NCBI GenBank assembly: GCA_037903355.1
Contig: JBAJFE010000042.1
Coordinates: 2,926,001 to 2,990,000, forward strand
Direction: 5' to 3'
Source: Trichuris trichiura
Lineage: Eukaryota > Nematoda > Enoplea > Trichinellida > Trichuridae
Length of the DNA: 64,000 bases
The notes below the pieces were generated by a model. The model worked only from the letters and a program-made list of their open reading frames with translations. It was not told the origin of the DNA and did no database searches. Shown here one piece after another: positions 1 to 64,000 of this stretch; the first letter of the stretch is position 1; each line of letters begins with the position of its first letter. The translations under genes were made by a program, and so were the position numbers.

Positions 1-829
1 AGCGAACACCCGTCAACCCACCGAGAAACAACGTCTGCTCAGGGGCACTTCCCACCAACAGACTCTCAATGGTTCTAATTTATTTTTGCTTACGAAGAGT
101 ACGACTAACCTCTCAGGCGTCCTTAGTTCCACTTGTAGGCTCAGGTAATCTGCAGGAGTTGTTGGGTAACTTATGGCGAACTCAGGAAAACAATAAAACA
201 CGTTTTGACTTATAGGCATACGATGTGATGAGCCAGATACACCAAGAAGCAGTTGTAGTTACTACGTTGACTGTATGATTCTCAGTTGTCCTTTTCGTTC
301 CATGACTTCACTGAACAGGTGTTCAACAAAGTTATGAATCACAAAGTACGCAACTTCACAAGTTTAATAACTGACATTAAGGATGGCAAGTATGCAAAGT
401 CGTAGATATTTCGCGAAGAGCTATACTAAGCCTTCCTGGTCTGGCAAATCACTCCCCATCGCTAACGGGATTATTAATAAGTGTTGTTACGGAGCCGGAG
501 CTTGACTAAGCAATCTTATGTAATCTCTTTGTGTACGCTCATAATCTGCTCACGAATGTTACAAGGCCTACTTTTACCACACGGAACTTTCGGAATTAGC
601 ACGCTCTGTCATCAGTGCCGAAATGATTGACAACATCCTCTTTAATAGGGAAAAGACATTAATCTGCTGTTGTTGTGCATAACTAATTTTGCCTTGTTAG
701 GTTAATCCGGGCATCGTTGACCTTTGTTACTTTGTCTCTGTTTATCATTACGTTGTATCTGACGTAAAAAGCCTCCTTAATTTTCCGTCTGTTTACTGAT
801 CGAGGCTGGTGTCCTGTGAGAAATGCAAA
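1..829. other. No recognisable gene
   Basis: I see no coding exon or transposon that I can name in this stretch. Short open frames exist in several frames but none shows a family motif or neighbouring splice sites. Confidence 0.4.
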
Positions 830-831
830 TA

Positions 832-895
832 CAGTTGAACCTCCGTCAGTTGTCCACCAAAGGGACTGCAGAAAACTGATCAGTATAGGGAGATT
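832..895 (+). mobile_element. Tigger/pogo terminal fragment
   Basis: After a TA dinucleotide the sequence begins CAGTTGAACCTCC and continues with a segment closely matching the terminus at 33485 (AGTTGACCACC and AGGGACTGCAGAAA shared with few changes). It looks like one end of the Tigger family whose transposase lies at 33.7-36.2 kb. The other end is not visible. Confidence 0.55.
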
Positions 896-1296
896 GTAAG
901 TACAGGCGGCCCTCGTTATCTGCAGGGTTCTATACAACGCGGTTCGTCTGGCGTGGAATAGTGACGTCATCTTTTCACAAAAACGTGCGCACCGCTAGCT
1001 AGCATTATAGTTGCAGTAATGTCGTTGCCTGCCTGAGCAGCAGCGTGATCGTCTGCCTGGGCGGGAAAGACTTTTTCTGCCTACAACGCTCCTTAACCGT
1101 GCGCAATGCTAATGAGACCCTGTCATTTTTCTGATTGTTCGTTATTGCTTCGTGCGCGTTGTCAAGCCTATTCGCCGTGCGCAAACATCAGTTTCCCTGC
1201 AGCGTGGTAGGTCTAAACTTTCGCGTCGTTTAACTGTGTCGTATAGAAGGATGGCTGACAGAAGGCAAGTAAGTGAACAGGGCGGTTCCTCTAGGG

Positions 1297-2513
1297 CAAT
1301 GTTTCAAGCGAAAGGCTGTTTGGGCTCCCTGAGAACATTCCCGAGCGTCCGCGCCCCCTATTCTGATTAGCCAACTTCGAGCGCACTGATTGGCCAATTT
1401 CAACGCACTGATTGGCTGAAAGGGTTGCAATGCTAGAAGGTGAACTACAGCTGTACAGGTTTATTTCTGCAAACTGTTTTTCGAAAAGTCATCGAGAGCT
1501 GCTTGACTCGCCCAGAGGCAATGGAACTAGCTTGTGGATGTTGGTTCGATCGAGGTAACTCGCAGACACAGATCGCCGCGGCTGACTACTTGCAGCCGAC
1601 TGCGTTTCTTCGTCACTAGATCCGTAACGATACTAAACGCGTGCTCAACTAGGCTTGATGAGGGAAGACAAATCAGTAACTTTTTTACCAAGCCCCATAC
1701 GCCAAGGTACAACTCCTGGACTTCTTTCTGCAGCCAGAACTGCTGACAACCCTGTAACAATCTGGCCTTCAACTTCACGTTCGACTGCAACTCCAGCAGC
1801 TCTTCTTGCAAAGACATCTCTTGCGAAACTGGAGCGAGCGTAGGAGAAAAGCAACGGTACAGACAAAGTGTTTCCAGAAAATGCGTGAGCACCACACGCA
1901 ATTCCCTGTCGTAAACGCGTATGCTTGCATTGTAGCTGCGTGGACAATAGACGCGAAGAAAGAAAGCAAGAAAAAGGGAGTTAATTTTTTACAGAGCTAG
2001 GGCAAGAGATGCTAATCGTTGACAAAATTGTAGTACAGAGACATTGCTACGCCAACACGCACTAACTGCTGATTGAATCGTAAAGCAGGTGCAAATATAT
2101 CGCAGAAACTATTGCGCACTCTGATAACGCGGGCAACTATTCTCTGATGTGAATCATGTGCTCTGCGCTCAATGCTTCTCAGCAGAAAGCTTCCTTTACT
2201 GATCCCATCGCTGGGAAGGTCACGGTGACAAACATGCGATCCCTTCTGCCGCGTGTTCTGAATGGTCATTTTCACGAGCGGTGATTGGTTCATGTTGTGG
2301 ATTGTGGGGTAGCCGACATCACGCATAGCACGAAACGTTATCTTGACCAGTAGGCACAATACCTGACCCTCAAACCTCACCTTCCGATTCACCTCAACAC
2401 GACGGGCCGGGTGAGGCATGTCCCCTCCCCAGCGTGCCCCTGGCGCGTTGGGCTCCCCTGGATTTTAAAAGGCCCACCCTGGTGGAGCACTGAACCCACC
2501 ATGAGAAACATTG
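1297..2513. mobile_element. hAT element, copy 1
   Basis: Near-identical in its centre to the hAT copy at 34311-35516. The ends are short inverted repeats (left CAATGTTTC; right GAAACATTG). I do not see a clean 8-bp target duplication here, unlike the second copy. It holds only the 3' part of a transposase, so it is non-autonomous. Confidence 0.75.
1527..1901 (-). pseudogene. hAT transposase C-terminal remnant
   Basis: The open frame ends in the dimerisation domain typical of ZBED/SCAND3/FAM200-like hAT transposases. It shows a VEHAFSIVTDLVTKKRSRLQ stretch followed by RGDLCLRV and IEP, where family members usually read RGDLRL and EPNID. The catalytic RNase H-like core and N-terminal BED finger are missing. 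A second copy at 34507-34920 has the fuller IEPNIDRLVRSH ending. This is a transposon gene, not a host gene. Confidence 0.75.
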
Positions 2514-2815
2514 CAGTAGTGCAACTATAATGCCGGCCAGCGGTGTGCGTGTCTTTGCGAAAAGTTGAGGTCACTGTTTCACGTTGGACAAGCAGCGTTG
2601 TACAGAATCCACGGATAACGAGGGTCGGCTGTATAATAATTTTCCATCAGCTTTGCTGTTTTTCCTTACGCAATATTACGCGAAGTGGAATAGAAATTGC
2701 GGTGACTACAAATGACCAAATGACCGAATCTGTGTTCAGTTGTAATGCACTGCTTAATACAACGCTAATTCATTCTTTGCAGTAAGACTTAACTGCTTTC
2801 TAACATTAGAATAAA

Positions 2816-2953
2816 TTAAACTGGGAGGCATTTTTTATCTTCCTCTAGATTGATCTCCAAGTTGACAGTTCCAATGTCGAACACTTTGTCAGGTCCTCCT
2901 GGTGCGCTAATGTACTTATCCGGAATTTTGATCACCCAACGTCGCTTGCACAC
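2816..2953 (-). CDS. TTR-like gene exon 3 with stop
   Basis: Acceptor TTGTTCAG. It codes for 45 residues and then TAA at 2816-2818. It contains the IKIPDKYI and FDIGTVNLE blocks that define the C-terminal half of the family. Confidence 0.92.
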   Translation of the reverse strand: MCKRRWVIKIPDKYISAPGGPDKVFDIGTVNLEINLEEDKKCLPV

Positions 2954-5900
2954 CTGAACAAAAGCATGTCTCAGCCTTGTTGACGGCTACTACGTATGAG
3001 AAAACTCACATGTCGACTAAGGCAACGGTGATATATCTTCAGCTCAGGTTCAATGGTTCCTATTTCGTCGTCTGTTCCATCCAGATGAAAAGAGCCGTCG
3101 TTACCAGTTTCAGCTTTAGATAACGTATCGTCCTTGATCGTATCTGAAAATGCAAACTGATTTTCCAATGATATTTTTTAAAAAAGCTGAATTTCTTGGG
3201 TTTAACCTAACTGAGGATAAGACAGAGATTTTCCCGGAACTTTAGTATGCTAAGATGTTCCAGTAACTCTGAAAGCTCCTCAGTCAACAGCAATGAAGTA
3301 TTTTTTAATACCGGCCACTTTGCTAGCCATCATCATACTACAACTTACTAAGTCTGTTATTAAAGCATGTTAACTCACTAAGTTTGTTAGTAAAGCAGTG
3401 GCTCCCAACAGGCTCCACAGTGGTTCTTGGTAGCCCAGGAAGATTGTGAAGGGCCGCCGGGAATTAGCATGTGAGCGGGCTGTGAAAGTTTCTGAATGGT
3501 AAGTGAGGATATGGAACGCGTTGGAGAGTTTCAGTGGGTTCATATAGATTGGGGACAAGTAAAGTCACTTCCTTCGTTTCTATAACGTTTTAGCAAAAAC
3601 CTCTCCATGATCCAAGACCCTGTTTTGTCAAACTTTGTGACGATGTTCTCACCAAATTATTACTGGACTGAATAAATAGTTGTTAGCAGATTGGTTACTG
3701 GGCATATCTGCGGTGCTCTTTAGAATTTGAATACTAGTAAAGACAAGTTGCAAGAACGTTGTTCGAATGTCATGGGCAGTGCTGTAACTGCTGTTGATGG
3801 CTGCGAATTATGAAACAGTTCAGTCGCTTGCTGCTGCTCTATCGTTAGAAGACTTGGTAGAGAATGGTTGTTCACAGATGCTAGGATGAAAGTTGAACAT
3901 TCGGTAATGCAGGACAGTTTCCCCTTTTCGCAACGACAGGGAACCGTTTGGAAGAAGCCAAAAGCTCCTATCTGCCGAAGCTCCTGGCACGTTTTATGTC
4001 CTCCCATTACTAGTTACTACGTTTTCCCTATAATAAGGGTGGGTCTCAAATTTATTTTCTCTTCAAAAAACATGGTAGGGCTTATTTTCCCGAGTGTCTT
4101 ATATTTTCAGGTACCACATTCTACACTTGTTCATTTATCTACGTGCAGAAGCTCATACAAAACGCAAATACAAAGGGAATAACGCAACTAGGGCTTATTC
4201 TCAAGGTAGGACTTATACTAAAGAGCGTCCTAAAAGTAATGCTACGGCTTACTTTCAGGAGAGGTCTTATCATAAGGGGAACACGGTAATATGAATAGAA
4301 AACGAGGTTTTTCCCACTGAAAGAGAGCTCTTGTGGCGATAGATGGAGCTCATGTTTGTTAGATTGGTTGTCAGTTTGATATTTCGGTGACGGCGTGGAT
4401 TAAACGCCTATTGAGTACTAAGCGTTCGCTTCTTACTATTGATAATGGTAAACGTAAGTAACCTAAGCCTGAATAAAAACTGGAAAACGGCGATGGGAGG
4501 CAACTACAGTACAGATAAGCACTACTGTGCGGAAACTTTTCCCTAGTTACTACTAGTAAATGTAGACAATCTAAGCGTAAACCAAAACCGGATGACAATT
4601 TGGTCTATGCAACTACAAACTACTAAGCAAAATCCCAAATATGGGTGGCAGGGAAACCGTTCTGAACCTCGTAAACTGTCGACGTAAAATGCAGTACAAA
4701 TCATTAAAACGATTTTTGCAAAACGATGACAAGCAATTACAAGTGTATATCCCAAACGTTATGAGCACAAAGGCGTAGCAGCGTGCTAACCAGATTAAGC
4801 CAGCGCTCCGCTTGAGAATCATTGCCTTAAGCCATAGATTGTCAAAGTGGGCGACATCGCCCCCTTGGGGGCAATGAGAGAGCACAGGGGGCGATGGGAA
4901 CCTCGTGCGGGGGCGTTGGGATTCGTATAAGAGGAACTCTGACAGAATTATCCCTAGCGCAGGAGGGCCCTCAAACAGACCTTCGTAAGAAGGGTCTTTC
5001 TTAACTCGCCCTCACCAGAAGTAGCACGGCAATTTCAAAGGAGGTCAAGTGGGGATGGAGAGCGCATTGGAACAATGGCGTTTTTCTTAGCTCAACTCTG
5101 GCAGAAGTGGAGGTGGCAAATTCAAAAGCATTATGGGTCAAGAGGCGGCAAGTTATGGACTGCTGTAGAAAACTTTCCTATTGCGTTTCAATCGTCTTAT
5201 CTAGCGGAATGCGGATTGAGCGCGGTTACGGAGCTGTTAAGTAGCAAGAGAAGTCGACTGGATATAGTGAATCGAGGTGACCTTAGACTGATGGTGACTA
5301 AGATGCAGCCAAACATAGACAACTTGCTCGTACTGCATCAAGTACACCCGTCACATTGAGTAGTTTCCGTTCATGTACAGTCGCAAACTTGCGTTATAGT
5401 TTCTTTTGTATCTTTTCACTTAAGCGTTTTCACTTCAATCTGGTTTGTTGTCACTACAGTTCTGTTTGGTGTGGGTAAAAAAACAAATAGACGCACATGG
5501 ATTGCTTTTTTTCCGGAAAGGGTAAAGAATGCTTCTTGCTTATGTGACTTTATGATCTGAAAAATGCGAAAGGAGATATGAAAGGCAAGCAGAAATTTTA
5601 CCATTATAAAATGGCTGGTGGAAAAACAAGTGGTGTGGTACGTCTGCTACGTGACGAAGAGTAAGTCTTTTCTGCAAAATTTTCTCTTGAGTAATGGAAT
5701 TGAAGATGTGATCTGTTGGTACGGTACAGTATGTTTTCATAATGAAACAGCTTTATTACGGAGAGAGTCCCGTTTAACGTGCGATAAAATCTTGAACTCC
5801 GGAGCTTTCGGGTCACTCAAGACCCGTCTTCAGCGGTCTTAAATTATGAATATAATTTGTGAGCGACTTCAGCCTTCTATTGTTTCTTATGGTGTAAAGC

Positions 5901-8900
5901 GGGAGTTTTAAAGTTTTCTGTTGGTGGTCTTTTTTTCTTCTTTCTTTATTTGTGTCGTTCAGCTGTCTTCTTCTCGTGTTTCGTATAGCTAGTAGTGTTT
6001 TGTGTTTGCATGGCAGAAGACTGAAGTCGCTCACAAATTATATTCATAATTTACGATCGCTGAAGACGGGTCTCGAGTGACCCAAAAGCTCCGGAGTTCA
6101 AGATTTTATCGCACGTTAAACGGGACTCTCTCCGTAATAAAGCTGTTTCATTATGAAAACATACTGTACCGTACCAACAGATCACATCTTCAATTCCATT
6201 ACTCAAGAGAAAATTTTGCAGAAAAGACTTACTTTTCGTCACGTAGCAGACGTACCACACCACTTGTTTTTCCACCAGCCATTTTATAATGGTAAAATTT
6301 CTGCTTGCCTTTCATATCTCCTTTCGCATTTTTCAGATCATAAAGTCACATAAGCAAGAAGCATTCATTACCCTTTCCGGAAAAAAAGCAATCCATGTGC
6401 GTCTATTTGTTTTTTTACCCACACCAAACAGAACTGTAGTGACAACAAACCAGATTGAAGTGAAAACGCTTAAGTGAAAAGATACAAAAGAAACTATAAC
6501 GCAAGTTTGCGACTGCACATGAACGGAAACTACTCAATGTGACGGGTGTACTTGATGCAGTACGAGCAAGTTGTCTATGTTTGGCTGCATCTTAGTCACC
6601 ATCAGTCTAAGGTCACCTCGATTCACTATATCCAGTCGACTTCTCTTGCTACTTAACAGCTCCGTAACCGCGCTCAATCCGCATTCCGCTAGATAAGACG
6701 ATTGAAACGCAATAGGAAAGTTTTCTACAGCAGTCCATAACTTGCCGCCTCTTGACCCATAATGCTTTTGAATTTGCTACCTCCACTTCTGCCAGAGTTG
6801 AGCTAAGAAAAACGCCATTGTTCCAATGCGCTCTCCATCCCCACTTGACCTCCTTTGAAATTGCCGTGCTACTTCTGGTGAGGGCGAGTTAAGAAAGACC
6901 CTTCTTACGAAGGTCTGTTTGAGGGCCCTCCTGCGCTAGGGATAATTCTGTCAGAGTTCCTCTTATACGAATCCCAACGCCCCCGCACGAGGTTCCCATC
7001 GCCCCCTGTGCTCTCTCATTGCCCCCAAGGGGGCGATATCGCTCACTTTGAGAACCTATAGATTAGTGAGAGAAAAGAAGAATGATTAAAGCCCGTTTCT
7101 TTTAAAACGGACGGGTTAGCGTCTTTTATTTGTTCGTTCTCGCTCAGTTGCTGCCTCGTCGCCGTCAGGGTAGGTCGGCTGGGAGCTCGCTCTGACGTCT
7201 GACTGACTAGGTGGGGCCAAAGCTCGACGGCTCACGATAGAGCTGACAGCTGCGGTCCCGGCCGAAGTTGGTCGGATAGAAGGGCTTGCGACCAGGAAGA
7301 GCGGCCTGACGGCGGACACTGTTCACGCTGAAGGGCGGGTCAAGGTAGGATCCGAAAGCTTCGTAGGGAATGTTTATAGCAGCGAAAAACGTTATGTGAA
7401 AAAATGGGTTAAAATCGTAAAAACGTTTTTCAATATGAAGAAAAGAGAAAATGGAAAAAAGAAAAAAGAGAAAAGAGGAAAAGAGAAAAAAGGAAAAAGA
7501 AGAAATATTGAGGGCTGCTTCGTAACACCCTGCTTTCAATGATGGGGTAGAAAGACCGGTCCATAAGAAGCAGACATTTCGACCATGGTGCCTGGTAAAT
7601 TGAGAATAGCGCTGAGCCGTTTTTCATTAAACTACAGGCTGTACCCCATTCGGCGCTGGCATTCTCGCCCGCAGAAATCCTACTACGTTGGCGTCTGAAT
7701 TCCCGACTGGATGATTTGCATCAGGACTTGCAGACGTTCGCGACACAAGAAATGGGAGCTATAAGTTTAGCAGGAACGGACAAGCAGAAGGCCTGAATAT
7801 CCAAGAGGTGCGACACTTCGGTCCTGCGACTTTCAGGCATGTTCGCCAGCTAAGTCGACGGCCCGGTTGACACAAGACGTCACTTCTCCACGGTCGTGTT
7901 GGGTCGAGCTTCTTCAACAGGTCCTATGCTCGCGTCGATCAGTCAACGGTCCAGGGATAATGGTGAAACAACAGAGATAGAAAGACCTCAGGCAGAAACC
8001 AAAGGCAGTCAACATAGATATTCCTGAGAAGGAACCGGAAGTTAGGTTGCAAAAGCGTTTTAGTGAAGACAAGGAATCCGGAGTTCCTTGTTCTCTTCCA
8101 ACGCAGCGTCACCAGAAGCAAAAATGGCCAGCCTTGAAAGAAGAACCGGTGCGGAATCATCGTCCGCCAGGACACTTTTATGACTGCAGTAGAATTAGAC
8201 ACTGTCATTAAGTGCTATCGTTTAGTACAAACGGCTGTTGCCCATTGTAAAACCAGTCGCTTCCATTCAGCACGTTCTTAGCCGCAAGGCTGTCTTTGGC
8301 GAACAGCACAGAGAACCGGATTCCAAAGAGGTTACGGTACGGTTCTGAGGGCACGTAGGTGGACGTTGAGCGGTGAGAGTTGTTTCCTGTGTTATCAGAC
8401 ATTTCATTAGAATAAACGTTTACGTGGGACTTCTTAGTTCCCATATCGGCACCCAATTCCAACGCGACAGTCATCAGGGGCAGACGTAATCTAGTCAGCT
8501 TGCCAGACAACTTGACCCACTTGGAACATAACCAGAACATTTCCACCTCGTCGACCCCAGTCTAAGCCGCAGCTTCTCCCATTTCAGTTAACCGTATGCT
8601 GAAGACGGAACTAAGTTGACCCTGAAAGCTACGGAACCCAAATTCTTTCCACTTACTGTGCTGCGCACAGCAGGACATGTCCATGAAAAGAGTTCTTCAA
8701 GAAACCATTGCCTGTTACTGAGTCACATCTTCAAGGCTACAACTAAGGCTGTCACATCGGGATTCGTCACCATGTCTGTGCTTTCTTCCTCAAACATAAT
8801 TTATGACATGAGAAATTTACTGCTTCCCTAACCTTTGTGAACTCAAGAAGAATGACGAAACACATGATGACGAGGATTTTGTCTATTGCAACATTCGAAG

Positions 8901-11900
8901 ATGCAGTACACAGACATGCGTGAAAGATATGGATGCTGGCCATGAAGCATGTTTGGATCCGCTTTTGTTCATTGGTAAAACAAAGAGGTCTTTGCTATAA
9001 GACTTGAGTTTTAAGCCAACGCTGAGTTGAAGCTTAGACTTGAGAACGATAACTATGATTCCTGGTTGTAGCATCAAATTGGTGATCCATATCTCCGGCT
9101 TTGGAACGTCTATGGAAAGTCTCGTTCACACTTTCTATTCTTTTTTGGTTGAGCGTAGACCCAGTGCCAGAACAAGTCTTTTAGCAAAGAAAAGTTACAG
9201 GCTACAAATAGCCCATCGCGGCGATTTTAGATTGCTGCTCACTAATATCGAATTAGACGTGAAAAACTGGCGCTACTGCATTCATTGCGCTACCATGAAC
9301 TAGTTACTGTTGTGTCTACAAGTAATATTAAATTTAAATATGACGTTATGGAATTCGAAGAACTTAAATTCAAGCTCATTAATGTATTACGATGTCGTAC
9401 TTGAAGATGGAATTCTTTAATAACAGGAACTTGGTTTCAGAGTCTAGGGTTTGTTGTAGCACTGTCTTGTTGAGGAGTTGCTACGAAGTGAACGAAAAGC
9501 TTTTCAAACGTACAAGAAATAAACGTAAGCTATGAAGCTGACATTCTCCGCGCATCAGCATGTTGTTAAAGGCCTCTACAAGCAAACTAACAACGGAGCA
9601 AGGTAGTCACGAGATTTACTGCCGTATATTTACCGCCTGCGTTAACGGTGATTCTTACAATCGCTTATATAATGGATGCATCGTCGACTGACAAGATTTT
9701 TATGTAACCGAGTGCGCCATTCAGGTTGGCACCAGAAAAGAAACGAGAAGGCTACACCCTTGTTTACTCGTTCTTCTGCTTCAGGAGTTGGCTTTATTTC
9801 AGAACCACACCCTGGTTTTACTCAACTTAAAGGGCGACTAAAAGTGGCTCAAAGCAATTAAAGAGAATAGCCCACAAAACGCAGCGAGGATACATTCACT
9901 CTACCGTAAATGCAGTTACAGTCAGAAGACAGCAGGTACAACGCAGCAATAAGGGACGCTGACGCTAGTACAGTTTTGATATTCGAGCGGTGAAGTGATG
10001 TGCTTTTGCAGTGAAATCATATTCTCCAAATTCTGGTAACAAGCAGGTAATAGCTACGTTTGCTCGTTTCAAAAACATTCGGTCTTCTCCGGAACTGCCC
10101 GCAAACATACGGTAACCAGAGAGGTAATCAGGGTAACGCAGGTTTGTCATACTGTGAATTAAAAACGTTGTGACTCACACAGTAAAAAGCAAAATTAACA
10201 CGTTTCTCTCGCCGAGCAGCCTTTGTTTCCTTTATATAAACGTTGTTGGTAATGCTAGGGCCATTTACAAGGCTTGTACTCCAGAGTTAGTTACACCTGA
10301 AAACTTTTATTCAGCTAATTTTTCCCTTAACCTAGCCTGTCTTCCTTTTCCACGCTTACGGAGATCTGAGTCTAAACATGGGATAAACACTGCACGAGTA
10401 GAATATAGTTAAGATTTGACAGCGGTTGAAATACTTGTACAGCATAATCTGGTGTACGTCAGGCTTGCATTGAGCTACTTGAAGTAACTTTTCCGTTAAC
10501 CTTGCTAACTTGCTTTTTTCTACTCAACAAGCTTGAATCTACAGACAGGATGGAAGCTGTACGAATGGGCTAAGAATTGAGATTCACTTTACGTAACGTC
10601 GCGTAATTTTAAAACAAAAATGGTCAAGGTAGCACCCGCGCTAGCCGTTACTTGCGTATATCTGTCATAGCTCAGGCGTATAGCACAAGCGAAATTTAAA
10701 CTTTGCCTTGCATAAAATCGCACAAATAGGCTATATAATTGCACTTCATATGCGATCGGAGAGTTAACTATCCCTCGTCAGTGGGCCTTCTCACATATCC
10801 ATCGACGGAAACAAAGGAAACAGCAATTTTATTTACAAGGCGACGACCAGCATTTACATAATACAATTCTATTTACAACTGTATGCAGAAAGGAGGTCAC
10901 ACAGGCGCCCAGTAAGTCGCTACGTCACCCAAGATTTTGTCACCACCGCACAGTTTTTGTTCAGTTCTATAAGATCAGTACTAGAATTATTCGCACCGAA
11001 AGATGGAGCAATGCTGATATTCACTTTTTTGGAGCAAAATTTTGACGTCCGATAATTACTGCTCCACAAGTGCATGAATGTAATGACTTTTCTAAGGTCC
11101 GTGTTGGAACCTGTAAATGATGTATTAAAATGCAAGGCCATATGTTTGCAGTAGCCCTACGTTGCTTTCACGAGATGTGCGCTTCTTTCAGGCCATCTGT
11201 TAAAAGAAATAGCCTCCGTGCACGTTCGAAAGATGCTCTTTGCAGTTTTTGTGTTGTTCTTTGTCAAAGATGGAAATATTGTGCAATTAGCGCTGTAAGC
11301 GAGCAGTTGCCGTGTTCAGATGAACTTCAATATCCTGTACTTCTACCACTGAGCAGTGCTCTTGAAAACAGGATGCTTCGTAACGGGATGATATTTCATG
11401 GAATGGTAGATCTTCTACAGCTTTTCCCGTTTTGCCTGCGGTAGTCTCTGTAGATAAACGAAACAACTGCTCTACCAACGGATGGATGAGCGATTATTAA
11501 GAAAACTTTTACAGAACCAATAAACTCAACTTTATTTCACAGCTTTCGGAATGCTCTAGTTCCGAAAACTCTGAAACATCCGCAGCATCTATCCGGTCCG
11601 TAGATTCCGGCTTCTTGAGTATAAAAAAGCAAAGCAGCAAGGTTAAGGGAAAAGTAACTTCAAGTGGCTCAATGCAAGCCTCGCGTACACCACATTATGC
11701 TGTAAAAGTATTTCAACCGCTAACGAACCTTAACTATACTGTATTCGTGCTATGTTTATCCGATGTTTAGACTCAGATCTCCGTATTACTTAGACGACGG
11801 AACTAGAGCGTTCCGAAAGCTCTGAAATAAAGTTGAGTGTATTGGTTCTGTACAATTTTTCTTAATAATTGCTCATCCATCCGTTGACAGAGCAGTTGTT

Positions 11901-14900
11901 TCGTTTCATTACAGGGACCACGACAGACAAAAACGGGAAAAGCCGCAGATTTACCATGCCGTTAAGCAGTGCTGACGAACATTTTTTCTCTCTTCACAAT
12001 CGGTTCGGAGATGAAGGCACAGCTATACGATTTCTTCAAGAAAAAAAATCCCCCACCAACAAAGACTTTCTGCGAAAAGGCATTCTATGAACCTGAGCTC
12101 TTCATTCCAGGCTGTGGAATCAAGAACTCAGGTTTATAGAATGTCCCTTCCCCTCATGTCGACAAGACTCTCTTCTCCTCGAGGAAGTCTCACAGTGGCA
12201 GGGAGTACCCAAGGCAATGGGTTTCCGTGGGCTTATGCCGAGAAATCAGGGAATCCTTCTTTGTGCCCGTTGCGCGCCGTAGTAGGCGGACGTTGATACT
12301 GCTGATAAGACAGTACATTAGGCCCGGCACTACGATCGTTACTGACTGCTGGCGAGGGTACCACAGTCTGTCTCAGGAGGATTACGCTCACCTGAGAGTG
12401 AATCACTCCATAAACTTCATGCACCCTGTGACGGGGGCGCACACACAGACTGTGGGACGCTTCTGAGCATAAGTGAATCGGTCAAACAACCTCCGGTGCA
12501 GCATGCGCCTTAGCGAGCTGGACTTGTACCTGTGCCAGTTCATGTGAAGCGGCATGCTGCGTCCCAATGAAGATTCATCTGACAAAATCTCGGGTAACAC
12601 AGTCACTTGCTGGACGTCTGTATGACCCCCGTTCTGAGTACAATTGTAAATAGAACTATATTATGTAATTACCGTTCGTCGCCTTGTAAGTAGAATTGCT
12701 GTTTTTGTTTCCGGCGACGGGCGTGCGATATGGTATACTGGCGGCGGATGGTTAACTCACCGATAGAATGTGAAGTGTAATTATATAGCACATTTGTGTG
12801 ATTTTATGCAAGGCGAAGTTTAAGTGCGGCTTGTGCTGTACGCCTGAGCTATGGCAGATATACGCAAGTAACGGCTAGCGCGGGTGCTACCTTGACCATT
12901 TTTGTTTAAAAATTACGCTACTTAACGTAAAGCGAAGCTTAATTCTAACCCCATCCGTGCAGCTTCCATCCCGTCTGTAAATTCAAGCGTGTTGAGTAGA
13001 AAAACGCAAATTAGCAAGGTTAACGGAAAAGTTACTTCAAGTAGCTCAATGCAAGCCTCACGTACACCAGATTATGCTGTACAAGTATTTCAACCGCTAT
13101 CAAATCTTAACTTTATTCTATTCGTGCAGTGTTTATCCCATGTTTAGACTCAGATCTCCGTAAGCGTGGAAAAGGAAGACAGGCTAGGTTAAGGGAAAAA
13201 TTAGTTCAAGTAGCAGAATAAAAGTTTTCAGGTGTAACTAACTCTGGAGTACAAGCCTTGTAAATGGCATTACCAACAACGTTTATGTAAAGGAAACAAT
13301 GGCTGCTCTGGGAGAGAAACGTGTTACTTTCGTTTTCTACTGTATGAGCCACAAAGTTTTTAACCTACAGTATGACAAAGCTGCCGCTCCTTGTTTACCT
13401 CCCTAAATTGCAGTATGTCGCTGGAAATTTGTTTACTTACGGCATGATATTACCTGCGTTTCCTTGTTTATCACTCTGCATTACCGTATGCTTGCCGGCA
13501 GATTCCGGACAAAACCCAAAATATTTTTCTGTTACTTCATACCCACTGCTCAACAGGACAATGCCGTAAAACCCATAGATCATTTTGTCCGTCCTAATAT
13601 GGCGACAAAAACCACGGAAACAGGGAGTCCCTGTTCGCATCTTTAACGGGGCATTACACTACTTTGGGAGGTTTGTTCCTAGTGCTTCTTAAAGTTTTAG
13701 AGGGCTAACCGAGACTGCTACTAATATGAACAGGGACCTTTCTTCATAGTTGGTCTTCTGGTTCACGGGTTTGGCTTGTTTGATGTATCTGTAAGTAAAC
13801 TTCAAAGTGCCCTACCAATGAATGGATGAGCAAATTGTTAGAGAAATTACAGAACAATTCGGGTGCCGTACGTTTCGGAACTCCTCTTGTTCCGTCCTTA
13901 CACTGCTGACAACGGACTTACGTCATGGATTCATGAAATTTTTCATCATAGAATAATTATTTATTCCAAAAAGACTGAAGCATTTTGGAATGCATTTGGT
14001 CCCATTATCAACGGAGTCAGAAAATGTCTTAAGGAGGTGAGATGTCTTACCACGAAAGGGAGTTCGTAGCATAAAAAACTGTCTTCAGCATGAGAGACTT
14101 CTTGCTAGCCTCCTAACCGCCCATAGAGGAAATTGACATGAATGTTATATGGCCAAAGAAGTTGTTCAGTATGCACAGGCCTTACATTCAGCAGTTAAAG
14201 ATGTAATCCTAATTCAGCCCAAAAGACTGGGAACGCTTGTGAAGAAAGTACGACGGATGCCTAAAAACTCATGAGTGAATTTCAGTGTGTTAGTTTAGCA
14301 TTGATTTTGTTTTGGCCAAACGCGACAGCTCCTCTTCTTTCTGTAAGTTCTCATCCGTTTATCCAAAACTTATTCCAAGAACGACATGTCAAACGTACTC
14401 TAGATAAAGTACAGAAAGGCCAGAAGGAGAATAAAGGCGGCAAGGAAGAACGACGATGGGAAATACCGGGAAGATGAGAACTCCGAAAGAAGCCCTGGCC
14501 CAGAGAAGCTTGGGAACTCTAGTTTAAACTAGTAAAGCATGAGAATTTGAATCTTACATAGTCGTGTTAATAGAATTAAGTATAATATATCAAAAAGTAA
14601 ACATAAATGCTCGTCGCTCGAAGCAAGCAAAGCAAAATTTATAAAACTGGAACTCAAATATCTTTGTTGTTGTGGCGTGTGGCGGAGCGAAATGAGCAAA
14701 AGATGCACAGTTCCACAGCAAGATCAGCAGAAACAGTAACTATTCATAATCAGCGATGCCTACCTCTTTCGATGAGTTTAACCGTGACTTTACTGGCCGG
14801 CTTGTCTCCGCAAACTAGTTTCCCCTTCACCTGCACTCTTTGCTTTCGTCCGAATGCACCAGAAATAAGCAATGTAACCCACAACAGGAAAAAAGATTTA

Positions 14901-14917
14901 GCTAGTAGAATTCTCAT
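2816..14917 (-). CDS. Transthyretin-like (TTR-like) secreted protein, three exons
   Basis: Complete gene; exons on the minus strand are 14764-14917, 3010-3143 and 2816-2953, giving 141 residues, normal for the family. Exon 1 starts MRILLAKSFF, a hydrophobic signal peptide, followed by the family hallmark VKGKLVCGDKPASKV. Exon 2 carries the acidic stretch with TGNDGSFHLDG and LKIYHRC. Exon 3 carries RRWVIKIPDKYI, DIGTVNLE and the C-terminal cysteine. Splice sites are canonical: intron 1 phase 1 (GTAGGC ... TTTCAG), intron 2 phase 0 and 56 bp (GTGAGT ... TTCAG). An upstream in-frame ATG at 14963 would place extra polar residues before the signal peptide, so I prefer 14917. Intron 1 is about 11.6 kb and holds a palindromic hAT, a Merlin element and several hammerhead-bearing elements. 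TTR-like proteins are secreted nematode proteins with a transthyretin-like beta fold; the ligand of this one is unknown. Confidence 0.93.
3010..3143 (-). CDS. TTR-like gene exon 2
   Basis: Acceptor TTTTCAG, donor CAT|GTGAGT. It completes the split codon from exon 1 (phase 1) and adds 44 codons, including the conserved IYHRC motif. Confidence 0.92.
3144..4059. other. TTR-like intron 1, left part: nothing named
   Basis: Part of the large intron. I see a possible hAT-like terminus near 3402 (CAGTGGCTCCCAAC) but no partner end, and no coding motif. Confidence 0.35.
4060..4290 (+). repeat. Degenerate repeats of a GGCTTATTNTC-type motif
   Basis: Related phrases recur along this stretch (GGGCTTATTTTCC, GGGCTTATTCTC, GGACTTATACT, GGCTTACTTTC, GGTCTTATCAT). 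This resembles the termini or subterminal repeats of some DNA transposons. I cannot assign a superfamily. Confidence 0.35.
5075..5359 (+). pseudogene. hAT transposase C-terminal fragment, left arm
   Basis: Ends in the hAT dimerisation block: SAVTELLSSKRSRLDIVNRG, then RLMVTKMQPNID. The same frame is mirrored on the minus strand at about 6534-6818 in the right arm. No catalytic domain is present. Confidence 0.75.
5799..5836 (-). ncRNA. Hammerhead-ribozyme-like core (intact core blocks)
   Basis: Read on the minus strand: stem I strand CCG, core CTGAAGA, stem II hairpin (GGGTC/GACCC), GAAA with a minimal palindromic stem III AGCT, cleavage nucleotide C, then CGG closing stem I. All conserved hammerhead core positions are present. 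There is one extra C between the core and stem II, as in every copy here. Confidence 0.7.
6058..6093 (+). ncRNA. Hammerhead-like core, right arm (mutated)
   Basis: Mirror of the core at 5799-5836 but with G12 of the GAAA block changed to A. It is therefore expected to be inactive if the left-arm core is a hammerhead. Confidence 0.6.
6534..6818 (-). pseudogene. hAT transposase C-terminal fragment, right arm
   Basis: Mirror image of the fragment at 5075-5359 within the 2.2-kb palindrome. It shows the same dimerisation block and the same C-terminal end. Confidence 0.7.
7125..7385 (-). CDS. Unrecognised GC-rich 3' exon with polyadenylation signal
   Basis: The minus strand has an open frame ending at a TAG (7207-7209) whose last part is GC-rich and codon-biased, unlike the AT-rich flanks: DPPFSVNSVRRQAALPGRKP, then FYPTNFGRDRSC and a serine/proline-rich tail. 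An AATAAA lies 77 nt past the stop (7125-7130). The upstream boundary is uncertain, because the frame becomes low-complexity above about 7385. It lies inside intron 1 of the TTR-like gene on the same strand. It could be a nested gene's last exon or a retrocopy fragment. I do not recognise the family. Confidence 0.4.
7630..8200 (+). pseudogene. Ty3 integrase C-terminal remnant
   Basis: A plus-strand frame reads PHSALAFSPAEILLR and then RLDDLHQDL, the end of a Ty3/Metaviridae integrase just past the catalytic core. It decays into stops after about 7790. No LTR is visible nearby. Confidence 0.6.
8208..8580. other. Open frame without recognisable motif
   Basis: A 112-codon minus-strand frame (8208-8546) has no domain I know and no supporting splice context. 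I do not call it a gene. Confidence 0.3.
8596..8634 (+). ncRNA. Hammerhead-like core
   Basis: CTGAAGA, an imperfect stem II, GAAA, AGCT, cleavage A, then CGG. The core blocks match, but stem II (GG/CC with a bulge) and stem I are weak. Confidence 0.45.
9130..9303 (+). pseudogene. hAT transposase C-terminal fragment
   Basis: The last 55 or so codons of the frame read as a hAT dimerisation end: SLLAKKSYRLQIAHRGDFRL, then LTNIELDV. Nothing upstream belongs to it, so it is a short remnant inside TTR-like intron 1. Confidence 0.6.
9304..10069. other. Intronic sequence, nothing named
   Basis: AT-rich stretch of TTR-like intron 1. I see no motif here beyond possible outer continuation of the Merlin arm that becomes clear at about 10070. 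Confidence 0.3.
11539..11572 (-). ncRNA. Degenerate hammerhead-like half
   Basis: On the minus strand the stem II hairpin (GGAAC/ATTCC), GAAA and AGCT survive, but the CTGANGA block is lost. Confidence 0.4.
11787..11823 (+). ncRNA. Degenerate hammerhead-like core
   Basis: TTAGACGA in place of CTGANGA, then a good stem II (GGAAC/GTTCC), GAAA, AGCT and C. It faces the copy at 11539 on the other arm. Confidence 0.4.
13705..13910. mobile_element. Hammerhead element fragment (subfamily of 43347)
   Basis: Shares the leader (CTGTAAGTAAACTTCAAA, then a GCCCTACCAATGAATGGATG-type stretch) with the complete copy at 43347-43644. It ends in a degenerate core on the minus strand at 13866-13904 (good stem II GGAAC/GTTCC, GAAACGTA, but AAGGA in place of the NGA core). 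The second arm is missing. Confidence 0.5.
13911..14763. other. End of TTR-like intron 1, nothing named
   Basis: Short open frames (for example 14271-14477) lack family motifs. I see no transposon ends. Confidence 0.3.
14764..14917 (-). CDS. TTR-like gene exon 1 (signal peptide)
   Basis: Codes for 51 residues plus one base of the next codon. It includes the start codon at 14915-14917, a hydrophobic core LLWVTLLISGAFG and the first family block with one cysteine. The donor is GAG|GTAGGC. Confidence 0.92.
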
Positions 14918-16354
14918 GGTAGTAGTTTGAAACGCTTGAAACTTCTGCTGCTGCGACTGATTCAACGGTGAAAATTAGCGGGTCTGCTCGCCGTCTTGAT
15001 ATAGTGCTGCCAGGTTTCAGCGTGCCCTTTGTTTGTTCCAACTTGTTCAATCGCTCAGTGATTGGCCAAATCAAAGTTGAGAAAATAGTTGACGAAGTTG
15101 TTCAAAATAACCTTTCTAGTTTTCGCACCAATCTGTCATCATACGCGGAACACTTACAGGCCGTTAAACGGAGAATCTATTACTACAAGGAAAGGGTAAA
15201 AGCGAAGCCCTCGAAGCTGTTTCCGCCTACGGCGCTAAACACATTTTTACAGCTTCATACTATTCTTAAGTTAGAGGACTCAACATTTAACGGTTTCAGC
15301 AATATTTCCCTGCGGCATGAAACTTAACCTCCCCAAAAATTACCTAGCTTTCAAATGCACAGTCATCTTTCCTGAATCGCAAAGCAGCGAAAAGTTTGTT
15401 CAAGAAAATAGCATTTAACTATAACTTCATGACGCATAATTTTAGGCTATGAATTTTGACGGTTACGCACACTACCGTCATACTTTAAGCCATCCTGTTT
15501 TGCCCTTAGATAAGCGTACGCCTAAACATAAGGCTTACATTTTGGCGTAGGCTTAGGTTGAGGAAGGACGGAATAGTCCTGCATGCTCGCGAGCAAGGAC
15601 AGAACAGGATAGTAGGCACTCTTGATGGCACGGGATTTGCACTTGTCAGACGGTAGGGACGCACAACCCACAAGTGCCATCATTTTTTTCTTTCTTTTAT
15701 GGGTTTTAACCCCCGGAATTGCTAAAAATATTTACTTATTCCAACCGATTGGTCATTAGATAAACGCATTCAGCGTATTCGTTTGGTAAGGTAAATGCAG
15801 CCAATTCGATTACCGCGGCTGTGTTTAATGCATTTTTTCTGCTAGAAATGTATGTATCATCCGTCTTTCTTCTCCTTCTAGCCTTTCTGTACTTTATTCC
15901 GCTTGGCCGGTGAGATACAGGATGCCCCTTTTTGACTTAATTGAATTTTAAATTATCTATCACCTAATCAATTAGTCTTGAAACTTCCCATCGTCAGATA
16001 TAAATTAAAAAGTAAACATTCAGTGGAAAAAGAACTGTCCCAGGAGACGGAGGCAGCAAGGAGCTGCTCGTCCGTCTGTTCTAATTGACTTTTTAAAATT
16101 AAAGATGGCATGTAAGCCGTACTATTAAGCTGTAAAAAAAAATTTGAGTTCTAGGAAATCGACATTTGGCAAAACCTTAAACCAGCATTTCATTTATCGA
16201 AAAATTTGGCACCTGCCAGCAGTCTTCTGCAATGGGTTGCGCGAACAGGATTCTACGTAGACTGTTGTTCAGCGCAGCTCAACTCAGGTCTTTGTTGATT
16301 TTATCTCTCCCCGTGCCACCAAAATGACGTCACTACACCATTCCGTCGTTTCTT
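14918..16354. other. Upstream of the TTR-like gene; no gene recognised
   Basis: Expected promoter side of the TTR-like gene. A 119-codon plus-strand frame at 14968-15327 has no family motif. Near 15480-15560 there is a hairpin-forming stretch with CGCCTAAACATAAGGC and an opposing GGCGTAGGCTTA. Phrases such as ACAGGATGGCCGACAGA near 39950 and 60985 recall it, so a small Merlin-derived fragment is possible. Confidence 0.3.
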
Positions 16355-16588
16355 TCACAGGACAGGACAAGTAACACTGTCCTGAACAATCTGCTTCAAC
16401 TGCACTCGCAACTTCTCTCGACATTGCACGACTACCTGACGGAAAGTTGAAACTGCATGCTGCCCTGTACCTTTGAGATAATCGGGATTCCTGTTGCAGA
16501 CATGCATAACTACGTCGGTATCAGTGCCATTAATTAGATCGATTTCAATAGATCCAATATCGCTTGGCTCGTAGCAGTCGGAACCCAT
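16355..16588 (-). CDS. Unrecognised open frame, possible exon
   Basis: 77 codons with ordinary, balanced composition (includes IGSIEIDLINGTDTDVVMHV and GTGQHAVSTF). This looks more protein-like than neighbouring frames. There is no recognised family and no convincing splice partner. It may be an exon of an unseen gene, a pseudogene or chance. Confidence 0.25.
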   Translation of the reverse strand: MGSDCYEPSDIGSIEIDLINGTDTDVVMHVCNRNPDYLKGTGQHAVSTFRQVVVQCREKLRVQLKQIVQDSVTCPVL

Positions 16589-17093
16589 GACGAAGCGTAC
16601 CCGTTGAATCAGACGGAGACATATAGACCCATAATGGCATACCAGAACTTCACTGAGACCACGAACTACGCAACAGACTTCTACAGAACACTACCCCTGG
16701 CCCAGGCTTGCTTGAAAGGAGATAAAAAATTTGCGGTCGGTTTAATTGCTCGAGGAGTTTGAGATCGGTTACTAAAAGGTATGATGCACTAACGAGTGCA
16801 GTAAAGGTATGATGTTTCTGCCGAAGCGAAGCTTAAAGCGCGCGGGTTTCCAGTCAGCAACAGGTTGACGCGACGTGGCTGGCTGCTTCTTTTCTTAACG
16901 GTTTTAAGTTTTCTTGAGCATCAATCTTGCTGCGAATACTTGTTTGCTCAAATGTGGCAGAAGCAGTCGTGACAACTGGCTACAGTTGCACGTCCCTACC
17001 GAAGTCACATTCCTGCCGTTATTCTTTGTTGGTAAACGGATTGTTCCTGTCAGGCGGCAAAAAGCGATGAAGAGATAAGCGAATGCGATGAAA

Positions 17094-17132
17094 CTAGAGG
17101 TTTCGGAACACTACTGTTTCCATCTTCAGTGG
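17094..17132 (-). ncRNA. Hammerhead-like core
   Basis: Minus strand: CTGAAGA, stem II GGAAAC/GTGTTCC, GAAA, CCT, C. The core blocks are intact, but stem III (ACCU) and stem I pair poorly. It has T, not C, as the extra base before stem II. Confidence 0.45.
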
Positions 17133-17267
17133 TATAGCATAGGCCTATTCACCACCACTGAGGTCGGAAATAATAGCCTTAACTTTTCTCTCGAAAACTC
17201 TTCTTAACGAGTCCGTAGATTTTCATAGTAAAGTGATTTATTAAATAGTTAGCCTGTTCATTACTCA

Positions 17268-17400
17268 ACCTAAACAACAAACCGAATCTTTCAAGTTGCT
17301 TCGTCACTCGTTCTCAGCAGCGAAATAAGAAAGAAGAGTCTCTTTGTCTTTTTGAGGACAGGTGACGGAGAACCCTGAAAGATTCGGTTTGTTGTTCAAA
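17268..17400. repeat. Short inverted repeat
   Basis: AACAACAAACCGAATCTTTC at about 17274 faces GAAAGATTCGGTTTGTTGTT ending near 17396, around an internal loop that also pairs (GTCAC/GTGAC). It may be a remnant arm pair of the palindromic elements described elsewhere. Confidence 0.5.
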
Positions 17401-17741
17401 ATGAATGCTGAACGGGTTAATGGTAAAATAAAATATTTTACTATGAAAACCTGCAAAAGTAGTTACAACGGGGAAGCTCCTTGAAAAATGGAAACTCTGG
17501 AAAGTTGAGATCATTCCCTTGTATTTATAGTATGATTCAGGCGGAGCAACCTTAAAATGACAAGCTATTTAAAGTTTAAAACGCTCTAATTCAGAATGTG
17601 GATGTTAAGGTTTGTGAAGGTTGCGTGCAGACGTTCAAAGTGGAGCTCAATGCTAATACTTGGAAAACAGGAAAACGGTGGTACAGCAATTGAATGTTTA
17701 TACCGAGGAGTTTCACTCATGGATATACGTGATTCTGGTAT

Positions 17742-18386
17742 ATGGAGGTGAAAATGCAATTTAACTTTCAGAGGCAAACAAATAGCACACGAAATACTGA
17801 CGCGAGCATGCAAGATCCTCTGGCTGATAAACAAGCTAGCCATGAAAGCAGACTAAGTTTTCCATTGCGTTTGGTGCATAAGTGGACCTGGTGGTACCAT
17901 GAGCCTGACAACAGCCAGAATGATCACTGGGTCTATAGATTACACAATATCTCAAGCATCACGTTTGCTCAAGATTACTGGCGCTTGTGCAATAATTTAA
18001 AGTCACCGTCAGAGTTGCCCATTGGCGCTGATTACTATATCTTGAAATCTGGAATATCTCCCATATGGGAAACTCCAGCTAACGAAAGAGGTAGCCAAGC
18101 GCTTCTCATTTTGAGACGAGAGGAACCAAACTACACCCGAACTGTGGATGCGTGTTGGCAGCAGTATAGTATTGCAGTATTAGCTGGGCAGTTTGCTAAC
18201 CATTGCGCTTCTGTGAATGGCACCTTCGTCCGCGTGCGTATGACGCTGTTTGAGGTAGGTTTCTGGATCCATTCAGAAGCTACACCTCAAGAACGTGACA
18301 TTATTCGGGAAGCAGCGAGTGCTTTGTCTGAAACAGCTGGATGCGTTAAGTGTTTACCTCATAATACTGATATTACGTTCCTCTGA
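17742..18386 (+). CDS. eIF4E-family cap-binding-like protein, single exon
   Basis: 214 codons, uninterrupted. The eIF4E fold is clear: FPLRLVHKWTWWY opens the core, W63 matches human W56 (first cap-stacking Trp), AQDYW with W80 matches human W73 (4E-BP/eIF4G surface), SPIWE with W109-E110 matches W102-E103 (second stacking Trp and guanine contact), and R166 matches R157. Spacing between these is preserved (17, 29 and then 57 residues). Differences: human R112 and K162, which touch the cap phosphates, are Q119 and E171 here, and the residue after R112 (W113) is A120. The C-terminus is also short. ATG at 17742 is used; a second ATG at 17754 is possible. The lack of introns and the repeat-rich surroundings suggest a retrocopy that stayed open. 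It may bind caps weakly or act like the 4EHP class; activity is inference. Confidence 0.85.
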   Translation: MEVKMQFNFQRQTNSTRNTDASMQDPLADKQASHESRLSFPLRLVHKWTWWYHEPDNSQNDHWVYRLHNISSITFAQDYWRLCNNLKSPSELPIGADYYILKSGISPIWETPANERGSQALLILRREEPNYTRTVDACWQQYSIAVLAGQFANHCASVNGTFVRVRMTLFEVGFWIHSEATPQERDIIREAASALSETAGCVKCLPHNTDITFL

Positions 18387-18949
18387 AGTTCCTGGATGGA
18401 TCAAATGTGTGAGTAGCGCATAGTTAAGTTTGGTGGAAAACTCATAGAAAGCACTTAAAAGTGCGCTCGTTGGAAGTTGGAACGTTGTACCCAACATCAG
18501 CATTGAAGTCACTTAATATAATGCATGGTCAGGACAGCATTCTTTTGTAATGGTGTGGATTCCGCTGTTACTCACAAGTGAATTTTTGATGGCTGCACTC
18601 TGAGTTCTTCCGCACGCAAGGAAGCGCTTTTATATTGACCAATAATCAATATAAGTTATGTTAACCGCGTTATAGCTTTCTGTGAGCAAAAGATATTTTG
18701 ATTGCGATTAGTGTTTGAAGAGTTTCTGACAATTTTTCTTGACTCTGAATAACAGTAGAATTTTAAAGCACTAAAGATCTTTACTGTGCCAAGTGAAGAG
18801 GAACTGTTATAAATTTACATTTGTTATTAAATTACACATTAGATGAGCATTTATTATCAGGTATTATCACAGGCAGGATGAGTCCGAACGGGCTTGAATG
18901 GTTTTATTGTGTATTTATGTGCTAGAAATGGCTGCACCAGTGCCAGGAT
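18387..18949. other. Intergenic, nothing named
   Basis: AT-rich sequence downstream of the eIF4E-like gene. No strong polyadenylation motif or transposon end that I can support. Confidence 0.3.
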
Positions 18950-19245
18950 CTGATGATCACGAAGCAAAATCCGTCCATGGGTGCGCGGCCTGGAGAGCGG
19001 CACGGGGGCTCAGACTCAACAGCGACATGGGGACCTAACATCGACGGCTTGCCAGAAAAACTGGCAAGATCAAGACTAGCACCTTTCCACCGGCCTGCTT
19101 CTCAGTAAGCAAATCAAGTGATGGCTCAAGAACCTGAGGTCCATGGGAAGGCGAAGGGTAGAGGTCATGGAAAGCTGTACATACGCGTCTCGAGTCCAGG
19201 GTGTTCAGTCTATCGCTTTCGTTCGTGCTTCTGGTTTATAGCTGT
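18950..19245 (-). repeat. Inverted-repeat partner of 21375-21640, LTR-like
   Basis: On the opposite strand this matches 21375-21640: for example GGCGAAGGGTAGAGGTCATGG here versus the complement of CCACGACCTCTGCCCTGCGC there, and AAGCCGTCGATGTTAGG versus AGGCCGTCGATGTCAGG. It abuts the LTR at 19251. The second copy interrupts a reverse transcriptase, so both may be solo LTRs of one family in opposite orientations. Confidence 0.5.
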
Positions 19246-19250
19246 ACCAC

Positions 19251-19626
19251 TGTGGCAATGCCGGCCAGTGAACCGGAACCCCCTCAGGGCGCAGTGGGAT
19301 GACGCCTCGCACTGCCTGGCGTCGACATTTTCCTCCCTATGGTGCAAGGGATGCGACCCTATCGAGTCCGCTTCTAGCGGATGAGGTCACTTCCTCAATG
19401 ATGCGCGACACCGCTTCAGGTTATCGACCAACGAGTCGTTCACCCAAGAATGGCCCCAAATTCGTCTACATAAGATTACGGGAACTGTGATGTCAGAGAG
19501 TCTCTCCGTCAGTCTCTCCCTGATCGTACGACCGTTCCATCTTCGTCTTGCATCCAGTCATCACCTCAGTGTTCCGTGTTAATAAACCAGTACTCTTTCG
19601 TATCGTCCCTGCGGCATTCGTCTACA
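19251..19626 (+). repeat. 5' LTR of the decayed Ty3-like element
   Basis: Starts TGTGGCAATG and ends GTCTACA. It matches the inverted solo LTR at 29645-30019 throughout, with scattered substitutions. It contains AATAAACCAGTACTC, a likely polyadenylation region. Confidence 0.75.
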
Positions 19627-19642
19627 AGCTATCGAGGCATTA

Positions 19643-20383
19643 ATGGACGGAAACCAGACTGATAAGTCCCTTGACTTGTGGCTGATCCCGGAATATGATG
19701 TATCAGGAAAACGGGCGACCACAGAATGGATCGAGCAAGTAGGGCTACTGTGCAAGCTGCGCGGGACCGTCGATACCGCAAACATCATAGCCCTTCGCCT
19801 CAGGGGCGGTGCCCTCGCCGTGTTCCTCCAGTTACCGGATGAGGAAAAGAGGAGTGCCGTTAGGCTGACGGAAGCTCTATTAACCGCCTTCGCAGCCGAC
19901 CCCTATGATGCCTACGGGGAGTTCATCATAATAATGCTCACCGCAGAAGAAGCGCCAAACGTCTTTCTGGCTGCCCTGCTAAGGTTGACCTCATGTTTCT
20001 GTGGTGTCCCTGAGAAGGCACTGGCATGTGCCTTCGTGAGTAGCCTGCTGGAAAATCTCCCAAAACTGCTGAAAGCTGGAGCACGTATGGATGACCTTAG
20101 CTTGAACCAAATCGTGGGACGCGTTCAGGCGATCGTCAAAAACGAGCACCCCATAGGCGTTCAGGATGTATGTCTCAGCGCCAGAAACTTCAAGGCGCGA
20201 TCGCAAACGGAAGGCTCAGCACGACAATGCTTCGCATGCGATGGTTTAAACCACTTCGCGAGGAACTGTCCAACTCGAACTCAAGGACAAAGGCATGACT
20301 ACAAAAGTAAGAGACCTGATTACGAGCCACAGACGCGAAACCACCGTCGCAGAAGATCTGGCGCAACGAATCCCAAGCTTTAG
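19643..20383 (+). CDS. Gag of the decayed Ty3-like element
   Basis: 246 codons starting just after the LTR. The C-terminal part has one CCHC zinc knuckle, CFACDGLNHFARNC (about residues 194-207), followed by a basic tail. It binds RNA in the element's particle. The frame is open to its stop, and the protease lies in another frame right after it. Confidence 0.75.
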   Translation: MDGNQTDKSLDLWLIPEYDVSGKRATTEWIEQVGLLCKLRGTVDTANIIALRLRGGALAVFLQLPDEEKRSAVRLTEALLTAFAADPYDAYGEFIIIMLTAEEAPNVFLAALLRLTSCFCGVPEKALACAFVSSLLENLPKLLKAGARMDDLSLNQIVGRVQAIVKNEHPIGVQDVCLSARNFKARSQTEGSARQCFACDGLNHFARNCPTRTQGQRHDYKSKRPDYEPQTRNHRRRRSGATNPKL

Positions 20384-20391
20384 GGAAACGA

Positions 20392-20628
20392 GTGCGGGGA
20401 AGAGCCGCCGGCGCCAACATCCTCTCCTCGCAGACTATGATAGGGGCGCTGCCGATCGTCCAAGTGGAGGTCGATGGCGTGGAACGAAACGTTTTGGTGG
20501 ACACTGGGTGCTCAAAATGTGTCGCTCACGTTTCGTGCTGCGCAAGCTGGAAGAAAAGCCCGGCTAGCATGGTTGCGGTAGACGGTAGCGAGATACGATG
20601 CCAAGGCTTGGGAACGGTGCAACTATAG
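20392..20628 (+). pseudogene. Aspartic protease fragment
   Basis: Contains the retropepsin active site as VDTGCSKCV, preceded by VQVEVDGVERNVL. It is broken at 20628 by a stop, before the conserved glycine-rich second half (ILGRNAV, which appears in the next frame at 20690-20715). Confidence 0.65.
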
Positions 20629-20664
20629 TCGGCTGTAGGAGGCTGGGCTAGAGTCGATGTCATA

Positions 20665-21370
20665 GTGATTGCCAGGAAACCGTTGGAATTCGACTTCATT
20701 CTTGGAAGGAATGCAGTGAAAGCCCTAGGCGGAGTGTCCATCAGTCCTCGACGCCACGTGAGATTTGAAACGGAATGCGAGGAAATCAGTGCCGCAGGCG
20801 TTGCCGGCATGAAGTTGGAGGAAAAAGACTTTGCGCTGACATTTGACCCTGTCGCCCGTTGTTGGACCGCTGCTTGGAGATGGTCCGACGGTAGAGGACC
20901 GGACGTCCTCCAGAACAAAGTCAAAGAATATGTGCCAGCGGCCAGAGCCAAGTCCGCATACAGAGAAGAGTTGCGGAATTGGATTGAAAACGGCTGGTTA
21001 GTGCGGTACAATGAAAGGAAGTCCAGGCCAGCGAAAAGGCTGATACCTCTAAAGGCCGTGGTGCAACGCAACAAATTGAAGTTGCGACCTGTTATGGATT
21101 TCAGGAAGTTAAGCGCCTTCATCGAAACCTTTACGGCTGATGCAGACGTATGTGCACAAAGGCTGCGCGAATAGCGCAGATAGGGACCCAACGTATCCGT
21201 AATCGATCTGAAGGCGGCCTATCTGCTAATCCAAACGGAAAAATCCTCGTGGCCGTTCCAAACAGTGATGTTCAATGGTCGCAGGTTTTGCCTCACTCGC
21301 CTGGGATTCGGCCTCAGCGTCGCCCCTCTAGTCATGAAGGCTGTCCTTGTGGTTTGCCGGACCTTTAAGA
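20665..21370 (+). pseudogene. Reverse transcriptase, N-terminal half
   Basis: The open frame to 21174 carries GWLVRYNERKSRPAKRLIPL, LKLRPVMDFRKLS and ADVCAQRL. After a stop, another frame continues VSVIDLKAAYLLIQ and LTRLGFGLSVAP to about 21370. It belongs to a Ty3-related lineage recognisable by the LTRLGFGL..AP block. The repeat at 21375-21640 then interrupts it. Confidence 0.7.
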
Positions 21371-21374
21371 CTCG

Positions 21375-21640
21375 CGTACGATAACGGTTTATTATGGAGT
21401 GAACGCACGGCTGATATAGATAGCCTGAACTGTCTGAGCTCAGAAGCGACGCATATATATATATCCTTCCACGACCTCTGCCCTGCGCATTCCCACGGAC
21501 CGAAAGCTCTTCAGCCATCGCCTAATCTGCTTACAGGTAGCAGGCGGCGAGACAGGCGCTAATCCTGACGCTAGCCACCTTTGTGCTAGGCCGTCGATGT
21601 CAGGTTCTCACGCTGATCCAGAGGTCGTGCGCTCTTGTCG
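21375..21640 (+). repeat. LTR-like repeat interrupting the reverse transcriptase
   Basis: Inverted copy of 18950-19245, with an ATATATATAT run near 21451. RT sequence is found on both sides of it, so it arrived after the element. Confidence 0.5.
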
Positions 21641-21960
21641 CTATCGAGTGCGAGACCTCATGTCGCTCTTTGGACTGCGCTCCTAGGGACGGATTTCTGC
21701 CCGCGCTCACTGGGGTGCCCCTGCGGCCATCCCTGCTACAGTCCTGAAGTGTGTGCTCGCGAGAGATGAAGACATAAAATGAGGAATCTCAGCCTACCTC
21801 GACAGCATACTGGTCAACGAAGACATTGTCAAAGCCAGCCGTGTTGAAGAACACTTAGCGCGGCACGGGTTATTGTGCACGCCCTCTAAGCGCGTCCGCG
21901 AGGGTATTCGCGTTCTCAGGTTGAGAGTCTGGGGGGAACTTTTTGAAGTTTTTAAGCTGC
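21640..21960 (+). pseudogene. Reverse transcriptase continuation
   Basis: A frame reads AYLDSILVNEDIVKASRVEE and then HLARHGLLCTPSKR and VLRLRVWGE, matching the RT palm and connection of the same lineage. The usual YLDD/YIDD is YLDS here, so the active site is mutated. Confidence 0.65.
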
Positions 21961-22262
21961 TCCAGAAGATATGTATTAAGTGCTGTTCCTCGTAACTTTT
22001 ATTCAGTAACAACGCACCCCTGCCCAAACAATCAGGTCAATACCAGCCCGGCGCCTTCTAAAACTACACAACTTATAAGTTGAGCGAGCAACAATGGCGC
22101 GGGGGTTCAGCCGTAAGTGTGGTCCTTCGGACACAAGAGTATATGTTGTGTCTGAAGCCCCACGAAACGTTTACTACCGAAACGAGACACAACTATATCG
22201 CTAGCGCAGCCGACGAAAACGAAACACTGCGTAAGACTGGTTTTTACGGTACACGGCAAAAC

Positions 22263-22537
22263 AATCTTGAACACGGGGTGTTTCTTAACGGGGCAATGGA
22301 TTTTCATCTCTACTTCATACGGTATGTATTCTTGCCCGTTGATGAATTGAATTGAATTACCACCATCGCTGACGACGGGACAAGGTTAGTCCCGAAAGCT
22401 CCGAACTGTTTAAGTACTTGTTCTGTATTTTTCCTTAATAATTGCTCATCCATCCGTTGGTAGGGCATTTGCTTCAGTTTAATTTCAGAACCCATCAACG
22501 GGCAAGAATACATACCGTATGAAGTAGAGATGACAAT
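22263..22537 (+). mobile_element. Hammerhead-bearing palindromic element in an LTR
   Basis: A 275-bp insert flanked by ACGGCAAAAC (22253-22262 and 22538-22547). Arms of about 40 bp (near 22300-22345 and 22494-22533) are inverted repeats; the hammerhead core lies between them. The left end extends as the tail module on the minus strand (MKIHCPVKKHPVFK). The right arm stops a few bases past its ATG. Confidence 0.88.
22367..22403 (+). ncRNA. Hammerhead-ribozyme-like core (intact core blocks)
   Basis: Stem I CG, CTGACGA, extra C, stem II GGGAC/GTCCC with a 7-nt loop, GAA, stem III AGCT, cleavage C, then CG closing stem I. This is one of the best matches in the window and sits in a demonstrably mobile insert. 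Confidence 0.75.
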
Positions 22538-22601
22538 ACGGCAAAACGATTCGCCCAACGTAAGCCAACCGCAGCAAACGCTTTGGTGAGCAGCAAGCAC
22601 A

Positions 22602-24206
22602 CTAAGTGATGCTCAGACGGGTCAAACACTTCATCTCCTCCCGACCCAAATTTGGCGCGATGCGACGAAGTTGATTTTGATGGCGCCTGAGCAGGCCATT
22701 TGCCGTTGTGACCTGATAGAGCATGCTACCGAGTCGCTTGACTACAGTTCCTCGTAAGCACCGGTCGCCTGCAGCAAAGTTTTTCACCATTACAATTTGG
22801 CCTTCGACGAATTCGCGACCTTTGCCGCTGCTGAGCGTCCTGCGACTTCTTGGGTCGGCCTTAGGCATGTCTGACGGCAGCATCAACGCTAGCAAAGTCC
22901 TTGGCTGTCGGCCGTGGAGGACTTCCGCTGGAGACATCCCGGTGCTCGGGTCAGGCGTAGTCCTATACGTTACGAGAAACCTCTTGAGTGCCTCTGTCTT
23001 ACAAGTACCTGCCTTGGCTTCTTTCTTCATCGCATCTTTAAAGGTGCGAACAAATCTTTCAGCAACGCCATTTGATGCAGGGTGAAAGGGGGCTGTCGTG
23101 ATATGCTCTATCCCGTTCATTTTGCAGAAATCTTGAAAACTCGATGCGACCAGCTGCAGTGCGTTATCGGACACAATTGTTCGGGGAAGTCCTTCAATCG
23201 CAAAAATGGTTTGAAGTGCTAGCACAGTTGCCCTTGTAGTCGTCTTTGACATAGGCGAGACGTATGGAAACTTGGACAAGGGGTCTATGCAAACCAACCA
23301 CATTTGGCCCCAAAACGGGCCAGCGTAATCAATATGTACCCTTTCCCATGGGTCCTTCGGGATGGGCCACGGCTGATACTCGCTGGGCGGATCCGCTGCA
23401 ACGGCGGTGCACGAAGAACAACGACTCCCGACTTTACCTATTTCTGCATCGAGAGTTGGCCACCAACAATAACGGCGCGCAATTTGTTTCATGCGCGCGA
23501 TTCCCCAATGTCCCTGATGGAGCAACGCGACGACCTTTTCTTGCAGTTCTAAGGGCACAATGACTCGATTGAATTCGGTTTTGTAAAGCAAGACACCTTT
23601 TTGAAAACCGATCACATGGCGTTTGTTCCAATAAGGCCGTATTTCTTCTGCAAGTGCTTTGACAGATAGTGGCCATGCTGACGTTACAAAACGTAGCACT
23701 TGCTTCAGAACTGGGTCCCTTGCAGTTGCCTCAGCTACCTGAGATCGATCAACGGGAAAGAGATCAGAGTCTAGGTCGGCGTCCGTCAATTCAGTCCAGT
23801 GGGCTTCTTCCTTGTCGAACTCCGGGTCTGGACCCATCGGTAGACGAGACAGAGCATCAGCGTTGTTATGGTGCGTCCCGCGTTTATATTTGATGTCAAA
23901 GGAATAGGCCATAAGAGTTATGGCCCAGCGCTGCAAACGTTGCGCTGTCATCACCGGTAGTGCCTTTGAAGGGCTGAAGATACTGACTAACGGCTTGTGA
24001 TCAGTCAGTAACTCGAAAGGGCGCCCGTAGAGATACTGGTGAAATTTTTTGACGCCAAAAACGATAGCGAGCCCTTCTTTCTCTATTTGGCTATAGCCCT
24101 TTTGCTGGACGGTAAGCGTTTTCGACGCATGAGCGATGGGTTTCTCAGTGCCGTCAGCGTATTTGTGGAGAAGCACGGCCCCAATCCCGTATTGGGTGGG
24201 ATGCAT
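22602..24206 (-). CDS. RNase H and integrase of the frameshifted Ty3 element
   Basis: 534 codons in a frame different from the RT. RNase H motifs include KPIAHASKTL and LTDHKPLVSIF. Integrase has the zinc-binding H-H-C-C region (HQGHWGIARM ... RCSSC) and the D,D35E triad (HIDYAGPF; VSDNAL; NGVAERF, with 35 residues between the last two). The first RNase H Asp block lies in the RT frame, so a frameshift near 24190-24200 separates them. The ATG used by the frame is internal, not a true start. Confidence 0.85.
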   Translation of the reverse strand: MHPTQYGIGAVLLHKYADGTEKPIAHASKTLTVQQKGYSQIEKEGLAIVFGVKKFHQYLYGRPFELLTDHKPLVSIFSPSKALPVMTAQRLQRWAITLMAYSFDIKYKRGTHHNNADALSRLPMGPDPEFDKEEAHWTELTDADLDSDLFPVDRSQVAEATARDPVLKQVLRFVTSAWPLSVKALAEEIRPYWNKRHVIGFQKGVLLYKTEFNRVIVPLELQEKVVALLHQGHWGIARMKQIARRYCWWPTLDAEIGKVGSRCSSCTAVAADPPSEYQPWPIPKDPWERVHIDYAGPFWGQMWLVCIDPLSKFPYVSPMSKTTTRATVLALQTIFAIEGLPRTIVSDNALQLVASSFQDFCKMNGIEHITTAPFHPASNGVAERFVRTFKDAMKKEAKAGTCKTEALKRFLVTYRTTPDPSTGMSPAEVLHGRQPRTLLALMLPSDMPKADPRSRRTLSSGKGREFVEGQIVMVKNFAAGDRCLRGTVVKRLGSMLYQVTTANGLLRRHQNQLRRIAPNLGREEMKCLTRLSIT

Positions 24207-25164
24207 CCGTTGACAAGACTAGGGGGAGGTCCTCTCGAAAGTGGGCCAGCATAGTAGCCTGCGCAATTTTTTCCTTCAGCCTCTCGAATGCGAGCTGATG
24301 TTCATCCGTCCAAATGAAAGCCGCATTCTTCTTTCGAAGCGCATTTAAGAGCGCGCAGTCATCAGCGAAGTTTTTCAAGAACTTGGCGTAGTAATTGACC
24401 TTACCAAGAAAAACTCGCACTTCGTGTACATTTCGGGGACGCGGTAGCTGCTTGATGGCTTGCACGCCTTTTTCTGATGGTCGAATACCCCCGGCACTGA
24501 TTATGTGGCCGATGTACTCAACGCTTGGGCTGAAGAAGCTACACTTTTCTAGTTTGCACCGTAGGCCTGCTGCCTTCAAGCGGGCAAACAAAATCTCCAA
24601 ATTCTGCACATGTTCGGCTACATCCTTCCCCGTGACAATAATGTCATCCAAATAGGCGGCGCATCCCGGCACATCAGAAGTCAACTGCGCCATGAGCTGT
24701 TGAAATATGGCCGGCGCGCTGGCTACGCCGAATGGCAAACGTTGATATTGAAACAACCCGAAGGGGGTGTTGACTACCATCAGCTTCTTTGACTCTTCGT
24801 CCAACTCGATCTGTAAGTAGGCATCTGCTAAGTCAATTTTCGAGAAATGCCTCCCATGTTGCAACTTGACAAGCAGTTCTTCTAGGCCCGGAATAGGGAA
24901 CTGGTTGACTTCCAGCTGCGGGTTAACAGTGACCTTGAAATCGCCACATATACGGATTCCGCCAGATGCCTTCTTGACGACCACGATGGGTGCTGCCCAC
25001 TGACTAGTCGGAACCGGTTTCCAGATACCTTGTTCTGAGAGGCGCTGAATTTCCGCCTTGACGGCACCCATGAGAGCGAAAGGCAGCGGGCGAGGTTTAA
25101 ACATCTTCGGCTGCGCTCCGGGTTTCAGAACCAGGTGTGCTTTGAACAAGGTACAAGCACCCAT
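24154..25164 (-). CDS. Reverse transcriptase of the frameshifted Ty3 element
   Basis: 336 codons. The RT fingers and palm are intact: WAAPIVVVKKASGGIRICGD, FSKIDLADAYLQIEL, LPFGVASAP and YLDDIIVTG with the catalytic YLDD. The C-terminal end reaches STDAS, the start of RNase H, then loses frame. The 5' boundary is a second frameshift from the protease frame near 25165. Confidence 0.85.
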   Translation of the reverse strand: MGACTLFKAHLVLKPGAQPKMFKPRPLPFALMGAVKAEIQRLSEQGIWKPVPTSQWAAPIVVVKKASGGIRICGDFKVTVNPQLEVNQFPIPGLEELLVKLQHGRHFSKIDLADAYLQIELDEESKKLMVVNTPFGLFQYQRLPFGVASAPAIFQQLMAQLTSDVPGCAAYLDDIIVTGKDVAEHVQNLEILFARLKAAGLRCKLEKCSFFSPSVEYIGHIISAGGIRPSEKGVQAIKQLPRPRNVHEVRVFLGKVNYYAKFLKNFADDCALLNALRKKNAAFIWTDEHQLAFERLKEKIAQATMLAHFREDLPLVLSTDASHPIRDWGRASPQIR

Positions 25165-26666
25165 ACCTGGCTGAACAACGCTTCATGCTTGAGGGCGATG
25201 TCCTTGATAGCCGCTCCCATCTGCTCTTCCTCAATCAGAGAGGTAGAGTCATAGGGTGACAAACGGAGGCCGAATGCATCCAACCAGTCCAGTCCCATCA
25301 GGTTGGAGCCTTGTTCCAAGTCAGTCACTAGCAAGGTCAGCTGTCGTGCCTGTTCTCCCAGGATAACGCGCACATTCGCCTGTCCCTTGAGCAGAACTGT
25401 GATACCACCATATGCGCAAAGTTTTTGGTTAGTGGGGCTGCACGGCGGGGACCCTAGTTGCCGCCACCCGCGGAGGCCAACCATGGACGAAGTAGCGCCC
25501 GTGTCTACCTGAAAAATCAACGGGATACCGTTTACTTCCAAGGACACCCAGATCTTCCGGTTTTCGCGCCAGTATGGGAGTCGACTCTTTGTTAACGATA
25601 ATTCCGACGGAAAGCTCGCCATTTCCGTGACGCTCAAGGAAAAACATGAATGCACTGAACTTTCTGAACGCTGCGCTTCTCTGTTGGTCGACGTGAGTGA
25701 CACAAGCCGTGCTGCTTCATTTATCTTGGAGCGGAAGTTCCGACGCGGAGCCTTCTTCTTTGGCCGATCAGTAGATCGAACTGGACGCGAATCGGCATCA
25801 GACGTAGTTCCGCACACAGCTGCAATATGTCCTTTACGCTTGCATCTGTGACACACAGCTAGGCGGAAACGACAGTCTCTCCTGTTATGCCCACGGAAAC
25901 ATTGAGGGCAGGACGGCAAGTCAGAATCTTTGCCTGGACGTTTAGCCGTCCGAGCAGTCATGCGAACCTGTTGAACCTCCGCCATCACTTCTGGTGGGCG
26001 CTGTTTGATTGTCGCCATGGCTTTCGTAGCGATCTCGTGAGCTTCGGCAATCTCAATGACCTGCGCCAAAGAAGAATTTGGCCGCTGCAAGGCTGCAAGG
26101 CGGACCTGTTCGTCGGGCGTGTTCGTTACGATAACGTCCCGAATGAGGCCGTCGAGATAAGATTTGCTGCATTTCTCGTCAGGGCACAAAAACTGGCAGT
26201 CCTTGCCAATGCCACGCAAATTCGCAACCCACTCGGCGTACGTCTGAGCGGGCTGTAGGCACTGCCGATAGAACAAACATCGTGCGGCCATAACGTGCAC
26301 GCTCGTCTTCCAGTATTCACTGAGCTTCGCCACCAGTGAATCATAGGGGACGTTCGCTGTCTCCTCGCCAGCGAAGAGCTTTTGCAGTAGCTCGAACGTG
26401 TCTGAACCGACCCACGAAAGCAGGAACGCACGCTTTCGATTGTCAGAGACCACCCTATGAGCTTCAAAGTGCTGTCCGAGGCGAGCGAAGTAGACGTCCC
26501 AGGTCTCTTTCGTCCTGTCAAAGGGTGAGAAGCTGGGGACGGATGCCTTGGACGTTGGCGCTTTGCGGAGAGAGTTCTGTGAGAGGCTGGCTATCAACGC
26601 TGCCATTGTCCTCTGCTGTTCTGAGAGCGCGGTTAGGAGTTCCGCCATCTGAGATGAATCCGACAT
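25125..26666 (-). CDS. Gag and protease of the frameshifted Ty3 element
   Basis: I choose the ATG at 26664-26666 (MSDSSQMAELL) because the longer frame starts inside the LTR. Gag has PFDRTKETWDVYFARLGQHF and two zinc-knuckle-like blocks (CPQCFRGHNRRDC and CHRCKRKGHIAAVC). The retropepsin active site is VDTGATSSMVG, and the flap and C-terminal GLDWL motif follow. The frame ends just after the protease, where RT should begin. Confidence 0.82.
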   Translation of the reverse strand: MSDSSQMAELLTALSEQQRTMAALIASLSQNSLRKAPTSKASVPSFSPFDRTKETWDVYFARLGQHFEAHRVVSDNRKRAFLLSWVGSDTFELLQKLFAGEETANVPYDSLVAKLSEYWKTSVHVMAARCLFYRQCLQPAQTYAEWVANLRGIGKDCQFLCPDEKCSKSYLDGLIRDVIVTNTPDEQVRLAALQRPNSSLAQVIEIAEAHEIATKAMATIKQRPPEVMAEVQQVRMTARTAKRPGKDSDLPSCPQCFRGHNRRDCRFRLAVCHRCKRKGHIAAVCGTTSDADSRPVRSTDRPKKKAPRRNFRSKINEAARLVSLTSTNREAQRSESSVHSCFSLSVTEMASFPSELSLTKSRLPYWRENRKIWVSLEVNGIPLIFQVDTGATSSMVGLRGWRQLGSPPCSPTNQKLCAYGGITVLLKGQANVRVILGEQARQLTLLVTDLEQGSNLMGLDWLDAFGLRLSPYDSTSLIEEEQMGAAIKDIALKHEALFSQVWVLVPCSKHTWF

Positions 26667-26680
26667 GCTCGTCGCCAAAC

Positions 26681-26885
26681 TGTTGTGTCTGAAGCCCCAC
26701 GAAACGTTTACTACCGAAACGAGACACAACTATATCGCTAGCGCAGCCGACGAAAACGAAACACTGCGTAAGACTGGTTTTTACGGTATACGGCAAAACG
26801 ATTCGCCCAACGTAAGCCAACCGCAGCAAACGCTTTGGTGAGCAGCAAGCACACTAAGTGATGCTCAGGCGGGTCAAACACTTCA
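26681..26885 (-). repeat. 5' LTR of the frameshifted Ty3 element
   Basis: 205 bp from TGTTGTGTCT to AACACTTCA (plus-strand view). It matches the other LTR with very few differences and preserves the uninterrupted target of the insert found in that LTR. Confidence 0.85.
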
Positions 26886-26964
26886 TTATATGTTAGAATT
26901 TCTATGCCTCTTCATACTACAACGTGTTTCCGTACAAAGAATATCCAAAACTTTTAATGCAGTT

Positions 26965-27001
26965 CCACAGCTTTCGGGCAGCGCGTGACCATCCTTAGCG
27001 G
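26965..27001 (-). ncRNA. Degenerate hammerhead-like core, left arm
   Basis: CTAAGGA replaces CTGANGA, while the GAAA and AGCT blocks are kept. Not expected to be active. Confidence 0.45.
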
Positions 27002-27696
27002 TATTAAAATTGATGTAATCAATGATCGCTTAGTCGCCATTCAGTCAGTTTTAACGGTTTAAAGCCTAAGCCGGTTTCATTCTCGACAACCAAAAGTCTA
27101 ATGCCATGAAAGTACCGTACGCCTACGAAGAATTAAAGAAGCCCTTTATATTAGACATTATGTGCTACACAATCGGGACCAAGGGGCAGAAATTAGTGAA
27201 CTTTGGACAAACATTGTTACGCGCTCCAGTTGCTGCTCACTAAACTGATTTCGTATACGAACGCTTGGAACAAGTGAAGAAATAGATTAACGTACAAATA
27301 AAACTATAGAACTACACACGCAGACCACCAAATATGGAAATATAAAAGAAAAATGGATAAATTTACATAGAACAATGAACAAACATGAAGCTGATTACCA
27401 CATATGGATCAAAATAAAAAAAGGATGAATCTGCATTGCACACGGACTTAACATTAAACGAATTAACATATAGAACACAAAATAAGAAATAGGTGTAACA
27501 AACGTGAAATAACAATGGAAAAAATTCGAAAAATAAATTAACAGGTATACAGTAAGATGATACAATATACACAAAACAAGAAACGCAGTCAGCTGACAGA
27601 CGAGAAAACTTCAAAAAACAAGACTTTAAAACACATTTTAAACCGTTAAAACCGACTGAATGGCGACTTCGTACTTGCTAATTACAATTTTAATAC

Positions 27697-27732
27697 CGCT
27701 AAGGACGGGTCACGCAGGACCCAAAAGCTACG
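27697..27732 (+). ncRNA. Degenerate hammerhead-like core, right arm
   Basis: CTAAGGA, good stem II (GGGTC/GACCC), AAAA in place of GAAA, then AGCT, A and CG. Not expected to be active. Confidence 0.45.
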
Positions 27733-27992
27733 AAACTTCATTTAAGTTTCGTATTTTCAACTGGACCTGGTCCTTACGAAAACAATTCAAACATGAAAAT
27801 CTATGGTCCCGTTCCAAAAGTTATACCTTCAAAGCCTCTTCATACTGTATCATTTTTACGTGAAGACTAATGATTGTACTGCTGTGTGGGCCTGTCCGCA
27901 TATGTCGCGCGTTATGTCGTGTCCTGTTGAGTCTCTAGCAAAGCGGTCTACGAATCCTCATCAAGTGGTAGCAGAGCGCCCTGTTAGGTGCA

Positions 27993-28284
27993 GTGATGAG
28001 TGGTAAAGAGGTTGATAATCTTCAGAAGCTCAATGGTAGCAATTATCATGACTGGAAATCGAATAAGGAATGGCTGCTACGGAAAGAGAAGCCATGGAAG
28101 TACGTCGATGGGTTGGTTAAACGTCCTGAACAAACACGGATGAATGCTGCTGAAGTCGAACGCTTTGATGAACAAGCAGAAATTCCCCAAACAACAACTG
28201 TTCTCGCGATCGAACCGTCTCAACAACAACACGTCCGTGATTGTGAAAATGCTCAGGATGTACGGCAAAGGCTGAAAGCCGCGT
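27993..28284 (+). pseudogene. copia gag, N-terminal part
   Basis: Reads EVDNLQKLNGSNYHDWKSN, typical of the copia gag opening (L.G.NY..W), and continues to a RQRLKAAW end where the Merlin element interrupts it. The zinc knuckle is not seen. Confidence 0.75.
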
Positions 28285-29619
28285 GGGTCTTTACGCCGTC
28301 ATGACCGCCGGAAGTAAGCGCGGCAACATCAAAGGGAAAACCGCAACGCCAGTGACTAGTGAAGTGAGATTAACAGAACAACAGGAGGGACACGTTACAG
28401 CGACTGATTGAACACCTGCTGAGGAAGTACGCTACACTGCAAGGGAATTACGGTTTCCGGTGTCACTGATACGATTAGTGACTCCTGCAAAGGAGTGAAG
28501 GTGAGGAGTGAAACACCTGTGCATGAATTGCTGGCACGGGGAACGCGATGGAACTGCATTGGTGCATGCAAGGGTGCAGTTAGTGACCCGCGGAAAGCAT
28601 TGGAGGTCAACGGTCTGATTCGCATTGCGTCTTGGCAAGCGGCGTGCAGCTCATTCTGCGTAATACTTACGTCAGAGAACATCCAGCGGCTTTACGAGAC
28701 AGTGAAAGACGAAGAAGCGGCGGTAAAATTCCTACGCAATAAAAAACTGCTGCACAGTGAAAGGCTGTGCCCCTTCTGCGGAGAGGCAATGCGTCTGGGA
28801 CGTGGCGGCATGGCTTGGTGCTGCTCCAAGCGTTCCTGCCACGGAGAATTGTTCATACGCATGGGGACGTGGTTCGAAGGTAAGCGCATTAAGTACAGTG
28901 GCCGTTTTGAGCGCGGCAGTGCAGTGTGTCCTTTGCAACACCCCGGCACAAAGTGAAGTTCCAGATGGCCGTGGAAATTGTTTCTTGGAGCCGAGAGAAC
29001 AAACAGCTCGATGAAGGTTTGTAAGGATGAGCTCGGTAGTGGTCTGCGTGCTTTGTATTGTTGTTGCAGGCATTCTCTTCTTTTCAGGACTAAGTATGAG
29101 CGTCACAATCCGCTGGAACAGGTAGCTGCTGCAGGTTGTAGCCGAATCGCTGGTGCAACTGGGAGGGCCGTCGAGGACGGTGGGTGCCCAGGCGAAGCGG
29201 CGGTGTAGAACGCGCTGGAGTGCGCTTCCATTGCACCTCTGCGAGTTCATATGGAGGAAGAGATTGGGAGCCTCCGACGATGCTTTTGATGCCATCCTCG
29301 GCGACATTCTGAGGTTGCACTCACCCTGATTTGACGCACCGCCTACGCCTATCCCATTGCTGCAGTGAATGGTATGCACTATATGTTTACGTTTACTTTC
29401 TCTTTGCGCGTTACTCTGTGCGACGTACAGTAAAGAATTGCAGACGGCATTGTTAAGTTGTTCATTGTTGAGCTAATCTTTTCTGTGGTGCGGCTGCTGC
29501 GCTAATCCTCCCTATTGTTCCATTGTACTCTTAATCCTATTTCACTAGGTACCGGCGTTGCGATTTTCCCTTTGATGTTGCCGTGCTTACTTCCGGCGGT
29601 CATGACCGCGTAAAGACCC
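28285..29619 (+). mobile_element. Merlin element inside copia
   Basis: Terminal inverted repeats of about 100 bp begin GGGTCTTTACGC and GGGTCTTTACGC (inward from each end) and stay similar past GACCGCCGGAAGTAAGC. The start GGGTCTT is shared with the other Merlin copies here. No matching target duplication is visible. It contains a broken ISXO2-like transposase. Confidence 0.8.
28690..29330 (+). pseudogene. Merlin transposase in copia, broken
   Basis: N-terminal block EEAAVKFLRNKKLLHSERLC with the CPFCGEAM zinc ribbon half (about 28700-28800), then a C-terminal block in another frame near 29190-29330 (CRRRTRWSA-type reading and the IWRKRLGASDDAFDAILGDI end). The central catalytic block with the D and NHS motifs is deleted or too decayed to read. 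Confidence 0.65.
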
Positions 29620-29644
29620 GTCAGGGACAATTCACTTAAGATTG

Positions 29645-30019
29645 TGTAGGTGAATGCTGCTGGGACGATACGTAAAAGTACAAGTTTATTAACATAGAGC
29701 ACTGTGGTGATGACTGGATGCAGGGCAGAGATGGAATAATCGTACGATCAGAGAGAGACCGATGGAGAGACTCTCTGACACCCCAGTTCCCGTAATCTTA
29801 TGTAGACGAATTTGGTGTCATTCTGGGGTGAACGGCTCGTTGGTCGGTAACCTGAAGTGGTGTCGCGCATCATCGAGGAGGCAACCTTACCTGCTAGACG
29901 CGGCCTCGATAGGGCCGCATCTCTTGCACAACAAGGAGGACAACGTCGACGCCAGGCAGTGCGAGGCATCATCCTACTGCTCCCTGAGGGGGTCCGGTTC
30001 ACTGGCCAATACTGCCACA
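29645..30019 (-). repeat. Solo LTR (family of 19251-19626), inverted
   Basis: 375 bp on the minus strand, from TGTGGCAGTATTGG to CACCTACA. Flanks are GATTG and GATTT, a possible 4-5 bp duplication. It was left by LTR-LTR recombination after inserting into copia. Confidence 0.75.
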
Positions 30020-30960
30020 GATTTTACCCAAGAGACCGTGACATAATTGACACGAAGCTACTCGACATACTTTACGTGCTGAAGTGTCAGAGAAATTTGG
30101 TATCAGCATTATGTCATCATTAATAACAGAATGGCGCGGGTGTACGAAATGCCAACAAGAAGTCCTGATGCTGAAGCCCACGAGAAAGATGGGCTGTACA
30201 TTTTAAATGTGCAGGTAAACGATAAGAGCAGAATGACATTCAGTGCGCAGCAAAAAGACAATATCATTTGGCACCAGCGCTGCTGCCATGTCAGTAACGC
30301 ATTATTGCGGGAAACGGTGAGTGTGAATGCTGTCGATGGCATAAGCGTTAGCAGTAGGAGTCATTCACCAGCCTGCAGGAACTGTATTGCTGGAAAGTCA
30401 GCACAGGCAAAATGTGTGTACCCTTGGAGCGCCGACGGCCGACAAGAGTGCTACAGCTTGTTCACTCTGACATCTGCGGAACGATGCCAATCAAATCAAT
30501 TGCTGGAACCATGTATTTTACGTTTATTGACGACTACAGTCAGAAGATGCTTGTTGCGTGCTTAAAAGCCAAGTCAGAAGTACCCAGGAAGCTCAGAGCT
30601 AATTTTGTTGGCAGAAAGACCTACTGGAAAGAGGCTTATAGCTGTCCGAACTGACAAAGGGTTAGAATACTGCAACAAAGAATTGCAGTTCTACTTCAGA
30701 AAGTTTGGCATAAAGCACGAACGGTCCAATTCTGATACGCTGCAAATGAATGGCACTGCTGAAAGAGCTAAAGCATGGGAGGGAAATGTGCATGTACGTC
30801 GTTCAAGGAGACGAATATGCGTAAAAACAGGAAAGTCCAAAGATGAAGTGAATTTTGCTACATTCATTGATTCGAAAAGTGTCGATGAGGCACTGTCGTC
30901 AAACGACGCGATAGACTGGCAGAAAGCCATGGAGGAAGAATACAGAAGCTTTTTAGCACG
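30020..30960 (+). pseudogene. copia integrase region
   Basis: Starts with the pre-integrase block (LLDILYVLKCQRNLVSA; IIWHQRCCHVSNALL; CRNCIAGKSAQ) giving the H-H-C-C zinc site. It then continues in other frames with LVHSDICGTMP, FIDDYSQK and RTDKGLEYCNKEL ... MNGTAERA, the D,D35E core. After the last motif the sequence jumps to the RT leader, so the integrase C-terminus is deleted. At least two frameshifts. Confidence 0.75.
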
Positions 30961-31348
30961 AAACGCGAGGATGGAAGTTCAAGTGCCTAAACAAGCTACA
31001 TTGATTGGAAGCAAATAAAATTTTCATTGAAACTTGAACAGTGAGGGTAAAGTTCAACACTACAAAACACAGTTGGTAGCGCAGGGATTTTCCCAGAAAA
31101 GTGGCGTGGACTACAATGAAACTTATGCTCCCGTGGTAAGTTTTACCGTAATTAGATTGCTGATGGCAATAGCCGTGTGTTTCAATTGGGACATGCAACA
31201 TGTCGATGTGAAATGTGCGTGCTTGCTTGGGAAATTAACAGAGGAAATCTATAAGAATTTGCCTTCAGGCTACGAACACCCTACGGGAGCAGCAGCAAAG
31301 CTGCTGCGGCCCAATATACGGATTAAAGCAGTCAAGGCAAATTTGGAT
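30880..31348 (+). pseudogene. copia reverse transcriptase, first part
   Basis: DEALSSNDAIDWQKAMEEEY opens the domain, followed in a second frame by HYKTQLVAQGFSQKSGVDY, ETYAPVVSFTVIRLL and DVKCACLLGKL (normally DVKTAFL.G.L). It breaks at the solo LTR at 31349. Confidence 0.75.
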
Positions 31349-31621
31349 TGTGCCGAATAACAAGTCCGGCATCGGGTAATTAAGGGCCAGCAGGGAGGAT
31401 TCCGCAGCTGTTGTTATCGTGTGACCAGATCTTTTCCCTTCTAAAGCTGGGTGCCACCTGTTGTTGTTATGATCAGCCCTGTGTTGACCTTAAGAGTATA
31501 TAAGAGCAATGACAAGCCAAGGTCGGCAGTGTGCATAGTTCGTGGTACAGAACAAGTTGTCGATCGTTGTCATTGCGCTATCGTTGTTGAGTGAATCGCT
31601 GCGAATCAGAGCGTTGTTACA
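31349..31621 (+). repeat. Solo LTR splitting the copia reverse transcriptase
   Basis: 273 bp from TGTGCCGAATAAC to GTTGTTACA, with a promoter-like TATATAAGAG near 31498. Flanks TGGAT and TGGAA suggest a 4-5 bp duplication, and copia RT resumes directly after it. It belongs to a family not otherwise seen in the window. Confidence 0.65.
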
Positions 31622-32356
31622 TGGAACGAGACGTTGCCAACGTTTCTTCTAAGGAAAGGATTTAAAAAGCTGAGGACCAGCTGTTGCGTTTACATTTCAT
31701 CAAATCGGATGATAGTTGTTATGTACGTTGACGACATACTGCTGATTCATCCTGAGAAAGAAGAAATTGACAATATGGTTCGTGTGATGGAGCAAGAATA
31801 CGACATGCACAGTTTAGGCAAACTAAGCTACATACTGGGCGTGAAAGAGCACTGAAGAGCAGGAGAATTATGCATCAACCTGTCAACGTATATCGAAACA
31901 CCGCTACAAAAATTTAAAAAGCATTAGTGCAAAGCAGCTTTCACCCCGTTGGATCCAAGCATTCAATTGTCAAAATCGAACTGCCCGAAAACGAACGCAG
32001 AGCGTGAAGACACGGCTGGAATGCTATTCCGTGAATTGGTTGGCTGCCTAATGTACGTGGCATTGTGTACCCGACCTGGCATTTTATTCGCACTGACGGA
32101 ATTGTCACAGTTTGGTGCAAATCCAGGTAGGATTCACTGGAATCAGCTAATGCGCGTGTTGCGTTATCTTAGCACGACAAAAGACTGTGAGTTATCGCTT
32201 AAAAGAAGATGTGGCAGCACGACTGAAATTCACTGTTACGTGGAATGGGCAGGTAATTTAGACGAACAGAAATCATGTACCGGAATTAGGGTAAAGGGTG
32301 AAGCAACTTGGTTGGCTTGATCTCCAAAAAGCAACAGTTCAACGATATCAGCAGAA
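31622..32356 (+). pseudogene. copia reverse transcriptase, second part, and RNase H start
   Basis: Contains MIVVMYVDDILLIHPEKEEI with the catalytic YVDD, LGKLSYILGV, and the connection block (RELVGCLMYVALCTRPGILF). RNase H then starts at YVEWAGN, where copia usually has YSDADWAG. A stop at 31853 and one near 32320 break the frame. Confidence 0.75.
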
Positions 32357-32358
32357 TA

Positions 32359-33020
32359 CAGTAGAACCCCCGAAGTTGACCACCTCTCTATGTCGACCAC
32401 TTCCCTAAGTTGACCGAATTTTGACTACTTGGTTGGTTTTCACGTTAATAAGCGCAAGGACAACTCCTATACGTTGAGCACCCCCGTAATTGGGAAGTTG
32501 ACCGCTCTAGCCGTGACCTGGTATATGGACGCAATGCTAATTTGCACTCTGTAAGTTGACCACTTCAGTTTGCTCTGTCAGTCGCTAGCAGCTGTTAACC
32601 GTCATTGCCTCAATGTGCCATTACTCATGGTAGCGACGTTCTTCATTACCGTGCATTGGAGATTCCTGATTACAGAACTGATTCCGTCGCTTTGATGATG
32701 CTTTTTCCATGCTTGCTGGCCCAGCTTGCGCGTTTCCTCAATTACATAACCTCCCACCTACGCGTCGGCAGCATTCGCCCATTGAGCAAATGCTGCCGAC
32801 GGAGGACAATCTCCATAAGTGGGAAGTTGACCGCTTTAGCCGTGACGTAGTATATGGACGCAATGCTAGTTTGCTCTCTTTAAGTTGACCAGCCTGTTGA
32901 GTGGACAACTTACGGTGGTTCAACTGCAATCTATTCAGCCGAGCAACTTATACCCACAGCCTCCTATGTTGACCAGTTTTCCCTGGTCCCTTGGGTGGTC
33001 AACTTATGGGGGTTCTACTG
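32359..33020. mobile_element. Tigger MITE in copia RNase H
   Basis: 662 bp, ends CAGTAGAACCCCC and GGGGGTTCTACTG, TA duplication at 32357-32358 and 33021-33022. Inside, phrases with AAGTTGACC recur in both orientations. Removing it and one TA rejoins the RNase H codon series (an AEY motif split after the Tyr), which confirms the boundaries. Confidence 0.85.
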
Positions 33021-33290
33021 TACATGGCGTTGGCTGGGCAACCGCGTGCCCTTGCCTGTCGCCGTATTTTGTGACAATCGGTCAGCGATCCAATTCGCAA
33101 GTAACCGGATAAAAAGGTCACGTAGTCGACACACTGACATTGCGTATCATGCCGCACGCGAAATGGTGCAGGAGACGACGGCGACGTTGATATACCGTCC
33201 AATGAGAACGTTGCAGACGTGTGAGCGAAGACCCTTACTCCAGTTACGCAAAAAAAGGACACTGGAAATGCTGGATATGAAAAGTCAAGA
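33021..33290 (+). pseudogene. copia RNase H, C-terminal part
   Basis: Carries FCDNRSAIQFASNRIKRSRS and RHTDIAYHAAREMVQE, the classic end of copia RNase H (CDN..AI ... R.KHI). It is followed by the 3' LTR at 33303. Confidence 0.75.
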
Positions 33291-33302
33291 AGCAGGGGGC
33301 AT

Positions 33303-33446
33303 TGCTAGGATTTCTATGCCCCTTCATACTGCATCATTTGTACCTGAAAACTAATGACTGTACTGCTTTGTGGGTCCGTCCGCGTCAGTGTTGCTCATTA
33401 CGTTGTGTCCTGTCGAGTCTCTCGTAAAGCGACCTACGCATCCTCA
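33303..33446 (+). repeat. 3' LTR of copia
   Basis: 144 bp, from TGCTAGGATTTC to ATCCTCA. Diverged by many substitutions from the 5' LTR, so the copia insertion is old. Confidence 0.78.
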
Positions 33447-34310
33447 TAATATGAAAGAAAACTAGGCATCCTTACTTCAGAATACAGTTGAACCTCCCTA
33501 AGTTGACCACCAAAGGGACTGCAGAAAGCTGGTCAACATAGGGAAGATGTGGGTAAAAGTTGCTCGGCTGAATAGATTAGTATCTCTATGCGTTTTCTTC
33601 TGTTGTACAGCATCTATTGGAGGTCTATTAAATGGCCAGGTGCATAAAAATAACGTCACTGTAAAACCATGCATAAGGCTTCTTAAGGGCTAGAATGCTT
33701 CCTGAAAAAGGTGTCAATTCTAGTCTGGTGCTTCTTCTTACTACACAAGTAAGCGATAAGGGCGGCCTCCGCGCTAGCTACCCTGCTCAGCATCTGTGAG
33801 CGTTTGTTAGCAGCAAAACACTTCAGCTGCGCTAACATGCGCCAGACGTTTTCTTCCTTCAGCTTCTGTACCATTTCCGTCTCATTTTCAGTTTCCTCCT
33901 CTGTGTTATTTCCTGCGCTACTTGCTTCTACGCTCATTCCCGCTTCGGGTAGTATAGATTGGAAGACTGCTTGTGGGTCAGGTTCGGTAGACGTAGCCAC
34001 TTCATCATCTATTGCAACGAAATCTTCGAAATCTCCTCCTTCAATCTCTGCCCCGCGAGTTGGACTATCAGGTCGAAGTTCGACATCTTCTTGGTCTCTG
34101 ACGCATCCAGCTTTCCTTTAGCGCTTCCTTATTGCCTCCGGTTATTCCAGGAAAAATCGATCCAAAGTACGTTGTTCAAAGCATTAATGGACGCAGTAAT
34201 CAAAGTCGCTCCTACAGATGAGCTAGTAACTTCTGCTTTGCTAATGACCCACTGCAAAAGCTGGGACCTGTATTTCGCTTTAAATGTCTTAATTACTCCT
34301 TGATCTAGAG

Positions 34311-35516
34311 CAGTGTTTCTCAAGCGGAAAGCCGTTTGAACCCGCCCTGGGAACGTTCTGAGCGTCTGGGCCCCCATATTCTGATTCGTCAATTTCAAGC
34401 GCACTGATTGGCCGATTTCTGCGCAATGATTGGCTGAAATGGTTGCAACGCTAGAACGTCAACCACAGGTGTACAGATTTATTTCTGCAAACTGTTTTTC
34501 GAGAAGTCAGTGAGAGCTGCTCAGCTCGCCCAGATGCGACCGAACAAGCCTGTCGATGTTAGGCTCGATCCAGGTAACTCGCAGACGCAGATCGCCGCGT
34601 CTTACTACTTGCAGCCGACTGCGTTTCTTCGTCACTAGATCCGTAACGATACTAAACGCGTGCTCAACTAGGCTTGATGAGGGAAGACAAATCAGTAACT
34701 TTTTTACCAAGCCCCATACGCCAAGGTACAACTCCTGGACTTCTTTCTGCAGCCAGAACTGCTGACAACCCTGTAACAATCTGGCCTTCAACTTCACGTT
34801 CGACTGCAACTCCAGCAGCTCTTCTTGCAAAGACATCTCTTGCGAAACTGGAGCGAGCGTAGGAGAAAAGCAACGGTACAGACAAAGTGTTTCCAGAAAA
34901 TGCGTGAGCACCACACGCAATTCCCTGTCGTAAACGCGTATGCTTGCATTGTAGCTGCGTAGAAAATAGACGCGAAGAAAGAAAGCAAGAAAAAGGGAGT
35001 TGATTTTTTACAGAGCTAGGGCAAGAGATGCTAATCGTTGACAAAATTGTAGCACAGAGACATTGCTACGCCAACACGCACTAACTGCTGATTGAATCGT
35101 AAAGCAGGTGCAAATATATCGCAAAAACTATGGCGCGTTTTGATAACTCGGGCAACTATTCTCTGATGTGAATTATGTGCTCTGCGCTCAATGCTTCTCA
35201 GCAGAAGGCTTCCTTTACTCAACCCTACGTCGGGAAGATCGCGGTGACAAACACGCGATCCCTTCTGCCATCTGTTCTGAATGGTCATTTTCACGAGCGG
35301 TGATTGGTTCATCTGGTGGATTGGGGAGTAGCCGGCATCACGCATAGCATGCAATGTTATCTTAACCGGTACGCACAATACCTAACCGTCGGACCTCACC
35401 TTCCGATCCAGCTCAACACGACGGCCCAGGTGGGTATGTGCCCCACACAGATCAAATGGGACCCCTGGCGTTTCAGGCCCCCTGGTAGGGTACCTGCCTC
35501 ACTGTGAGAAACACTG
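34311..35516. mobile_element. hAT element, copy 2, with 8-bp duplication
   Basis: 1,206 bp, ends CAGTGTTTCTCA and TGAGAAACACTG, a perfect 12-bp inverted repeat. It is flanked by ATCTAGAG on both sides (34303-34310 and 35517-35524). It sits inside the Tigger transposase and is mostly identical to the copy at 1297-2513. It carries the same partial transposase at 34507-34920. Confidence 0.92.
34507..34920 (-). pseudogene. hAT transposase C-terminal remnant, copy 2
   Basis: Same remnant as at 1527-1901, with a better-preserved end: RRGDLRLRVTWIEPNIDRLV. It contains the hAT dimerisation helix region only. Confidence 0.75.
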
Positions 35517-36469
35517 ATCTAGAGGCTGGGTTTTTCAGGAAGTGTTTGGTGGCAGGAAATTCAACGTCACGTTTGTGAAGTGCCTCACGCTGGGACGGCT
35601 CTGACAGGTGTCTACTATCAACAAGATGGAACGTTTCATTCGTTTCGTCTGTCGGTCGACACTTCTTACCCACTCCTGGAATATGATAGCTGCCATCCAG
35701 GCGCACTTAATTGATCTCCAAGTGACAGGGAGGTCGTCAGGCCAAAGTTCCTAAACGCATGGGGTTTCGCTGATTTATCAATGATCAATGGTTTCAGCTT
35801 CTCCCCAGTTACGCTAGCGCAAAGAAGCACAGTGAAGCGTTCCTGGGAGAGCTTCCCGCTTTTGCGTTTGTCGCCTTTTAGTACAAAGCTTCTATCAGGC
35901 TTAGCCTTGAAGAACAACTCGCATTCATCAGCATTGAAAATGTCTTCCTCCCTGAAGCCACTGGCGAAATAACGAAACTTCGCGATAAAGTCTTCCAAAA
36001 CCTCGAAGGGAACTTCGCTCGATTCGCCGCATAAGATTCTCTGAGAAATCTTATGACGGAACTTGAACTTCTCGAGCCAACCGCTTGATGCTTGAAAACC
36101 TATCAACCATAATTCCAGGGCGAACTTTTTAGCAGCTTCCTGAACCACTGGACCAGAGATCCGCGCATTAGCTGCTCTCATTTGCTTAAGAAAACTTAAC
36201 TCTGCTTCCCTGACTTAGTCGAGGTAGGTTTCCCTCCTTTTGTCGCTACGCATTTCCGCTTTCCTCATCATATCTTCCCAAGTACTCACGTCAAAAAGCT
36301 GTCGAAACGGATAGCGGAATGCCTGGGGGAGAGGAAGCGTAGATGCAATGCCTGGCACGGTCGTGATTTGTAGAAGAATCTGAAGCGTATCATCTCTGAT
36401 GCAGTAGTGGTCTGCTCTACGGAAAGCCGTCGGCGAGCTACTGTGGTTCACCTGCACTGGTGCTATCAT

Positions 36470-37411
36470 TCGAAATGATTCTTAGTGGCAATGCTGCCTT
36501 ACTACAAAGGCTAAGGAGAAAAGATTACGCAAATGAACGAAGAGATTGGTTCAAAGTATATTTCAAAGTTCTTCTTCATCGAATGAAATCCATGGCTAGG
36601 CATGACAGAGTACGATTACCGTCTAAAAAAAGCTGTGTTGCCTACGAGATGTTGTACAGTTGCTTCGCCTTTTGCATCAGAGAAAAGGAGCAACAATTTG
36701 TCTCAAAAGTTTATCCAGCACCTCAGTTACCTTAACCATTACAAGAGTGCACTGGCTATTTTCCAGGAAAACGATACAGAACGCTATGGGAAGGCTTCAC
36801 AAAACAGAACCTCACGCGGCGTTGGAAGTAGCAATTAAAGCATCGGCTGTGGTGGGACACGCCTCCCACTGCTACTGTCAACTTTTTCAAAAGTTCATTT
36901 GCCAAGAAATCTTTAAATTAAGAAGGATAAAGCAAACCCTATTCATTAGGCAAAACAAAGTCATTTACACAGCAGCCACATATTGAGCGGGCGGCTGTCA
37001 TCGAATGAACTTACAAGTTCTCATCGATGGAGGTCACGCAGCGTTATCATCGAACTTCAAGAGCTGTGATTTCTTATCTTTTGCTGCATCAGACAGACAA
37101 GAGTAACGTGAAATGTTAGCTGACAATAAGCAATGAGGATGAAGTGTTTCGTTCTTTCGCCGAAACGCTGAACAGTTTGCGTCTCCATTCGCTTCATGTG
37201 AGTGAAAAGTAGAAGACAGTCCTACCTAAGCTTTGGCATTTGAAATGAGAAGAGGTTATCCCTTCAGACCACTGTGCTTCGTTGGTTGGTACGTAACACT
37301 GGCGTACTGGGCCAGTTTGAACTTGTTTTCACTTGTTTTCTTCAGTTCCATCGAAATTTGTTCCCATGTGTCGCTCCGTATCGCGCCCTTAGTAGCAACT
37401 GAAGAAACCAT
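36470..37411. other. No recognisable gene
   Basis: Short overlapping frames without motif. It lies between two Tigger elements and may include their worn ends. Confidence 0.3.
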
Positions 37412-37995
37412 GTGACTAACGAAGAATACGTTTCCTTAACGAAGGAATTTTTCAGCTTTTCTTGGTGCATTCCGCCGCCGACTTATGACGAGAAGCTACA
37501 AAACCGGATTCAAGTTCGAAATCGTCAGGTGGCAAAAGAAAGCAACAATTCAGGGGCAGCCAGGAAGTATTGCGTTATCCTGAAGATGATGATAGATTCG
37601 AGGAAACGGAAAAAGGCCCTGGAGAAAATGCTGAAGAAAAAATCTCAAGGCGCTCAGGCATCGCCTACTAGCCGGAACTGTAGAACAGTTTGGCAGAATG
37701 GGTACGACAACGGCGACAGAGTGGCCGTATTATCACTAGGACAGAAATGATGAGAGATCTAGCGATGACCTGGGCCCATTGCAACCCACACTTATCCTAC
37801 GCCTTTACCGCAACGACTAGATGGAGCAGCCGTTTCATGAAAAGAAAAGGCTTGGTCCTGAGACAAAATACGAAAATCGCACAGAAAATGCCTGTGGATT
37901 TGAAGGATAAGCTGCGTGACTTCTGGCGGTGAGTTTACACGTATTTCATTTGAAGAAGCGTAGCGTGCAATCTCCGAATAAGCAAAAGTCGATGT

Positions 37996-40164
37996 AGATG
38001 TTAAGGAATAGTGGCGCGTCACTGCCGGCATGCGGCAATGTCAAAGCATAATCCGTGACTCCACTGCGTAATAAAGTGTGATTAGCAGAACAACGGCAAG
38101 GACGTTTTCGTGCGGGTTACTGAACACATGCCGAGCAGTTGGCGCGGGGAGCACAATGGAGCATTAGTGGCGCATGCAGTGTTGCGGTTGTTGGTGTAAC
38201 GAATTACCTTTCGAAGAATTCCGTTACACCGCAAGGGAATAGCGGTTGCAAGTGTCACTGATGCGGTTACTGACCCTTACGAAAGAGCGAACGTGAGGGA
38301 AAGAAGCAGCTGCGCATGGATTGAAGGTACGGGGAACACAATGGGGCGTGCAGTGGTTCACGCTGAGGCCTCTGTTAGCGATTCGTGGAAAACATCGAAG
38401 GTCAACGGTCTGAACTGCGTCGTGCCTTGGTAAATCGCGTACAGCTCATTCTGCGTTATGTCTATGCCGACGTCCAGCGAAAATATTTCAACGATAAGCC
38501 AGACCAGCGAAAAAGTGCCACAAACTAGCCGCAGTTCACGAAACAGGCACCGTAAAAACACCGCCTGGCTGCAGCAGATGGTGCCGGACGAGAAGACGGC
38601 GGTGCAGTTCCTGCGCGGTAAAGGACTGCTGAACAGCGAGTGGCTGTGCCCATCTTGCGGACATGCGATGCGCCTGGGGCGCCGCGGCTTAGCCTGGCGC
38701 TGCCGCAAACGGTCCTGCAGCAAGGAATTGCCCGTACGCATGGGCACATGGTTCGACGGTAAGTGCACTAAGTGCAGTGGCCGTTTTGAGCGCTATATAT
38801 TGCAATGTGTCCTTTACAGTCCCCCGCGAAAGGGTAAAGTTCTAGAAGGCGGTCCAGATAATGTACCACTGGAGTCGAGGGCACACCACGCTCAAGTTCT
38901 GCGAGGACGAGCTGGGTAGTAATCCGCGAGACTTGTATTGTTGCTGTAAGGATTACCTATTCTTAAGGGATCAGTAGCAAGACCGCAGTGCGTTGGTGCG
39001 GGTACCTGCGGCAACTTGCAGCAGACGCGCTGGCTGAAGCACCGGTGCAACTGGGAGGACCGTCGATGAGGGTGGAGCTGGACGAGTCCCTGTTCTCCCG
39101 GAGCAAGTACAACGGAGGGAGGAAGTATCCACCCCTGTAGGTTTTCGGTGGTGTATGCCGGGGAACTAGCGAAGCTCTTCTTGTGCCTGTGGAGGACCGC
39201 TCGTCTAGAACGCTGCTGCCCGTTAAACGGTCGCACGTAAAGCGTAAGTCTGCCGTGGTCAGGGACGAATGGCGTGCGTACAGGCGTCTCGGACGCGAAG
39301 GGTACCACCACTCGCGAGTGAACCATTCAGCGAACTTCGTGGACCGAGGTACGGGTGCGCATACGCTGTCCGTTGAATCGCTGTGGGCCCAGGTCAACCG
39401 GGGCAATAAGCGGCATTGTGGAACGCATCGCAGCGCACTCCCATTGTACCTCTCTGAGTTCGTGCGGAGGAAGCGTGTGGGAGTCGCTGATGCGTTCGAC
39501 GCCATCCTCGACGTCATCCTCAGGTTGCACCCACCCCCCAGTAGACGAGCCCCCAGCGCCACTGTCGTTGCCGCAGTGAACGTTATGTCGTTCGTTTACG
39601 TTTATTTTCTCTAAGTGCGTTTCTCTGATCAGGTCGAAAGCGCCCTGAGCGAAACCACTGCTTGCGCCACACTCCCCGCCTCAGTGAACGGTATGTACGC
39701 TTGCTCACGTTAACTTTCTCTCACTGTTCGAAAGAGTGAACGCTTGTTTACCTTAACTGTCTCTGCGCGCGCTACGCTTGTCTGTCATCCGCGCCACAGT
39801 CTCACAAATGCTGGTTCCTTTCTGGCAAGATCTCCCGTAACGTGTACTGCCTTCATTGGAAAGCATGCCAATCTCCCCATCTGACCTGCGTCCAAATGTA
39901 AGCCCAAACATGCACCTCATGTCAAGGCTTAGGCTTGGGCAGGACAGGATGGCCGACAGACCTACAGTACAATGATGGCGGGAATGATGAAACACATCGT
40001 CATCGTCGGCAGTGTTCCATTCTTCCAGTAATACGCAATCGTTCGCATCACTGCACCGCTAATCCGATTGCACAAGTTATTGTTCTCATGACGTCATAAA
40101 CGCCACCTGGCCTTATTTGAAGTTGCCGCCTCAACTTTCGGCGGGCCAATATTACGGAAGACCC
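37996..40164 (+). mobile_element. Merlin element, long copy
   Basis: 2,169 bp. The right end reads inward GGGTCTTCCGTAATATTGGC; the left end AGATGTTAAGGAATAGTGGC is a diverged match. The flanking octamers are GTCGATGT (37988-37995) and GTCGAAGT (40165-40172), one mismatch, the 8-bp size typical of Merlin. The left subterminal region is shared with the MITE at 60224-61199. Confidence 0.82.
38530..39560 (+). pseudogene. Merlin (ISXO2-like) transposase, nearly complete but frameshifted
   Basis: N-terminal part 38575-38840: DEKTAVQFLRGKGLLNSEWL, zinc ribbon CPSCGHAM ... CRKRSC, GTWFDGKCTKCSG. C-terminal part 39183-39560: VPVEDRSSRTLLP, VVRDEWRAYRRL (acidic residue), HHSRVNHSANFVDRGTGAHT (family signature) and YLSEFVRRKR. 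The middle (38840-39180) is in other frames. A DDE/DEE-type cut-and-paste transposase related to bacterial IS1016/IS1595. Confidence 0.8.
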
Positions 40165-40322
40165 GTCGAAGTTGTGTTTCACAAAAGAAATGAAATTGTA
40201 CTCTATCTCATGAATAGAAGAGATGTACATGGATTTTCCCGTTTTGCATTTGCCCATAAAACGAGTGAAAAAGTGAAAAAGCTTTAATGTCGTTCAAGGG
40301 CATAAAACCAAACAAAGGTCTG

Positions 40323-40360
40323 GCGAAGCTTTCGGCTCAATCTTGAGCCGTCATCAGCGC
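40323..40360 (-). ncRNA. Hammerhead-ribozyme-like core (intact core blocks)
   Basis: Stem I GCG, CTGATGA, extra C, stem II GGCTC/GAGCC, GAA, stem III AGCT, cleavage U, then CGC closing stem I with three pairs. Every core position is conserved. Confidence 0.78.
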
Positions 40361-40968
40361 ACGCAGGAGTTGCCCACCCACCGAGTTTTTCCTTAGGAGT
40401 AGCTCCTCCACCTTTCCGAGTCGTGTGCGTGCCTGTCTAGTTGAACTTTGACCTGTCGAGGCTATACACACACGGCTGGATCAGCTTCGGAGCAACTTCC
40501 TTACAGGCTGTCCTCGGCGGAGGCACAACGCGCAATAGGATGACTCGTTTTATGGGCAAATGCAAAACGGGAAAATCCATGTACATCTCTTCTATGACAA
40601 CCAAACCCGTTACAGACCACACACCTGTATATCTGAAAACTACGCTCACATGGTGCGCTGAAAACATCACTCGGAAAACACCGGATTGGACAATGGAGAA
40701 AGCCCTAGACGTGGACAAACGGCCCTCGCCGTAACATCGGCAGGTTGACCTATTCTGACAGGACGCCTCACCTAACGTTGACTGACCATCCTATTGCGCG
40801 TTGTGCCTCCGCCGAGGACAGCCTGTAAGGAAGTTGCTCCGAAGCTGATCCAGCCGTGTGTGTATAGCCTCGACAGGTCAAGGTTCGACTGGACAGGCAC
40901 GCACACGACTCGGAAAGGTGGAGGAGCTACTCCTGAGGAAAAACTCGGTGGGAGGGCAACTCCTGCGT

Positions 40969-41006
40969 GCGCTGACGACGGCTCAAGATTGAGCCGAAAG
41001 CTTCGC
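40969..41006 (+). ncRNA. Hammerhead-ribozyme-like core (intact core blocks)
   Basis: Same as the core at 40323 but on the other arm, with position 7 changed from T to C (CTGACGA). Position 7 is the one variable position in the hammerhead core, so the substitution is of the tolerated kind. Confidence 0.78.
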
Positions 41007-42570
41007 CAGACTTTTGTTTGGTTTTATGCCCTTGAACGACATTAAAGCTTTTTCACTTTTTTTACTGGTTTTATGGGCAAATGCAAAACGGGAAAATCCA
41101 TGTACATCTCTTCTATGACAACCAAACCCGTTACAGACCACACACCTGTATATCTATCTCACGAAATCGTAATTCCAAGCATGTCAGTAATCTGACAAGA
41201 GGAAATGAGTTTCCATTGAGCAACATCGGTAGCATGGATGAGACGGCAGTTTTTCGATATGATTGGGAATAAACCGTCGGCAGTAAAGGCACAAAGTCTA
41301 TTGTAGTGAAGAGCACTGGGCATGAAAGAACTCATTTCACGGTGGTGCTGTCCTGCCTGGCTAATGCAATGAAGGTTGAGCCTGCGGTCGTATTTAAGAG
41401 GAAAAGGAGGCCAAAGGAGGATTTTCCTTCTGGCGCTTTTGTGCACTTTCATGAGAACGGCTGGATGGATGAACAGGGCGTGAGACTGTGGATTGACAAA
41501 ATCAGGAGAAAAAGGCCTGGGCATAGTAACAGCAGAAGCTTACTTGGTGTGGGATTCATTCTGAAGTCACGTAGCTGAAACAATAAAAAGAGATTTAAAG
41601 AAATGTAAAATAGGAACAGCCATAATTCTCGGTGGGCTTACATCAGTTCCGCAATCGTTGGACGTTTGCATTAATAAATCCTTCAAAGACTACAAGCGAG
41701 AAGAGTAAAAAGAATGGATGGCAAAAGAGGGAAAGAGTTACACAGCCGGCGGATGATTGCGAGCTTCATCGCCCAATTTGCCGTGCCAGTTCGTAATAAA
41801 AGCATGGAGCAAAGTAAAGACGGAAACCGTTACGAAGTGTTTTCGAAAGTGCTCCATTTCTACCCTGTTGGGCGACACAGAAGACGATGAACCGCCAGAC
41901 AGTGACGAAGACCATTCTTAGCTTGACCGTTTTGTCACTGCAATTAATGTTTTCCGCGTCAGGCACCATGTTTGTCCGCTTCTAAAATCTATTCATCCGT
42001 GTTTTACGTGCAACAGTCGTAATAGGCGTTCAATAAACCTTTTCAATACGATTCATTTGTCATAGCCTACGCAGTGCTGTACGACACGCGCTAATCGGCA
42101 GCTGATCAGTTTTCGCGTTGAAGCTGAGGCAAGACAGTTTCAATTGAATGGACGATTTGCATTCACTGAAAACTGACCAATCAAAATTGACCTAGACTTG
42201 AGCAATCAGCGTCGCCGTAACTGGGCCAGTCATAACCACCGATTGCTTAGGTAGGCGATTGTTCTTATAGGCCGTCATATACGGTAACTCGATTCCATTC
42301 CCACTCATACGCGATTTTACCGGCTGGAAATGGCAGACGTATGAATAATTCAATGTTTTCATGCATGGAAAGCAAAGACAGACCGAACTCTGATCTTATG
42401 CCCGTTTTTCGGCCACGCGCAAGCAGCGCATTGATTCTACTGCGACAAAAACGCTTATGATTCGTGCCACAAGCTATAACCTCGGAATAGCCGTTGAAAA
42501 TATCGTAGAATCATGGAATGACGCACCGAAACAGCGCAAACACCGCGTTTAGCGGGAGGCTATCCCAGAT

Positions 42571-42798
42571 TTGATCTGGTATTTTAAAAGTTTTTTGCCT
42601 TATGGTCGAGAATGCGAAATTATTGAAAGCTGCATTCAGTTGGCAAACAGGCTAGGCTTTGAAAAAATGAAATATGAGGATGCTAAGGACATGAACAGTC
42701 AGCAAAATGAGTTGATTACCGAGGAGCTGCAGGGGAAGCAGAAGGAAGAGAAGAAGCAGATCACAGTGAAAATTAGGAAGGTTTTTCGCGGCGACTGA
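42571..42798 (+). pseudogene. Possible Tigger C-terminal tail
   Basis: LANRLGFEKMKYEDAKDM followed by NSQQNELITEELQ resembles the charged C-terminal tail of Tigger proteins (family: A...GLE...ED ... ELT.EEL). Its distance from the DDE part suggests sequence between them is lost or inserted. Confidence 0.4.
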
Positions 42799-43334
42799 CC
42801 ACCGCTGAACTACCAGGTGGTCTAAAAACTATTGAGCACCTGTTCCAGTAATTCGAAGACAACCTTTGTAGTGCAAATGCGGCAGGATAGCTATCTACGA
42901 GAGGTATCCGAGCTAGCTTGTAGCCATATAAAAAACTGCTGTACGAAACAACATGTGCGGAAACAAAAGAAGCATGACTTATACTTTACTTTCATGAAAA
43001 AACTTGTCAGAGCAACGTAGAGCTACCTTTTACGTCTAATAAAACCTCAGTTTGTCCGTAACAACGCACAATGGGATAGAAAGGGTAACTACCCAGGACC
43101 TTCGTTCTCTTCTATGCCTGAGCTCATTTATTTTTGAACTGAGGGGGCCTCCCCCCAAAAGCTAAAGGAAGTATGTCGCTCCTGAAAGCTACTCTGAAGT
43201 CTATTCGTTGTGAAGAGTTCTATTATAAAAGTTACCCAGTTAATGGTTAATCATCACCATAAAAGGAAAGGGGATGCGATTCAGATACTGTGAAAGAGGA
43301 TTCAAAGTTTTTCGTGTCTAAGGGCTAAATAAAT
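42799..43334. other. Intergenic, nothing named
   Basis: No motif I can support. Short frames only. Confidence 0.3.
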
Positions 43335-43346
43335 AGATTAGATATA

Positions 43347-43644
43347 TCGAAAGACAGGATGTCTTTTAACAGGGTTGAGTTGTTTCATGGTTGATCTTCG
43401 GTTTACGGATTTGGCCTGTTCGATGTGTCTGTAAGTAAACTTCAAAATGCCCTATCAGCGAATTTTGGACTGATGCTCCCTTACACTGCTGACCACGGAA
43501 CAAGAGCAGTTCTGAAACGTACGGTATACAATTGTTCTGCATTTTGCTCTAACAATCTGCTCATCCATTCACTGGAATGGCATTTTGAAGTTTACTTACA
43601 GACACGTCAAACTGGTCAAATCTGTTAACCAAAGATCAACCATG
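43347..43644. mobile_element. Hammerhead-bearing palindromic element
   Basis: 298 bp, flanked by AGATTAGATATA (43335-43346) and AGATTACATATA (43645-43656), 11 of 12 identical. Arms of about 85 bp (43386-43470 and 43563-43644) are inverted. The left end carries the tail on the minus strand (MKQLNPVKRHPVF). The right arm stops exactly at ATG. The core between the arms is degenerate. Confidence 0.85.
43487..43523 (+). ncRNA. Degenerate hammerhead-like core
   Basis: CTGACCA (G8 changed to C), stem II GGAAC/GTTCT, GAAA, ACGT arrangement, A, CGG. The G8 change should abolish activity. Confidence 0.5.
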
Positions 43645-44239
43645 AGATTACATATAGCGTAACTTCTTTTTCAACGCAGCTTATTTACAATTTCTCTCTG
43701 CTGTTGTTTACAAGTAAACACTGTCTGAAGCTCTCAAGCGAATCGTGATTTTCCTATACTTTAAGTGACTCTTACATGGCGATTTCATATAACGCGAGAT
43801 TTTCCAGGATTTTCAACTGACTAAATCCTCGCATTATATGAGAACTAACTGCATATCATTGGCTGCGGAAATAGCCCGAGGAATTGGCCGGGAAGGTAAC
43901 AGCTGGAAGACGCTGGTGGAAATTCTGTTTTACGAAAGGGAAGTACACGAGAAGGCATAGAACTAGTCCTTTACGCAAGTGGCATTTTTCATATAAATAA
44001 AACGTTACATGTAAAAGTTGATTGCAAGCGAACTGAAATGAAAAGAGACGCAAGTGACTGGAGGATCGTTGCTGAAAAAAGATGTGATTTAGGTTCTAAC
44101 CGTCGGTCTTTAAAGCTAGGGGTAACAACTACAATAAATTTTATTATTTTGTTGACAACCAAAATCGACGCGACCAATTTAATCACCGAACATCTGAAAC
44201 AAAGCATACTTTCACGCTTGGTTGCAGCGTGATAATTTC

Positions 44240-45458
44240 TCATCTCTTCTGGTCACCAATATCTTCAATAGCATCCTGATCTATCTGAAATTTAAACTTC
44301 AACTTCTTGTTACGTATTTTGTTACCCACTTGAGGCCATTTTTCTGGCATCAAGTCGAATAAGTCATCTTTAACATCCCCTTGAATAACAATTTCGTCAG
44401 GGCCAGTAACAGAAGAACCGCAGGCAAATTTCTGCGCAAAATACTTGGACGCAATCTTTAGATTAATAGCTATAAGAGCAATAGCTGAATAGTTTATCTT
44501 TTCCGCGACCACCCGTACAGTAGGAAGACAAACCGCTGACAATAGTTACGAACTTGTTCTTGCCCCTGGGAGCTCTGGCTAGAATGATAGGTTGTGTTTC
44601 CGCTAGTTTCTTTGGCTTCACTGCCGCTTTACCGCCACGTTTTTGCCTCTTTTTATCTTCCATATCGCTGGCTAAAACATTACTACTACGCAAAATTTTT
44701 TGTGTGTACAGCTATAGAATTACCAGCTTCTGCTAATTCCACGTTTGCAGATAGTTCAGCAAAAAGCACAGGTAAATGTTTCTTCATCCATTCACGACAA
44801 CGATCTGGCGAAGGCCCATACTCGCAATACTATTAAAAAAACCATCAAATCCGTACTGCTACGGAAGAAGGTCGGTAATACTCACCTCTGTTGGCAGTGA
44901 ACACTCTAAAGGAAGTAAAATTCATTAACGTCTTAAATAAACATGCGCGTCTTTCTATTACTCCAACAGGAGCTATTCATAGTGTGTTTGATCTTCTGCG
45001 GCTTTTCCCGTTCTAATCTGCTTTGGTACCTGTAATTCAGACGACACAATTGCTCTACCAGCTGGTGGATGAGCGATTATTAGGAAAAAAATTTTGAACA
45101 GTACCAATGCACTCAACTTTATTATCAAAGCTTTCGGAACGCTCTAGCCTTGATGATAAAGTTGAGTGCATTGGTACTGTTCAAAATTTTTTCCTAATAA
45201 TCGCCTATCCACCCGCTGGTAGAGCAATTGTGTCGTCTGAATTACAGATACCAAAGCAGATTAGAACGGGGAAAGCCGTAGAAGATCAAACACACTATGA
45301 AACTCCAGCCCGTTACAAAGCATCCAGTTTTCGAGAACAGGAGCTACTATTAACAAGATGTATTTACCTCCACAGTAGCGCACTTTTATCGGATATTCTA
45401 CTTCCTCTTCTTTACAAGAAAGGTCGCAAGTGCGAAACCAATGGCCTTCTTCAGACAT
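44240..45458 (-). CDS. DENR: Density-regulated protein (DENR), five exons, complete
   Basis: Exons on the minus strand: 45368-45458, 44886-44905 (only 20 nt), 44724-44829, 44519-44671 and 44240-44469, together exactly 200 codons with the stop. This gives 199 residues, about the length of the vertebrate protein. The N-terminal zinc-binding cysteines are C29, C32, C39 and C48 (YCG.CSLPTEYCEYGP). A basic linker [15 protein letters not shown] follows, then the SUI1 domain ([20 protein letters not shown], then IVIQGDV and LMPEKWPQV). All introns are GT-AG, and the frame closes across every junction. Introns are 462, 56, 52 and 49 bp; the first holds a hammerhead element. AATAAA lies about 95 nt past the stop (44140-44145). 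DENR pairs with MCTS1 on the 40S ribosomal subunit in reinitiation and tRNA release. Confidence 0.94.
44976..45335. mobile_element. Hammerhead-type palindromic element in DENR intron 1
   Basis: 360 bp, flanked by AACAGGAGCTA (44965-44975 and 45336-45346), a perfect 11-bp duplication. Arms (44976-about 45120 and about 45150-45305) form a long hairpin; the tip keeps only a half core (AAAGCTTTCGGAACGC). The right end carries the tail ([12 protein letters not shown] on the plus strand). The left arm ends a few bases past its ATG. It accounts for most of the unusually long first DENR intron. Confidence 0.9.
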
Positions 45459-46811
45459 CGGTAATCGTTGCTATACTAAAATTACCCGCGAAAATTTCAT
45501 AAGGCACAATGCTCTCCATGTGTGCTTTTCTATCAATATATGAATGTCAAGAGCAAATTCAAAGTTAAACAGAAAGATCAGAACAAAAGCTAAACACGTG
45601 AAACGCAAACACAGTCGAATCGTTTCGAAAATAACAATCTCATTATTTCAACTAAAAAACTATTGGACACATTTAACAAAAAAAATCCCACACAAGCTTT
45701 CCCAGCAATTATACAAACTATGATAAAAACGACTGAAGATTAAAGAAGTATAAATTAAGTTGTGGTGCTCAAGTTCAAGTACTTAAAATGTGATACAAGT
45801 AAGGTATTTCTGCCTTCTAGCATGGAATCTCAGCTCTAAATCTCACTAAAGGGAAAAATATATAATACCCTCATTGTATTTTCTGGCAATAACAACAGGG
45901 AACATTTCACTTGCGAACGATCATCTTGCCGGAGCGTTCACGTTTCCGCGCGGCGTCCTGTAGATAGGGAAGGAATGCATACCTTCGGCACCTGCTGTAT
46001 CGCCGCCAGCCATACCCATTAGTTAAACAACACTAAGCTATTATTTTCGCATTCTATGGTCACATTCTATGGTCGGCAACTCCCTCTTATGCTTCTGTTT
46101 AGCTATGCTGCACGAACACAGCCATGTTCCATGCTCGTGTGCCATAGCTATTTCTTGACCAAAGGTGAGATGTCAAGGGAAAGGGACTCTAGAGCATGAA
46201 AATAATAGTTTGCTGTTGTTTAACTAAAGAATACAGTTGGCGTCAAAATGACAAAGAGGCAGCTGGCATTTCTCTTGGTCTTTTCGTTGCTTCATGGCTT
46301 CAGTTTAAGCATAAATGTCAGTGAACTGGGATTACTGCTGACAACCAGCAACATGCAGCTACGTCGAAATTAAACAACCTGATCGACTAGCGCTTGGGCT
46401 CTTTCGAACCGCCAGGGAGCACCTGCCGACAGCCTCTCATAAGAATACAAACCGTTGAGTTTACCCATTCTGTTTTACGCTGAAGACGAAACGTGTGGAG
46501 TTTAGAAAGCTCCGTTATTTCATTATGTTTGGGTAACTTTTTACCATCCAACATTTTTAGAAAAACAATCCGGTTTTGCCGCACCCTTTATTACTGCCAT
46601 ACCATATTTCATAACTAGAAACAAAATTCTAGGAAACAATAGGATCACGACAGACAGTGCGCAGGTTTAACGGTCTTAGGCTGATTTTCAGTAGTTGAAT
46701 TCATACATTTCTTGTAATCGTGTTTGTTACTTTAATATAGCTCACAGGATGCTATCTATTCAATTCTCATAAAGCTTCTACTGCGGTTCTTTCCCTGTCT
46801 CCAGAGCAAGG
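45459..46811. other. Upstream of DENR; no gene recognised
   Basis: Promoter side of DENR. It contains AT-rich sequence and open frames of 60-70 codons without motifs (for example 46387-46584 minus). Confidence 0.3.
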
Positions 46812-46964
46812 TGTAGCGGATCCGAACAGACGAACTACAGCGCAACTTTTACTCGCACAACCTTCACACACACTAACTTAAGAATACCATATTCCGTCCA
46901 AGAACCACAGGTCAACGTATGATACGATATTTTGTCGCTCCGCTACACAGCCTCCCTCCAGAAT

Positions 46965-47177
46965 TCACAGGATGAATTCGACTGTAGAAGCGGAACGAAC
47001 CTGCCACTTCGGCGCCTCGTAGCGTGGGTCTATGAAGGCGGGCTTGACCCTGTCGATGGAGACGGTTTTTAGCTTGCCGTTTTGCATGATCGTAACCGTC
47101 TTCGCCGTTCTCGCCGTCACCCTGTACGGTCCGTCAAAGGTTGGCGACAGTGGTGGCCGCGGGGCGTCGTGACGCAT
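46965..47177 (-). pseudogene. Integrase C-terminal GPY/F part after a stop codon
   Basis: In the same frame as the long block and separated from it only by one TAA. Reads SPTFDGPYRVTARTAKTVTI and then SIDRVKPAF, the GPY/F module and SH3-like end of the integrase. The stop is probably a recent nonsense change. Confidence 0.8.
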
Positions 47178-49322
47178 TTAAACGTGCGTACAGTCATGCA
47201 ACTCCTTAGGCACGAACCATCCATGACTTTGCTGTCGTCGCGTGGGGGGCGGTCGGATGGAGTCGAAAAACAGTTGTAGCTCGTCACTGTGTTCCGCTAC
47301 ATTACTGCGGGCCGACATCTGACTGAAGAAAACGCCGGGGAGTCGTAATGGGGAACCAAAGACCAACTCAGCCGGCGCATGCCGCAAATCTTCTTTAACA
47401 GCCGTGCGGAGTCCGAGCAACACCAAAGGTAAGGCATCTACCCAGGAGCGGGAGGCTTGCACGTGGGCCGTTAACGCGCATTTCAACTGGCGGTGCAACC
47501 TCTCAACGAGACCATTCGATTGAGGGTGGTATGCCGTAGTTGGTGCCAATTTTACGCAAAGCAAGGACGTCAGTTCGTGCCAAAACGAGCTTTGAAACTG
47601 TTTGCCTTGATCCGTGGTGACAACGGCGGGAACGCCAAACCTGGAGATCCAAGTAGACAAGAAGGCTCTGGCAACAGTGACGGCAGTCGCGTCTTTTATC
47701 GGAACAACCACAGGCCACCGCGTGAAACGATCAACCATGGTAACGAGATATGAACATCCGCGGCATTGCGGTAACGGTCCAACGAGGTCTAAATGTACGT
47801 GGTCGAATCGGCGATCAGGTACGTTGAAAACAGTTGGCGGCGCCCTTGTGTGACGCTGAATTTTCGTACGCTGACATATATCGCAACTTCTCACCATGTG
47901 GGCTATGTCGCGATTCATCGCAGGCCAAATGTAATGTTGCGTAATTAAATGGCGAGTCGCTCGAATACCTGGGTGACATGGCGAATGTAACGTGGAGAAA
48001 ATCTTTCGACGCAACCATGCTGGTACAAATGGGCGAACCCGGTCGTGGGACAAATCACACCACAGCGTGACATTCAAATGCGGAACTTCAACCTGGGTCA
48101 TGCGCAACGTAGAGCTGTTTTGCAGTTGTTGCAGCTCTGCATCACCCGCCTGTTCTGCGGCTAAAACCTTAAGGTCGGCGGAGTCAAGGATAGAAGATAA
48201 TGCATGGACTGACACTCTGGACAAAGCATCGGCCACTGCGTTATTTTTGTCTTTGATATGCCTGACGTCACTGGTGAAAGAGGTAATGTAATCTAGTTGC
48301 CTGACCTCACGTGAACAATGCATTCCGGCACCCCGCTTTAACGCTTGCACTAGCGGCTTGTGATCCGTCCATACGGTAAACTGGCGCCCTTCTAAAAGAT
48401 GACGAAAGTGCCGGATGGCTGAATAGACATCAAGAAGCTCCCGGCCAAAGGCGCTGTACCGTGTCTCGCGGTGTTGGAAACGTCGGGAAAAGAATGACAG
48501 CGGGGTCCATTGACCGTGTACCTTTTGTTGGAGAACCGCACCTGCAGTATTATCGCTGGCGTCGACCACCAATGCTAACGGGGCGCCATCAGCCGGATGC
48601 GTCAGCAGAACTGCATCTGCCAAAGCTTGCTTGACGCGTTCGAAGGCATGACGGTCTTCAGATGACAAGTGAATTGTCTGTTTGTCAGGTTGTGACGAAA
48701 GCAGTCGTTCCAAAGGGGCTAACAGAGCAGCGGCATTAGGTATAAATTGACGGTAAAAGTTTATACACCCGAGGAAACGTCGCAGTTTCTTCATGTTAGT
48801 CGGAGGGGGGGAACGCTGGATGACGTCTACTTTTTCCTGAAGTGGACGGATACCGGTAGGCGACAACTGAAAGCCGAGGAAGGCCAGGCTTGATACGTGG
48901 AAGAGGCATTTGTCGGGGTTGAGCTTAACCCCGTACCGGGCTAAACGACGAAAAAGTGTCTCCAAATGCGCGTCGTGCTCTCGTGTCGTTTTGCTGGCCA
49001 CGAGTATATCATCTAAGTAAACGAAACAGAAGTCGAGTCCTCGCGTGACTTCGTCCATGAACCTTTGAAAAGTTTGAGCGGCATTTCGCAAACCGAAGGG
49101 CATGCGGAGGTACTCGTACAAACCGAAAGGTGTCGTTACTGCTGTCTTAGGTACGTCTCTATAATGAACGGGAATCTGTTGGTACGCGCGGACCAAGTCG
49201 AGTTTCGAAAATATACATCTGCCGTGCAACTGTGAGGCGAAATCGTTGAGATTCGGTATGATAGAATTTCGTTGACGAGGCGGTGATGCGGCTAAGAACG
49301 AACTGCGCTTCCGCCTGCGCAA
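47178..49322 (-). CDS. RT, RNase H and integrase of the deleted Ty3 element
   Basis: 714 codons. RT lacks its N-terminal fingers but keeps FSKLDLVRAYQQIPV, MPFGLRNAAQTFQRFMD and VYLDDILVAS (catalytic YLDD). RNase H: LVVDASDNTAGAVLQQ and WTDHKPLVQAL. Integrase: H-H-C-C as CHPGIRATRHLI ... SCDICQ, then HLDLVGPLP, VTTDQGKQF and NGLVERLHRQ, a D,D35E triad. The ATG used is internal. A single TAA (47178-47180) ends the frame, and the same frame goes on to 46965. Confidence 0.87.
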   Translation of the reverse strand: MRRRKRSSFLAASPPRQRNSIIPNLNDFASQLHGRCIFSKLDLVRAYQQIPVHYRDVPKTAVTTPFGLYEYLRMPFGLRNAAQTFQRFMDEVTRGLDFCFVYLDDILVASKTTREHDAHLETLFRRLARYGVKLNPDKCLFHVSSLAFLGFQLSPTGIRPLQEKVDVIQRSPPPTNMKKLRRFLGCINFYRQFIPNAAALLAPLERLLSSQPDKQTIHLSSEDRHAFERVKQALADAVLLTHPADGAPLALVVDASDNTAGAVLQQKVHGQWTPLSFFSRRFQHRETRYSAFGRELLDVYSAIRHFRHLLEGRQFTVWTDHKPLVQALKRGAGMHCSREVRQLDYITSFTSDVRHIKDKNNAVADALSRVSVHALSSILDSADLKVLAAEQAGDAELQQLQNSSTLRMTQVEVPHLNVTLWCDLSHDRVRPFVPAWLRRKIFSTLHSPCHPGIRATRHLITQHYIWPAMNRDIAHMVRSCDICQRTKIQRHTRAPPTVFNVPDRRFDHVHLDLVGPLPQCRGCSYLVTMVDRFTRWPVVVPIKDATAVTVARAFLSTWISRFGVPAVVTTDQGKQFQSSFWHELTSLLCVKLAPTTAYHPQSNGLVERLHRQLKCALTAHVQASRSWVDALPLVLLGLRTAVKEDLRHAPAELVFGSPLRLPGVFFSQMSARSNVAEHSDELQLFFDSIRPPPTRRQQSHGWFVPKELHDCTHV

Positions 49323-49416
49323 ACCACAGCTTGGCGTTGTGTGGCCAAAAGATGGGCAGCTTGACCGAGACCACTGCCGTTACGGGCGGATTGGGTGTGT
49401 GGGAGGGGTCCATCAC
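49323..49416 (-). pseudogene. Gag N-terminal stub
   Basis: Starts MMDPSHTPNPPV and keeps LPIFWPHNAKLWFAQAEAQF, the opening of a Ty3 gag. It then runs into the RT region, marking the internal deletion junction near 49280-49300. Confidence 0.7.
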
Positions 49417-50985
49417 TCACGGGTCACCAAATGTAGCGGATCCGAACAGACGAACTACAGCGCAACTTTTACTCGCACAATCTTCACACACACTAACTTA
49501 AAAATACCGTATTCCGTCCAAGATCCACAGGTCAACGTATGATACGATATTTTGTCGCTCCGCTACAAAGGTATTACAGATGATAAGATTAGGCGTTAGC
49601 ATCAGTCCAAAGTAAGCCCTGAGAACTTCGCAATGAAAAATTTGTACAGATTGAGCATGTAGGATCTATTAAACAACGATTTTAAAACGTTAGAAAAATG
49701 AAACTCTTGTTGCGCTTCGTACCTGCGCATCATTGCAGATGGAACAGACACGTTGCCTTAGTTGCTAGTGTTTACAAAGCTGGTGTTTTAACGCGGCGAT
49801 GTTGCAGTAGCATTCAGTATAGGTCTATCGGCTGACTGAGCTAGCTCGTAACAACCGATTGCTAATATGGACGGCGAAGGAGGCGGTTTTGATCCTTGCG
49901 AATGCGTGTTCAGTCACGAAGCGGCCATGAGCCGCCTTCTTAGCTTGGTATGCCGCTGAAGCTTATTCTTACTGGAGTGCAGTAAGTCTAACGTAAGCTT
50001 TGATTTACAGCTGCGCAGCACTCAAACAGACTGCACTGAAAACGAATGTTTCCGCGGTTGGTTACATGTTATACTTTTCCTTTGAAAATCCGTTTTAATT
50101 ATTCAAGGTAACGATGGCACGCCAAGCTCACTGTTTGGTGACGGATCTACGGTTGGGATGATGTTGCTCTGGTTCGCCCTGGCCGTAGTTCTGTTCTTGT
50201 CAAGACCAGCGTCCTTACGTCACTCTGGAGATGGCAAGCCTTCGCGCGCTGATGAGGTCAGTATTACCAAGCTATCGAGATCGATCTTGCTCCTGATCAG
50301 AATGTCTGCACTGTTGCTTACTTGTAAACTCGGGTTTGGTGTGATTCCTTTAACAGAACATCGCCAAGCCACAAGTTTGGATTCGTGAATGTAAGTGAAC
50401 CTTTTTAGGGACCAAGCGGACCTCCTCCGGCGCCGCTTTTGTAAGACAAAGCACATCACCTTCATTCTCTACATGGTCGAGAAAGTGTGGCCTATCTTCT
50501 AACCTTTATTCGGTGGGCAGAACTTGGGGAGCTTAAACTGTTTTAGCAGCGTGGTGATCAGAAATCCAAAGTTTGCTTTACTTTTTCTCGCGTGTTACCT
50601 GCTTTGCTTATCTCGCAGAAAAAGTAAAATGTGCCTTTTCCGTAAAGTTAGGAAGTGCTTTCTAATGTCATCCGTTTGTGTTTTTGTGCTAACCTATATT
50701 TATTCGCGACAGCCTTTGTTCACTGTAACTTGTGACGTAGGAACGATGAGCAGGCGTTACTTTAGAATGGAGCGGTAACAATTTAATGACCTATTGTGTT
50801 GAAGCAGGTGAGCTGAGTTATTTCGGTTGCTGGATGGTACTTTATTTAATTTGCTGTGTTTTGCTTGAAGATTGAGCTTTGGTAACAGAAGCTTAGTTAC
50901 ATGATATCGATTGCGGCTTTGTCCTCTTTAGCGATCGGTACGATGTAAAAGTAACTAACTTTTTAATCGTGCGCCAACTAGAAAA

Positions 50986-51024
50986 ACGGAACTTTCGGGA
51001 CTGACTTTGTCCCGCCGTCAGCGT
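50986..51024 (-). ncRNA. Hammerhead-like core (one core change)
   Basis: Stem I ACG, CTGACGG (A9 to G), stem II GGGAC/GTCCC, GAA, AGTT, C, CGT. Three stem I pairs remain, but the A9 change makes activity unlikely. Confidence 0.55.
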
Positions 51025-51698
51025 GGCGGTGAGATTCCTTTGCCAGCTTTATTGCATTGTAAACGGAGATTCCTATTCTATGTTTAATTCTCGCATACCG
51101 CAGTGGCTTCATTATAATTGAAATCACGCTTGATCCGTTCATTTACGTAAAGACTTAAAAACCAAACGTTTGAAATAACTTATCCGTATCAAGTGACAGG
51201 CATTCTGTTCAATGAGAGTGGTAAGCTTAAGCCGTATTTTCATGCTTAAAGTTCCGGTAAATTCCCATGTAATCAGCACCTCAACTAAAGCAAGCATGAA
51301 AATGTACGAAACCGTGAAATAATTCCTATGTTCACGAGAACAGTTCTAGCAAGCTTTCAACCGTCACCTACGCTGAAACATTTGCACAATGTAAATAGCA
51401 GTAGCAGCTATTTTAATCTGATCGTGGAGGTTGGTTCTGCTTTCATTTTGATCTTTCCGCGGCTTGCTCTCGTTCTTTGTAAGCACATTAGAATCTCCGT
51501 ATATGCATGTGGTGCATTCCAGCGGACAGTGCGGATAATGGCAACCACTTGGGAACGCGTGCATTGTTTGACTTTAATATAGATACAGGCGTACCTTGAA
51601 GATGTGATGCTTTTGTACGGGACTATGTTTTCATGTTTAACTGTCTTTATTACGGATCTACTGTCCCGTTGATACGAACAATAAACGAAAACTTTCCT

Positions 51699-51736
51699 CC
51701 GGAACTTTCGGGTCTGTCGCGACCCGTCGTCAGCGG
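51699..51736 (-). ncRNA. Hammerhead-ribozyme-like core (intact core blocks)
   Basis: Stem I CCG, CTGACGA, extra C, stem II GGGTC/GACCC, GAA, stem III AGTT, cleavage C, CGG. Three stem I pairs. Downstream on the minus strand lie leader sequence and a degraded tail (MKT then a stop). Confidence 0.72.
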
Positions 51737-52036
51737 TCAAGATGTGTGTCAACACACACACACATCTTGGCGATTTCCCCCCCCCCTGCAAATGGGGCAC
51801 ATGCCCCACCGTGAGAATCACTGATGTAGAACATGCTAATAGTCAGCCGAGCGTTCAGTAACTGGTAATATTTTTGCTGGTGTGGGTTTGTGCTTCGAAG
51901 TTGGTGGTTGCTCAAGGTTCCTAGCTGTAACTGTTGAAACATTTCGTCACTGATGCAATTCAGTTAAATAAGGCAACAATGAAGTTTAACGCTTCGACCG
52001 ACTCTTTCTTTCACGAAGAACTCTGCAGCATGCAAT

Positions 52037-52367
52037 GCTTTATGACAGCATTTTTTCCACAAGAGAAATTTTTTCGAAATTGGTGTCAATCTTCCCAAAC
52101 TCTTCTGCAGCTTTATCAACTAGGTCTGTGCAATACTGTAAGTCGTTTTTTGTCATTTCAGAGCTGTTCATCATGTTTTCTTCAGTTGCGCATTTCATCT
52201 CAAGAAATCGTCTCTTTTTACCAATAAGAAGAAACTCATTCGTTAAAGCTATACTACGAGATTGCAGCTACTTAATTATGTCCTCAGACTCCACTCGCTG
52301 TTCTAAATGTCTTCCTGTTTCTACCATGCCTACAGTCATTTCCTCTACTGAACCCTCTAATCTCTCA
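52037..52367 (-). pseudogene. Unrecognised charged, probably coiled-coil coding segment
   Basis: A minus-strand frame reads ERLEGSVEEMTVGMVETGRH, an in-frame TAG near 52254, then LQSRSIALTNEFLLIGKKRR and further charged heptad-like sequence to a stop near 52039. It lies just beyond the Ty3 insertion and may belong to the same gene as the exon at 57212-57369. With one nonsense codon it is either a pseudogene or has an intron boundary I misjudge. Confidence 0.4.
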
Positions 52368-52472
52368 GCTTAACCTATAGGCGTGAAAATTAACTTTTGC
52401 CAAACCTTTTGATGTTGATGTTTTTTTCCCGCAAATCACGAATACTCTTAATGGCCTTCAAAATTATGAATC

Positions 52473-52708
52473 TGTTAAGTCCGCTGGCGTAAGCTTTATT
52501 TCTTCGTCTAACGTCACACAGTCGTTGAGCGTAGCTTGCACCGAATTCCCAGAAGTCCTACGTTGTTTACGCGTTGTCCTTTTATAGGACTCGGTTGACC
52601 TTGTTAGTTAAATTATGAGTATGTGACAAATATTGTTTTGGGTCGACGAGTAACGACCTAATTGTGATTAACAAGGGAAACGAGCATAATATGTTTTGAT
52701 ACACAACA
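52473..52708 (-). repeat. 3' LTR of the intact Ty3 element
   Basis: 236 bp, identical to the 5' LTR. The identity means little time for mutation since insertion. Confidence 0.93.
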
Positions 52709-52719
52709 TCCGTCCCCCT

Positions 52720-55700
52720 CTAAGCGACGTAGTCATCTAAATAATGGGGTCGCCGGATGCGTCGCGCTGGCCTCGCTTGTGCGGTAGGTGAGCTATCGAC
52801 CAGGCTCTGTCCGTTATCCTCTGGTACATTCGGTAGCGTCCCTTGGCGAGTCGAAGTGTCTGCCTCTTGTTCTGAATCGCCTTTTGCCCCTCCAACAGGC
52901 TCTAGGTTGGGCTCGTATTCCTGATCGTCGCTAGCTGTCCTTCGCGTATCTGTCCATTCGTTTGGTGTGTCGTCGGTGACCGCTGAGATAGGAGGGCGTT
53001 CGTCTCCCCTGGTCCATAGGTGGTCAACGGACCGCCGTACCCGTACGTCCTGGTGGGGCAGTTCTATCCAATATGAACGTGGAGTAATCACTTCTTGTAC
53101 CACGCCGGCTACCCATTTGGTAGGCGCGCCCGTGTAGAAACTGCGCGCCCAGACGCGATCCCCTACTTGAAAACGTCGGGTTTTTCTGTGGGCCTCTGCT
53201 TGCAGGTTTTTGTCTTCTTCCTGCTGTACTTTCTCCGTGGACGCTAAGGAATCCGGGTGGAGTCTGTCCAGCAGTGACCGAGGGCGTCGCCGAAGTAAGA
53301 TTTCTGCCGGAGAGAGGCCGCTAGTCGAATGGGGCGTTAGTCGGTAGTTTAGCAGGAATCGGCTAAGCTTGATTTTCCACTTGTCTTGGGTCATCATGCG
53401 CAGGGCTTGTTTTGTAGTGTGTACTACTCGTTCTACTTGGCCGTTGGATGCCGGATGATAAGGTGCTATCCTGAGGAACTTTATTCGGTTTGCCAAGCAG
53501 AACTGGCGGAATGCGGCCGAGTCAAAAGCAGGGCCATTGTCAGAAACCAGCACGTCAGGGAGTCCGTGAACCGCAAATATCCTTGCCAGCTGGTGGATCG
53601 CCTCTCTAGAGTCCATGGACGTTACTTGCTCTACTTCTAACCATTTAGAATGTGAGTCCACGACGAGTAGGTACGTTTTCCCTTGGAACGGCCCTGCAAA
53701 ATCTACGTGAATGCGCGACCAAGGTTGGGGTGTCCAGTTCCAGGCTAGCGGTGGTGCTTTGGGTGGGTCGTTCCTGTGCTGCTGGCACCCGGAGCAGTTA
53801 GCTACCCAAGATTCGATTTCTTCATCTATTCCGGGCCACCACACGTAGCTACGCGCCAAAGCTTTCATGCGCACCGTGCCGGGGTGTGCCTGATGTAACA
53901 CTTTCAGGAGACGGTTCTGCAGTTGCTTAGGGATGATAACTCTTGAGCCCCAAAGCAAACAACCGCGCACCGCCGACAGCTCGTTCCGGTGCCTAGTGTA
54001 CTGGGTAAATTCGTCACCCTGGGGACCGGAGGGCCAGCCATGCAAAACCCAGTGCTGCACTCGAGAGAGGACCCGGTCCTTACGTGTCAGTCCTGCTACT
54101 GTTTTTGCATCAAGCATATTTACCTCATCCGTTTCGTCATCTTCTGTACCCATCATGAGTGCATCTGCAAATAGAATTGGGTCCACAAGCTTTTCTCCTG
54201 GAGTGTCCGTGTGATCACTCTTATCAGGTAACGGAAGTCGACTTAATCCGTCTGCGTGGCCCATAGCTTTACCGCTCCGGTATACTAAGCGGACATCATA
54301 CGCCGTTAGGAGTAACCTCCAGCGGAGCATTCGAGTTGTCATCACCGCGGGTGTAGGTTTTCCTGTCGCCAGGAGGCCTAACAATGGTTTGTGATCAGTT
54401 AAAGCCGTAAAGTGGCGGCCAAACAGATATTGGTGAAACTTTTTCACGCCATACACTATAGCCAGTGCTTCTTTGTCTATTTGTGCGTACTTGCGTTCTG
54501 TTTTCGACAATGTCCGTGATGCATATGCCACTACTTTCTCTTGACCTCCCTCCACTTGGCTTAGAACAGCGCCGAGTCCATAGTCAGATGCGTCGCAGGC
54601 TAGCAATAGCGGCTTACTACCGTCAAAATGAGCCAAGACTGATCCAGCAGTTAATAACTCTTTTGCTGCCTCAAATGCAGCTTGTTCTTTGTCGCCCCAA
54701 TGCCAATTGGACTTCCCCGTGGTGTCCAACAGGCGGTGTAAAGGTTCCAGTACGGTGGCTTTCTTCGGTAGGAAGGCGGAGTAAAAGTTTAACAATCCTA
54801 GAAAGGCCTGAAGCTGCTTCAAGTCCGCAGGTGGAGGAGCCATTTTAATAGCAGTTAGTTTTTCTTCAGTAGGATGAATACCTTTCTTCGTGATTCTGAA
54901 GCCCAAAAACTCCATTTCGTTTGTTGCAAAATAGCATTTCTCTTTCTTGAGTCGAAGGCCGTTAGTTTCCAGCACTTTGAGTACTTGCTCGAGTCGACTA
55001 TCATGCTCTGCTTCGTTCGGCCCAGTTATCAAGATATCATCCAGATATGGTTTTACTCCGGGAATCCCCTGCAGAAGGGTCTCCATCAGGCGCTGGAAAA
55101 TTCCTGGCGCCACATCCACTCCATAAGGCAAGCGTTTCATCCGGCGCAGCCCCTTTGGAGTCGTTAGGGTAAGTACCTCTGCCGTTTCCTCGTCCAGCGT
55201 CAGTTGCTGGTAGGCTTCCGCGAGGTCCAATTTTGAGAACCAAGCGCCTCCACTTAGCGTGACCATCATTTCAGGTACTGTAGGAAGGGGATAAACGTCC
55301 TTCCGGGTGACCAAATTTACCGTTGCACTGTAATCTCCGCATACTCGTATTTCTCCTCCCTTCTTCATAGCTATGACGATCGGCGACGCCCAATCAGACC
55401 ATAAAACTGGCTCTAAGCTCCCGCGTTTGTCGAGACGTTCAATTTCTTGTTTTACCCTGTCAATCAGGGCAAACGGGACAGGGCGGCATTTTAAGAAACG
55501 AGGTCGTGCCCCAGGAATTAGCTCAATGTGGACAGGTGGCCCTTTGTACCGCCCTAGAGTAGGTTGAAAAAGATTAGCGTACTTATCGACAATTTTGTGC
55601 CATCCATTTCCTTTAGGGTTCTTCCTTTCAGAGCTAGCCGAAACCTGGTGAGCTGGTACATGAAGGCCAATATTAAGTGGGCGAAACCATGCTCTGCCCA

Positions 55701-56934
55701 AGAGTGGTTGCCCACCTTTTCGCAGTACGAATATATCGAGGTCACGTCTGACGTTCCGATACTGGACTGTAGCTCGAAATGAGCCTAGAACTGTCATGCT
55801 TTCTCTTGACCATGTTCTGATGTTCAACGTCGACTTTCGCAACGCTGGCAGGTTACCTTTCCACAACCGATGAAACATTTCCTGGCTGATGAGAGTTAAG
55901 GCGGATCCACTGTCTATCTCAAACTCAATTTCTACGTTGTTTACTATCAGTGAGATGGTTGTTGCTCGTTCCACCGCTGTGTGGCCGGTGACTTCCTCGT
56001 TTGTGTTGAATACCATAATGCTATTTTGGCTGATTGAGAGATCCTCCACTGAGTCAGAGGTGGGCTCGTCTCCTCGGTGTGGTTCTTCAGCCAGCGCGTG
56101 CACTTCTTTCTGTTGGCGCTCACCATTTGAGCGGGCTGAACGTTGGCTAGATGTCGGTGCGGTGGGTGGTAGGCTGCTGCGGCATGCCCTGCTCACGTGT
56201 CCCAGCTTTCCACAGCGATAGCACTGGGAACGTTTAAAACGACAAGTGTCAGGACTGTGACCATTAGCACCACATCGCCAACATTTGGTCGGTTCAGAAA
56301 ATGGTACGTTTTGCCTACTTACCTTAGTTTGACGTTTATTGGCCATAGCGTGGGTGGTGGCTTGCCGCAGAGGAGCCGAGTGCGAATCTATTAGGTTGGA
56401 TTGTTCAATGGCAGATTCCCCTGTCAGTGCAGCGTTATATAACTCTTTGATTGTAATCTTCGGGCCACGTAACACTCGGCGTCGGGTTGCGCCATCTGAC
56501 ATCCCAATCAAGAATTGATCCTGCAACTGGAAATCTATTCGATCACCAACGGTCGGCGCCGCTTCAAATTGGCACCGTCCTGCTAGACGTCGAAGGTTTG
56601 CCATAAACGTCGCTACGGATTCTCCTGGCAGTTGTTTCCTGCTGTAGAATTCTGCTCGAGCGGGGTAAACACCTGGAATCGGGTCGAATCTTGTACGAAC
56701 CGCTTCAACAAGCTGATCAAAGGACTTCGTGTCAGGCTTTTCAGGGGCGACTGCTTCTTTGACGAGCCTATATAAGGCGGGACCGCAGTAGGTGAACAGC
56801 AGACTGCGGAGACGCGCCACTGGGAGATTGTTCGCTTCAGCGAAGAATCCTAATCGCTCTATCCAATCTTCCCAGCCGTCTATGCCCGCAGTCAAGTCGA
56901 ACGCTTCAAGAGAACCGTTATATGGCTTTGTCAT
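52720..56934 (-). CDS. Ty3 gag-pol polyprotein, intact
   Basis: 1404 codons, one frame. Gag occupies about residues 1-290 with two CCHC knuckles (CWRCGANGHSPDTC at 218-231, CYRCGKLGHVSRAC at 238-251). Retropepsin active site DSG at 341-343. RT about 470-650 with YLDD at 630-633. RNase H about 765-900 (CDASDYGLGAVL; TDHKPL). Integrase: H1014, H1017, C1047, C1050 zinc site, then D1078, D1132 and E1168 (D,D35E). A GPY-like SH3 end follows near 1255-1300. The C-terminal 100 residues are acidic and low-complexity. No envelope gene. The protein ends 11 bp from the LTR, its stop overlapping the polypurine tract. Confidence 0.95.
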   Translation of the reverse strand: MTKPYNGSLEAFDLTAGIDGWEDWIERLGFFAEANNLPVARLRSLLFTYCGPALYRLVKEAVAPEKPDTKSFDQLVEAVRTRFDPIPGVYPARAEFYSRKQLPGESVATFMANLRRLAGRCQFEAAPTVGDRIDFQLQDQFLIGMSDGATRRRVLRGPKITIKELYNAALTGESAIEQSNLIDSHSAPLRQATTHAMANKRQTKVSRQNVPFSEPTKCWRCGANGHSPDTCRFKRSQCYRCGKLGHVSRACRSSLPPTAPTSSQRSARSNGERQQKEVHALAEEPHRGDEPTSDSVEDLSISQNSIMVFNTNEEVTGHTAVERATTISLIVNNVEIEFEIDSGSALTLISQEMFHRLWKGNLPALRKSTLNIRTWSRESMTVLGSFRATVQYRNVRRDLDIFVLRKGGQPLLGRAWFRPLNIGLHVPAHQVSASSERKNPKGNGWHKIVDKYANLFQPTLGRYKGPPVHIELIPGARPRFLKCRPVPFALIDRVKQEIERLDKRGSLEPVLWSDWASPIVIAMKKGGEIRVCGDYSATVNLVTRKDVYPLPTVPEMMVTLSGGAWFSKLDLAEAYQQLTLDEETAEVLTLTTPKGLRRMKRLPYGVDVAPGIFQRLMETLLQGIPGVKPYLDDILITGPNEAEHDSRLEQVLKVLETNGLRLKKEKCYFATNEMEFLGFRITKKGIHPTEEKLTAIKMAPPPADLKQLQAFLGLLNFYSAFLPKKATVLEPLHRLLDTTGKSNWHWGDKEQAAFEAAKELLTAGSVLAHFDGSKPLLLACDASDYGLGAVLSQVEGGQEKVVAYASRTLSKTERKYAQIDKEALAIVYGVKKFHQYLFGRHFTALTDHKPLLGLLATGKPTPAVMTTRMLRWRLLLTAYDVRLVYRSGKAMGHADGLSRLPLPDKSDHTDTPGEKLVDPILFADALMMGTEDDETDEVNMLDAKTVAGLTRKDRVLSRVQHWVLHGWPSGPQGDEFTQYTRHRNELSAVRGCLLWGSRVIIPKQLQNRLLKVLHQAHPGTVRMKALARSYVWWPGIDEEIESWVANCSGCQQHRNDPPKAPPLAWNWTPQPWSRIHVDFAGPFQGKTYLLVVDSHSKWLEVEQVTSMDSREAIHQLARIFAVHGLPDVLVSDNGPAFDSAAFRQFCLANRIKFLRIAPYHPASNGQVERVVHTTKQALRMMTQDKWKIKLSRFLLNYRLTPHSTSGLSPAEILLRRRPRSLLDRLHPDSLASTEKVQQEEDKNLQAEAHRKTRRFQVGDRVWARSFYTGAPTKWVAGVVQEVITPRSYWIELPHQDVRVRRSVDHLWTRGDERPPISAVTDDTPNEWTDTRRTASDDQEYEPNLEPVGGAKGDSEQEADTSTRQGTLPNVPEDNGQSLVDSSPTAQARPARRIRRPHYLDDYVA

Positions 56935-56975
56935 TGTGGGTCTCCTGCGTAGAAGTTCAGTGTCCTCGTCGCCAA

Positions 56976-57211
56976 TGTTAAGTCCGCTGGCGTAAGCTTT
57001 ATTTCTTCGTCTAACGTCACACAGTCGTTGAGCGTAGCTTGCACCGAATTCCCAGAAGTCCTACGTTGTTTACGCGTTGTCCTTTTATAGGACTCGGTTG
57101 ACCTTGTTAGTTAAATTATGAGTATGTGACAAATATTGTTTTGGGTCGACGAGTAACGACCTAATTGTGATTAACAAGGGAAACGAGCATAATATGTTTT
57201 GATACACAACA
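56976..57211 (-). repeat. 5' LTR of the intact Ty3 element
   Basis: 236 bp, TG...CA, identical to the 3' LTR at 52473-52708. Confidence 0.93.
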
Positions 57212-57399
57212 GAATCCTTTCCACGTTTTCAGTTTAATTTGTCCATTACCAGCTGAGGAGTCTTTTTCTGTTGCTGCAGTGGCTCTACAAACCTTATTTC
57301 TTGAACACCAAAACTTAAAAATCGATGTTGCTCCTTTATCCATCTCATGAGAAACAAACGTTGTGCTAGCTGGTAAGTAAAAGAATATTAATTTCGTTG

Positions 57400-57798
57400 C
57401 TTCTTTTTGTACGGATTTTTATGTCCCGTTGAAAAAACTTTTATTACTAAAATGTCCGGAGCTTTCGGGTCATTCGAGGCCCGTCATCAGCGGTCTTAAT
57501 TTGTAAATATGATTTTTGGCAGCGAATGCCATCTATCCTTTCCGAAGATTTTAAAGCGGGCATTTTTAAAGTTTTCCGTTGGTAGGTTCTTGCATTTGAG
57601 TCTGTCAGCGCAATTCTTTTTCTTGTTCCGTATGGCTTCTAGATTTTGTCTTCGTTGGTTGTTTCGAGCATTTTTTTTGTTGTTGAATCGCTGTTTTTCC
57701 ATATTGCATTCATTTTTCTTCTTCTTTCAACTGGACATAAAAATCCGTACAAAAGGAAGCAACCAAATGAAATTATACGGTCCCGTACGAAGACACTA
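57400..57798. mobile_element. Hammerhead-bearing palindromic element
   Basis: 399 bp, flanked by TATTAATTTCGTTG (57386-57399 and 57799-57812), a perfect 14-bp duplication. Short arms (GTACGGATTTTTATGTCC near 57410; GGACATAAAAATCCGTAC near 57733) are inverted. The right end carries the tail (MKLYGPVRRHY on the plus strand). The left arm stops about 20 nt before its ATG. Confidence 0.88.
57456..57493 (-). ncRNA. Hammerhead-ribozyme-like core (intact core blocks)
   Basis: Stem I CCG, CTGATGA, extra C, stem II GGGCC/GACCC (one mismatch), GAA, stem III AGCT, cleavage C, CGG. Confidence 0.72.
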
Positions 57799-57812
57799 TA
57801 TTAATTTCGTTG

Positions 57813-58539
57813 TACATATTCACCAGAGTTCTTGGGTTACAAGGTGCATTGTTTTTGATCAGTGATATTTTGAAAAGAATTTTTTTTCTGTACCGTAGCT
57901 CTCAACCGCGGGCTTATAATAATCAACAAACTAAGTTTGGAAAGGTACACTGTCATCCAGGAGGGCTGATTTCATTTGTAAAGCACAGACAGGGTAGACC
58001 TTGCATAATTCCCCAGCGCTCAACGAATTTCGGAATGGTAAATGAGCGTTGGCTTCAACTTAAAGTCACTAGCCGAACTCATCCTTAGCAAGAGGGAGTC
58101 TGTCTTTTGAAGCTTTCAAGCCAAGCATTGACGTTTTCTTTCTAGCTGTGAAAGTCCGTTTAGGCATCTTGCAAAACAATGCTGTTTTGTCTACATCGAA
58201 AATTTGCTTTTCGGTACAGCTATCTTCATTATCTTATTCAGATCCTTTGTAAGGTTTGCTACAATGTCTACATCAGCGCTAGTTCCTTCGCCTTGCAATT
58301 TTATATTGTGTAAATGACTTCTTCCCTTAAATCTCGTGAAGCTATCTCTTCTGGTTTCAAACCTTTCTTTTCTATTTTCCTAATCTCTTTCAGCCTTCAT
58401 GGAACTGAAGACTTGTATGGCCTTACTCTGAATTATATTTCGACTTAAAGGAACGTTGTGTCTAGCTTGATCTTCTTTCAGAAGACAACGTGCCTTGTAA
58501 CATGTTTCGGTGGTTTCGTAATTGATATTCAATTCATAG
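57813..58539. other. No recognisable gene
   Basis: Short frames without motif, moderately AT-rich. Confidence 0.3.
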
Positions 58540-58745
58540 CTTCGGCTTATTTGGTTTGTCTGTAAGCAAACTTGCTCCTTTGTATTGCTGACGACGGAAC
58601 AAGAGCAGTACAGAAACGCACGATTACGTTGCTCTGTGTTTTCTCCAACAATCTCTTCATCCATTCGTTGGTAGAGCATTTTGAAATTTATTTACAGACA
58701 AGCTGAATGGGCCAAAGCCGTGAATAGAAGATCAGTTTTGACAGC
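58540..58745. mobile_element. Hammerhead element, subfamily of 43347, boundaries unclear
   Basis: Inverted TTTGTCTGTAAGCAAACTT (near 58553) and TTTATTTACAGACAAGCT (near 58690), with the shared CTCTTCATCCATTCGTTGG stretch between. A core at 58586-58623 has CTGACGA but a disordered GAAA side (AGAAACGCACG). I did not find a convincing target duplication. Confidence 0.6.
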
Positions 58746-59570
58746 TTGATCTTCTATCCACAGTGGGAGGCTTTTTTCCATATTAGCAATATGGGTATTT
58801 CGCGTTCTTTTCGTACGTTCACTGGAGCAGCGCCTTTGCTTTTATGCAAGAACCTCTCTTTTGATTTGACCACTTAACTGTTTGGTGTAAGAGGCCTAAT
58901 TGTCGCCCTATCTAGGCGTTCGCCATGCCTCTCTCGCTAAGCTTGGTTATTCGTAACTTTTGATTTAAAGTCAGGGATGTGTGACACTTCTTTTCATTTG
59001 ATGGCTAAGTGGCCTTCATGGTTACTATAATTGGCGTGCCTTGAATTTTTCGATAGAACTAACCTTTCTTGTTGATGGAAAACCGCAAGTGTAATGAAAG
59101 AAGAGACGACCAATCAAGAAACTTGTTGATAGTCAGCTCTCAGTAAAAGTCGAGAATACCAATCAGGTCTGCTTTAATAACTAATGCTGCTCGAAAACGG
59201 CTTTTCTACCTGCGTTGAACTGTTGACCTGTAGCGCTCGACGATATGAACTATGAGCGGAAAGAGAAATGCAGCGTTTCAGTGAATAAATTACCCAGATT
59301 ATGACGCTTGCGCAACAGCAGCTCCTCAACCAGTGCCATTCATCGTACGAATACACCCAGAAAACAATACATTGCGTGAATTGCCGCTGATAAATAAAAC
59401 TTTTCTCTCGTTAGGGAGTCCACGTTGCCCAGGAGGAACACTGTCTTCTGACTGCTGGGACATTAGACTGTCGAGACGTTTGACCGGCGTACAAGTGAAA
59501 TTCGGCATTAAGCCTGTTTACGAAGGTTGCCGAAAAGTTCCCAGAAAAAATAAATAAAAATTTTATTTGC
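58746..59570. other. No recognisable gene
   Basis: A 74-codon plus-strand frame at 59333-59557 has no motif I know. Nothing else supported. Confidence 0.3.
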
Positions 59571-59589
59571 AATGATATCAAACTTATTT

Positions 59590-61540
59590 CTCAATGTATC
59601 TTCCGTCAACCTCTAGGCACTTTTGCATACGGTGTCTCCATCTCCGCAGACCTTCCTTGTAGAATCCTGGGGCTGTATATTGCGCCAAGCCGGGACGGCG
59701 CGTTTCGCGTGATCCATTGACTCGAACAGCGTGCCCTTTAAATGTTCTTTCCACCTTGGGAAGAGGAAGATGTCTGATGGAGCAAAATCTGGATTGCAGG
59801 GCGGGTGTGAAATGTTTTCCCATCGAAACTCACGAATGAGCCAAAGCGTTATCGTGAAGGAAGGAGACACCGAAATGCAGCTTGCTACGACGTTTTCTTT
59901 CCAGTGGGGTCTTTAATTTTCGCAGTACTGCCTTTTAATAACTTGCCGTGACTGTTCACTTTCCTTTAAGGAAGTCAGTCAGAATTATTCCGTCCGAGTC
60001 CCAGAATATGGTCGTCATAACCTTTCTATCCAGCCGCTCTGCTTTGAACTTGACTGTACCTTCTGACTCCCTCGGTAATCACTGCTTGAATTGGATCTTA
60101 CTCTCGGGGTCATATTGGTAGATCCATGTTTCATCTCCCATGGCAATACGAGCAAAAAACCTGGTCTCATTTGTTTCAATCTTCGTTAAAAGCTCCTGAG
60201 AAAGGTTAACGCGTCGAACCAGCGAATCTTCTGCATAGTTGTCACGCCGGAAGTGACAGCGGCAGTATCAAAGCATAATCGGTGACTCTACTGCGCAATG
60301 AAGTGTGATTAGCCGCACAACGAGAGGGACGTTGTCGCCAGGTTTAGTAAACACGTGCAGAGTAGTTGGCGCGGCAGCACAAAAGAGCATTAGTGGCACA
60401 TGCAGTGACCCGTATGTCGGTCTAACGGATTAGCGCCGAAGAATTCGGCTGCACTGCTAGGGAATAGCGTTTGCAAGTGTCACTGGTGCGGTTAGTGATC
60501 CCTTCGAAAGAGCGAAGGCGAAAGAATTATTTAGCTGCGCATGAATTCAAGGTACGGGAAACACAAAAGGGCGTGCAGTGGTTCACGCTAATTCCTCGTC
60601 GTAGCGATTCGTGAAAAGCATCGGAGGTCAACGGTCTCAGCCGCGTCGTGCCTTGGTAAACTGCGCAAAGCTCATTGTGCGTTATGTCTGTGCCGACGTC
60701 TAGTGATACTATGCCATCGGGTAAAGGGTATGTCGCGCGTTTCTCTGATCAGGTCGAAACAGCCTCCAGCGGAACTACCGCCTTCGCCGGACTCTTAGCC
60801 TCACTGGACGGTACGTACACCCTTTCACCTTATCTTGGACGCTTGAAACTGAACGCTTGTTTACGTTCAGCGTCTCTGCCCCTACGCTTGTTTGTCGTCC
60901 GCGTCAACGCCGTAGAACAATAATCCTAATAATAACGAAACACACACATGTTCAGGTTTAGGTTTAGGCTAGGGCAGAACAGGATGGCCGACAGAACTAC
61001 AGTACGACGGCAGCTGGAATGGTGAAACACATAGTCACCATCAGTACTGCTTTATTCGTTCACTAATACGCGGCCTGTCCGCATCGCTGCAGCGATCACA
61101 GGACTACGGTAACCATATTTCTCTGACGTAATAATCACCATTTGACCTCCTTTAAAGCTGCCGTCTTCACTTCCGAGGAGACAACTATGCAGAAGACCCG
61201 AACCAGCTGTTCTTCGCGCAGCGTTTTCGGGACAAACCGAGCTGAAAGCTTCCTCAGACGAAGGGTTTCATGCAGTATTCCGAATGCTGAATGGAGGGAG
61301 ATTTCAGCCATTCTGGCAATCCTCCTGATGGTAATTCTGCGGTTTCCTTCCATTAGCTTCCGGACAAGAACCACGGTTCCTTTGCTTGTTGCGGTTGCTA
61401 GTCCTCCCGCTCTCCTGTCGTCTTTGATGGCCTCTCTGCCCTCCTTGAAACGCCTTATCCACTCATAGACAACCAGTTTAGATAGCTCACTGCTTCCATA
61501 AACCTGCTACAAAGATTGAATAATCCTCCTTGGCTGCCAA
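59590..61540 (-). pseudogene. mariner transposase
   Basis: N-terminal HTH part (61480-61208): VYEWIRRFKEGREAIKDD, then RKLMEGNRRITIRRIARMAE and LRKLSARFVPKTL. After the MITE (60215 down): IAMGDETWIYQYDPES with the first catalytic Asp, TTIFWDSDGIILTDFL, LHDNALAHS with the second Asp and HPPCNPDFAPSDIFLFPRWK with the third (D,D34D class). Removing the MITE and one copy of its 8-bp duplication restores the frame through EEQLVRRV. Several stops elsewhere disable it. Confidence 0.85.
60224..61199. mobile_element. Merlin MITE in mariner
   Basis: 976 bp, ends GAATCTTCTGCATAGTTGTC and (inward from right) GGGTCTTCTGCATAGTTGTC. Target duplication GAACCAGC (60216-60223 and 61200-61207), exactly 8 bp as expected for Merlin. 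The left interior (CAAAGCATAATC, TGAAGTGTGATTAGC) matches the long Merlin copy at 37996. No transposase frame, so it was moved by a related autonomous copy. Confidence 0.92.
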
Positions 61541-61738
61541 CCAAGCTTGGATAAAAATTTAATGTTAGCTCTAACCTAAAAACGAAGATTTTTTCTATCA
61601 CGAGAAAAAGGATTACTTTAGGGGTAGGTTGTACCACAGTGGTGCAGCGTCGGATAAGGCTACCTTTCCATACAAATCCAAAGATAAGGGAGATGAGGTT
61701 AAACATGTTTTGGCCCATCGGTTGGCGTCCTCTTAGAC

Positions 61739-62430
61739 CAGGGGTGGGGAACGTCCGGCCCGCGAGACCATTTTCCGCCCATGCGCTGGGGCAACTGCAC
61801 ATGGATGCGAGATGCAGCGAAATGTGATTGTGGGAAGTTATTTTTCATAAAACGATGAATGTATTGAATGAGAATCCTAGTAAGAACAAATTTTGCGTAA
61901 CAAGCAAGGAGCGTCAGGCTGGCTCGGAAGACTGCGTTGCTAGCAGCTCTCCGTCGAGAAACTGACATTGTTAGAAGTCGGTGACAAGCAGTAGGCGCCA
62001 CTATAGTGTGTGTGCGCGCATAAGTAGCGTGGACCATTGCTTTGTTCGAGATAACGACTGTCCAGCTTCCTAAGAGCACTTTCGCTTTGTTTGCTCTCAG
62101 TAGTCACTGGCATTGTTCTCGCCTTCTCTTGCTATCGTTCTCATCGGTTTGTGCCCGCAGCCTGTCTCGAAGTACGAAAAAGTTACTTCGTTCTCTGTAG
62201 TTGCGATTATGTTTTCGACAACTGGGTTGCAGAATTGTCTCAAAATTCTGCCTTTTATCTCGGAGCTTTCTCACCAGGGAAAAGCAGTTCCAAGCATCCC
62301 ATTAGGGCGGACTTAATAAACACACATGCAAATAAAGCAGGCTGTTTTTCTTTTAAGTATGCTATACGGCCCGCGAACGGTCTTATAAACGACTAAACGG
62401 TCCGCGGCACCAAAAGGTTCCCCACCCTTA
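61739..62430. mobile_element. hAT MITE (GGGGTGGGGAAC ends)
   Basis: 692 bp, ends CAGGGGTGGGGAACGTCC and (inward) TAAGGGTGGGGAACC. Flanks TCTTAGAC (61731-61738) and TGTTAGAC (62431-62438), 7 of 8 identical. The ends resemble Charlie-type hAT termini. Non-coding inside. Confidence 0.82.
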
Positions 62431-62553
62431 TGTTAGACGCTGCACCGACTTTCCGGGAACTTTCTGAACATCCATTCTTATCTTTTTCCTAGAGTTTTGA
62501 GACTTTTCTATCTTTTTACCCGCTGTTACCATTAATACAATGTACCTAATGAT

Positions 62554-62971
62554 CAGTGATCCTCAAGGTCAGGGTCCCCCTGTGAACGTTTGGGTCCACA
62601 ATTCTGATTAGTCGATTTCAAGCGTATTGATTAGCTGGATGCGAGAGCGTAGGGTAGCCCGGACATCCTAATGATGCACAAAGTTCTTTGAGGAAAGCGT
62701 TTCCCGGACAGTGTGTCGAACACTAACTTTCTCACCTCCGAGCCGGCTCCTTCCACCCGGGCCTTCTTTTGAGCCAATCAGAATTGCGGGGCGCAACAGC
62801 ATGCAGCTCTCTCTTATGCAGAAGACACAATACCTGATCCGTCGCAGGCTATACCTTCCTGTGCACTTCAAAACGATTGCCTAGGTGGGGCACGTGTCCT
62901 GTACAGCTCAAAAGGGCTTCCTAGAGGTTCCCTTGGCAATTGCCCTCCCCACCCCAAAGTGAGAATCACTG
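62554..62971. mobile_element. hAT MITE related to the 1297 and 34311 copies
   Basis: About 418 bp, ends CAGTGATCCTCAAGG and (inward) CAGTGATTCTCAC. The interior shares phrases such as ATTCTGATTAGTCGATTTCAA and CCTAGGTGGGGCAC with the longer copies. Flanking octamers do not match well, so the duplication is eroded. Confidence 0.65.
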
Positions 62972-63407
62972 CTATAGACGATTGGGTTCAGAAAGATCTG
63001 TAGCTGGTGATTGAAAATGTATGAATTGCGACATGAAAGTGACGGTAGCACAAATCTATCAGGCAGCGGAAACAATTCCGTCCCAGTAAATCTGCCAAAT
63101 GGCCGTCGGTTAAATGTCCCGTGGTCAAATAGTGGCGGCTAAGTGTCCTGACCCTGCCCAGGATTTCCAAGAGTGAAAACGCAGGCTCGCATCAAGTACG
63201 GTCAGTTTTCAGTTACGCACTTTGTCCTAATTGACACATCGCGATTGTAGCGAAGCGCAATAAAACAGTGTATGTACATGTTATTACATTGAGAAAGAGC
63301 TATGCCTGTAGATATTAATAAATTGCATTGAAAACGAAGTTCTTTCTTAAAGATGCTTGAAAATTCATAGTAATTGAAGGAAGTGAAACCCGCCAAACTT
63401 TATTTTT
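62972..63407. other. No recognisable gene
   Basis: Nothing supported beyond short frames. Confidence 0.3.
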
Positions 63408-63448
63408 CGCGAAGATTTCAGAGAACATCCGTTTCCGTCTTCAGCGCG
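63408..63448 (-). ncRNA. Hammerhead-like core
   Basis: Stem I CGCG, CTGAAGA, extra C, imperfect stem II, GAA, ATCT, U, CGCG closing stem I with four pairs, the longest stem I here. Stem II is mismatched (GGAAAC/GTTCTC), so function is doubtful. Confidence 0.5.
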
Positions 63449-64000
63449 TAGGTAATAGCAGAGGACACTATAGTCGTGCAAAAATAAATGTTTTTTCGTG
63501 ATTTCAACGTTTCCCAAGTAGTGTAACGTTTTAATAGTGTTCCTCAATGGTGCGTGTCAGTGAACCTATGCGGCTGGAACGGCTCATGTTGACGCATAAT
63601 TCACGTTGATGCACAATTCAAGTTGGCGCACGGGAGTTAGGTAGTTACTGCTTATCCATTGGTATGTGACCGCCGTGCATGTGTTTCTTTGTTGTTTGCA
63701 ACGGCTTAGAATTACCCCGCTTTCATCCTGACTTCATTTCTCCGCCGTTTTTCTGTAGCAGACGTTCACTACTTTGGCTTTGCGAACATTTCAGAATTTC
63801 GAATGGGTCCAATTTTCGAGTTGTCCTCAATACGATACGAGTCGAAAGGTTGGTCGCTTGACACCACGAACGGTCGAAGTTGCGTTCTTTTTCTTGATAC
63901 GTCGAATAGAAGGCAACGTTGAATAGGTCGGAATGTCAAAGGGCTCATACTTCTAAAAGTCAAAGTTCTGAATGCACCGTGATACCAAATGGCTCATATG
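63449..64000. other. No recognisable gene
   Basis: Short frames only. No transposon ends that I can support. Confidence 0.3.

What the first reader, a model, noticed from the sequence alone, without database searches (positions are those of the whole stretch)
5799..63448. A dispersed family of minimal hammerhead-ribozyme-like motifs, about 19 in 64 kb
Seen directly: the same motif recurs at 5799, 6058, 8596, 11539, 11787, 13866, 17094, 22367, 26965, 27697, 40323, 40969, 43487, 45120 (half), 50986, 51699, 57456, 58586 and 63408. The pattern is short stem I, CTGANGA, a hairpin, GAAA continuing into a 4-nt palindromic stem III (AGCT, ACGT or AGTT), one unpaired nucleotide, then the other strand of stem I (CCG/CGG, CG/CG, GCG/CGC). 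The only freely varying core base is position 7 (A, C or T), exactly the variable position of the hammerhead core, and stem II arms covary between copies (GGGTC/GACCC, GGGAC/GTCCC, GGCTC/GAGCC). Known: minimal hammerheads with a very short stem III occur in pLTRs of Penelope-like elements and tend to work as dimers. Inference: this lineage carries an unreported nematode set. An oddity is the extra pyrimidine between CTGANGA and stem II in every copy.
Basis: partly seen in the sequence, partly recalled or inferred. Interest (0 to 1): 0.92.

Follow-up and report, generated by a model that had tools for sequence, protein, structure and literature searches.

The report
Hammerhead ribozymes in whipworm Penelope elements
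A whipworm-like worm genome carries thousands of tiny RNA motifs shaped like the self-cutting hammerhead ribozyme, and those that could be traced are end pieces of a known kind of jumping gene (Penelope-like elements), here with an almost constant extra base in the ribozyme core whose role can now be tested.

Summary
Stems I (3 bp) and II (5 bp) covary across 20 flank groups, some of them related. N7 varies; position 17 is G in 0 of 100 listed copies and 1 of 21 groups. One strict pattern gives 3,250 hits genome-wide, reversed control 0.

Where traced, they are pseudo-LTR pieces of Penelope-like retrotransposons (PLEs): 11 of 12 fetched GIY-YIG loci carry the motif, and 4 of 10 ORF-start stretches have a sense copy upstream. 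Head-to-head pairs are common and inserted as a unit, with one long tail each in 7 of 7 pairs and clear target duplications in about four. The host is Trichuris-like.

Minimal PLE hammerheads are published, so this is a new member of a known kind. The extra base before stem II is about 98% pyrimidine, mostly C; C there is reported as detrimental in a viroid ribozyme. No Rfam hammerhead model matched in the window or six loci. Self-cleavage is inferred, not shown.

The parts
5796..5839 (-). hammerhead-like motif (HHR); inverted partner of 6054
   Evidence: R1 57.0 bits, E 1.7e-13
6054..6097 (+). HHR; G12 replaced by A
   Evidence: R1 49.6 bits, E 2e-11; sequence
7322..7367 (+).
   Evidence: R1 33.1 bits, E 7.2e-7
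8593..8637 (+). degenerate HHR
   Evidence: R1 20.8 bits, E 0.0018
11534..11568 (-). degenerate HHR, inverted partner of 11783
   Evidence: R1 19.1 bits, E 0.0054
11783..11828 (+). HHR, 5' side of core decayed
   Evidence: R1 38.2 bits, E 2.7e-8
13869..13896 (-). partial HHR (model positions 12-39)
   Evidence: R1 19.7 bits, E 0.0035
17091..17135 (-). HHR with extra T and stem III ACCT
   Evidence: R1 38.8 bits, E 1.9e-8
22363..22407 (+). HHR, intact core; inverted arms 22300-22344/22493-22537 flank it
   Evidence: R1 59.3 bits, E 4e-14; arms
26962..27004 (-). degenerate HHR, inverted partner of 27693
   Evidence: R1 21.2 bits, E 0.0014
27090..27278 (+). remnant of the C-terminus of the PLE protein, between the two inverted HHRs
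   Evidence: tblastn to P0001, 65% identity, E 5e-20
27693..27736 (+). HHR with mutated core, downstream of the PLE remnant
   Evidence: R1 34.3 bits, E 3.3e-7
40320..40363 (-). HHR, intact core, inverted partner of 40966
   Evidence: R1 52.9 bits, E 2.3e-12; arms of 275 nt
40966..41009 (+). HHR, intact core
   Evidence: R1 52.8 bits, E 2.6e-12
43483..43527 (+). HHR with ACGT stem III
   Evidence: R1 35.0 bits, E 2.1e-7
46474..46518 (+).
   Evidence: R1 32.2 bits, E 1.3e-6
50983..51027 (-). HHR, AGTT stem III
   Evidence: R1 33.1 bits, E 7.1e-7
51696..51739 (-). HHR, intact core, AGTT stem III
   Evidence: R1 50.5 bits, E 1.1e-11
57453..57496 (-). HHR, intact core
   Evidence: R1 51.3 bits, E 6.4e-12
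58582..58626 (+). degenerate HHR
   Evidence: R1 20.6 bits, E 0.0021
63406..63450 (-). HHR, stem III ATCT
   Evidence: R1 31.5 bits, E 2e-6
596..621 (-). weak HHR remnant downstream of a PLE C-terminal remnant at 787-647(-)
   Evidence: R1 E 0.74, not significant; tblastn to P0007 and others

Best explanation
The motifs are minimal type I hammerhead ribozymes built into the pseudo-LTR of Penelope-like retrotransposons of a whipworm-like nematode. Pieced together from different copies, an element reads: pLTR with a sense HHR, start codon about 43-54 nt after the predicted cut, RT + GIY-YIG ORF, 3' UTR, second sense HHR, 3' end. No single copy was seen whole with both. Shown: structure, covariation, position in the element, head-to-head pairs inserted as a unit with one long tail each. 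Inferred: HHRs in a readthrough or multimeric transcript pair through the self-complementary stem III and cut after position 17, releasing element-length RNA; the RT-EN protein then primes reverse transcription on both nicked target strands, giving inverted, variably 5'-truncated copies that scatter HHRs over the genome. Window copies with mutated cores are probably dead relics.
For: Stems I and II: 95.6% of cells paired against 77.6% shuffled, 0/500. N7 free; position 17 C 58, A 24, T 18, G 0 of 100; stem III AGCT 84 and ACGT 12 of 100. RVT_1 + GIY-YIG in two open frames of 854 and 865 aa. HHR in 11 of the 12 fetched of 86 GIY-YIG matches; in 5 of 10 larger loci it flanks the ORF as an inverted pair (L046, L049, L050, L051, L052). 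Sense HHR upstream of the ORF start in 4 of 10 short stretches (L067, L070, L071, L072). Seven inverted pairs of one family, of at least eight in the list: shared flank words 14, 12, 10, 8, 5, 6 and 13, against 42 cross pairs (40 at most 8, two of 10); one long tail per pair in 7 of 7 as read. PLE relatives in Trichuris; eIF4E-like ORF 84% to T. suis. An anole PLE protein cleaves and extends both strands and its HHR cleaves when protein is added (PMC11167929: abstract, parts 1-2 of 4, section 11).
Against: No Rfam hammerhead model matches at E<=10 in the window or in six loci; genome-wide the best Hammerhead_1 hit is 26.7 bits, below its cut-off of 34, with 73 of 12,095 candidates scored. The extra base departs from the consensus core, and C there is reported as strongly detrimental in CChMVd (PMC3705267 passage). 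The predicted lowest-energy dimer pairs by other bases, not as a double hammerhead. The count of pairs with a double change (5) was reached in 111 of 500 shuffles, and flank groups are partly related. Only three TSD words exceed every cross pair, one ties. No cleavage, expression or circRNA data. In the anole PLE, HHR mutants did not change insertion in vitro. Families with stems I other than CCG/CGG were not tied to a PLE ORF; L007 had no motif.
Confidence: 0.8

Rival explanations
1. The hairpin is a DNA- or RNA-binding site of the PLE protein (endonuclease or RT loading), conserved for shape; ribozyme activity is absent or irrelevant.
For: HHR mutants of the anole PLE keep insertion activity in vitro (PMC11167929). 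The extra C is predicted to pair with G12 in the lowest-energy fold. A second conserved hairpin lies downstream.
Against: The unpaired core CTGA-GA/GAAA, the not-G rule at 17 and free N7 are hammerhead features not needed for a hairpin site.
Confidence: 0.13
2. Relics only: the HHR was active in ancestral PLEs and copies now persist by drift in dead insertions.
For: Many window copies have mutated cores; the window holds only remnants of PLE ORFs.
Against: Some PLE loci have long open frames (854 and 865 aa) with exact HHRs, and the 40 other best-scoring copies of one family are 94-98% alike to the query (40 of 1,093 candidates scored), which suggests recent movement.
Confidence: 0.25
3. Non-autonomous retrozyme-like elements using the HHR to make circular RNA.
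For: A triplet of direct copies at 475-nt spacing on C1; in the first 588 kb of C1 listed I read 3 direct pairs under 1 kb beside 4 inverted ones; several stem-I families lack a known ORF.
Against: Nine of nine pairs under 1 kb that I read in the list and four of five in the window are inverted, not direct.
Confidence: 0.1
4. Chance matches to a short pattern.
For: Loose descriptors give many spurious hits.
Against: 3,250 against 0 for the reversed control; window shuffles 0 or 1.
Confidence: 0.01

Closest known systems
Minimal type I hammerheads of Penelope-like elements (Cervera & de la Pena 2014; Lunse, Weinberg & Breaker 2017; not held, known from passages of the reviews PMC7761336 and PMC6155905)
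   Same: Hammerhead core, missing or very short stem III, no characteristic loop-loop contacts, location in pLTRs, thousands of dispersed copies, dimers proposed
   Different: Nearly universal extra pyrimidine between A9 and stem II here; 4-nt AGCT/ACGT stem III; 3-bp stem I. Whether published PLE hammerheads share these could not be read
HHR of the anole PLE PAc (PMC11167929, abstract, parts 1-2 of 4, section 11)
   Same: PLE with RT + GIY-YIG, HHR near the ORF start, two RT start sites giving copies with and without tail
   Different: There the HHR overlaps the start codon; here the ATG lies 43-54 nt after the predicted cut in three stretches. A cut 26 nt after the PAc start codon would fit the same spacing as here if that codon begins at A9, but I did not see its sequence
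CChMVd(+) viroid hammerhead (PMC3705267 passage)
   Same: One extra base between A9 and stem II
   Different: Extra A there; C or G there is strongly detrimental, U is 3-4 times faster
Bdelloid rotifer Penelope families (PMC3846280 passages)
   Same: Head-to-head inverted pLTRs, optional tail on one of them, TSDs of 8-10 bp in the passages, palindromic junctions
   Different: The word hammerhead does not occur in that paper

Membership tests
Hammerhead ribozyme, type I | Invariant core CUGA-N-GA and GAAA with free N7 | tested here: met
   2,862 exact copies with AGCT, control 0; N7 A37 C32 T30 G1 of 100
Hammerhead ribozyme, type I | Stems I and II supported by covariation | tested here: met
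   in stem I the support comes mainly from the third pair and partly the first, the second being almost invariant
Hammerhead ribozyme, type I | Stem III present | tested here: inconclusive
   Only a 4-nt self-complementary run in 96 of 100; the predicted dimer does not form the double hammerhead
Hammerhead ribozyme, type I | Position 17 is not G | tested here: met
   0 G of 100; 1 G of 21 groups
Hammerhead ribozyme, type I | No insertion between A9 and stem II | tested here: not met
   One extra pyrimidine in about 98% of copies of the strict patterns. One- or two-base insertions next to this segment are known (PMC10085705 passage; CChMVd), so this is a deviation within the family rather than an exclusion
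Hammerhead ribozyme, type I | Scores above an Rfam hammerhead cut-off (a practical, not a defining test) | tested here: not met
   one search also found none but its control rang nowhere
Hammerhead ribozyme, type I | Self-cleavage after position 17 | not testable with these tools
   needs an RNA assay
Penelope-like element | RT plus C-terminal GIY-YIG in one ORF | tested here: met
   two proteins scanned, both positive
Penelope-like element | Pseudo-LTRs, often inverted head-to-head, optional tail, variable TSD | tested here: met
   inverted pair around the ORF in 5 of 10 loci; one long tail in 7 of 7 pairs, about four clear TSDs of 7
Penelope-like element | HHR in the pLTR on both sides of the ORF | tested here: met
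   upstream in 4 of 10 stretches, downstream; seen in different copies, CCG/CGG families only
Retrozyme | Direct-repeat HHRs around a short non-coding unit, circular RNA | tested here: inconclusive
   one triplet at 475-nt spacing; circRNA not testable

The most novel reading that the evidence does not exclude
The extra pyrimidine is a latch. In the ground state it pairs with G12, the base that (from general knowledge) acts as the general base, extending stem II by one pair and keeping single ribozymes silent. Dimer formation, or binding of the PLE protein, opens the pair and fires cleavage only on multi-copy or protein-bound transcripts. This would explain why C dominates although C at that place is detrimental in a viroid ribozyme, and why the anole PLE ribozyme needs protein. 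The fold prediction shows the pair; the missing compensation between the two positions does not support it, but is a weak test.
Probability: 0.15. Interest if true: 0.68.

Novelty: new member of a known kind. Interest (0 to 1): 0.42.

Why it matters
It adds a dense nematode set (3,250 copies of one strict pattern in 72.7 Mb) tied to PLE open frames. The role of hammerheads in PLEs is described as unknown (PMC7761336 passage). The natural variants, including rare T, A and no-insert forms of the extra base, make the role of that base and of dimer or protein dependence testable with sequences that already exist. Rfam's models matched none of the copies in the window and six loci, so such sets may be missed in other genomes.

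Tried and rejected
Rejected: a cleavage-site signature at the 5' end of PLE copies. Many hits start at one base equal to the predicted cut, but the fetched neighbours show this is L044's own deletion at a chance CGGAG match. A second try scored only the 40 best of 1,093 candidates, all long, and says nothing about truncation.

Rejected: extra pyrimidine covarying with position 12. A12 is found in 131 copies with extra C, beside 2,862 with G12, and, as read, in 5 of about 100 listed with extra T: no compensation, though A12 copies are probably dead.

Rejected: longer stem I beyond an internal loop (140 of 500 permutations as good).

Led nowhere: PLE relatives in viral contigs (none), in genome contigs (two loci; no copy of the motif seen), the HHR pattern in viral contigs (none).

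Corrected on checking: 40, not 39, of 42 cross pairs have a shared word of at most 8; direct neighbours are commoner than I first wrote; the inverted pair around the ORF was seen in 5 of 10 loci, not all; I lowered the main confidence from 0.82 to 0.80 for this.
Full report
OBSERVATION. Rfam finds no hammerhead there, at gathering scores or at E<=10. To test the motif without using the window for training, I collected copies from the fetched loci and the window; the collecting script required one base between core and stem II, four stem II pairs and at most one core mismatch (84 distinct copies). Of these, 67 have an exact core and GAAA; grouped by flanking sequence with the six bases next to the core left out, they form 21 groups, one of them from the window. 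The grouping is greedy and several groups are clearly related. Stem I was not used in the selection. It pairs at positions 1-3 in 21, 18 and 20 of 21 groups (permuted means 18.9, 18.2, 11.5) and at positions 4-5 in 7 and 3 (7.4, 7.9); the sum 59 of the first three was not reached in 2,000 permutations (maximum 55). Position 2 is nearly invariant and gives no test. On the 20 non-window groups (alignment A3), stems I and II give 95.6% paired cells against 77.6% shuffled, and a covariation score of 0.569 against 0.217, 0/500 each; sliding the partner by one column drops pairing to 63% or less; the number of pairs with a double change, 5, was however reached in 111 of 500 shuffles. A model built from A3 recovers 18 of the 19 window sites at E<0.01, plus four more.

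GENOME. The window lies in a genome of 72.7 Mb in 62 contigs. The strict pattern with AGCT gives 2,862 matches, reversed control 0; with any stem III, one further base and then YG, 3,250 and 0. Among the 100 listed, stem III is AGCT 84, ACGT 12, AGTT 2, AACC 1, AACT 1; position 17 is C 58, A 24, T 18, G 0; N7 is A 37, C 32, T 30, G 1. Eight arbitrarily placed loci give 3 hits at E<0.01 in 48 kb, so a few thousand in all is a fair but rough guess.

THE EXTRA BASE. Between CTGANGA and stem II there is C in 2,862, T in 235 (position 12 G or A), A in 30. The pattern CTGANGAGG, without C, T or A, gives 31: 12 are one repeat on C60/C61, in part spaced 7.4-8.2 kb, which I guess to be rDNA; of 20 strings checked, 11 carry an extra G with a good stem and one looks like a true no-insert form. 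So about 98% are pyrimidine, within patterns that demand GG at the stem base and AGCT. [quoted passage not shown] The lowest-energy fold of one copy pairs this C with position 12. No compensation between the two positions is seen, but the test is weak. The predicted dimer of the same copy does not form the double hammerhead.

WHAT IT BELONGS TO. The genome has 86 GIY-YIG matches at E<=1, and 11 of the 12 fetched loci carry the motif (L007 does not). Of ten larger loci all carry the motif somewhere, and in five (L046, L049, L050, L051, L052) it stands as an inverted pair around PLE frames. Two open frames of 854 and 865 aa carry RVT_1 and GIY-YIG. Of ten short stretches at an ORF start, four show a sense HHR upstream (L067, L070, L071, L072); in three of them an in-frame ATG lies 43-54 nt after the predicted cut, and L070 was not matched by that ATG pattern. 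A single copy with sense HHRs on both sides was not seen whole. In one family the 41 scored copies end near the same base. Seven inverted pairs, of at least eight in that list, were tested for target duplications: longest shared flank words 14, 12, 10, 8, 5, 6 and 13; of 42 cross pairs 40 are at most 8 and two are 10. Three pairs exceed every cross pair, one ties, three do not stand out; the four longest lie at the element ends as read. As read, one end of each pair carries the long tail and the other does not, one pair having a short tail at the second end. These are PLE features: inverted head-to-head pLTRs and an optional tail are described for rotifers (PMC3846280, passages), and two RT start sites and extension of both strands for an anole PLE (PMC11167929). 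In the window, PLE C-terminal remnants lie at 787-647(-), 27090-27278(+) and 36491-36965(+); the second has an HHR downstream on the same strand, the first only a weak one at 615, the third none that I found.

HOST. The closest PLE proteins with names are from Trichuris muris and T. suis, 42-65% identity among the best hits (the 65% over 39% of the query); a window ORF resembling eIF4E is 84% identical to a T. suis protein, its only hit. A whipworm-like nematode is therefore likely; the species is not known.

CONSERVATION. Between nine representative copies (36 pairs, a few from the same family) the 38-39-nt motif is on average 78% identical, upstream flanks 57% and downstream 62%, random 50-mers 56%. 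Neighbours: nine pairs within 1 kb in the listing are, as read, all minus then plus; in the first 588 kb of C1 I read four such pairs and three same-strand pairs.

MECHANISM. Shown: structure, place, insertion unit. Inferred: cleavage, dimer use, release of unit-length RNA. The anole PLE ribozyme cleaves only with protein, and its mutants did not alter insertion in vitro (PMC11167929), so the role in the life cycle stays open.

NOVELTY. Reviews state that thousands of minimal type I hammerheads occur in many metazoan genomes and in PLE pLTRs, acting perhaps as dimers, role unknown (PMC7761336 and PMC6155905, passages). The primary papers were not held. My ten paper searches listed none whose title or abstract start concerns whipworm hammerheads; one search lists 15 of 1,578, so this is not proof that none exists. 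I file it as a new member of a known kind, with the extra pyrimidine as the open point.

Noticed in passing
window 4828-7065: A 1,051-nt inverted repeat, 99% complementary, centred on the HHR pair 5796/6054; arms reach far beyond the pLTR and include an ORF fragment that looks hAT-like to me (recalled, not searched), so a DNA-level palindrome may have formed around the insertion.
   Followed up: partly
10-90 nt downstream of the HHR in many families, e.g. window 57490(-), 51733(-): A second conserved hairpin ACGGGA...TCCGT between the HHR and the insertion end in 16 of 39 copies, 0 of 39 upstream (one copy, 17129, is counted twice); could be the RT loading site.
   Followed up: partly
G000:C1:2085522, 2085997, 2086472: Three direct HHR copies at exactly 475-nt spacing, resembling retrozyme-style tandem units.
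   Followed up: no
window 10118-13404: Nested inverted repeats (506, 203, 143, 138 nt arms and more) around the HHR pair 11534/11783.
   Followed up: no
window 17733-18386(+): Open frame resembling eIF4E, 84% identical to a Trichuris suis protein.
   Followed up: partly
L027:143-238: A strong hairpin with matches to miRNA precursor families that stay below their gathering scores.
   Followed up: no
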